From: Bacteroidales bacterium
GTDB taxonomy: Bacteria > Bacteroidota > Bacteroidia > Bacteroidales > P3
Direction of reading: 5' to 3'
DNA length: 32,395 bases
Assembly (NCBI GenBank): GCA_017934545.1
Contig: JAGBJI010000010.1
Coordinates: 1 to 32,395, forward strand
Shown piece after piece: positions 1-32,395 of the stretch. Positions within the stretch are counted from its first letter, which is position 1. Each line of letters begins with the position of its first letter. The notes under the pieces were generated by a model. That model was not told where the DNA came from, ran no database searches, and worked only from the letters and a program-made list of their open reading frames with translations. The translations under genes and the position numbers were made by a program.

Positions 1-46
1 AGGACTGAAAATCCTTGTGTCACCGGTTCAAATCCTGTCGATGCCA
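1..46 (+). tRNA. tRNA-Phe (GAA), 3' part; 5' end lies outside the window
   Basis: The anticodon loop CTGAAAA at 5-11 sits between AGGA and TCCT and gives anticodon GAA (Phe). It is followed by a 5-nt variable loop (17-21), a T arm with loop TTCAAAT (27-33) whose stem has one C/T mismatch, the 3' acceptor strand CGATGCC (39-45) and discriminator A46. CCA is not encoded, because C-G-T-G follows. The 5' acceptor strand and D arm are upstream of the window, so acceptor pairing cannot be checked. Confidence 0.88.
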
Positions 47-55
47 CGTGTTTCA

Positions 56-89
56 AACGGAACCGAAATCATATTCGGTTCCGTTTTTT
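56..89 (+). terminator. Rho-independent terminator of the tRNA transcript
   Basis: A perfect 12-bp stem (56-67 with 74-85) with a 6-nt loop is followed by a T run reaching 89. It starts ten bases after the tRNA end. Nothing gene-like is seen in the next 100 bases (90-193). Confidence 0.9.
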
Positions 90-193
90 ATTGTCCCTGC
101 GGCAAAGAATATCCGCTTAAATACTCCTGATTCATATTTACAATTCTGCATTACGCCCGAAATGCAAAGTATATTCTTGCTTTACGCCTACTC

Positions 194-311
194 TTTTCAG
201 AACACAATTAAAAAAAACATATGTATTTTTTCAAAAAAACATATGAATTTTAATCAAAAAACATATGTTTTTCGTTTTAAATACATATGTTTTTTATTTT
301 TAGATTCTGAA
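194..311 (+). repeat. Array 1: four CATATG units at exact 22-bp spacing
   Basis: CATATG occurs at 218, 240, 262 and 284, a spacing of 22, 22 and 22 bp. Each core lies between an A-tract and a T-rich tract. One further period out on each side are TTTCAGAA (about 195-201) and TTCTGAAAA (about 306-313), which are inverted relative to each other. The stretch 211-272 matches array 3 with a single mismatch. The array lies between the tRNA terminator and the ECF-type promoter of the next operon. A 103-codon reading frame over it is low-complexity and is not a gene. Confidence 0.93.
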
Positions 312-355
312 AACAATATTTTTTAATGCCGTCTAAAAAAATTTTTTACTGCAAT

Positions 356-382
356 TGTAACATTTTTACCCTCCCGTGCGTC
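356..382 (+). promoter_or_regulatory. ECF sigma-type promoter of the 450-3588 operon
   Basis: TGTAACA (356-362) carries a GTAAC-type -35 element. CGTC (379-382) follows the GTAAC after 17 nt, matching the usual ECF-sigma -35/-10 layout. No housekeeping TTTG/TAnnTTTG pair is seen here. The operon encodes an ECF sigma factor as its second gene, so autoregulation is the natural inference. Confidence 0.65.
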
Positions 383-449
383 ATACTTGTGTAAAGAATA
401 AAACAAAAGGATTAACGTTTTAATATTTATAAATAAAATTTAACAAAAG

Positions 450-1118
450 ATGAAGACAGTAAAAATCACGGCAATCATGCTAATCAGTGCAATGTGTTTA
501 GGTTTTTCTTCCTTAAAGGCACAGGAGCAAACTAAAAAATGGCAATACACGGGCGGAATAGAAATAAATTTTGATTTCTTGTCCGCAAACAAAGGTTGGA
601 AGCCCGCAGCGGGTTCACGGCCTGCAGGTTTCGGCGAAGGATTGGGTATAAACTTGGGAGCAAGATACGGAAGGGCATTCTTTGTTTTTGATATTGAATT
701 ATCAGGTACGGGCAATTTCAGCTCAAATACCTCAACCTGCGATTTTACCTCAGGACTTATGGGTTTTAAGATAGGATACGATTTTCTGAAATTCAAAGAG
801 CCTCATTCCAAACAAGGACTTACCTTTGTAACGGGACTGTTGTTCGGCTCCAACTCGTTGAAATACGATTTCAAAGCCATAACAGACCAAACTACGGTGA
901 TGGGTGCGAGAAATCTTTCGGCCAACTTCAACCAATCGGTCATGTATGTTCCTTTGGAATTGAGATGGAAATTAGAGTCGGCATACATCGGACTGTCGTA
1001 CATGCTTAACGTGTACCGCGGCGAAGTGACTTCGGGCGTTATTTCAACCTCTGAAATAACCGACGCTCCTAACATCAACGTTCTGCCTTTGCGTTTGAGC
1101 TTCGGATTGCAATTCTAA
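450..1118 (+). CDS. Outer-membrane beta-barrel protein (porin-family-like), first gene of ECF operon
   Basis: A 222-aa protein with a Sec signal peptide (residues 1 to about 24, ending LKAQ). The rest alternates short hydrophobic/aromatic strands with Gly- and Ser-rich turns and ends in aromatic Phe (SFGLQF), as outer-membrane barrels do. The size fits an eight-stranded barrel of the PF13568-like type. It is followed after 19 bp by the ECF sigma gene and sits behind an ECF-type promoter. It may be a target or sensor of the envelope signal handled by that sigma factor; this is inferred from position. No specific ligand can be named. Confidence 0.75.
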   Translation: MKTVKITAIMLISAMCLGFSSLKAQEQTKKWQYTGGIEINFDFLSANKGWKPAAGSRPAGFGEGLGINLGARYGRAFFVFDIELSGTGNFSSNTSTCDFTSGLMGFKIGYDFLKFKEPHSKQGLTFVTGLLFGSNSLKYDFKAITDQTTVMGARNLSANFNQSVMYVPLELRWKLESAYIGLSYMLNVYRGEVTSGVISTSEITDAPNINVLPLRLSFGLQF

Positions 1119-1137
1119 AACTCCGTAAACCTCATAT

Positions 1138-1632
1138 TTGTCGGCACTGCAAACCTTGACTGCACGCAAGTATAATACATATGTAAAGGATTTTTCCGAC
1201 AATGCTTTCCGCTTTGCTTACACCTTGGTCAGACAAAGGGAAACGGCGGAGGATATTGTGCAGGACGTATTTCTGAAACTCTGGGAAACGGGCGGCAATA
1301 TCTGCAAAGAAAAAATCAAATCTTGGATATTTTCGTCCGTTTACCACAAATCAATTGACTGCCTGCGTAAACAACGCAATTTCGACGCCATTGACGGGTG
1401 CAAAGAAGAGGTTTATCAACCGCAGATGATAATAAAAGAAGAGTTGGATAAGTTTTTGCAACAACTGCCCGCCGTTCAAAAGTCCGTTTTGGTGTTAAAA
1501 GACGAGGAAGGCTACAAATACGAAGAGATAAGTCAGATACTGAACTTGTCAATGGAGCAGGTAAAGGTGTATCTTTACAGGGCAAGAAAACAAATGCAAC
1601 AAATGATAAAAACGAAAGACAATTTGTTATGA
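1138..1632 (+). CDS. ECF subfamily RNA polymerase sigma-70 factor
   Basis: A 164-aa protein with sigma region 2 (about residues 15-75; FRFAYTLVRQ, then AEDIVQDVFLKLWE, the typical core-binding segment) and sigma region 4 (about 100-155; LPAVQKSVLVL, then YEEISQILNLS..QVKVYLYRARKQM helix-turn-helix). It directs RNA polymerase to ECF promoters. No ATG is available: an in-frame TAA lies at 1126-1128 and the first in-frame ATG is inside region 4, so a TTG at 1138 (or CTG 1147 / TTG 1156) must be used. The stop overlaps the anti-sigma start by 4 bp (ATGA), indicating translational coupling. It is likely autoregulated from the promoter at 356-382. Confidence 0.92.
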   Translation: MSALQTLTARKYNTYVKDFSDNAFRFAYTLVRQRETAEDIVQDVFLKLWETGGNICKEKIKSWIFSSVYHKSIDCLRKQRNFDAIDGCKEEVYQPQMIIKEELDKFLQQLPAVQKSVLVLKDEEGYKYEEISQILNLSMEQVKVYLYRARKQMQQMIKTKDNLL

Positions 1633-2303
1633 TAACACTTGATAATTACGAAGCGTTTTTGCTTGACAAAGCCGAAGGTACGCTAAGCAAGCAAGCCGAA
1701 AGAGAGTTGGATGAATTTTTATCCCTCCACCATGAACTCAACGGCGGCATTATTGATACGGACAGTGAAATAAAGTTCACGTATTCTACAAACGAAGAAT
1801 TCAAACTAAAAAAAACTTTGATGCGTCCTGTTTTCAATGCTTTCACATGGGTAAAAGCGGCGACGGTTGCGCTTTTCGTTGTTGCATCTGCATATTTTGT
1901 CTATACGTTTTCTGATAATACGACGCCTGACAGCCCTGTTGCAAAAGTTCCTTCCGTACCCCAACACGTCAGTTCTACAATTAAAAGCGTTGATACCGTA
2001 ACCTACGCCGTTAAACCGCAAAAACACGTAACGCAAAACATAAAACCAATAATCAAAAACGAAAAAACACAGGATTTAATTAATGAAGAACCTATTGCGG
2101 TTTATGAAGAATCCCAACCCAATACTGAACCTAAAACAACCGAAACGCAAAACACTGCAAAACAAACGGATTTGCTTATAGTATACAAGCAATCGGACAG
2201 AACGGAATCACAAAATCTTGTAGCCTATGCAGAACCCGAGCCGACAGGATTGAAAAAAATGAGAAACGAAGCTAAAGAATTTTTTAACAAAATAAGAGGA
2301 TAA
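1629..2303 (+). CDS. Membrane-bound anti-sigma factor (single TM)
   Basis: A 224-aa protein. The N-terminal cytoplasmic part (about 1-45; NYEAFLLDKAEGTLS followed by a LDEFLSLHHEL segment) resembles the short helical anti-sigma domain found after Bacteroidetes ECF genes. A single membrane helix lies at about 75-93, followed by a Thr/Lys/Glu-rich, low-complexity periplasmic tail to residue 224. No HxxxCxxC zinc motif is present. It starts inside the sigma gene stop (4-bp overlap), the classic sigma/anti-sigma arrangement. It presumably holds the sigma factor at the inner membrane. The assignment rests on topology and context more than on strong motifs. Confidence 0.75.
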   Translation: MITLDNYEAFLLDKAEGTLSKQAERELDEFLSLHHELNGGIIDTDSEIKFTYSTNEEFKLKKTLMRPVFNAFTWVKAATVALFVVASAYFVYTFSDNTTPDSPVAKVPSVPQHVSSTIKSVDTVTYAVKPQKHVTQNIKPIIKNEKTQDLINEEPIAVYEESQPNTEPKTTETQNTAKQTDLLIVYKQSDRTESQNLVAYAEPEPTGLKKMRNEAKEFFNKIRG

Positions 2304-2307
2304 AACC

Positions 2308-3588
2308 ATGAAAGCAACAAAAATTTTATTCTTATATGTATTCGCTGCATTGATATTACCGTGTACTGCACAGAACAGTATCTCCCAAGCAACGGACACG
2401 CCAATCAACCACGTAAAAATAAAAAACAACTCACACAAAACATATATAAACATATCGTCTTCAAGAGTTACTGACACGGTATCGGTATTATTTGCAACAG
2501 GCAGTGAAAACGCTGCGAAGATTGCAGGCTTGTTTTCCGTCAGGGGTGACACTCTGACGGTGGAAGATAAACAAATATCCGCCGATGCAGACATCACCAT
2601 AGAGTTACGCCTGAAAAACTGCCCGAAAACGCTTACTGCTTACGGCAATTCAGATGTTGCCATGCTCAACAATGAAACCGTCTGCATGTTTTCACTGTTT
2701 ACCGAAGACAATTCACGCTTTTGTATGATATGTCCGCAGACTTTTGTTGCCGATACACTGATAATCAAAGCCGACAGCACGTCGCAATGTATAGTTTCGG
2801 ACAGTATTGCGGTGAAAAAACACCTTGACATTGAGGCTGACGGTTCTGCACAAATACGTTGCCACAAGTATTCGTTCCCTTCGCAATATTGCAGATTGAA
2901 TCAAAACGGCGGAAAAATATTTTTGGACAATAAGCCGTTTGACATACACTCTGATTTGGAGCGTCAGCAAAACAATCTTCCGAGCGGGGTAAACAGCTTG
3001 CAGTTTTATTGGAAAATTTCGGCAGACGCAGGCTTCGTTGTACCCAAATCTGATTTCTGGGGAAGAGCATATGCATATAATGACAATTTTGACTTCCTTT
3101 GGCAAATCAATTTCCCTCACAAAAACTCCCTTATCGCAGGTTGGGGATTCGGATTCAAATATTTGCATTTCAGTGCTGACGGATATTCCGACGGATTGAA
3201 CGTTGAAAACAAAAACAATCAGATTTTGTACCGCACATGCCAAACCGTACGTTTCCCCGTTATGTACCGACGCTATTTGGACAACACCGCAAACGCTCCG
3301 AGTGTTGACATAGGACTGACACCTTATATTATATTGCGGCCGTCATGGCATATGAAATATTCCGATGCCACGGACACCAAACCTTTGTCAAAATCAGCCG
3401 TAACGTTTGAAGACGTGAACCGAAAATTTCAACTTGACGCTTATTTAGGGCTTAACTTGGGACGGAAGTTTTCAATATATACGCAGGCAAGTCTTCTGCC
3501 CGTATTGGACAAAGCAAAGACTGATAAAATGCGTTCAATAACCGTGGGAATAAGTTATAAGTTGGATTTTACTACTTGGAATTGGTAA
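2308..3588 (+). CDS. Secreted adhesin-head (GIN/DUF2807-like) plus C-terminal outer-membrane barrel protein
   Basis: A 426-aa protein starting 4 bp after the anti-sigma gene. Signal peptide about 1-21 (ends CTAQ). Residues about 40-215 are beta-rich with repeating short strands (for example LTAYGNSDVAML and LDIEADGSAQI), which resembles the GIN/DUF2807 putative auto-transporter adhesin head seen in other ECF-anti-sigma operons of the phylum. From about residue 230 to the end there are amphipathic strands rich in Tyr/Phe/Trp and Gly (LIAGWGFGFKYLHF; SITVGISYKLDF), consistent with an outer-membrane barrel. The likely location is the outer membrane or cell surface, and the function is unknown. 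Confidence 0.65.
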   Translation: MKATKILFLYVFAALILPCTAQNSISQATDTPINHVKIKNNSHKTYINISSSRVTDTVSVLFATGSENAAKIAGLFSVRGDTLTVEDKQISADADITIELRLKNCPKTLTAYGNSDVAMLNNETVCMFSLFTEDNSRFCMICPQTFVADTLIIKADSTSQCIVSDSIAVKKHLDIEADGSAQIRCHKYSFPSQYCRLNQNGGKIFLDNKPFDIHSDLERQQNNLPSGVNSLQFYWKISADAGFVVPKSDFWGRAYAYNDNFDFLWQINFPHKNSLIAGWGFGFKYLHFSADGYSDGLNVENKNNQILYRTCQTVRFPVMYRRYLDNTANAPSVDIGLTPYIILRPSWHMKYSDATDTKPLSKSAVTFEDVNRKFQLDAYLGLNLGRKFSIYTQASLLPVLDKAKTDKMRSITVGISYKLDFTTWNW

Positions 3589-3681
3589 AAGAATAAAAAA
3601 TATTAACAAAAACTTTTTTGCCGCACTTTATGCATGTTTTTCCTTGGCAAAACCAATAAACAGTGTGATTAAAAAAGATTC

Positions 3682-3800
3682 TTTTCTGAAAGTAAAAATA
3701 AAAAACATATGTTTTTGAAATAAAAAACATATGTTTTTTGATTGAAATACATATGTTTTTTTCTCAAAATACATATGTATTTTTGTTTTCTTTTGCGAAA
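3682..3800 (-). repeat. Array 2: four CATATG units at exact 22-bp spacing (inverted orientation)
   Basis: CATATG occurs at 3706, 3728, 3750 and 3772, all 22 bp apart, each with an A-tract before and a T-tract after. The next phased units outside are TTTTCTGAA (about 3682-3690) and TTTTGCGAAAA (about 3791-3801). Its reverse complement aligns with arrays 1 and 3 (the unit ending in GTATTTT comes first), so this copy is flipped. It lies in the 234-bp space between two converging genes. A TTTTTTGCC (3614-3622) and a GGCAAAA (3646-3652) lie further left. Confidence 0.93.
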
Positions 3801-3822
3801 ACAATTTTGTAAAGCCAAACTC

Positions 3823-5352
3823 TTACAGATTAATCTTCGCTATGGCTGTATCCAAACGGAACAATATCTCCTGTTTGCCTAACACTTTCATTATATCCAG
3901 CATATTCGGTCCTTTGGTGTCGCCCACAACCGAAAGACGAAGGCAATTCATTATCTGTCCCATGTTAAGTTCATTTTTCGGAATGTAGTCCATAAGGAAA
4001 TCTTCGGCTTTTTCAGCCCAATCATTATCCTCTATATCATGCAAATGTTGCGATATTGTCTGCATGATTGCACCCGTTCCTTCTTTCCAACGCTTTTTCA
4101 ATGCTTTTTCTGCGTACTGTTCAGGCCGTACAAAGAAATAATCGCTGTTTAACCACAACTCATTGGCAAACGAACAACGCTCTTTGACCAAGCCGACTAC
4201 CTGTTTAACGGTTTGATACTCTGTATTGATACCTTTTTGTTGCAATTGCTTTTGATAAACTTCGGCAAGTTCGTCATCTGAAACTTGTTGCAAATATTGG
4301 TGATTAAACCATTTGGCTTTGTCAAGGTCAAATTTGGCTCCGTGTTTGGATATTCTGTCTATGGAAAACTTGTTTACCAACTCGTCCAATGAGAATATCT
4401 CCTGTTCGGTTCCGTCATTCCAACCCAAAAGTGCCAACATGTTAACCACAGCCTGCGGCAGATAGCCGCTTTCTCTGTATCCGGAAGATATTTCCCCGCT
4501 TTTGTTATCGTGCCATTGCAACGGGAAGACAGGAAATCCCAATCTGTCGCCGTCGCGTTTGGAAAGTTTGCCCTTACCGTCGGGTTTAAGCAACAAAGGC
4601 AGATGTGCAAACTCGGGCATCGTATCTTCCCAACCGAAAGCACGGTAAAGCGATACGTGCAACGGACAACTCGGCAGCCACTCTTCACCTCTGATGACAT
4701 GGGTTATATGCATCAATCTATCATCTACTATATTGGCCAGATGGTAAGTAGGCATGCCGTCGCTTTTGTAAAGAACTTTGTCGTCCAAGAGTGAAGAGTC
4801 CACGCTGATATGCCCTCTTATCAAATCGTCAAACTCAATTTTCTCCCCTTTTTCAAATTTGAATCTTATAACATATGCTTCTCCCTGTTCCAAACGCCGC
4901 TGCACCTCATCGGCAGGCAATGACAACGAATTCTTAAGCGTGTTTCTTGTATTGCAATCATATTGGAAAGTCTGCTTTTGTGCTTCCGCTTCCTGCCTTT
5001 TGGCGTTCAGCTCTTCGGGAGTGTCAAAAGCATAGTATGCTTTGCCCCTGTTGACAAGTTCAAGTGCGTAATCTTTGTAAAGATGTTTGCGTTCTGACTG
5101 ACGGTAAGGACCGTATGGTCCGCCCATTGTCACGCCTTCGTCAAATTTAAGTCCCAACCACTGAAATGATTCTATAATATATTGTTCTGCACCCTCAACA
5201 AAACGCGTTTGGTCTGTGTCTTCTATTCTTAAAATGAAATCTCCGCCGTTTTGTTTTGCAAACAAATAATTGTACAACGCCGTTCTGACCCCTCCTATAT
5301 GCAACGGACCGGTAGGCGAAGGTGCAAATCTTACTCTTACTTTATGTTCCAT
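3823..5352 (-). CDS. gltX: Glutamate--tRNA ligase
   Basis: A 509-aa class I aminoacyl-tRNA synthetase that charges tRNA-Glu with glutamate in the cytosol. The catalytic fold begins [12 protein letters not shown], with the HIGH-type motif at residues 18-21. IEDTDQTR (43-50) and the KMSKS-type motif KLSKRDG (262-268) follow. The C-terminal anticodon-binding helical part runs to residue 509. Length and N-terminus match bacterial GluRS, and the ATG at 5352 is immediately upstream of the conserved start of the fold. It is monocistronic, diverging from the ABC transporter genes and converging on the envelope operon across array 2. Confidence 0.97.
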
Positions 5353-5398
5353 TATGTTTTTATGTATTATTAATGTGTGAATACTTGATTTTAAGTTG

Positions 5399-5406
5399 CA
5401 AAAATA
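5399..5406 (-). promoter_or_regulatory. Probable gltX -7 element (TATTTTTG)
   Basis: Read on the reverse strand this is TATTTTTG, a match to the Bacteroidetes -7 consensus TAnnTTTG, about 47 bp upstream of the gltX ATG. The -33 position has only a weak TTTA-like match. Confidence 0.45.
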
Positions 5407-5432
5407 CGCAAAATATTAATATCATATAAACA

Positions 5433-5465
5433 TTTTAACCAACCTGTTAATTTTTTGTATCTTTG
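5433..5465 (+). promoter_or_regulatory. Promoter of the ABC ATPase/binding-protein operon
   Basis: TATCTTTG at 5458-5465 is a perfect -7 element, with a TTTT at 5433-5436 as a -33-like element 21 bp upstream. It decides the gene start: transcription would begin near 5472, so an upstream TTG at 5455 cannot be used and the ATG at 5500 is the start. Confidence 0.7.
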
Positions 5466-5499
5466 CAATTGCAAAAAAATAACAACAACTTTATCTCTT

Positions 5500-6282
5500 A
5501 TGACAACACAATCTGGTGACACGGCAATAATCACCGCACACAATATTTCGTACAGCACACACTGCACCGAAATATTACACAACATGAGTTTCAATATCCG
5601 TCCCCGCTCGCTTACGGGCATTATAGGAATGAACGGAAGCGGCAAAACCACATTGATGAAACTGCTTTGCAATCTGATAAATCCTTCTTCGGGGGAAATA
5701 CATCTTAAAGACAAACCTTTGAACAGTTATTCCCGCAGGGAATTGTCAAAAAACATTTCCATGGTTTTTCAAAACAATCCGACGGATTTTGATTTTTCCG
5801 CCCTGCAAATAGTTTTGATGGGACGCATGCCCTATCAAAAAATGCTGTCAAGGGAAACCGACGAAGACTTTGCTGCGTGTAAACAAGCCATGTGCCAAAC
5901 CCAGACGTGGCATCTGCGAAACCGTAACATCAATTCGCTTTCGGGCGGTGAGAAACAACGCATCTTCATTGCCAGAAGCCTTGCCCAGCACACCGATGTT
6001 CTGCTTTTGGACGAGCCTGTTGCCAATTTGGACATCAAACATCAATACGAGATAATGAATCTGTTGAAAGAAATACAGTCTTCCCGCTCTGCAACCGTTG
6101 TAACAGTGCTTCACGATTTGAGCCTTGCCTTAAAATATTCCGATTATATATTGGCACTAAAGCAAGGTAACCTTTTTATGATTGACAATACCGAAAAAGT
6201 GCTTACACCCGGCAACATTTCCCTCTTGTTTGAAGTTTCTGCGGGTATAACCGATGATAAAAACGTAATTATAACCAAATAA
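5500..6282 (+). CDS. ABC transporter ATP-binding protein, FecE/BtuD-like (iron-chelate/cobalamin family)
   Basis: A 260-aa ATPase with Walker A GMNGSGKTT (43-51), Q-loop Gln91, signature LSGGEKQR (147-154), Walker B VLLLDEP (167-173) and switch His205. The order and spacing, and the LHDLSLALKYSD segment, match ATPases that power uptake of ferric siderophores, heme or cobalamin through FecCD/BtuC-type permeases. The binding protein gene follows 2 bp downstream. No permease gene lies beside it, which is unusual. Start chosen from the promoter at 5433-5465. Confidence 0.9.
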   Translation: MTTQSGDTAIITAHNISYSTHCTEILHNMSFNIRPRSLTGIIGMNGSGKTTLMKLLCNLINPSSGEIHLKDKPLNSYSRRELSKNISMVFQNNPTDFDFSALQIVLMGRMPYQKMLSRETDEDFAACKQAMCQTQTWHLRNRNINSLSGGEKQRIFIARSLAQHTDVLLLDEPVANLDIKHQYEIMNLLKEIQSSRSATVVTVLHDLSLALKYSDYILALKQGNLFMIDNTEKVLTPGNISLLFEVSAGITDDKNVIITK

Positions 6283-6284
6283 CA

Positions 6285-7178
6285 ATGAAACGTATTATTT
6301 TTTTATGCCTAACGGCATGCGTATTAATAGGCTTGAACGGTTGCAAAAAAACTTCCGTTGAGCCTCAGATAGGGGAAGACAACGTTTACGTATCGTCAAA
6401 CCCGAAAATAAAGAAAGACAATCAGCGTATTGCAAGCGTATCTCCGCAGGTGACGGAAATATTGTTTGCTTTGGGGTGCGGGCAACGGCTTGTCACGCGT
6501 ACGGATTTCTGTAAATTTCCCCCGCAGGCTGAAAAAATCCAATCGGTCGGCGGTATCAACGACGCCAATTTAGAACTTATCATCGCCTTACGGCCTGACA
6601 TTGTGATAACTTCGTCAATTTTTCCGAAAAAATCAGTAACCATGATTGAGGATGCAGGCATTGCGGTGATGAGTTTCAGAGAAGGGTCTAAAATACAAGA
6701 CATGTACGCCGTGATGCGTACCTTGGGCAAGATAACAGGTAAAGAAAAAACAGCGGACAGTTTGATTGAAGACTGCAAACAACGTCTGCACGCCGTGTCC
6801 GTGCAATGCAAAAAACTCTCGGAGCAATCCGCAAGAACAAAGCCCAAAGTCTATTATGTTGTAGGGTTCGGTACAAGCGGTGATTTCTCTGCCGGAGGAG
6901 ATACATACGTAAACGAAATCATCACCTTGGCAGGCGGCGATAACATAGCCAAGAATGCAACCAATTGGTCGTTCAACAAAGAAGAATTATTCCGCAATCA
7001 ACCCGACTATATCTTCGTCCGCAGTTACGACAGGGAGAACTTTATGAACATGCATCCGTACAGCGAACTGAAAGCCGTTAAAGAGGGCAAAGTATTCGGC
7101 ATAGACAACTTGGACAATCAGACGCCCCGCAGCATAGATGCAATAGAATACATCTTTAAAACCATATACCGACAGTAA
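6285..7178 (+). CDS. Periplasmic binding lipoprotein, BtuF/FecB-like (PF01497 type)
   Basis: A 297-aa protein. The lipoprotein signal ends in LNGC (Cys20), so it is probably anchored to a membrane facing the periplasm. RIASVSPQVTEILFALG, then RTDFCKFPP, LIIALRPDIVITSS and the C-terminal ELKAVKEGKVFGID blocks are typical of class III binding proteins for vitamin B12 or iron chelates: two lobes joined by a long helix. It delivers ligand to a FecCD/BtuC permease. The partner ATPase lies 2 bp upstream and a strong terminator follows. Cobalamin versus iron chelate cannot be decided from sequence. Confidence 0.88.
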   Translation: MKRIIFLCLTACVLIGLNGCKKTSVEPQIGEDNVYVSSNPKIKKDNQRIASVSPQVTEILFALGCGQRLVTRTDFCKFPPQAEKIQSVGGINDANLELIIALRPDIVITSSIFPKKSVTMIEDAGIAVMSFREGSKIQDMYAVMRTLGKITGKEKTADSLIEDCKQRLHAVSVQCKKLSEQSARTKPKVYYVVGFGTSGDFSAGGDTYVNEIITLAGGDNIAKNATNWSFNKEELFRNQPDYIFVRSYDRENFMNMHPYSELKAVKEGKVFGIDNLDNQTPRSIDAIEYIFKTIYRQ

Positions 7179-7204
7179 CCAATCATATTTTTATACCAAT
7201 AAAG

Positions 7205-7239
7205 AAGCCGCAACATTTAATACGTTGCGGCTTTTTTTT
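7205..7239 (+). terminator. Rho-independent terminator after the binding-protein gene
   Basis: A 10-bp stem AAGCCGCAAC / GTTGCGGCTT (7205-7214 with 7224-7233) and a 9-nt loop are followed by a T run to 7239, 27 bp after the stop codon. Confidence 0.92.
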
Positions 7240-7264
7240 ATCTGAAACCTTATGCGAAAGATTT

Positions 7265-7385
7265 CTTTTCAGAAAAGAAAAATAAAAAACATATGTATTT
7301 TTTCAAAAAAACATATGAATTTTAATTAAAAAACATATGTTTTTGAAACAAAAAACATATGTTTTTTTGAAATGGTTTTAGAAAA
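7265..7385 (+). repeat. Array 3: four CATATG units at exact 22-bp spacing
   Basis: CATATG occurs at 7290, 7312, 7334 and 7356 (22, 22, 22 bp). TTTTCAGAAAAG (7267-7278) sits one period before the first core and TTTTAGAAAA (7376-7385) one period after the last. Bases 7284-7344 match array 1 with one mismatch in 61. It lies between the terminator at 7205-7239 and the candidate small RNA, in a convergent intergenic region. Confidence 0.93.
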
Positions 7386-7550
7386 GACAATTTTCAGCCG
7401 TTGATTTAACGGCACGTTTTTTGAAGATACAACCAAAGAAGACAAAAAACAATGCTGATTATACTGAAAAGAAAAACATCATCAGTACTATAACCGTAAA
7501 TTTTGTCGGAAAAGAGTTTTTTGTTGTCAATAAACAAACGGATTCGGGGT
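7386..7550. other. Non-coding stretch with no supported gene
   Basis: No credible reading frame or promoter was found. A short inverted repeat GCCGTT/AACGGC (7397-7402 with 7408-7413) followed by ACGTTTTTT could be a weak forward-strand terminator backing up the one at 7205-7239. Confidence 0.5.
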
Positions 7551-7648
7551 AAAAAACTTCCTGCCCGATTCACATCGGACAGGAAGAAAAAAAATGAATG
7601 TAAAAATGATGATGATTTTTATAGTTATTTAAATAACTATCTATGTTG
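7551..7648 (-). ncRNA. Candidate small RNA with its own promoter and terminator
   Basis: A consensus promoter (7655-7686, reverse) points into this stretch, with a start expected near 7648. The RNA would contain a perfect 20-nt palindrome (7621-7640) near its 5' end and finish in a 13-bp hairpin (7557-7586, 4-nt loop) followed by six U (7556-7551). On the reverse strand all 13 pairs form, one as a G-U wobble; on the forward strand the same position is a C/A mismatch. This favours a reverse-strand RNA. No reading frame of note lies within and no gene lies downstream on this strand. Its family is not recognised. Confidence 0.5.
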
Positions 7649-7654
7649 GTTTTG

Positions 7655-7686
7655 CAAAGTTATGCCAATTAGTTGAAACCACCAAA
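7655..7686 (-). promoter_or_regulatory. Bacteroidetes consensus promoter for the candidate small RNA
   Basis: On the reverse strand TTTG (7686-7683), a 20-nt spacer and TAACTTTG (7662-7655) match the -33/-7 consensus without mismatch. No protein gene lies downstream on that strand before the opposing operon. Confidence 0.65.
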
Positions 7687-7708
7687 CTTTTTGGAAAGAA
7701 AATATGCT

Positions 7709-7721
7709 CCCCCCCCCCCCC
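7709..7721. repeat. Homopolymer of 13 C
   Basis: Thirteen consecutive C (13 G on the reverse strand) in otherwise AT-rich DNA, 22 bp upstream of the -33 element at 7683-7686 and about 100 bp downstream of the tnaA stop. Such tracts are prone to length change by slippage, and the exact count may also be a sequencing artefact. Confidence 0.85.
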
Positions 7722-7764
7722 GAATTTTTTCGTAACAAAATCGCAATCAATAAATTACAAAACG

Positions 7765-7803
7765 AAAAAAAAGCGTCATTTTGAGAAAAAATGACGCTTT
7801 TTT
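7765..7803 (-). terminator. tnaA terminator (bidirectional form)
   Basis: A perfect stem AAAAGCGTCATTTT with AAAATGACGCTTTT (7769-7782 with 7788-7801) and a 5-nt loop, with an A run before and a T run after, so it works as a terminator on either strand. It starts about 20 bp beyond the tnaA stop. Confidence 0.9.
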
Positions 7804-7823
7804 ACAAGATTTACGGACATTTT

Positions 7824-9200
7824 TTAGCCCAAACGCTTCAATTGAACCGTAAAATGACGCATCAACGGTGCTTCCCAAACAATTTCAACTCCGCGTTTGA
7901 TTTCGTGTCTGCGGTCATAAACATTTTTCAATGCTGCAGCTATCACGTCCATGTGGTTGTTTGTGTATACACGTCTTGGTATGCAAAGACGCAACAAGTC
8001 CAATCCGCCGAAACGGTTTTCCCTTGTAACAGGGTCACGGTCGGCTAACATGTAACCTATTTCGCATGCACGTACGCCTGCTTCCAAATACAACTCACAA
8101 GTCAACGTCTGACCCGGAAATTCTTCTTTAGGTATTTGGTCCAAAACTTTATCTGCATCTACAAATATTGCATGTCCGCCTGCAGGGCGTTGGTAAGGTA
8201 TGCCGTATTCGTCAAGTTTCTTTGCCAAGTACTCAACCTGTTTGATTCTTGTTTCCAACATATCAAACTCGGTGTTCTCATCCAAACCGACAGCAATTGC
8301 ATTCAAATCCCTTCCGTTCAATCCGCCGTAAGTGATGTAGCCTTCAAAAGGAATACAATACAATTTACATCCTTCGTAAATTTCTTTGTTTCTCGTTGCA
8401 ATGAAACCTCCCATGTTAACGATGGCGTCTTTCTTGCAAGACATCGTTGCCATATCAACATAAGAATACATTTCCTTCACTATTTCTTTTATAGTTTTGT
8501 CCTTGTAACCCTGTTCCCTTGTTTTGATAAAGTAAGCGTTTTCAGCAAAACGTGCAGAGTCCATAACCACAGGCACACCGTATTTATGGCAAAGTTCGCA
8601 TGTCTGTCTTATATTCTCCATGCTTACAGGCTGACCGCCTTTGGTGTTGTTTGTAACCGTAAGTACGAAGAAAGGAACATTGCCTTTGTTTTCTTCCAAT
8701 ACCTTTGTCAACAGTTCAAGCGAAACATTGCCCTTGAAAGGCAGCTCCAACTGTGTGTCGTTTGCTTCAGGTATTGTAACGTCTATTGCAAATGCATGTC
8801 TTGATTCTATATGTCCTTTGGTAGTATCAAAATGTGCATTGCCCGGGATTACATTACCCTCTTTTACAAGATATGAAAACAATACGTTTTCCGCTGCACG
8901 TCCTTGGTGGGTAGGAATAACGTAGTCCATACCGAAGATACGTTTTACCGCATTCTCAAATTTATAGAACGATGTTGCACCTGCATACGATTCATCGCCC
9001 AACATCATTGCCGACCATTGCTCTTGGCTCATCGCTCCTGTGCCTGAATCGGTCAAAAGGTCTATATAAACCTGTTCGGCTTTAAGTTGAAATACATTGT
9101 AATGTGCTTCTTTCAGCCACTGTTCTCTTTGTTCTCTGGTGGATTTACGCAATGGTTCAACCATTTTTATCTTCCACGCTTCTGCAAATGGTAATTCCAT
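7824..9200 (-). CDS. tnaA: Tryptophanase (tryptophan indole-lyase)
   Basis: A 458-aa PLP enzyme that splits L-tryptophan into indole, pyruvate and ammonia. YIDLLTDSGTGAMS (45-58), PTHQGRAAEN (96-105), VVMDSARFAENAYF (211-224) and the PLP-lysine block MSCKKDA (Lys257) are the beta-eliminating lyase hallmarks. It is called tryptophanase rather than tyrosine phenol-lyase because FDTTKGH (124-130) has the Asp of tryptophanases and the position of the tyrosine phenol-lyase Arg381 is Ile (ACEIG). It is transcribed alone from the promoter at 9396-9427 with a leader of about 190 nt and ends in a strong terminator. Indole release is expected. Confidence 0.95.
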   Translation of the reverse strand: MELPFAEAWKIKMVEPLRKSTREQREQWLKEAHYNVFQLKAEQVYIDLLTDSGTGAMSQEQWSAMMLGDESYAGATSFYKFENAVKRIFGMDYVIPTHQGRAAENVLFSYLVKEGNVIPGNAHFDTTKGHIESRHAFAIDVTIPEANDTQLELPFKGNVSLELLTKVLEENKGNVPFFVLTVTNNTKGGQPVSMENIRQTCELCHKYGVPVVMDSARFAENAYFIKTREQGYKDKTIKEIVKEMYSYVDMATMSCKKDAIVNMGGFIATRNKEIYEGCKLYCIPFEGYITYGGLNGRDLNAIAVGLDENTEFDMLETRIKQVEYLAKKLDEYGIPYQRPAGGHAIFVDADKVLDQIPKEEFPGQTLTCELYLEAGVRACEIGYMLADRDPVTRENRFGGLDLLRLCIPRRVYTNNHMDVIAAALKNVYDRRHEIKRGVEIVWEAPLMRHFTVQLKRLG

Positions 9201-9298
9201 AATTTTAACTGTTTATTTAAATTATTAATAAAATGAATTGTAATTTGTAATTCGGAATAAATAAATGTAAAAGACCTGAAAAAAGGAAATTGAAAAGC

Positions 9299-9376
9299 CT
9301 AAAGAGCATACCGGTCAAGCTCTTTGATATTCATAAAGTCGTGGGATATAAATTCTTTATGATTAACAGCCTTCAT
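9299..9376 (-). promoter_or_regulatory. Candidate tnaA leader ORF (25 codons) with hairpin at its stop
   Basis: About 13 nt after the predicted tnaA start of transcription is an ATG (9376) opening a 25-codon frame, MKAVNHKEFISHDFMNIKEL..., that ends TAG at 9299. Its last codons form one arm of a hairpin: GCTCTTT pairs with AAAGAGC (9301-9307 with 9319-9325). A T6 run follows 16 nt later. The layout recalls the TnaC leader of enterobacteria, but there is no Trp codon and no sequence similarity, so regulation by this element is only a suggestion. Confidence 0.3.
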
Positions 9377-9395
9377 GTTTTCAAGTTTTACCGTG

Positions 9396-9427
9396 CAAAA
9401 TTACAAAAGAAATGTATTCCGACCAAA
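9396..9427 (-). promoter_or_regulatory. tnaA promoter (TTTG-N20-TAATTTTG)
   Basis: On the reverse strand TTTG (9427-9424) and TAATTTTG (9403-9396) are separated by 20 nt, a full match to the Bacteroidetes consensus. The start of transcription would be near 9389, leaving an untranslated leader of about 190 nt. The promoter begins only 24 bp beyond the queA stop and no clear terminator separates them, so read-through from queA is possible. Confidence 0.75.
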
Positions 9428-9450
9428 TTTTTTGAACAAAAACGGCTTTT

Positions 9451-10662
9451 TTACAAACATTTAAACAAACATGCGTCGCCGTAAGAAAGGAATCTGTAGC
9501 CGTTATCCAACGCATGCGTATACACATCCCGCCATTTATCGCCTATCATAGCACTGACCAACAACAGCAATGTGCTTTTGGGTTGATGGAAATTGGTAAC
9601 CATGCCCTTTACTATCCTGTAACGGTAAGAAGGAACGATAATCAACTGCGTTTGTCCGTACAAACAATCCGTTTTTTTCTTATCCATCATCTCCAAAACG
9701 GCAGCCAACGCTTCTTTTGCCGTAATATCTTTGTGCGTTTGGTACGGATACCACTGCTTAATGTCAATCTCCGTATCCGAAAAGCCGTTTTCCTTAAGCC
9801 ATACGCCGTACCAATACAGCGATTCCACTGTTCTTACCGATGTAGTACCTACACACACGGTTGTCTTGTCACAATAGTTATACAAATTCTCAACAACCTG
9901 TCGCGTTACGGTTATTCTCTCGGTGTGCATGGTGTGTCCGCCGACAGTATCAGTTGTTACGGGTTTAAAAGTTCCCGCTCCGACATGGAGCGTTACGAAC
10001 GATGTTGCAATGCCTTGCGACTTTAAATCCCTGAAAGTTCTGTCGGAAAAATGCAGACCCGCAGTCGGTGCGGCTACCGAGCCGTCAAAATGTGCGTAAA
10101 GGGTTTGGTAATCCGTTTTGTCCGTATCCTGCGAAGCCCGGTTCAGATAGGGCGGCAACGGAATGACACCGAAGTCCTGCATAATCTCTGCAAACGACAG
10201 CGGCTTGTCCCAAGAAAATTTTACGACCCAACTGTCGCCCTCGGCATACAATCTCTGTGCCTGCAAAGTAACTCTTTCTCCGTTTATTTCCCTGTCCTGT
10301 GTCAACACGCCATCTTTCCATTTTTTATTATTGCCTATAAGACACTTCCATGTTACCGTTTCGCTGCAAGAGAACGACACTTGGAAATCATTAGGCGTGA
10401 CAGGCTCCAGGCAAAATATCTCAATTTGACTTCCCGTTTGCTTTTTGAAAAACAAACGGGAATAAATTACTTTGGTATCATTAAATATTAATAAGGTATC
10501 TTCCGAAAGCAATGACGGCAATTCATAAAAAACTTTGTCTTTTATGTTGTTTCCGTCAAAATACAACAACTTGGCATTGTCACGTTGTGCCAACGGATAC
10601 TTGGCAATCCTCGTTTCATCAAGAGGATAATTATATTGTTCTATGGAAATATCCTGTACCAA
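9451..10662 (-). CDS. queA: S-adenosylmethionine:tRNA ribosyltransferase-isomerase
   Basis: A 403-aa cytosolic enzyme that transfers and isomerises the ribosyl part of SAM onto preQ1-modified tRNA, forming epoxyqueuosine at the wobble position. Diagnostic blocks include YPLDETRIAKYPL (16-28), LIFNDTKVIYSRL, VAAPTAGLHFSD, FVTLHVGAGTFKPV and MVTNFHQPKSTLLLLVSA. The length and some divergent stretches match the longer Bacteroidetes form (enterobacterial QueA is about 350 aa). It is the last gene of pssA-purS-queA, 12 bp after purS. Confidence 0.95.
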   Translation of the reverse strand: MVQDISIEQYNYPLDETRIAKYPLAQRDNAKLLYFDGNNIKDKVFYELPSLLSEDTLLIFNDTKVIYSRLFFKKQTGSQIEIFCLEPVTPNDFQVSFSCSETVTWKCLIGNNKKWKDGVLTQDREINGERVTLQAQRLYAEGDSWVVKFSWDKPLSFAEIMQDFGVIPLPPYLNRASQDTDKTDYQTLYAHFDGSVAAPTAGLHFSDRTFRDLKSQGIATSFVTLHVGAGTFKPVTTDTVGGHTMHTERITVTRQVVENLYNYCDKTTVCVGTTSVRTVESLYWYGVWLKENGFSDTEIDIKQWYPYQTHKDITAKEALAAVLEMMDKKKTDCLYGQTQLIIVPSYRYRIVKGMVTNFHQPKSTLLLLVSAMIGDKWRDVYTHALDNGYRFLSYGDACLFKCL

Positions 10663-10674
10663 GAAGGTAAAATC

Positions 10675-10923
10675 TTATTTCAAAACAGTGATTTCGTAAC
10701 TCTCCATTATAGGATTATACAAAAGTTCTTTGCATGCTTTTTCCACCGTAGCCTTTGCTTCATTTTCGTCTTTGGCTTCTACATCCAATGTTATATGTTT
10801 GCCTATGCGCACATTGTCTATAGTATTTATGTCTATGTTTTTCATTGACGAAGTGACTGCTTTGCCCTGTGGGTCCAACAATGCCTTCAACGGCATTATG
10901 TCTATTATTACTTGGTATTTCAT
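10675..10923 (-). CDS. purS: Phosphoribosylformylglycinamidine synthase subunit PurS
   Basis: An 82-aa protein of the typical PurS length. The start KYQVIIDIMPLKALLDPQGKAV, with the conserved DPQGKAV block, and the VRIGKHITLDVEA strand followed by a helix and the closing LLYNPIMESYEI match the family. PurS is the small scaffold of the multi-subunit FGAM synthase (PurS-PurL-PurQ) in purine synthesis. Its ATG overlaps the pssA stop by 4 bp (ATGA), so the two are translationally coupled. No purL or purQ is in the window. Confidence 0.9.
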   Translation of the reverse strand: MKYQVIIDIMPLKALLDPQGKAVTSSMKNIDINTIDNVRIGKHITLDVEAKDENEAKATVEKACKELLYNPIMESYEITVLK

Positions 10924-11663
10924 CTTTGTGAATGTTTTGATATATTATTAAATATTGATAAAATTATATACATTATTATTATAATAGGTATAGCTCCGAA
11001 ATAAAGCAAAACCAAAAGTACTGCACTGATTGCAAGAAATACATACCGCAGTTTGTTGTCCCCAAATTTCAGATTGTGGAATTTCAGAGAAAACATCGGA
11101 ATCTCGCTCACCAAAAGTACACTGCAAATGCATGCACCCACAACTATAAAGTACGGAGATGACAAAAAACGGTAGTATTTGCTGAAAAAAACTCCGCCGT
11201 CCTGCAAAAACCAAAGCGAAACATTATTTTGAGCCAAATAACCTACTAAAGGAATGCTTAACCATATGAATGCATTGGCGGGAGTTGCCAATCCGATAAA
11301 ACTATCTGTCTGTCTGACGTCCAAATTAAACTTTGCAAGGCGGTAGGACGACATCAAAGCCATAATAATTGTAGGAATTACGGCAATACCGTCATGCCCT
11401 GTAACCACCAATATATATCCTGCTATCAAAGACGGTGCAACCCCGAATGTAACTACATCACTCAAAGAATCCAATTCTTTTCCTATCGGCGAAGATACTT
11501 TCAACAGTCTTGCAGTCATACCGTCAAAAAAATCGAAAACCGCTCCTAAAATAATGAATACTGATGCCAAAAAAGGATTATCAAAATAGAGAAGTTGGAA
11601 TATGGATTCTATTCCGCAAAAAAGATTCAACAGTGTTATTATATTCGGTATTTGCTTTCTCAT
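10920..11663 (-). CDS. pssA: CDP-diacylglycerol--serine O-phosphatidyltransferase
   Basis: A 247-aa multi-pass membrane enzyme that makes phosphatidylserine, the precursor of phosphatidylethanolamine. The CDP-alcohol phosphatidyltransferase motif is complete: Asp47-Gly48, Ala51-Arg52, Gly61, Asp65 and Asp69 at the family spacing. The N-terminus (IPNIITLLNLFCGI) and about seven or eight hydrophobic segments fit the PssA subgroup. It is the first gene of the operon with purS and queA. A palindrome lies at the predicted transcription start. Confidence 0.93.
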   Translation of the reverse strand: MRKQIPNIITLLNLFCGIESIFQLLYFDNPFLASVFIILGAVFDFFDGMTARLLKVSSPIGKELDSLSDVVTFGVAPSLIAGYILVVTGHDGIAVIPTIIMALMSSYRLAKFNLDVRQTDSFIGLATPANAFIWLSIPLVGYLAQNNVSLWFLQDGGVFFSKYYRFLSSPYFIVVGACICSVLLVSEIPMFSLKFHNLKFGDNKLRYVFLAISAVLLVLLYFGAIPIIIIMYIILSIFNNISKHSQR

Positions 11664-11677
11664 CTGTTAAATATAAC

Positions 11678-11702
11678 CCGTCTGTTTCAGACGGCAAAAT
11701 TA
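11678..11702 (-). promoter_or_regulatory. pssA promoter -7 element with a perfect inverted repeat at the start site
   Basis: TAATTTTG on the reverse strand (11702-11695) matches the -7 consensus. Directly downstream is CCGTCTG-TTT-CAGACGG (11678-11694), a perfect 7-3-7 inverted repeat covering the expected start of transcription (about 11688). It could be an operator or a hairpin at the 5' end of the mRNA. The -33 match is weak. Confidence 0.45.
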
Positions 11703-11766
11703 ATAATTTTATATTTAACGGAAGTATTTTTAAGGTATTTTTATATCGTGTAATGCATTTTTTTCT

Positions 11767-11774
11767 TATTTTTG
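11767..11774 (+). promoter_or_regulatory. Probable -7 element (TATTTTTG) for the lipoprotein gene
   Basis: TATTTTTG matches TAnnTTTG 48 bp before the ATG at 11822; the -33 region is only T-rich. It rules out longer upstream starts (for example near 11564) for the lipoprotein gene. Confidence 0.5.
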
Positions 11775-11821
11775 CAAATGTAATCATTATTGTTCAACAA
11801 ATAAATACAAAATATATACAT

Positions 11822-12226
11822 ATGAATTCAATTAAAATAAAAATACTTGCACTGTTAGCAATCTTTACCGCAATAGGATGCTCACCCGACAAAGACGATT
11901 ATACGGAAAAATGGGTAGGAAATTGGCAGACGACCGACGAAACCGCATTCCCGCAAACAAAATACTTGCATACAGGGGCTATAACCAAGTCTTCGGAAGG
12001 TACGAACAGAATTATAATTGACGGAACGCTGTTAGGCATAAATTCTTCTTATCAAATACCTGCCAAAGTGTCGTCGGAAACTGACGCAACCATCGATTAC
12101 ACGAACAATTTCCGCATTGTAGGAACTGCAAAGTTCAACAACAAAGATACTATCTGGCTACGTCTGAATATATCACAAAACAATAAATCGGTAAACGATA
12201 CATTGATTCTTACGAAAATCAAATAA
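11822..12226 (+). CDS. Small lipoprotein, lipocalin-like (function unknown)
   Basis: A 134-aa protein with a lipoprotein signal peptide ending in TAIGC (Cys about 19). The mature part begins with acidic linker residues and then KWVGNWQTTDE, a W-x-G-x-W-like opening seen in lipocalin-type barrels, followed by alternating strands (IIIDGTLLGI; ATIDYTNNF; DTIWLRLNIS). A small calycin-like domain is plausible but not proved. The start is set by the promoter at 11767 and the immediate signal sequence. It lies 34 bp upstream of frr, with which it may be co-transcribed. Confidence 0.7.
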   Translation: MNSIKIKILALLAIFTAIGCSPDKDDYTEKWVGNWQTTDETAFPQTKYLHTGAITKSSEGTNRIIIDGTLLGINSSYQIPAKVSSETDATIDYTNNFRIVGTAKFNNKDTIWLRLNISQNNKSVNDTLILTKIK

Positions 12227-12260
12227 AACAACATAGGGATAATCATAAAAATATACAACA

Positions 12261-12833
12261 ATGAATACACAGATAACAACATTAATCAATGAGGCGTCTG
12301 CAACCATGACCTCATCGGTTGAACACTTGGAAAAAGGACTTAAAGCCATGCGTGCGGGCAAAGCATCGCCGCAAATGTTGGCAGGAGTTAAAGTTGATTA
12401 CTACGGAACATTGACTCCGATAGAACAGGTGGGCAATGTAAACACACCCACAGCCAACCAAATAGTGATACAACCGTGGGACAAAGGCTCAATACCTGCA
12501 ATAAACAAAGCCATACTGGATGCTAACTTGGGCTTTACGCCGAAAGTGGAAGCCGATTTACTACGTATAACATTGCCTCCTCTTACCGAAGACAGAAGAA
12601 AAGAATTGGTTAAATCCGTAAAGTCGGAAGGCGAAAACGCAAAGGTGTCCGTAAGAAACATAAGACGCAACATACTTGACAAAGTAAAGAAAACAAAAGA
12701 CAGTAAAGAGAATCCTGCAACGGAAGATGAGATAAAACAAGCCGAAAAAGAGATTCAGGATTTGACGGATAAGTTTATAAAAAACATTGATTCTGTTCTT
12801 GCCGAAAAGGAAAAAGAATTGATGACAATATAA
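12261..12833 (+). CDS. frr: Ribosome recycling factor
   Basis: A 190-aa protein that, with EF-G, splits post-termination ribosomes. KGLKAMRAGKASPQML (25-40), VDYYGTLTPIEQVGNV and ANQIVIQPWD (66-75) are characteristic, followed by EDRRKELVKSVKSEGENAKV and RNIRRNILD of the three-helix bundle. Length is close to the standard 185. The usual partner pyrH is not beside it; instead a lipoprotein gene precedes it. A terminator follows directly. Confidence 0.97.
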   Translation: MNTQITTLINEASATMTSSVEHLEKGLKAMRAGKASPQMLAGVKVDYYGTLTPIEQVGNVNTPTANQIVIQPWDKGSIPAINKAILDANLGFTPKVEADLLRITLPPLTEDRRKELVKSVKSEGENAKVSVRNIRRNILDKVKKTKDSKENPATEDEIKQAEKEIQDLTDKFIKNIDSVLAEKEKELMTI

Positions 12834-12844
12834 CCCGGATATTC

Positions 12845-12888
12845 AAAGGTGATGAATACTTTTCATTTAAATGTTCATCACCTTTTTT
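12845..12888 (+). terminator. frr terminator
   Basis: A 12-bp stem (12845-12856 with 12874-12885), a 17-nt loop and a T run to 12888. The next small gene starts 11 bp later, so it is either expressed by read-through or from a promoter not recognised here. Confidence 0.85.
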
Positions 12889-12898
12889 GTTTTTTAAT

Positions 12899-13075
12899 AT
12901 GAAAAAGATTTGTCCTAAATGCAAAAAAGAATTCGTGTGTTCGCACGATGCGTCGTGTTTTTGCATGAAATACCGTTTAAGCAATCAAACGGCGGACTAT
13001 TTAAAGAAAACTTACGACAATTGTCTGTGCGAAGAATGTCTTAAACAGTACGCAGACAAACAACCAAACGGCTGA
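12899..13075 (+). CDS. Small cysteine-rich protein, CWC family-like
   Basis: A 58-aa protein with eight cysteines (5, 8, 14, 20, 22, 42, 44, 47) in the order CPKC, C, CFC, CLCEEC, suggesting one or two zinc sites; the opening KKICPKCKKEFVC is typical of the bacterial cysteine-rich CWC family. The function of that family is not known to me. The ATG at 12899 is preferred over a TTG at 12887 that falls in the terminator's T run. It ends 1 bp before the opposing GtrA gene ends. Confidence 0.75.
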   Translation: MKKICPKCKKEFVCSHDASCFCMKYRLSNQTADYLKKTYDNCLCEECLKQYADKQPNG

Positions 13076-13076
13076 T

Positions 13077-13568
13077 TCAGGCTTTATTTTTCCTAAAAAC
13101 AAAAGTACGGTTAAGCAAAAACGTCATTATAGCGTTGGGTAATACTACTATCAACTGCCCTATGGCGTCGCCGACCTTGTCATGATTCAACGAAAACGAC
13201 TCTACAATATTTAGATGTTTCCCGTCTAAAGAAATAATCCATTCGTACAACCCGCTTATATCCAAAAGGTGCAACTCCAAAAGGTTGATAACGTACATTA
13301 TTCCGTAAACTACAAAAAACTGAACTATAACATTGTAACCTTTGTTCTGAAAAACAATTTTTCCCGTGCTGTGATAATTGAACGTAACGCCCAATACGGT
13401 TGAGGTAAGCACCGCCCACGCTCTCGGCATGCCTATCCAACGGCATATAATAAATAATGTATAGCCTACAACCGTGTTTATAACCCCGACGAACAGAAAA
13501 CGGATAAACGGATTCTCAATCCGCATGAGCAAACTTACAGGTTTATGTAAAAGTTGTTTGAAAGTCAT
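13077..13568 (-). CDS. GtrA-family membrane protein
   Basis: A 163-aa protein with four membrane helices at about 22-46, 49-74, 82-104 and 134-158. FIRFLFVGVINTVVGY and the closing FLLNRTFVF are the usual GtrA-like (PF04138) ends. Such proteins are thought to move lipid-linked sugars across the inner membrane for polysaccharide or O-antigen glucosylation. A polar stretch of about 30 residues between helices 3 and 4 (about 105-133) is longer than I expect for the family. It is the last gene of a three-gene reverse operon; gap to the upstream gene 47 bp. Confidence 0.85.
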   Translation of the reverse strand: MTFKQLLHKPVSLLMRIENPFIRFLFVGVINTVVGYTLFIICRWIGMPRAWAVLTSTVLGVTFNYHSTGKIVFQNKGYNVIVQFFVVYGIMYVINLLELHLLDISGLYEWIISLDGKHLNIVESFSLNHDKVGDAIGQLIVVLPNAIMTFLLNRTFVFRKNKA

Positions 13569-13615
13569 ATATTAAATATTGAACGGAATGTATCGTATAA
13601 GCATTTTGAGAAAAC

Positions 13616-14893
13616 CTATCTGCTGCAATTCTTCTCTGTCATTATATCCAAGATAAGTTTGTCCGTTTCGTCCATTCCGTAACGGCCTATTTTACCTATT
13701 GAAGCTATGGATTTGTCAATGTCAGCGTCGGCTATACCGTCGGTAGTGTCCACTACTATGTCGTCAAGGGCCAACAAAACGCTGTCAAACGCACTGTTCA
13801 ATCCCGCCGAAATCTTCAAGGCACACGACGGTTTGGCTCCGTCGCACACCATACCCGTAATAGTGTTTATCATATTGTTGAGTGCAAAACACATCTGCTT
13901 GAAACTGCAACCCGCAAGCAAGGCTATACCGCTTGCAGCCCCCATCGAAGCGTTGACCACTCCGCAAAGGGCGCTCAAACGTCCTATTTTGCTTTTGATA
14001 TATATACTCATCAAGTGCGACAAAGTCAATGCCCGTGTTATTGATTCCTTGTCCGCATTTTTCTTTATGCCGTAATAGTATACGGGCAATGTACATGTAA
14101 TGCCTTGGTTGCCGCTTCCGCTGTTGGAATATATGGGAAGAGTGATTCCGTCCATACGTGCGTCCGATGCGGCACATGTTCTGCCTATTATCTCTGCTCT
14201 TATGCTTTTATCCCAACACCCGTACAATTTCTTACCTATCCTCAATCCGTATTCTCCGTCAAGGCTTTGCTGCGAACATTTGTCATTTAGGGTAACCGTT
14301 TCATCAATCCACTGCAATTCTTCCAAAGGCGTCAACGTTGCATATTCCCATACCTGCAACGCAGTAAGGTTTTGGGCTGCCGCATCGTCACTGCAACCTT
14401 GCTGTTCCTGTTTGCAGTCTTGGTGAAACAACACTTCGCCGTTTTTTTCCGTATGAACGAAATTCGTATGCGTGCCTGATATTACGGCAACTGCCGATTC
14501 ATTCAGTGCATAGCAATGACATTCTATGTAAAGTTTTTCCTTCGTGTCCTTGGTTTTAATGTCTATTGTATGCTTTTCAAGCCATTGCTGTGCCTGATTC
14601 ACATGTTCTTTGGCCGAACAAAGCACTTGCAGCTGTTTGGACGAATCTCCGCAAACCACACCGAGTGCTACGGCTATGGGAAGACCTATTTTGCCCGTAC
14701 CGGGTATGCCTACGCCCATAGCGTTCTTCACTATATTGCCCGAAAGAAACAATTCAACCCTTTCAACTTCCTTGCCGAGTATTTCTTTTGCCTTTGCCAC
14801 GCACAAAGCAACTGCAACAGGCTCCGTACAACCCACCGCAACTACGATATTTTGTTGCATGAGCCTGCGGATACACTCACTCATACGGTCCAT
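13616..14893 (-). CDS. UPF0597 / serine dehydratase-like protein (CyuA/YhaM-like L-cysteine desulfidase)
   Basis: A 425-aa protein with VAVGCTEPVAVALC (18-31), GNIVKNAMGVGIPGTG, then SGSGNQGITCTLPV, LSALCGVVNASMGAASGIA and GMVCDGAKPSCALKIS. The C-terminal cysteines (in LCGVV and VCDGAKPSC) are those thought to hold a [4Fe-4S] cluster, as in L-serine dehydratase alpha chains. E. coli CyuA of this family degrades cysteine to pyruvate, ammonia and sulfide, so an anaerobic cysteine-degrading role is likely but inferred. A thioredoxin-fold lipoprotein gene lies 24 bp upstream. Confidence 0.87.
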   Translation of the reverse strand: MDRMSECIRRLMQQNIVVAVGCTEPVAVALCVAKAKEILGKEVERVELFLSGNIVKNAMGVGIPGTGKIGLPIAVALGVVCGDSSKQLQVLCSAKEHVNQAQQWLEKHTIDIKTKDTKEKLYIECHCYALNESAVAVISGTHTNFVHTEKNGEVLFHQDCKQEQQGCSDDAAAQNLTALQVWEYATLTPLEELQWIDETVTLNDKCSQQSLDGEYGLRIGKKLYGCWDKSIRAEIIGRTCAASDARMDGITLPIYSNSGSGNQGITCTLPVYYYGIKKNADKESITRALTLSHLMSIYIKSKIGRLSALCGVVNASMGAASGIALLAGCSFKQMCFALNNMINTITGMVCDGAKPSCALKISAGLNSAFDSVLLALDDIVVDTTDGIADADIDKSIASIGKIGRYGMDETDKLILDIMTEKNCSR

Positions 14894-14917
14894 AGAATCA
14901 ATACGTTTGTTTGAAAA

Positions 14918-15508
14918 TTATTTTTCAAAAACTTTTTTCAAAACTTCTCCGCGGTATTTCTTGGAATATTTGTCGCTGAATTTCTTTAAGGACATTTCTT
15001 TGTTGTATCCTTCGGCAAAATATACCAATACAGGTTCCAACTCCTGTGCATTTCTGAAGCCCAACAAACAATCTGCTGCACGGAAATCGCTTTTGCGTAT
15101 TGCCATTGTAGGATATCCGCTGCCCGATTGGCCTTCCCACAAAAGTTTCATCAACTCGTGCGTGCCTCCCCTGCCCTGACGGGTGGACGGGTTGTATATA
15201 TTGCCGTTTATTTTTACGGGTTGTCTGCCCTCTGCGTCAAATTTGCAGGGATAATAATAGTAATTCAATATAGCGGCAACAGTATCGTTGGAAAAAGTCT
15301 TTGAATCTAACAAACGGCAATAGCCGCACCAATCGGTATAACAGTCTATGAAAAACATCTTGGCACTGTCGCCGTCCTTGGAAGCTTGTTCCAATGCCTG
15401 CGGAACGCTCATCCATTTAACCTTTGAAGATGTTTCCGTTTGGGAAAAACATCCCGTTGCCGTGAGCATCATAGATGCAAGGGCTAACATAAACATTGCT
15501 TTTTTCAT
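14918..15508 (-). CDS. Thioredoxin-fold lipoprotein
   Basis: A 196-aa protein with signal sequence 1-19 and Cys20 in ATGC, a probable lipidation site. The thioredoxin-like core has FFIDCYTDWCGYCRLLD with redox motif C61-G-Y-C64, and a cis-proline GYPT at Pro133. It resembles the Thioredoxin_7/DUF255-type domains of exported Bacteroidetes disulfide proteins. It probably reduces or isomerises disulfides in the periplasm. First gene of the operon with the UPF0597 protein and GtrA, with a promoter at 15588-15618. Confidence 0.85.
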   Translation of the reverse strand: MKKAMFMLALASMMLTATGCFSQTETSSKVKWMSVPQALEQASKDGDSAKMFFIDCYTDWCGYCRLLDSKTFSNDTVAAILNYYYYPCKFDAEGRQPVKINGNIYNPSTRQGRGGTHELMKLLWEGQSGSGYPTMAIRKSDFRAADCLLGFRNAQELEPVLVYFAEGYNKEMSLKKFSDKYSKKYRGEVLKKVFEK

Positions 15509-15587
15509 GTCTTATATTTTAAAAATTCATACTCTTTTTCCCGTATGCAAATCTGCACTTAAAAACCCGTGCAATGCAAACGGAATG

Positions 15588-15618
15588 CAAATTTACACAA
15601 AAATACCGTATCTACAAT
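15588..15618 (-). promoter_or_regulatory. Promoter of the thioredoxin-lipoprotein operon
   Basis: Reverse strand: TAAATTTG (15595-15588) matches TAnnTTTG, and ATTG (15618-15615) lies 19 nt upstream in place of TTTG. The start of transcription would be near 15580, 70 bp before the ATG. Confidence 0.5.
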
Positions 15619-15635
15619 ATTAAAACGCAATAAAA

Positions 15636-15817
15636 TAGCAACGCCCTGAAAAATTAAAATCGCAACCCAAATAAAAAAAACATATGTATTTTGAAGAAAA
15701 AACATATGTTTTTGAACGGAAATACATATGTTTTTTGATTTAAAAACATATGTTTTTTTTTGAAATGAAGCGTTGCTTTAAATTTTTGTTTTGTATTTCT
15801 GCGTAATTCCGCAGCGG
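15636..15817 (+). repeat. Array 4: four CATATG units at exact 22-bp spacing
   Basis: CATATG occurs at 15681, 15703, 15725 and 15747 (22, 22, 22 bp) between A- and T-tracts. Phased outer units are AGCAAC (about 15637) and TCGCAACCC (about 15660) on the left, and AAGCGTTGC (about 15768), TTTTGTATTT (about 15789) and CAGCGG (about 15812) on the right. Unlike the other copies it lies between divergent genes, so it is not a shared terminator. No gene is seen in the rest of the 379-bp gap. Confidence 0.92.
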
Positions 15818-15887
15818 TAAAAATTTTTTCCCTTTACACTGAATGCAATCACAATATCAAAGCTTTTTTTGAGTTTATATATTTAAG

Positions 15888-18800
15888 ATGAAAGAAACTA
15901 AAAACAAGAGATTAAGACTGTTTTTTATCATTTTTTTGTCCCTGTCCTTTATCGGCAGCGTGTCATGGTATTGGTTTGCAAAGTATTCGGCAAGGAATAT
16001 TGTGCAGAGGTTTATCTCCGAAACGGAATATCTGTACAAAAATATTGAAACCAAAGGCGTACGGACGGAGTTTGTAAACGGTTCTTTGGTCTTTTGGCAG
16101 GACAATACCGTGCCTTTTGACTTGCAGGATTCGTCTTTTAATGCCGTATCTTACGGCAGCGGCATCATCCAAGAGTTGAAAAACGGCATTTATCTGCACA
16201 AACAAACTTTCAGAAATGACACTGCGGTACATTATTTTTATCTTATCAAACACAAATATCCCGTAACAAATGCTTATTTAGACAATACGTTCAATCCTCC
16301 TTACGATTTGGATAAACAAATAGAGGTTGTAAACTACAAAACCGACATTCCCGTTCAATACCAAGGCAAAACCATATGCTATTTGGACGCTTCGCCCGAA
16401 TGCCTTGACATTTCGGACAAAGATTTATTCGTTTTCAGGGTTTGGATGGTGCTGAACGTTTTTTTGCTTACTGTTTTTGCGTCGTCTTTTGTTGATTTCA
16501 AAACAACTGACAGGGTTTTGAAAATCTTAATCCTTGCTTTTATGTACGCAGTGTTCGTTTTCATCACCGTAATGCTGTGCAGAAATAACGGCGGAATATC
16601 GTTCCGTTTGTTTTCCCAACACATCAATTACGACAACATACTGCTTTTCACCGTCATAACCTTGTTAGGGTTTATCCTTTACATGATTGCCGTGAAAATA
16701 TGCGGAATAAAACGCAGGGAAAAATATTACCTCGCCCTGCAATTCACAATCATACTCATTGCTTCTATAACCGCAGGCAGCATAGTGGAGTTTTACGCTG
16801 CACAAAACAAAGACCGCCGTATTGAAAACTTTGCCCGCCGCCTTATTGACACAAACACCGCCGAAGATGCCGGCACTTTCAACACTCTTATGCAGGCCTC
16901 TGTCAAAGATTCGGCAGTACAGGCGTTGATACGGGCAAACCGCTGTGCTTTAAGCGAACAATATATTGACCGATACTATCTTTCACTTCTCAAAGACAAC
17001 AACCACACTAATGTTTTGGTCTTTTCCGCCGAAGATTCCATGACCCTGCGGCCTGACAACCGCCCGACCAATATATCGGCTTATACGGAAAACCGAATGA
17101 AAAATACGGTCAAATCCGAAAAAGACAGTTGTCTGTTCATTGAAAACGAACATCAAAACAATTGTACCTATATATATTATACTAAAACGGGCAATGCCTA
17201 TGTGTTTGCCGAGTGTTTGAGAAAAGAGAACTCCGACAACATGAATTATTCTCTGTTTTTAAGTACCGATAAAAATCAAAACAGGGATTTATCATGGGCA
17301 AAATATTCGGACAACAGCCTGCTTTATTCTTACGGAGAAAGAAATTTCCCTGATACAATCACCAACGACGCTGACGGATGGAAGAAAAACACGGACTACG
17401 ACCTGTACCGTTTAAAACAGGGCAACACCGTATACTTGGTTTCTTCGGAAAAATATTCCCTTTACAAAGCCATAGGAAGTATTTCGGTGTTTTTCCTTTT
17501 GTTAAGCATTATTTTGGGCTGCGAATATCTGTTTGCGGCATTGTTCAAAGCCAAAAACCATACGGTAAACATAAAATCCAAAATTCTTTTATCTCTTTTG
17601 GGGTCGTTTATCATCAGCCTTGTCATTCTGGGATTCTTCAGTATAAGGAGTATGATAACCCTTAACGAACGCAACAACATAAACAATCTGAAAGAAAAGA
17701 CCGTAAGCCTTCAGCCCGAAATAGAATCATTGCTTGCAGGTGAGGGTGCAATAAACGAAAGCGACGCAATCAATTTGTCAAACATATTTTTGACCGACAT
17801 AAATATATTTGATACCGACGGTAAACTTATAACTTCTTCCCGTCCGGAGATATTTGAAAAAGGTATATTGTCACGCCGTATGGACAAACATGCTTTTGAA
17901 AAGATGCACAACGGGGCAATGAAGTTTTTTTATCAAAAAGAAAGCATTGCCGGCAACGGTTTTTTTGCCTCATATTGCCCTGTGACTGCAAACAATACCA
18001 CCGTTTATTTGAATATACCGTTTATCAACCAACAGCAAACATCGTTTGACAACATCAATTCTTTGATTAACAGTTTTGCCAACATGTTTTTGTTTTGGGT
18101 AAACATAGCCGTAGTCATTTTCGTTGCGTTAAGCAATTTGATAACCAAGCCTCTTGAGTTGGTGAAAGAGAAAATATCGGTAATAGATATTGACTCGCAC
18201 AACGACAAAATCACATGGAACAAAGACGATGAGATGGGGCAACTAATCAGGGCTTACAATATAATGGTTGACAAGATAGAAGCAAGTTCGCTTTTGCTAA
18301 AACAACAGGAACGTCTTTCGTCCTGGAGGGAATTAGCCAAACAAGTAGCCCACGATATTAAGAATCCGTTGACACCGATGAAGCTCTCAATACAATATCT
18401 TCAGAAACTGTACAACGAAAAGCCCGAATTGTTTGAAACCAAATGGAAAGAAATATCCCCTTCTTTGATAGCCCAAATAGATACGGTGAGCAATATAACC
18501 CAAGAACTCAACTCTTACGGCAGACCGACGGTGAAAAAAGAAAAGGTGGATTTGAACAAATGTATTGCAAGTGCGATAAGTTTGTTTGCCAACAGCCAAC
18601 AGGTGAGCATTACTTACACTGCCTGTGAAAATTGTTTCGTAACGGGAGAAGAAAAACTGTTCATCCGTATTTTCAACAATATGATTAAAAATTCCGTACA
18701 GGCACTTTACAACAAAGACAACGGCAGAATACATATACAAATCAAGCCTTCAAAGGACAAATTTACAGTAAGTATCGCCGACAACGGTTGCGGAATAAAA

Positions 18801-18992
18801 GACGAAAACAAATCCAAAATTTTTGATACCCGCTTTACGACCAAATCGGACGGCGGAGGAATAGGGTTAACAATAGTAAAGACCATATTGGAATCGTACA
18901 ACGCTTCGGTGGAATTCAAAAGCAAGGAAAACGTAGGGACGGTATTTTTCATCACATTGCCTGCATACCAAGACAAACAAGAGGAAAAATAA
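15888..18992 (+). CDS. Large NtrY-like membrane sensor histidine kinase
   Basis: A 1034-aa protein. TM helix about 9-29 is followed by an extracytoplasmic region to about 180, helices near 185-290, a second sensor region (about 305-525), helices near 530-590, another extracytoplasmic region, and a last helix near 725-745. HAMP about 745-795 (KPLELVKEK...DEMGQLIRAYN). The phospho-acceptor helix has His822 in QVAHDIKNPLTPMK. The ATPase has N-box Asn935, G1 DNGCGI (965-970) and FTTKSDGGGIGLTIVK. HDIKNPLTP is the NtrY-type H-box. No response regulator lies beside it. The signal is unknown. Confidence 0.9.
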   Translation: MKETKNKRLRLFFIIFLSLSFIGSVSWYWFAKYSARNIVQRFISETEYLYKNIETKGVRTEFVNGSLVFWQDNTVPFDLQDSSFNAVSYGSGIIQELKNGIYLHKQTFRNDTAVHYFYLIKHKYPVTNAYLDNTFNPPYDLDKQIEVVNYKTDIPVQYQGKTICYLDASPECLDISDKDLFVFRVWMVLNVFLLTVFASSFVDFKTTDRVLKILILAFMYAVFVFITVMLCRNNGGISFRLFSQHINYDNILLFTVITLLGFILYMIAVKICGIKRREKYYLALQFTIILIASITAGSIVEFYAAQNKDRRIENFARRLIDTNTAEDAGTFNTLMQASVKDSAVQALIRANRCALSEQYIDRYYLSLLKDNNHTNVLVFSAEDSMTLRPDNRPTNISAYTENRMKNTVKSEKDSCLFIENEHQNNCTYIYYTKTGNAYVFAECLRKENSDNMNYSLFLSTDKNQNRDLSWAKYSDNSLLYSYGERNFPDTITNDADGWKKNTDYDLYRLKQGNTVYLVSSEKYSLYKAIGSISVFFLLLSIILGCEYLFAALFKAKNHTVNIKSKILLSLLGSFIISLVILGFFSIRSMITLNERNNINNLKEKTVSLQPEIESLLAGEGAINESDAINLSNIFLTDINIFDTDGKLITSSRPEIFEKGILSRRMDKHAFEKMHNGAMKFFYQKESIAGNGFFASYCPVTANNTTVYLNIPFINQQQTSFDNINSLINSFANMFLFWVNIAVVIFVALSNLITKPLELVKEKISVIDIDSHNDKITWNKDDEMGQLIRAYNIMVDKIEASSLLLKQQERLSSWRELAKQVAHDIKNPLTPMKLSIQYLQKLYNEKPELFETKWKEISPSLIAQIDTVSNITQELNSYGRPTVKKEKVDLNKCIASAISLFANSQQVSITYTACENCFVTGEEKLFIRIFNNMIKNSVQALYNKDNGRIHIQIKPSKDKFTVSIADNGCGIKDENKSKIFDTRFTTKSDGGGIGLTIVKTILESYNASVEFKSKENVGTVFFITLPAYQDKQEEK

Positions 18993-19002
18993 AAATATTT
19001 TC

Positions 19003-19010
19003 GTACTTTT
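19003..19010 (+). promoter_or_regulatory. -7 element (TACTTTTG) upstream of the SpoIID-domain gene
   Basis: A perfect TAnnTTTG, 47 bp before the ATG at 19057, without a clear -33 TTTG. It indicates that the gene has its own promoter and that an upstream TTG at 19009 is not the start. Confidence 0.55.
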
Positions 19011-19056
19011 GCATTTCCAAATTTTGATTGTAAACATTATCATACTGAATAAAAAC

Positions 19057-20208
19057 ATGAGAAAATCAATTGTATCGTTGTTACTGTTGACATTTTTACT
19101 GCACGTTCAATGCACTTCTGACGTATATTCACAAAATTTAAGAATAAGAATATTTTCCGTCAACAATATTTCGGAGTTCAGTTTCACTCCGTCGTTCGGA
19201 ACATATTTTTTAAACGACTCCGTAAAAATAAAAAAACAAGACAAAGTATCAATAAAACCTGAAAACGGCCGCATATCCGTAACAATCAACGAAACATCTT
19301 CCGTTTTCAAAGACTCCGTCAGACTTTACAGCGAAGACTTGAAATGCTTCTTTCAGATAACTCCTAAAAACGTAAAAGCAAGACGCTATGACAACAATCT
19401 GATTGTAAAATTGTCCGCCGACAAAACCAATCTTATACTGATAAACGAAGTATCGCAGGACAATTATCTCGCAGGCGTTGTTCAGAGTGAGGCCGGAGGA
19501 GCGAGCGATAACACCGAATTTTTCAAAGTTCAGGCCATCTGCTGCCGCAGTTATATGATGCGGTTCATCAATAAGCACTCCAAAGACGGTTACAATCTGT
19601 GTGACGACGTGAATTGTCAGGTTTACCTGTCGCGGGCTAACAAAACACAGTGTTTGGAAGGGGCTTCGCAAACTTCGGGCGAAGTTATAGTGGACAAAAA
19701 TGATAAAATCATTGAAACTCTTTTCCACAGTAACAGCGGAGGACAAACAGTTAACAGCGAAGATGTATGGAGCAACAAAATAGATTACCTACGCAGCGTA
19801 ACGGATACCTTTTCTTACGGTATGCCGAACTACAAATGGGAAAAAGAAATTACGCAAAGAGATTGGCTGAACTACTTTAAAAGCAAAGGCGTTGACGTAA
19901 AAGAAAACAAAAAACAACTTCTTAATTTTTCACAATCAGAAGGGCGTAAAGCAAAAATACTCGGCATAGCCCTGACTCAAGTAAGAAAAGATTTCAATCT
20001 TAAAAGTACGTTCTTTGATGTAGTGCCTTGGGGCAACAATGTATTGTTAAAAGGCAAAGGTTACGGACACGGAGTGGGAATGAGCCAAGAAGGAGCGGTA
20101 AGAATGTGCAACGAAGGATACGAATATTGGGAAGTAATAGAACATTATTATAAAGACGTCAAAATAAAAAACCTCAACAAACAGGAAAATTCTGCAGAAG
20201 AAGAATAA
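19057..20208 (+). CDS. SpoIID/LytB-domain protein (putative peptidoglycan lytic enzyme)
   Basis: A 383-aa exported protein: signal peptide about 1-26 (ends VYSQ). The SpoIID domain spans about 130-370, with LAGVVQSEAGG (putative catalytic Glu145), FKVQAICCRSYMM, a Cys-containing DDVNCQVYLS segment, LFHSNSGGQTVNSEDVW and the C-terminal GKGYGHGVGMSQEGAV. SpoIID proteins cut glycan strands stripped of stem peptides; in non-sporing Bacteroidetes the domain is widespread and presumably serves wall remodelling in the periplasm. It follows the histidine kinase by 64 bp but has its own -7 element. Confidence 0.9.
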   Translation: MRKSIVSLLLLTFLLHVQCTSDVYSQNLRIRIFSVNNISEFSFTPSFGTYFLNDSVKIKKQDKVSIKPENGRISVTINETSSVFKDSVRLYSEDLKCFFQITPKNVKARRYDNNLIVKLSADKTNLILINEVSQDNYLAGVVQSEAGGASDNTEFFKVQAICCRSYMMRFINKHSKDGYNLCDDVNCQVYLSRANKTQCLEGASQTSGEVIVDKNDKIIETLFHSNSGGQTVNSEDVWSNKIDYLRSVTDTFSYGMPNYKWEKEITQRDWLNYFKSKGVDVKENKKQLLNFSQSEGRKAKILGIALTQVRKDFNLKSTFFDVVPWGNNVLLKGKGYGHGVGMSQEGAVRMCNEGYEYWEVIEHYYKDVKIKNLNKQENSAEEE

Positions 20209-20339
20209 AAATTCAATATTGCCGACATTCTTATACGGAAGTAAAAAATGTAAAGATAGTTTTAATGTTGCAATATTTATATTTTACCGCCGTTATTATA
20301 CATATCAACAAAATATTTTAACCTTTGAATAACAATCAT

Positions 20340-21107
20340 ATGACAAATAAAAAACCTCTGATATTCGTTACAAACGATGACGGTTACAAAGCAAGAGGAA
20401 TAAAACTACTGGTTGACATTCTTAAACCTATGGGCGAAGTTGTCGTTGTGGCTCCGCAAACGGAGATGAGCGGAAAAAGCCACTCCATAACGGCAGGATT
20501 GCCTTTGCGTCTTACGGAAATTTGCATTGAAGACTCCTACAAAGAATACGCATTGGAGGGTACACCCGTTGATTGTGTGAAAATGGGATTTGACAATGTA
20601 CTCAAACGCAGGCCCGATTTTCTTTTTGCGGGCATAAACCACGGAGCCAACACTTCTATAAACACTATTTATTCGGGTACAATGGCTGCCGCAATGGAAG
20701 GATGTGCGGAAAACGTTCCGAGCGTGGGCTTTTCGCTTTGCGACAATGACAAAAACGCTCCGTTGGACGGATGTTTACCGTTTGTGGAAAAGATAATCAA
20801 GGAAGTTATGACCAACGGTCTGAACGACGGAGTGTGTCTTAACGTGAATTTTCCGACAGGAAAGATAAAAGGAATCAAGGTCGGACATCAGGCAAAAGGC
20901 TATTGGACCGAAGAATTTGACAAAACGGAACAACAAAACGGCTCCACAATCTATTGGCTCGGCGGAGAATACCACTGCACGGACAAAAACCCCGACGCAG
21001 ATTGGAATGCCGTAAGTGCAGGATATGCTTCCGTTGTGCCGATGCAGGTAGATTTCACCGCATGGAGAGAATTGCCGCAAACCAAGCAACGCTTTGAAAA
21101 TCTATGA
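20340..21107 (+). CDS. surE: 5'/3'-nucleotidase SurE
   Basis: A 255-aa metal-dependent phosphatase acting on nucleoside monophosphates. Metal site FVTNDDGYKARGI (8-20), then VVVAPQTEMSGKSHSIT, EGTPVDCVKMG and FAGINHGANTSINTIYSGTM are the family signature in order. The ATG at 20340 sits directly before the conserved first strand; a TTG at 20325 is less likely. Its stop overlaps the next ATG by 4 bp, so it is translationally coupled to the small membrane protein and lpxB. Confidence 0.96.
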   Translation: MTNKKPLIFVTNDDGYKARGIKLLVDILKPMGEVVVVAPQTEMSGKSHSITAGLPLRLTEICIEDSYKEYALEGTPVDCVKMGFDNVLKRRPDFLFAGINHGANTSINTIYSGTMAAAMEGCAENVPSVGFSLCDNDKNAPLDGCLPFVEKIIKEVMTNGLNDGVCLNVNFPTGKIKGIKVGHQAKGYWTEEFDKTEQQNGSTIYWLGGEYHCTDKNPDADWNAVSAGYASVVPMQVDFTAWRELPQTKQRFENL

Positions 21108-21391
21108 ATTTACTTAAAGAAAACAAAATATCATACGGTTTTGTTATCTGTACCCTTCTGACCGTTGTTACGGCATTTGCAATAATTATTGTGTTAAGAT
21201 TGCTCCGTGCAGATATAACCGTAAACATGAAATTGATGATATTTTGCAACGTTGGCAGCATTTTAATGCTTCGGTACTATGCAAAACAGGAATTGTTTCA
21301 GTCTTTAAAAGGAGCGGTACTGTCATTGATTTTAACATTAGGCTCTACCATTATATTATTATTACGGTATAATTATTTGGAATTGGGATGA
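21104..21391 (+). CDS. Small membrane protein between surE and lpxB (function unknown)
   Basis: A 95-aa protein with three hydrophobic helices (about 12-33, 42-57, 68-88), no signal peptide and no cysteine-rich or catalytic motif. It is coupled on both sides by 4-bp ATGA overlaps with surE and lpxB, which supports that it is translated and may serve lipid A or envelope biogenesis. I do not recognise the family. Confidence 0.8.
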   Translation: MNLLKENKISYGFVICTLLTVVTAFAIIIVLRLLRADITVNMKLMIFCNVGSILMLRYYAKQELFQSLKGAVLSLILTLGSTIILLLRYNYLELG

Positions 21392-22512
21392 AATACTATG
21401 TTATAGCGGGAGAACTCTCGGGAGATAAGCATGCAGCACTATTAATCAGGCATATAAAACAATACGACCGGCAAGCCGAGTTCAGAGGATTCGGAGGCGA
21501 CAACTTAAAAGCGGAAGGCGTCACCATCGTCAAGCACATAAACGATTTGGCTTTTATGGGTTTTGCGGAAGTAGTCGCCCATTTGCCCCAAGTTTTAAGC
21601 AACATATCCTTTTGCAAGAAAGATATACTGGCTTACAAACCCGACTGCATGATATTCATTGACTACCCGGGCTTTAATCTCCGCATAGCAAATTTCACAT
21701 ATCAGCAAAAAATAAAAAACTTCTATTATATATCTCCGCAAGTGTGGGCTTGGAAGAAAGGAAGAATAAAAAAAATGCAAAAGATTTTGGATAAACTTTA
21801 CGTAATTCTTCCTTTTGAGAAACCTTTTTATAAAAAACACAATATGGAGGTGGAGTATTACGGCAATCCGTTGTTGGATGAGATTTCAATATTCAAAACT
21901 TCTGAAAACAACAAAGAGAATTTCCTAAAAGAATACTCCCTTGGCAATAAGCCGATAGTGGCTATACTTCCCGGAAGCCGCAAACAGGAAATAAAGAAAA
22001 TGCTTCCCGTTCAAACATCCATAGCAGACAAATATCCCCAATTTGATTTTGTAATTGCCTGTGTTGATTCCTTCGATGAAGAATATTACAAACAATACAT
22101 CCAAAGCAAAAACGTAAAACTTATATTCAACAAAACATACGATATTTTGAATGTTGCACATTGCGGACTTATAACTTCGGGAACTGCAACTCTTGAAACC
22201 GCATTGTTCGATGTGCCTCAATGCGTTTGCTATAAGACTTCCCGTATTTCTTATATCATAGGTAAATACGTGGCAAAGATAAAATACATATCGCTTGTCA
22301 ACCTTATACTAAACCACGGGGTTGTTAAAGAACTGTTGCAATCACTTTGGAATACTGATGATTTGGAAAAAGAATTCAGGAAGATTGCTTTTGACGAATC
22401 ATACCGTCACAATATGAAAAACGATTATTCCGTTCTGCGTTCCCAACTCGGCAATGCAGGAGCGTCGGACATGACCGCAAAAAGTATAGTAAAACACCTT
22501 ACAAACAATTAA
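21388..22512 (+). CDS. lpxB: Lipid-A-disaccharide synthase
   Basis: A 374-aa peripheral inner-membrane glycosyltransferase (GT19) that joins UDP-2,3-diacylglucosamine and lipid X to form the lipid A disaccharide. YYVIAGELSGDKHAALL (3-19), FRGFGGDNLKAEG, LAFMGFAEV, FIDYPGFNLR, YYISPQVWAWKKGR, YGNPLLDE, AILPGSRKQEI and TSGTATLETALFDVPQ are all present in the family order. The length is standard. Its presence shows a lipopolysaccharide outer membrane. The end of the surE-lpxB unit is followed by array 5 rather than a clear hairpin terminator. Confidence 0.97.
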   Translation: MKYYVIAGELSGDKHAALLIRHIKQYDRQAEFRGFGGDNLKAEGVTIVKHINDLAFMGFAEVVAHLPQVLSNISFCKKDILAYKPDCMIFIDYPGFNLRIANFTYQQKIKNFYYISPQVWAWKKGRIKKMQKILDKLYVILPFEKPFYKKHNMEVEYYGNPLLDEISIFKTSENNKENFLKEYSLGNKPIVAILPGSRKQEIKKMLPVQTSIADKYPQFDFVIACVDSFDEEYYKQYIQSKNVKLIFNKTYDILNVAHCGLITSGTATLETALFDVPQCVCYKTSRISYIIGKYVAKIKYISLVNLILNHGVVKELLQSLWNTDDLEKEFRKIAFDESYRHNMKNDYSVLRSQLGNAGASDMTAKSIVKHLTNN

Positions 22513-22531
22513 CCACATTTTTAGCTTTTTA

Positions 22532-22850
22532 TTTCAGAAAACATTCCTGCCACGTGCGAAAACATTTTTGCTTTTTTGTGAAAATATTTTTGCCAATCAT
22601 ACCTTTATTCTTGCCCCTCGCCTATTTGTTCTTGCCGTTTGTGAAAAGAATTTTGCCCTTTCTGAAAAGAGTTTGAAAAAAATCAGATTTTTTTAGTAAA
22701 AAAACCTATTTTTTTAAGGTAAAAAATGTGATTTTTTCGGGATTACTTTCACAAGGGGCAAAAATTAAATATCGTAGGGCGAAAATTAAATATCGTAAGG
22801 CGGCGGAAAGATGAAAAAAGAGAGGCGGAAAAATGAAAATTCGGCATAAT
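22532..22850. repeat. Array 5: about 14 phased units with TTGCC left arm, A/T-tract centre, GGC right arm
   Basis: Left arm: TGC cores with G at 22549, 22570, 22592, 22613, 22634 and 22655 (steps 21, 22, 21, 21, 21), most within TTTTGCC or TTCTTGCC. Centre: three units of an A-tract, a 4-5 bp core (ATCAGA, CCTA, TGTGA) and a T-tract; T-runs begin at 22688, 22709 and 22732 (steps 21 and 23). Right arm: GGC with C at 22759, 22780, 22801, 22826 and 22845. Two right units (22759-22779 and 22780-22800) are 21-bp tandem copies with two differences. The whole forms a broad, imperfect mirror in a gap without genes. Confidence 0.85.
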
Positions 22851-22985
22851 TTTTTTGCGGTGTTGAGAGTGGTTATTGTTCTTTTGTTTTAAGTTTAAAT
22901 TGGTTAAAACAATTCCGTAAGGAGTATTACGTTACTTTTTTTGCGAAAAAAACTATAAAAATCCTGCATTATCAAAATAATTTTG
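22851..22985. other. Non-coding spacer upstream of the OmpA-family gene
   Basis: An AT-rich stretch without a credible reading frame, hairpin or further phased units, leading into the -7 element at 22986. Confidence 0.5.
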
Positions 22986-22993
22986 TAACTTTG
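22986..22993 (+). promoter_or_regulatory. -7 element (TAACTTTG) for the OmpA/PD40 gene
   Basis: A perfect TAnnTTTG 57 bp before the ATG at 23050; no TTTG is seen at the -33 position. Confidence 0.6.
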
Positions 22994-23049
22994 CTCCCCG
23001 TTAAACGTAATATTATAAAGTAACAAATGATAAAATCATATAAGGCATT

Positions 23050-25656
23050 ATGAATATCAAAAAGATTATCTTCATATTATTAGTTGCTTTTAGCTTTAAT
23101 GCTTTTGCACAACAAAATTCGTTGACAAAAAAAGCTGACGAAGCCTTTAACAACCAGCAATATACCTATGCAATAGAACTGTACGACAAGGCGTATTCAA
23201 AAATAAAAGCCAACAGGCAGGAAAAAAACAGAATATTGTGGCAAAAGGCGGAATGTTACAGATATTTGGAAGATAAGGAACGGGCAATCAAAACGTATCA
23301 GCGTTTGGTTAAAGCCAAATATTATCAGGTTCAACCGAAACTTTACTTATATATGGCGGATTTCCAACGCAATTTAGCCGATTGGGACAATGCCGAATAT
23401 AATTATAAGGAATACTTGAAGTTAGTGCCTGATGATATGCTTGCCAAAAGACGGCTGGAGAGCATCGAATTTGCGAAAAAGTCTATGGCAAATCCTACAA
23501 AGCATGATATAAGAAACGAAAAAAATCTCAACACGGAGTGGAACGATTGGAAACCGTCGTGGGATGATGCCAAGCAAAGCAATGCCATAACCTTTACTTC
23601 GTCCCGAAGCAACGAAGAAAGCAAGGACAAAGATGCGTGGACGGGCGAATACTTTTCCGACATATATGCTGCATCCAAACTGAAAAGCGGTCTGTTCGGC
23701 GAAGGTCAGCCTTTGAACGTTCAGGGAATAAACACTGCAGCCAACGAAGGTGAGCTTGTGATGATTACCAACGGAAAAACAACCCATTATTATTTCTCAC
23801 GTTGTAACGTAAAGAAAAATCTGCAGCTTAACTGTGCCATATACTCCTCTCCTATTGAACCCGAGAAGACCAAAGGAAGCAAAACAGCTTCCAAAAACAA
23901 TAAAAACAACAAGAAAAGCAAGGATGCCGAAACCGAGAACTTTGTTATGTTGGATTTAGGCGACACTTCGTACAACTATTTCCACCCCGCAGTTACGCAG
24001 GACGAGTTGACAATATATTTTTCTTCCAACCGTCCGGGCGGAGAAGGTGATTACGATATTTGGAAAGCAACACGTAACAGCGTCAACGAAGAATTCTCAA
24101 ACGTAACTAATTTAGGTAAAACCATCAACACCGAAGGCAAGGAAGAGTTTCCTGTTTTAAGAGGTGACAACCGTTTGTATTATTCTTCCGACGGGTTGAA
24201 AGGCATAGGCGGATACGACATATTCGTGTCGGAATGCAACGACGGAGTGTGGTCAACGCCTGTCAACCTGGGTTATCCTATCAATACGCCGTACGATGAA
24301 ATAGGAATGATTTTCAATTACAATGAAGACGAAAGTCCTTGTGCTGAAGAAAGCGGATATTTTTCTTCAAACAGAGAAGGCGGAGTGGGAGGTTATGACA
24401 TTTATTCCTTTTACCGTGCGCCGCTTGTGTTCTCTTTGAGCGGTGAAGTGAGGGACGACAAAAGCATGCAGCCTATTGCAGGAGCCAAAGTTAAACTTAT
24501 AGGCGATGACAATTCGCAAATAGAAGCACGCACGGACTACGAAGGAAAATATGCCTTCAATAAAGAACAAATACGTTACAATGTAAACTATACCCTTAAG
24601 GTTTCGCAGATAGACTATATGAACAACGAAGCCAAGGAAAGCACTGTCGGATTGACAACTTCTAAAGATTTTGTAAGGAATTTCCGCCTTACTCCTATAC
24701 CTAAAGAACCTGTGGTATTGCCGGAGATACGTTACGACTTGTCTAAATGGGATTTGAAAGACCAATACCAAGATTCGCTTTCGGACTTGTTAGTTATATT
24801 GGTCAACAACCCGACATACGTCATTGAGTTGGGGTCACACACTGACTCAAGACCGTTTCCGCAGTTGACAAACGACACTTTGAGCCAACGGAGAGCGGAA
24901 AGCGTGGTTGATTTCCTTATTGCACGCGGCATAGAACCCGACCGCTTGATTGCAAAAGGATACGGCGACCGTATTCCGCGTACTTTACAAAGAGAATCCA
25001 CCGTAACTATCGGCAAAAAGGTATATAAATTCCCTAAAGGCGTAACTTTGACCGACGCTTATATCAACGCATTGAAAACAAAAGACGAAAAAGAAGCCGC
25101 ACATCAGCTTAACCGCCGCACGGAATTCAGAATACTGCGTACGGACTATGTCCCGCAAAGCGTCAAAGACTCTTTGGCAGATGCAGCACTTAATTCCGCC
25201 GTTGTGGATATAGTAAGCGGCAACAAACCACAGCCTGTAACCGATGTGCCTATCGTATATACCACCAACCATATTCCAATCACTATGATTGACGGCAACA
25301 AAGCCCAACTGTATATAATCCTCAACGGAGCGGCAGTGCCTGCTATATACGACCAACGCTACAAAGACGCAGCCGTATTGGATTGGGACCAAGCCATGAG
25401 GTTTTTAAAGACCGGCCGAATCACCAAAGACAATTTCAAAGACAAAGAACGTGCATTCAACTCCAAGGGTGAGATATTGGAAAACGCCGTTTTGATATTC
25501 AAAAACGCTTCCATAGGTCAATACACCGCAGAAAAGTTTGAAGTCATTGTCAAATCGGGTATGGAACATACTATGATTGTCAACAAAAACGGACTTAAAG
25601 ATTTCGGTCAATTCACATACAGTGCTGAAACAGGTGAGATAATATTTGACAATTAA
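23050..25656 (+). CDS. OmpA-family outer-membrane protein with TPR, PD40 propeller and carboxypeptidase-regulatory-like domains
   Basis: An 868-aa protein with signal peptide 1 to about 20 (FNAFAQ). TPR-like helices about 25-150; PD40/WD40-like propeller about 165-455 with three clear blades (IYFSSNRPGGEGDYDIW, LYYSSDGLKGIGGYDIF, GYFSSNREGGVGGYDIY); carboxypeptidase-regulatory-like domain about 460-545; OmpA peptidoglycan-binding domain about 560-700 (ELGSHTDSRP, LSQRRAESV, GYGD, NRRTEFRI). The order matches PorE-type proteins that tie the type IX secretion machinery to peptidoglycan, but many paralogues exist, so that role is not claimed. An extra C-terminal part of about 170 residues follows the OmpA domain. 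Confidence 0.88.
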   Translation: MNIKKIIFILLVAFSFNAFAQQNSLTKKADEAFNNQQYTYAIELYDKAYSKIKANRQEKNRILWQKAECYRYLEDKERAIKTYQRLVKAKYYQVQPKLYLYMADFQRNLADWDNAEYNYKEYLKLVPDDMLAKRRLESIEFAKKSMANPTKHDIRNEKNLNTEWNDWKPSWDDAKQSNAITFTSSRSNEESKDKDAWTGEYFSDIYAASKLKSGLFGEGQPLNVQGINTAANEGELVMITNGKTTHYYFSRCNVKKNLQLNCAIYSSPIEPEKTKGSKTASKNNKNNKKSKDAETENFVMLDLGDTSYNYFHPAVTQDELTIYFSSNRPGGEGDYDIWKATRNSVNEEFSNVTNLGKTINTEGKEEFPVLRGDNRLYYSSDGLKGIGGYDIFVSECNDGVWSTPVNLGYPINTPYDEIGMIFNYNEDESPCAEESGYFSSNREGGVGGYDIYSFYRAPLVFSLSGEVRDDKSMQPIAGAKVKLIGDDNSQIEARTDYEGKYAFNKEQIRYNVNYTLKVSQIDYMNNEAKESTVGLTTSKDFVRNFRLTPIPKEPVVLPEIRYDLSKWDLKDQYQDSLSDLLVILVNNPTYVIELGSHTDSRPFPQLTNDTLSQRRAESVVDFLIARGIEPDRLIAKGYGDRIPRTLQRESTVTIGKKVYKFPKGVTLTDAYINALKTKDEKEAAHQLNRRTEFRILRTDYVPQSVKDSLADAALNSAVVDIVSGNKPQPVTDVPIVYTTNHIPITMIDGNKAQLYIILNGAAVPAIYDQRYKDAAVLDWDQAMRFLKTGRITKDNFKDKERAFNSKGEILENAVLIFKNASIGQYTAEKFEVIVKSGMEHTMIVNKNGLKDFGQFTYSAETGEIIFDN

Positions 25657-25681
25657 TAAAAACAAATACGTAAAATTTATA

Positions 25682-25723
25682 AAAAAACAGACCTTGTCTT
25701 TCTTTTAACAAGGTCTGTTTTTT
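25682..25723 (+). terminator. Terminator of the OmpA/PD40 gene
   Basis: A perfect 16-bp stem (25682-25697 with 25708-25723) around a 10-nt loop with an A run on one side and a T run on the other, 25 bp after the stop codon. It may act in both directions. Bases 25724-25815 show nothing further. Confidence 0.93.
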
Positions 25724-25815
25724 GTTTTTACCATAATAATACGGTTGCTGCATGTATCACATTAATATATACCGTTTATCTGCAGCCGTTCAACCGTTAT
25801 GATTTCAGAATACAA

Positions 25816-25990
25816 TAATGCCGTTTGGCGTTTAATTTTTGCCGAACGACGCTTTAGTCACGAAAAAAAGTGGTTTTTTCAATCAAAAAACCACTTTTTT
25901 TGAGGTAAAAAACCTGCTTTTTTCATTCCTCTTTTCTGAATCGGCAAAATTTGTTTGCGGTTTGGCTGCAACAATCCGCCGTTTTGCAAA
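25816..25990. repeat. Array 6: TGCC left arm, three A/T-tract units, GGC/TGC right arm, 21-23 bp phase
   Basis: Left arm: TGCCG with G at 25820 and 25841, and the phase continues to the G at 25862. Centre: three units of an A-tract, core (GTGG, CCAC, CCTGC) and T-tract, with T-runs starting at 25874, 25895 and 25918 (steps 21 and 23, as in array 5). The first two form a perfect 17-bp inverted repeat (25863-25879 with 25885-25901). Right arm: GGC with C at 25945 and 25966, then TTGCAAAAAA with C at 25987 (21, 21). A 65-codon frame across it reflects the repeats and is not a gene. Confidence 0.85.
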
Positions 25991-26060
25991 AAACGAAACA
26001 TCTTTTCACAAAAATACATTATTATTTTCCGTTTAAATTGTTAAAAATATCTTACGGTAT

Positions 26061-26091
26061 ATTGGCATATCATTATTTTTTCATATCTTTG
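26061..26091 (+). promoter_or_regulatory. atpB promoter (ATTG-N19-TATCTTTG)
   Basis: TATCTTTG at 26084-26091 is a perfect -7 element, with ATTG (26061-26064) 19 nt upstream. It places the transcription start near 26098 and so supports the ATG at 26119 rather than a TTG at 26104. Confidence 0.7.
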
Positions 26092-26118
26092 CCGTAAGAA
26101 TTTTTGAAACTTAAGGCA

Positions 26119-27171
26119 ATGAAAAAGTTTATTTTTATATTGTTTTCTTTGCTCTTGGCATGCCAATGCACGCAGGCAGGTCAAAAAAGCGGAAGCTTTA
26201 ATGCGGGCGATTTGATTTTAGAGCATTTGGCTGACGACCATTCATGGCATATAGTGACATGGAAAGACAAACAAATATCCGTTCCGTTGCCCGTAATACT
26301 GTACCACGACGGCAAGTTGACATGTTTCATGTCATCAAAGTTCCGTCACGGACAGCAATCTTACAAAGGCTTTGCGTTGGCAGGGGAAGAACTCGGACAA
26401 GACCTTAAAGGCAAGATAGTATGTGTTGATTCCGACGGCAAATATACAGGACAACGCCCTATAGATTTCTCAATAACCAAGAACGTTTTCGGCATATTCA
26501 TCGTTGCAATCATAATATGTGCCATCGTTCTCAACTCCGCACGCAGCAGCAAACGCAGACAAGGCCTTGCACCGAAGGGTATGCAAACCGTCACCGAGTT
26601 TTTGGTGGAGTTTATCACCACCGACATTGCCATACCGTCAATAGGCGAAGGTGCTTACATGAAATATATAAACTATTTGTTAAGTGCTTTTATTTTTATC
26701 TTCCTTTGCAACCTGATGGGTTTGTTCCCGTTCTTTCCGGGAGGGGCTAACATTACGGGCAATATAGCAGTAACGCTGACTTTGGCGTTGTTCACCTTTT
26801 TTATCACCCAATTCTCTACCACCAAACAATTTTGGAAACACACAGTCAACCCTGATGTTCCCGTTTGGTTGAAACTTCCCGTGCCTTTGATGCCCGTCTT
26901 GGAATTTATAGAGATATTTACAAAACCGTTTTCGCTTACCGTGCGGTTGTTTGCCAACATTACGGCAGGTCACGTTATCATGCTGTCGTTGGTATGTATA
27001 ATCTTCATCTTCGGACAACAAAACATTGTTTTAGGCTACGGGGTAAGTATAGTGCCGTTGTTGTTCAGCGTCTTTATGATGCTTATAGAACTGTTGGTGG
27101 CTTTTATACAGGCTTACGTTTTCACGCTTTTATCAGCCATTTATATAGGAATGGCACGCGTTAAACACTGA
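26119..27171 (+). CDS. atpB: ATP synthase F0 subunit a
   Basis: A 350-aa inner-membrane protein forming the proton half-channels of F-type ATP synthase. Signal peptide about 1-20 and an extra-cytoplasmic domain to about residue 115 (DHSWHIVTWKD, ISVPLPVILYH), as in Bacteroidetes AtpB. The membrane part has FLCNLMGLFPFFPGG, FTKPFSLTVRLFANITAGH with the essential Arg276, and FIQAYVFTLLSAIYIGMA. atpE/F/H/A would normally follow; here a DUF4175 gene begins in its stop codon (TGATG, 1-bp overlap). It is therefore apart from the other ATP synthase genes. Confidence 0.95.
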   Translation: MKKFIFILFSLLLACQCTQAGQKSGSFNAGDLILEHLADDHSWHIVTWKDKQISVPLPVILYHDGKLTCFMSSKFRHGQQSYKGFALAGEELGQDLKGKIVCVDSDGKYTGQRPIDFSITKNVFGIFIVAIIICAIVLNSARSSKRRQGLAPKGMQTVTEFLVEFITTDIAIPSIGEGAYMKYINYLLSAFIFIFLCNLMGLFPFFPGGANITGNIAVTLTLALFTFFITQFSTTKQFWKHTVNPDVPVWLKLPVPLMPVLEFIEIFTKPFSLTVRLFANITAGHVIMLSLVCIIFIFGQQNIVLGYGVSIVPLLFSVFMMLIELLVAFIQAYVFTLLSAIYIGMARVKH

Positions 27172-30100
27172 TGGACAACCTTATTTCCCAGAAACTCAAC
27201 GTTTTTATCCGCAAGTACTACAAAAACAAAGTCCTGCGGAGCGTTATCAACGCCCTGTCGGTGATGTCCGTAGGCTTTGCGGTGTTTTGTATTATAGAAT
27301 ATTTCGGATGGAATTCCATAAATGTCCGAACGTTTATATTTTATCTTTATATAGGTATTGCCGTTGTGATGGCGGCAATTATTGTTTTTCCGCTCTTTAA
27401 AATGTTCCGTATCGGCAAAACCCTGTCCTACCGTCAGGCAGCCGAAATAATAGGCCGTCATTTTCCGCAGATACAGGACAAACTTCTGAATTTGTTGCAG
27501 CTGCAACAAATGTCCGAAAACTCACAAAGCGAATTACTGATAAAAGCAATAGAACAAAAAACCGAGCAATTGTCACCCATTCCTTTTCATAAGGCGGTAA
27601 ACACGGAAAAAACAAAGAAATGGGGCAAATATTTACTGATAACCGTTGGCGTCATAGGTCTTACTGCGATTATCTTCCCCGATTTGTTCAGCCAATCCGG
27701 CAAAAGATACATCAACCACAATACTTTTTACGAAAAGCCTGCACCTTTTGCTTTTACCCTTGTGTCGCCTACGCAGACTGCGGAGTTAAACGATTACACT
27801 GTTGAAGTAAAAGTTTCGGGTAAGATGCTGCCCGAAAAAGTCAATGTCATAATCAACGGCAAAACTTTTGAGATGACAAAGAAAAGCAAGTCCTCTTTTG
27901 CCTACACAATAACCCAAATACAAAAAAACACTTCGCTTCAATTTGAAGCCGCAGGCGTTTTGAGCCGTATATATAATATAGATGTAATACCCAAACCCGT
28001 ACTTACCTCCATCCAAGCGGAGATAATCTATCCTGCATATACAGGCATACAAAACGAAACCTTGACCGACATCTCGGGATTGTCAGTTCCGAAAGGAACG
28101 AAAATCAATTGGACACTCAAAGGTAAAGACTGTTCGTATATAACCGTCGCTTCGTACTACGAGGAAGACAAAAAGCATTCGGATATAAAACAGTATACGC
28201 CCGACAAAAAAGGTTCCGTTGCCGTAAGCAAAACATATATGCACACCGAAACCGTAAGCATACGCACAGCCAACGCACGCACCGCTTCTTCGGACAGTAT
28301 TGCTTTTGTTATAAACACCGTTGACGACGAAAAACCGTCAATAGCAGTCATTGAACAGAAGGATTCCCTCATTGCGGACAATATCTTTTTCCGTGGACAG
28401 ATAAAAGACGATTACGGATTCTCAAAATTGGAGTTCTGTATGAAAGTAACATCCGTCAACGGCAAGCAAACAAAAGATTATGTTGAACGTTTGCAGATAA
28501 CGGACAAGGAAAACGTACAGGAATTTTACCATGCCGTGTCCCTGAAGAAATACAACATATCAAAAGGAGATAAAGCCGAATATTTTTTCCGCGTATGGGA
28601 CAACGACGCTTTGGGTGCCAAGAGCAGCGTATGCCAAACATTTACTTTGGAAGTGCCTACCGAGAGTCAGATTGAGGAAAAGTTGCAAAACAATTCTTCG
28701 GAAATAAAACAGCAGGCCGACAAAACATTGGACGAAATCAAAAAACTGCAAAAAGAAATAGAAGAGTTAACCAAGAAACTTACTGAAAAAACCAATCTGT
28801 CTTGGCAGGACGAAAAAGACATCCAAGCTTTGCAACAAAAACAACAAAGCATACAGGAAAAAATATCCGAAATCAACAAAAAAATTCAGCAAAACGCCGC
28901 AATAGAAAACAATTACAACACCGTTGACCCCGAATTGTTGGAAAAACAACGGCAGATTGAAGAATTGTTTTCGCAGTTGCAGAACAATGAGTTGGAAAAA
29001 CTTATGCAGCAACTCAAGGAAATGATAGACAAAAACGTAAACAAAGACAAGATAAATGAGAATCTGAAGAATCTTAATCTAAAAAACGAAGAACTTTCAA
29101 AGGAATTGGACAAAAACCTTGAGCTTTACAAACGGTTGGAAGTTGAAAAGGACATTAACAATGCAATAGACAAACTTAATAAATTGGCTGAAAAACAGGA
29201 AAAACTTGCAGAACAAATCGGTAAAAAGCAAACACCGTTGTCCGAACAGGAAAAACAACAACAGGAACTGAACAAAGAATTCAACGAATTGAAAAACAAA
29301 CTCAAAGATATTGAGCAGAAAGATTCGCAATTGTCCGACCCGTTCAATTTCCGCCGCAACACACAAAAAGAAAACGATATTTCGCAACAGCAAAACCAAG
29401 CAAGCGAAAATTTAAAGAAGAATCAATCCAAACAAGCTGCGAAAAACCAAAAATCAGCTGCCAATCAGATGAAACAGATGGCACAACAAATAGAACAGAA
29501 CCAACAGGAAAACGAACAGGAACAATTAGCGGAAGATATAAATCAAGTAAGACAGATTTTAAAGAACTTGGTCACTGTTTCAAAACGACAGGAAGAACTT
29601 ATATACATGACACAAAACACAACGGTTTCCGACCCTGCATATCAAAAAATCATAAACCGTCAGAATGCAGTAAAGGAAAGTATGCGGGGAATTGCAGATT
29701 CTTTGTTTGAAATCAGCAAACGCCAACCCCAAGTAAGCAAAACAATCAACGAAGAAACCTCCAAATCGTCCGCAAACATCAACAAGAGCATAGAGAATTT
29801 GCTTAAGTTCAATCAAAGTTATTACTCTTCTTTCCGTAACACACAAGCTACTACTGCAGAACAAACAGCCATGGCCGGAATGAATAACTTGGCTCTTTTG
29901 CTTGCCGAAAGTCTGAACCAAATGAACCAAAAACACGGCAAATCAAAGAAAGGTAACGCTTCGCAGATGTGCAACTCACCTCAACAATCTTCATCGGGCA
30001 ACAGTCCGAAAAACATGCGGCAGTTGCAGCAAGCGCTTAACAAAGAAATAGAACGTTTGAAGAAAGAATTGGAACAAAGAGGCAATTCCCCTAAAGCGAA

Positions 30101-30545
30101 AATCGGAGAAAATGCACAGCTGAACGAAAGAATGGCAAAAGCCGCCGCACAACAAGAGATGATACGCCAAATGATGCAGCAATATATAGATGATTTGAAA
30201 AAACAAGGAGGTAAGCCGACGGGAGATATGAACAAGATGCTTAAACAGATGGAAGAAACCGAAACGGATATTGTAAACAAACGGATAAACAGCCAAACCG
30301 TCAACCGTCAGAAGCGTATTGTGACAAGAATGTTGGAGAGTGAAAAAGCCCAAATACAGAAAGAAAAAGACGAACAGCGGCAATCAAAATCAGGAAAAGA
30401 TATTAACAATGACTTAAACAAAAATTTTGAAGCATTCAAACAACTAAAAAACAGAAATATAGAACTGTTTAAGAAAATTCCTGCGCAATATTCTTCCTAT
30501 TATAAGGATAAAATTAACAAATATTTTCTTAATTTTGAAAATTGA
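27171..30545 (+). CDS. DUF4175 family membrane protein with long coiled coil
   Basis: A 1124-aa protein with membrane helices at about 24-45, 54-76 and 153-171. A beta-rich region spans about 185-495 (two or three Ig-like segments; ISGLSVPKGTKINWTLKG), presumably periplasmic. A Gln/Lys/Glu-rich coiled coil covers about 500-790, followed by a Gln/Asn/Met-rich tail with RQKRIVTRMLESEKAQ near 1045. This architecture matches the DUF4175 proteins found beside ybeY/mnmG in Bacteroidales; their function is unknown. It is translationally coupled to atpB and overlaps or abuts the next gene. Confidence 0.85.
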   Translation: MDNLISQKLNVFIRKYYKNKVLRSVINALSVMSVGFAVFCIIEYFGWNSINVRTFIFYLYIGIAVVMAAIIVFPLFKMFRIGKTLSYRQAAEIIGRHFPQIQDKLLNLLQLQQMSENSQSELLIKAIEQKTEQLSPIPFHKAVNTEKTKKWGKYLLITVGVIGLTAIIFPDLFSQSGKRYINHNTFYEKPAPFAFTLVSPTQTAELNDYTVEVKVSGKMLPEKVNVIINGKTFEMTKKSKSSFAYTITQIQKNTSLQFEAAGVLSRIYNIDVIPKPVLTSIQAEIIYPAYTGIQNETLTDISGLSVPKGTKINWTLKGKDCSYITVASYYEEDKKHSDIKQYTPDKKGSVAVSKTYMHTETVSIRTANARTASSDSIAFVINTVDDEKPSIAVIEQKDSLIADNIFFRGQIKDDYGFSKLEFCMKVTSVNGKQTKDYVERLQITDKENVQEFYHAVSLKKYNISKGDKAEYFFRVWDNDALGAKSSVCQTFTLEVPTESQIEEKLQNNSSEIKQQADKTLDEIKKLQKEIEELTKKLTEKTNLSWQDEKDIQALQQKQQSIQEKISEINKKIQQNAAIENNYNTVDPELLEKQRQIEELFSQLQNNELEKLMQQLKEMIDKNVNKDKINENLKNLNLKNEELSKELDKNLELYKRLEVEKDINNAIDKLNKLAEKQEKLAEQIGKKQTPLSEQEKQQQELNKEFNELKNKLKDIEQKDSQLSDPFNFRRNTQKENDISQQQNQASENLKKNQSKQAAKNQKSAANQMKQMAQQIEQNQQENEQEQLAEDINQVRQILKNLVTVSKRQEELIYMTQNTTVSDPAYQKIINRQNAVKESMRGIADSLFEISKRQPQVSKTINEETSKSSANINKSIENLLKFNQSYYSSFRNTQATTAEQTAMAGMNNLALLLAESLNQMNQKHGKSKKGNASQMCNSPQQSSSGNSPKNMRQLQQALNKEIERLKKELEQRGNSPKAKIGENAQLNERMAKAAAQQEMIRQMMQQYIDDLKKQGGKPTGDMNKMLKQMEETETDIVNKRINSQTVNRQKRIVTRMLESEKAQIQKEKDEQRQSKSGKDINNDLNKNFEAFKQLKNRNIELFKKIPAQYSSYYKDKINKYFLNFEN

Positions 30546-30574
30546 AACATGATACTCTAACATTGAAAAGAACA

Positions 30575-30994
30575 ATGGACACAATAAAAATAGAGCAAAA
30601 CCAATTTCAAATATTGGAATCTTTTATTGAACACGTATGTGAAAGTCGTCACATATACAATTACATAGGAGCGATAAGCGTTACAATGGAAAACGTTATG
30701 TCTTTGGCAAAATGCAGTGCAGAGATAACGGTTTCAAGTTATAAAGATGGAATATGTTTTTGTATAAATACCGAAATCAATTCTTTTGATTTTAATGCTT
30801 TTGCTGCCGCTTTATCTTCCGAAAACGAACAAATATTTATAATATCAAGCCTTTCTGACAAAGCAAAAGTAAGCAATGACGGAAAAACATTGTCACTTTA
30901 TTTCAGAATTGAGGGCATTGAAGAAGAATTGTTCGTAGACAGAAAACAAAAAATCAACACCTATTCTTTGCAAAAGGTTAAAGTATTGAATTAA
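30575..30994 (+). CDS. Degenerate GHKL/anti-sigma-like ATPase-fold protein
   Basis: A 139-aa protein from ATG 30575 (a TTG at 30542 inside the previous stop is less likely). Size, place before ybeY, and segments such as FIEHVCESRHIYNYIGAISV, FDFNAF and IFIISSLSDKAKVSNDGKTL align by eye with RsbW-like GHKL proteins found at this spot in Bacteroidales. The usual N-box (LNNAIEHGN-like) is replaced by MENVMSLAKCSAE, and the G1 (DxGxG) and G2 (GxGL) boxes are missing. It probably keeps the fold but does not bind ATP. This is inference from remembered family sequences. Confidence 0.6.
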   Translation: MDTIKIEQNQFQILESFIEHVCESRHIYNYIGAISVTMENVMSLAKCSAEITVSSYKDGICFCINTEINSFDFNAFAAALSSENEQIFIISSLSDKAKVSNDGKTLSLYFRIEGIEEELFVDRKQKINTYSLQKVKVLN

Positions 30995-30998
30995 TAAT

Positions 30999-31418
30999 AT
31001 GGCTGTAAACTTTTCTACCGACACTCCGTCGGATTTAAAGCAGAAATTAAAACTTAAGAAATGGATTAAATCAGTGATAGAGGGGCATGGTAAAAAATGC
31101 GGAACCGTTTCTTATCTGTTTACAACAGATGAAAAAGTTTTACAAATCAACAAACAATACCTCAACCACGATTTTTACACTGATATAATCACCTTTGATT
31201 ATACGGAAAACGACACCGTAAACGGCGATATATTCATTTCTACGGACCGCGTAAGAGAAAATGCCGTAACGTTTAATACAACTTTTGACCAAGAACTGCA
31301 CAGAGTGATAATCCACGGCGTGTTGCATCTTATCGGATTCAAAGACCACTCGGATAAAGAGCAAAAAATCATGCGTCAAAAGGAAGACGAAGCCTTATGT
31401 TTGCTCAATTCGATATAA
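30999..31418 (+). CDS. ybeY: Endoribonuclease YbeY (rRNA maturation factor)
   Basis: A 139-aa zinc-dependent RNase acting in 16S rRNA 3' maturation and ribosome quality control. The metal motif is HGVLHLIGFKDH (His106, His110 and probably His117), with one more residue before the third ligand than the enterobacterial HGxLHLxGYDH, as is usual in Bacteroidetes. YLNHDFYTDIITFDY (55-69) and GDIFISTDRVRENA are further hallmarks. It starts 4 bp after the GHKL-like gene and overlaps mnmG by 22 bp. Confidence 0.94.
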   Translation: MAVNFSTDTPSDLKQKLKLKKWIKSVIEGHGKKCGTVSYLFTTDEKVLQINKQYLNHDFYTDIITFDYTENDTVNGDIFISTDRVRENAVTFNTTFDQELHRVIIHGVLHLIGFKDHSDKEQKIMRQKEDEALCLLNSI

Positions 31419-32395
31419 TAGTTGCAGGTGCAGGCCACGCAGGATGCGAGGCCGCCCTTGCCTCTGCCCGTATGGGCAAAAAAACTTTGCTTATCACCCA
31501 AAACCTTAATAACATTGCCCAATTGTCATGCAACCCTGCTATGGGCGGAGTTGCAAAAGGACAGATAGTGCGTGAAATAGACGCATTGGGAGGGTACAGC
31601 GGAATAAATACAGATATAAATACGCTGCAGTTCCGTATGCTTAACGCCTCCAAAGGTGCTGCCATGTGGTCGCCGCGGGCGCAGGTAGACGACGTAACCT
31701 TCCCTTTGGGGTGGAGAAAAGAGTTGGAAAACACGGAAAATCTGTTTCTGTGGCAGGACGAAGTGATTGAAGTGTCGGTAAGAAACCATAAAGCGACTGG
31801 CGTTAAGACCAAAACGGGAATATCCGTCAAATGCCGTGCGGTGATACTGACCAACGGAACATTTTTAAACGGCCGTATCCACATAGGACAACAAAATTTC
31901 ACTTCAGGCCGTATAGGCGAACCAGGCATACAGGGACTTTCTGAAAATTTAATACGCAAAGGATTTGAAACTTCCAAATTAAAAACCGGTACACCTATGC
32001 GTGTGGACGGCCGAAGCATAGACTTTTCAGTTTTAACGGAGCAAAAAGGCGACGAAGAAATCAATCAATTCTCTTATATCTACAAAAGAAAGAAAAAACT
32101 TGTACAACGCAGTTGCTTCATTGCCTCTACCAACGACACCGTCCACGACATACTGCGGACGGGATTCAAAGATTCGCCCATGTTTCAAGGCCGTATTCAG
32201 GGCAAAGGCCCGAGATATTGCCCGTCTATTGAAGACAAAATAGAAAGATTTGCAGACAAAGACCACCATCAACTGTTTATAGAACCCGAAAGCAACTACA
32301 CTAACCTGTGGTATATAAACGGATTTTCGTCTTCTCTGCCTTTGGACGTACAACTAAAAGCCCTTCATCACATCAAAGGCTTTGAAAAAGCAGTA
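31397..32395 (+). CDS. mnmG: tRNA U34 carboxymethylaminomethyltransferase MnmG, N-terminal part (runs off the window)
   Basis: The first 333 codons of an FAD protein of about 620 aa that, with MnmE, builds the cmnm5 group on wobble uridine of tRNAs. The FAD-binding GAGHAGCEAA (11-20), then SCNPAMGGVAKGQIVREID, ASKGAAMWSPRAQVD, LTNGTFLNGRIHIG, LKTGTPMRVDGRSIDF and GPRYCPSIEDKI are diagnostic. The ATG at 31397 lies 22 bp inside ybeY; no better start occurs before the conserved FAD motif. The frame is open to the last base of the window. Confidence 0.96.
   Translation, partial: MFAQFDIIVAGAGHAGCEAALASARMGKKTLLITQNLNNIAQLSCNPAMGGVAKGQIVREIDALGGYSGINTDINTLQFRMLNASKGAAMWSPRAQVDDVTFPLGWRKELENTENLFLWQDEVIEVSVRNHKATGVKTKTGISVKCRAVILTNGTFLNGRIHIGQQNFTSGRIGEPGIQGLSENLIRKGFETSKLKTGTPMRVDGRSIDFSVLTEQKGDEEINQFSYIYKRKKKLVQRSCFIASTNDTVHDILRTGFKDSPMFQGRIQGKGPRYCPSIEDKIERFADKDHHQLFIEPESNYTNLWYINGFSSSLPLDVQLKALHHIKGFEKAV

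Follow-up and report, generated by a model that had tools for sequence, protein, structure and literature searches.

Dispersed four-unit arrays of CATATG palindromes with a 22-bp pitch in a Bacteroidales genome

Phased arrays at the locus

The window analyzed here, a contiguous stretch of 32,395 nucleotides from a Bacteroidales genome, carries four intergenic arrays of CATATG cores, designated family A, and two arrays of a distinct family, B (Table 1). The genes adjoining the window arrays show no common theme, comprising gltX, tnaA and genes for an iron-type transporter, a sigma factor and a histidine kinase. All 16 CATATG cores that the first-pass annotation had reported in the four arrays start at the claimed positions, with 12 of 12 intervals being 22 bp. 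Its assignment of these arrays to tandem, convergent and divergent gaps holds in the window for the convergent (3706 and 7290) and divergent (15681) types, while tandem gaps are occupied elsewhere in the genome; the first element lies near the contig start, with only its right-hand neighbor gene visible. The element limits are approximate, being drawn from a 49-copy consensus extending from about −34 to +106 of core 1, and among the four window elements the fourth is the furthest from the consensus in its linkers and ends.

Table 1. Family A elements and family B arrays in the window
Feature	Positions	Strand	Description
Family A element 1	184..323	+	Cores at 218, 240, 262, 284; end units TTTTCAGAA and TTCTGAAAA
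Family A element 2	3672..3811	- (strand by linker 2)	Cores at 3706, 3728, 3750, 3772; convergent gap after gltX
Family A element 3	7256..7395	+	Cores at 7290, 7312, 7334, 7356; convergent gap between substrate-binding protein gene and tnaA
Family A element 4	15647..15786	-	Cores at 15681, 15703, 15725, 15747; divergent gap before histidine kinase gene
Family B array	22677..22736		Three A6-core-T6 units, pitch about 22 bp; GCCCTTTCTGAAAAG / CTTTCACAAGGGGC arms outside
Second family B array	25863..25922		GCCGA-arm subtype; three units, pitch about 22 bp

Copy number, layout and descent of family A

Further copies of these arrays are present across the 2.38-Mb assembly, where CATATG recurs at a 22-bp spacing in 332 pairs, 215 triples and 105 quadruples (three of the latter are listed for contig C4 as well as contig C7, always with the same offset, and are possibly counted twice), as compared to 0 in each class for a reversed-pattern control. 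If there are no five-core arrays, these figures resolve into 105 arrays of four cores, five of three and seven of two. Within 1.51 Mb, 86 groups comprise 82 of four, two of three and two of two cores, with five cores in 0 of 86; successive CATATG spacings of up to 70 bp are exactly 22 bp in 250 of 259 cases and 23 bp in two.

The family A element is an AT-rich intergenic repeat of ~140 bp. What is conserved is a 16-bp near-palindrome, A5-CATATG-T5, which departs slightly from this form in a slot-specific manner and recurs four times per element at a distance of two helical turns. The A-tract and T-tract flanks originally described for each core need qualification with regard to the T-tracts, which differ among the cores: TATTT usually follows core 1, and AATTT usually follows core 2. 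The phased unit noted just outside each array is a TTTTCnGAAAA-like sequence at either end of the element, centered in the 49-copy consensus 21.5 bp from the outer core centers. The ends, AAAAAATTcTTTTCaGAA and TTCtGAAAAcAAtTTTT, are imperfect terminal inverted repeats, and the sequence beyond the element is unrelated between copies.

The linkers had been said to differ between arrays, which is true of linker 3 and the ends; these vary widely, whereas linkers 1 and 2 are mostly the same, being identical to their commonest form in 47 and 60 of 81 copies, respectively. The distances of linkers 1 and 2 correlate across these 81 copies (r 0.39, p 0.002). Since the copies share slot-specific linkers, they descend from one array. 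Over 140 positions, pairs among the 81 copies differ at a minimum of 12 and a median of 33 positions, figures that indels inflate since differences, including those in the arms, were counted without gaps.

The cores stand apart from this divergence. In 1.51 Mb, a search admitting up to three core mismatches and requiring at least two exact cores recovered 81 arrays whose four cores, 22 bp apart, are all perfect, and one more array in which one core bears a substitution; this lone substitution compares with ~58 expected in 81 arrays at the rate of linker 2, the best-conserved linker. Given that the copies differ elsewhere, this indicates selection on the palindromes, although the invariance could instead be explained by gene conversion among copies, and the linker yardstick may include old subfamily differences. 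The tract columns, which played no part in picking the arrays, vary 0.019 on average as compared to 0.23 in the linker centers, a contrast that comes mainly from linkers 1 and 3, with the linker 2 center columns varying just 0.02–0.10.

Gene context, sister species and other families

Family A arrays occupy 45 tandem, 30 divergent and seven convergent gaps, with three more inside a frame or at an edge. As arrays are found in every gap type, divergent included, a terminator or promoter role alone does not explain them, in agreement with the first-pass annotation. The GC skew of C1, C5, C10, C11 and C12 reveals no simple link between the arrays and the origin–terminus axis. Arrays of families A and B tend to lie in separate stretches (67 runs versus 84.8 under a within-contig null, p 0.003), a moderate segregation that could reflect gene content. 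Arrays of any family fall in open frames of at least 120 aa in 27 of 287 cases in 1.51 Mb; judged by eye, three of these (one of family C and two of family B type) are in frame within apparent genes, and the remainder resemble coding repeats or chance frames, including two of family A (C2:1336 and C5:263976). Two of the four clear orthologues, G002 and G012, have a shorter version of the loop that bears the family C array; as this loop has diverged, without presenting a clean empty site, the shorter versions are only suggestive. A tightened three-core pattern had no match in viral contigs.

Going by GltX, the nearest relatives of the study genome are Bacteroidales MAGs, several from deer rumen, with 85–72% for the six nearest; this placement displaces a Porphyromonas origin, to which family names had pointed. 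CATATG triples at 22 bp are absent from 13 sister species. In the sister species G005, we found arrays with the family A layout but mostly with CCTATG-CCTATG-CCnnGG-CATAGG cores. All 13 arrays fetched with a three-unit pattern specifying no particular core, and classed as A-like by their cores, have four units, and 37 of their 39 intervals are 22 bp, as scored by a counter that required C and G at the core ends and took the orientation with the most units and then a TATTT start. The first unit is followed by TATTT in 11 of the 13, like core 1 of the study genome, a figure that the choice of orientation favored. Some G005 left ends are similar to those of family A. The view that selection maintains unit number and register is thus upheld in part: the constancy of sites and the four units in all 13 of the G005 arrays favor it, while within the study genome register and number are at least partly inherited, as common descent accounts for the shared linkers 1 and 2.

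In a small test of 70 orthologous gaps, leaving out reciprocal best hits below 45% identity and gaps of up to 150 bp, array presence in the study genome and G005 is uncorrelated (11/18 versus 29/52, p 0.79); therefore, array positions turn over. Among gene ends next to G005 A-like arrays and matched in the study genome, 2 of 13 have a family A array, against a background of 0.05–0.09. Conserved positions were suggested by the gap C5:43994-44453, which holds a AAGTCACATTTTTACATGATAA-type 22-bp array in the study genome and a family A-like array in G005, but find no support in the unbiased gap table. Absence at the same loci in relatives, which had been named as an outcome that would refute the proposal, is literally what the missing triples and the uncorrelated gaps amount to; the array idea survives because G005 has the four-unit layout with other cores, mostly elsewhere.

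Family B shows comparable regularity in one of its subtypes. When counting arrays of at least three units, B1 has exactly three in 65 of 68 arrays of the study genome and in 7/7 and 3/3 arrays in stretches of G005 and G007, with core letters differing among the three genomes, and B2 has three units in 19 arrays and four in 11. The counter used here undercounts family A in the study genome, where the T-tracts of cores 1 and 2 are incomplete, and just its family B counts are given. Arrays with periods of 20–23 number 122 versus 13 of other periods in 777 kb of the study genome, as compared to 14 versus 49 in 1.38 Mb from 74 other Bacteroidota loci of unmatched base composition (G+C of 0.475–0.57 in those measured, L037–L047); arrays too near a stretch end and TRF rows of fewer than 2.4 copies were left out. 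Just 6 of 15 units from 'other genus' loci are strongly palindromic. Given this and the three or four units of B2, a single protein type with a fixed unit number for all families goes beyond the data. Family E units contain CGTC.

Known repeats and competing readings

A limited literature check recovered no named family with a matching layout, in line with the first-pass annotation. As described, the BrickBuilt MITE of Porphyromonas gingivalis has 19 copies in ATCC 33277, unit numbers from 1 to 22.8, a leader and tail of up to 285 and 318 nt, and loci common to strains of one species (PMC4596501). Family A resembles it in occurring in Bacteroidales, in being intergenic and in having tandem units of about two turns (23 nt in BrickBuilt) and terminal inverted repeats; however, it differs in its roughly 105 copies, 22-bp pitch, nearly constant four units, palindromic cores and other sequence, and has neither leader nor tail, placing it outside BrickBuilt as there defined. 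REPs are reported to bear GTAG or CGTC tags, with dimer spacers that mostly range between 20 and 100 bp, and to be located chiefly in unidirectional and convergent gaps (PMC3733652). Like REP/BIME elements, family A consists of high-copy intergenic palindromes, grouped only sometimes in the former, but its pitch is fixed at 22 bp and it uses divergent gaps as expected and convergent ones less. With neither tag in its consensus and no Y1 transposase in the eight genomes searched, family A falls outside the REP/RAYT elements. Rickettsia palindromic elements can likewise be found in frame within genes, but are not known to form phased arrays like those of family A. Iteron arrays of plasmid origins and phased operator arrays are ~22-bp direct repeats presenting protein sites on one helix face; they typically occupy one or a few loci, as opposed to about 100 dispersed family A copies.

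Family A combines a dyad-symmetric, constrained unit with an integral helical pitch, as phased protein-binding arrays do. On balance, judging from sequence, we lean toward the view that these are dispersed, position-flexible arrays in which each unit would be occupied by one dimer of a putative DNA-binding protein, all on the same helix face; both the protein and its purpose we infer. Four dimers would be aligned per element, and what might count is how many such assemblies the genome contains, as opposed to control over individual neighbors, the most plausible role being that of a chromosome-organizing or nucleoid-type site. As the specificity of the protein drifts, the cores of the entire set would be replaced, and new copies would most likely arise by way of a non-autonomous mobile element. 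A more ambitious version, which we regard as rather doubtful, would make this a genus-wide address system of invariant geometry, namely a fixed number of dyad sites (four in A, three in B1) at a two-turn pitch, with species-specific core letters rewritten together at scores of loci as a DNA-binding protein evolves, and with the families marking different chromosome territories.

The usual view of interspersed palindromes in bacteria is that they are selfish repeats. The two species compared here agree in site number and pitch while their core letters differ as a set, and copies with differences elsewhere retain intact cores. If a protein reads the arrays, a chromosome-scale binding system is visible from sequence alone; if a transposase does, they are a repeat family with directly readable binding sites. 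In both cases, it becomes testable how a bacterium maintains the identity of about 100 dispersed sites whose locations change from one species to the next.

The latter alternative, a plain non-autonomous transposable element (MITE) whose 22-bp units are transposase binding sites with no host function, is on the unlikely side. A short AT-rich element with 105 quadruples and imperfect terminal inverted repeats has the appearance of a MITE, and the idiosyncratic linkers common to copies imply spread by copying. The uncorrelated presence at orthologous gaps, the family C and B-type arrays in frame in apparent genes and the shorter loops in G002 and G012 point the same way. Yet, in 49 arrays no target-site duplication signal emerged (best z 4.0 versus 20-permutation maxima of 3.6–5.3), in a scan of lengths 2–6, 8 and 9 over an offset grid with the null run for lengths 3–6. 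Further, the Y1/RAYT transposase (PF01797, the sole family searched) is found in 0 of 8 genomes as compared to 5 of 14 control genomes, and no repeat of at least 400 bp at 85% identity is present in 777 kb; at 350 bp and 75% identity, 1.51 Mb yields 24 match rows. Finally, every pair of the 81 copies differs at 12 or more of 140 positions with cores intact, whereas dead copies should decay evenly.

It is improbable that the arrays are operators of one transcription factor with the neighboring genes as its regulon. Phased palindromes are typical of operators, and the arrays do lie in gaps, the median distance to the next start being 155 bp in tandem ones, but the window neighbors lack a common theme, convergent gaps are also used, though below expectation (7 of 82 arrays versus about 13), and arrays are not kept at orthologous gene ends. 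Intrinsic curvature, by which A- and T-tracts every 11 bp would bend the helix for supercoiling or packing with the cores mattering little, appears slightly less probable still. The A5-N6-T5-N6 pattern does place tract centers 11 bp apart, and three successive A5N6T5 units match 322 times in the study genome (20 times for the reversed control, to which these arrays can themselves give out-of-register matches), as compared to 0 of 392 other genomes in the order sample. However, curvature does not predict invariant CATATG cores, and some sister species, such as G009 (TATAATGGCATTATGATTAAAC) and G012 (AATACATAGCGCGATCTATTGC), have 21–22-bp arrays without A-tracts.

Hairpin-forming RNA or terminator elements are very unlikely: the four window arrays fold as single-stranded DNA far more strongly than shuffles (z −5.3 to −8.1), but this is expected of any palindrome array, the end arms are no more alike within a copy than between copies (0.486 and 0.492), family A arrays occupy divergent gaps roughly as often as expected (30 of 82 versus about 26), and Rfam gives 0 matches above the gathering score in the window. 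A minisatellite grown by slippage would account for tandem units of a single length but is scarcely credible, being already disfavored by the nearly fixed copy number and by slot-specific linkers common to different places.

Linker 3 is present in both orientations (e.g., 19/3, 7/4 and 6/3), which fits template switching at palindromes.

Layout and copies of the CATATG element

The window is the beginning of contig C12 in a 2.38 Mb assembly of 14 contigs, with listed values of 100% for completeness and 8.1% for contamination. The six nearest matches of its GltX (named records) are 85–72% identical and all belong to MAGs of Bacteroidales or Bacteroidota; three of these MAGs carry a deer rumen label. 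A sequence check of the four arrays in the window bears out the layout claimed in the first-pass annotation in every detail, and the further copies sought elsewhere in the genome are present: CATATG at 22 bp occurs across the assembly as 332 pairs, 215 triples and 105 quadruples, as against no match for any of these patterns read backwards (the reversed control). The feature is a real one, occurring far beyond chance. Three of the listed quadruples are found on both C4 and C7, always shifted by 7,440 bp; C4 (196,855 bp) terminates at the start of a fourth C7 array. This sharing possibly reflects an overlap between the two contigs, with the assembly interrupted at the repeat, and might also be the source of the contamination estimate.

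An alignment of 49 copies delimits the ~140-bp element carrying these arrays, hereinafter family A (see table). Each end unit has its centre 21.5 bp away from that of the outer core next to it, giving six phased dyads per element. Of 81 copies, 47 have TATTTTTTCAAAAAAA as linker 1 and 60 have AATTTTAATCAAAAAA as linker 2; being common to most copies slot by slot, these linkers point to a single ancestral array. Linker 3 varies and is found in both orientations in these 81 copies, and we infer that its inversions fit template switching between the flanking palindromes.

Among 393 sampled genomes of the order, three besides the window's genome have the CATATG triple (4, 1 and 1 matches), with linkers unrelated to those of family A; the reversed control of the triple has 17 matches, all in one genome (G100). 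The triples of G043, a genome from a different family of the order, have GC-rich, partly palindromic linkers and are apparently an independent case of a 22-bp pitch with a CATATG core.

Constraint on the units and its possible causes

In 1.51 Mb, or 64% of the assembly, 81 arrays have all four cores perfect and spaced at 22 bp, and one further four-core array has one 23-bp interval. The other CATATG groups there are two with two cores and two with three, one of the latter being a four-unit array bearing a single core mismatch; no other mismatched four-unit array emerged from a search of the same sequence allowing up to three core mismatches and requiring two or more of the cores to be exact. 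The best conserved of the linkers, linker 2, shows 39 substitutions in 1,296 bp; at that rate, ~58 would be expected across the cores of the 81 perfect arrays. No decayed four-unit array turned up in 777 kb under a profile search tolerating broken cores, which yielded just elements with two cores or one, along with cross-hits to family B, whose unit is A6-core-T6. With 140 positions counted ungapped, so that arm indels inflate the figures, copies differ pairwise at 12 at the least and 33 in the median; in the fixed-spacing interior, pairwise differences average 0.137, 0.057 and 0.234 for linkers 1, 2 and 3, respectively. Column variation is 0.019 in the tracts, which played no part in choosing arrays, versus 0.23 in the linker centres, those of linker 2 taken alone varying just 0.02–0.10. 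Judging from these counts, the 16-bp unit appears to be under purifying selection.

A dimeric protein bound side by side would be expected to leave just such a footprint: dyad-symmetric units under constraint, set at an integral pitch of two turns. We posit that such a putative protein would bind the units along one helix face, and the combination of flexible positions with a rigid sequence suggests a role resting on many sites in the genome, such as chromosome organisation. A simpler rival is a transposon-type repeat whose units serve its own movement, as the terminal inverted repeats of family A would suggest; however, there is no signal of a target-site duplication, a search for the Y1 transposase family was negative in all eight genomes searched, and divergent copies retain undecayed cores. 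Alternatively, local gene conversion rather than selection might lie behind the core invariance.

Family A belongs to the interspersed-palindrome kind, as an apparently new variant; a route from such palindromes to something newer is plausible but unproven. In line with the annotation, no named repeat family with this layout was found in open-licence PMC papers, though one may exist in print. According to the available text on the BrickBuilt elements of P. gingivalis (PMC4596501), these share the plan of tandem units within an element, but their unit number varies and they carry a leader and a tail, both long. REP/BIME, as described in the accessible part of PMC3733652, differ in their tags, variable spacing and RAYT transposases. 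The portion available of a paper on algal mitochondrial palindromes (PMC4524435) describes a different thing, and none of six terms sought occurs in one on stem-loop families (PMC2267715).

Sister species and the wider class of arrays

The sister species G005, with a GltX 84% identical to that of the window's genome, has arrays resembling family A. All 13 fetched arrays have four units, the search having required just three A5N6T5 units, and 37 of their 39 intervals are 22 bp, the other two being 23 bp. Up to orientation, nine have the unit order CCTATG, CCTATG, CCnnGG, CATAGG; of the rest, three have a different first unit and L242 has a different unit order. TATTT follows the first unit in 11 of the 13, as it follows core 1 in the window's genome, array orientation having been picked to favour this, and certain left ends resemble the family A end unit. 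Thus, number, pitch and one slot-specific detail are kept, with the core letters changed as a set. The number and pitch of units hold across two species, which upholds the annotation's view that copy number and register are maintained. Its further expectation, arrays at the same loci in close relatives, failed: the CATATG triple at 22 bp is absent from 13 sister species, and the window's genome has an array at 11 of 18 G005 array gaps versus 29 of 52 array-free ones (p 0.79; a small table of gaps >150 bp adjoining reciprocal best hits), with no sharing of places beyond chance in these gaps. At one locus with both neighbours conserved, the 22-bp arrays differ between the two species (see table).

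Tandem Repeats Finder reported 122 arrays of period 20–23 versus 13 of other periods in 777 kb of the window's genome; six or all seven of the dyad pairs are present in 101 of the 122 consensus units, as compared to a fraction of 0.30 of shuffled units. The outgroup of 74 Bacteroidota loci (L037–L110, 1.38 Mb), unmatched in base composition, gave 14 versus 49. Arrays of period 20–23 with other sequences are present in seven of ten sampled sister species (at least one each), the remaining three each being sampled by <12 kb.

In the 1.51 Mb, family A has 85 arrays and family B has 92, with families C, D and E being smaller; together these families occupy 186 of 379 gaps of at least 170 bp. When family B arrays with three or more units are counted, those of subtype B1 have exactly three in 65 of 68 cases in the window's genome, 7 of 7 in G005 stretches and 3 of 3 in those of G007, another sister species; B2 in the window's genome has three units in 19 and four in 11. 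Family B core letters and arms vary from species to species. The A5N6T5 triple has 322 matches in the window's genome; its reversed control, able to hit these arrays when out of register, has 20. The other 392 sampled genomes of the order, among them four from different genera of the same family, have no match to the triple. If its gaps may vary slightly, the triple is found in five of 13 sister species (138, 66, 6, 4 and 2 matches; reversed controls 0, 2, 0, 1 and 0).

Coordinates of the family A element and of individual arrays and repeats
Feature	Location	Description
Family A element	about -34 to +106 relative to first core	AAAAAATTcTTTTCaGAA, A-rich stretch, four cores, T-rich stretch, TTCtGAAAAcAAtTTTT
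CATATG triples, G043	L114	four places with three cores at 22 bp
Conserved-neighbour locus, window's genome	C5:43994-44453	~five AAGTCACATTTTT / AAGTGTGA-type units
Same locus, G005	L262	four-unit A-like array
21-bp array, G007	L145:14583-14831	~12 units of ATTAATCTGCGTGATTATTTT type; longest in sister-species stretches
21-bp tandem units	window 22632-22674, 22756-22802	flank first family B array
369-bp element	C1:63510-63878, C10:112740-113107	97% identical; family C array at start, GTGTATCA-type repeats within; several diverged relatives in C1 and C10
Family C array	C1:116169-116235 (L120:16169-16235)	in frame within apparent protein gene
Family B-type array	C11:154124-154183	in frame within apparent protein gene
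Family B-type array	C11:193865-193927	in frame within apparent protein gene
Stretch mostly of family A	C10 10-96 kb
Stretch mostly of family B	C10 164-277 kb

Placement along genes and the chromosome

In line with the annotation, all three gap types are used: 45 family A arrays are in tandem, 30 in divergent and 7 in convergent gaps, and three lie inside an open frame or at an edge, the gap types coming from a hexamer-based gene caller rather than curated annotation. Against length-weighted expectations of 0.51, 0.32 and 0.16 for tandem, divergent and convergent gaps, respectively, family A uses convergent gaps somewhat less than expected. In tandem gaps, the median distance is 71 to the upstream stop versus 155 to the downstream start.

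The in-frame arrays in the table indicate that arrays of family C and of B type can come to lie within genes; one of the three apparent genes encodes an NAD-dependent epimerase. In an orthologue alignment at one in-frame array, the loop is shorter in G002 and G012, and longer and different in G007 and G004; this variable loop is suggestive at most.

Families A and B are segregated along the contigs (67 runs versus 84.8 under a within-contig null, p 0.003), and clumping per 25 kb is mild for family A alone (p 0.027), with p 0.054 for family B. On C10, C11, C1 and C5 the two are mostly found on separate stretches of the chromosome.
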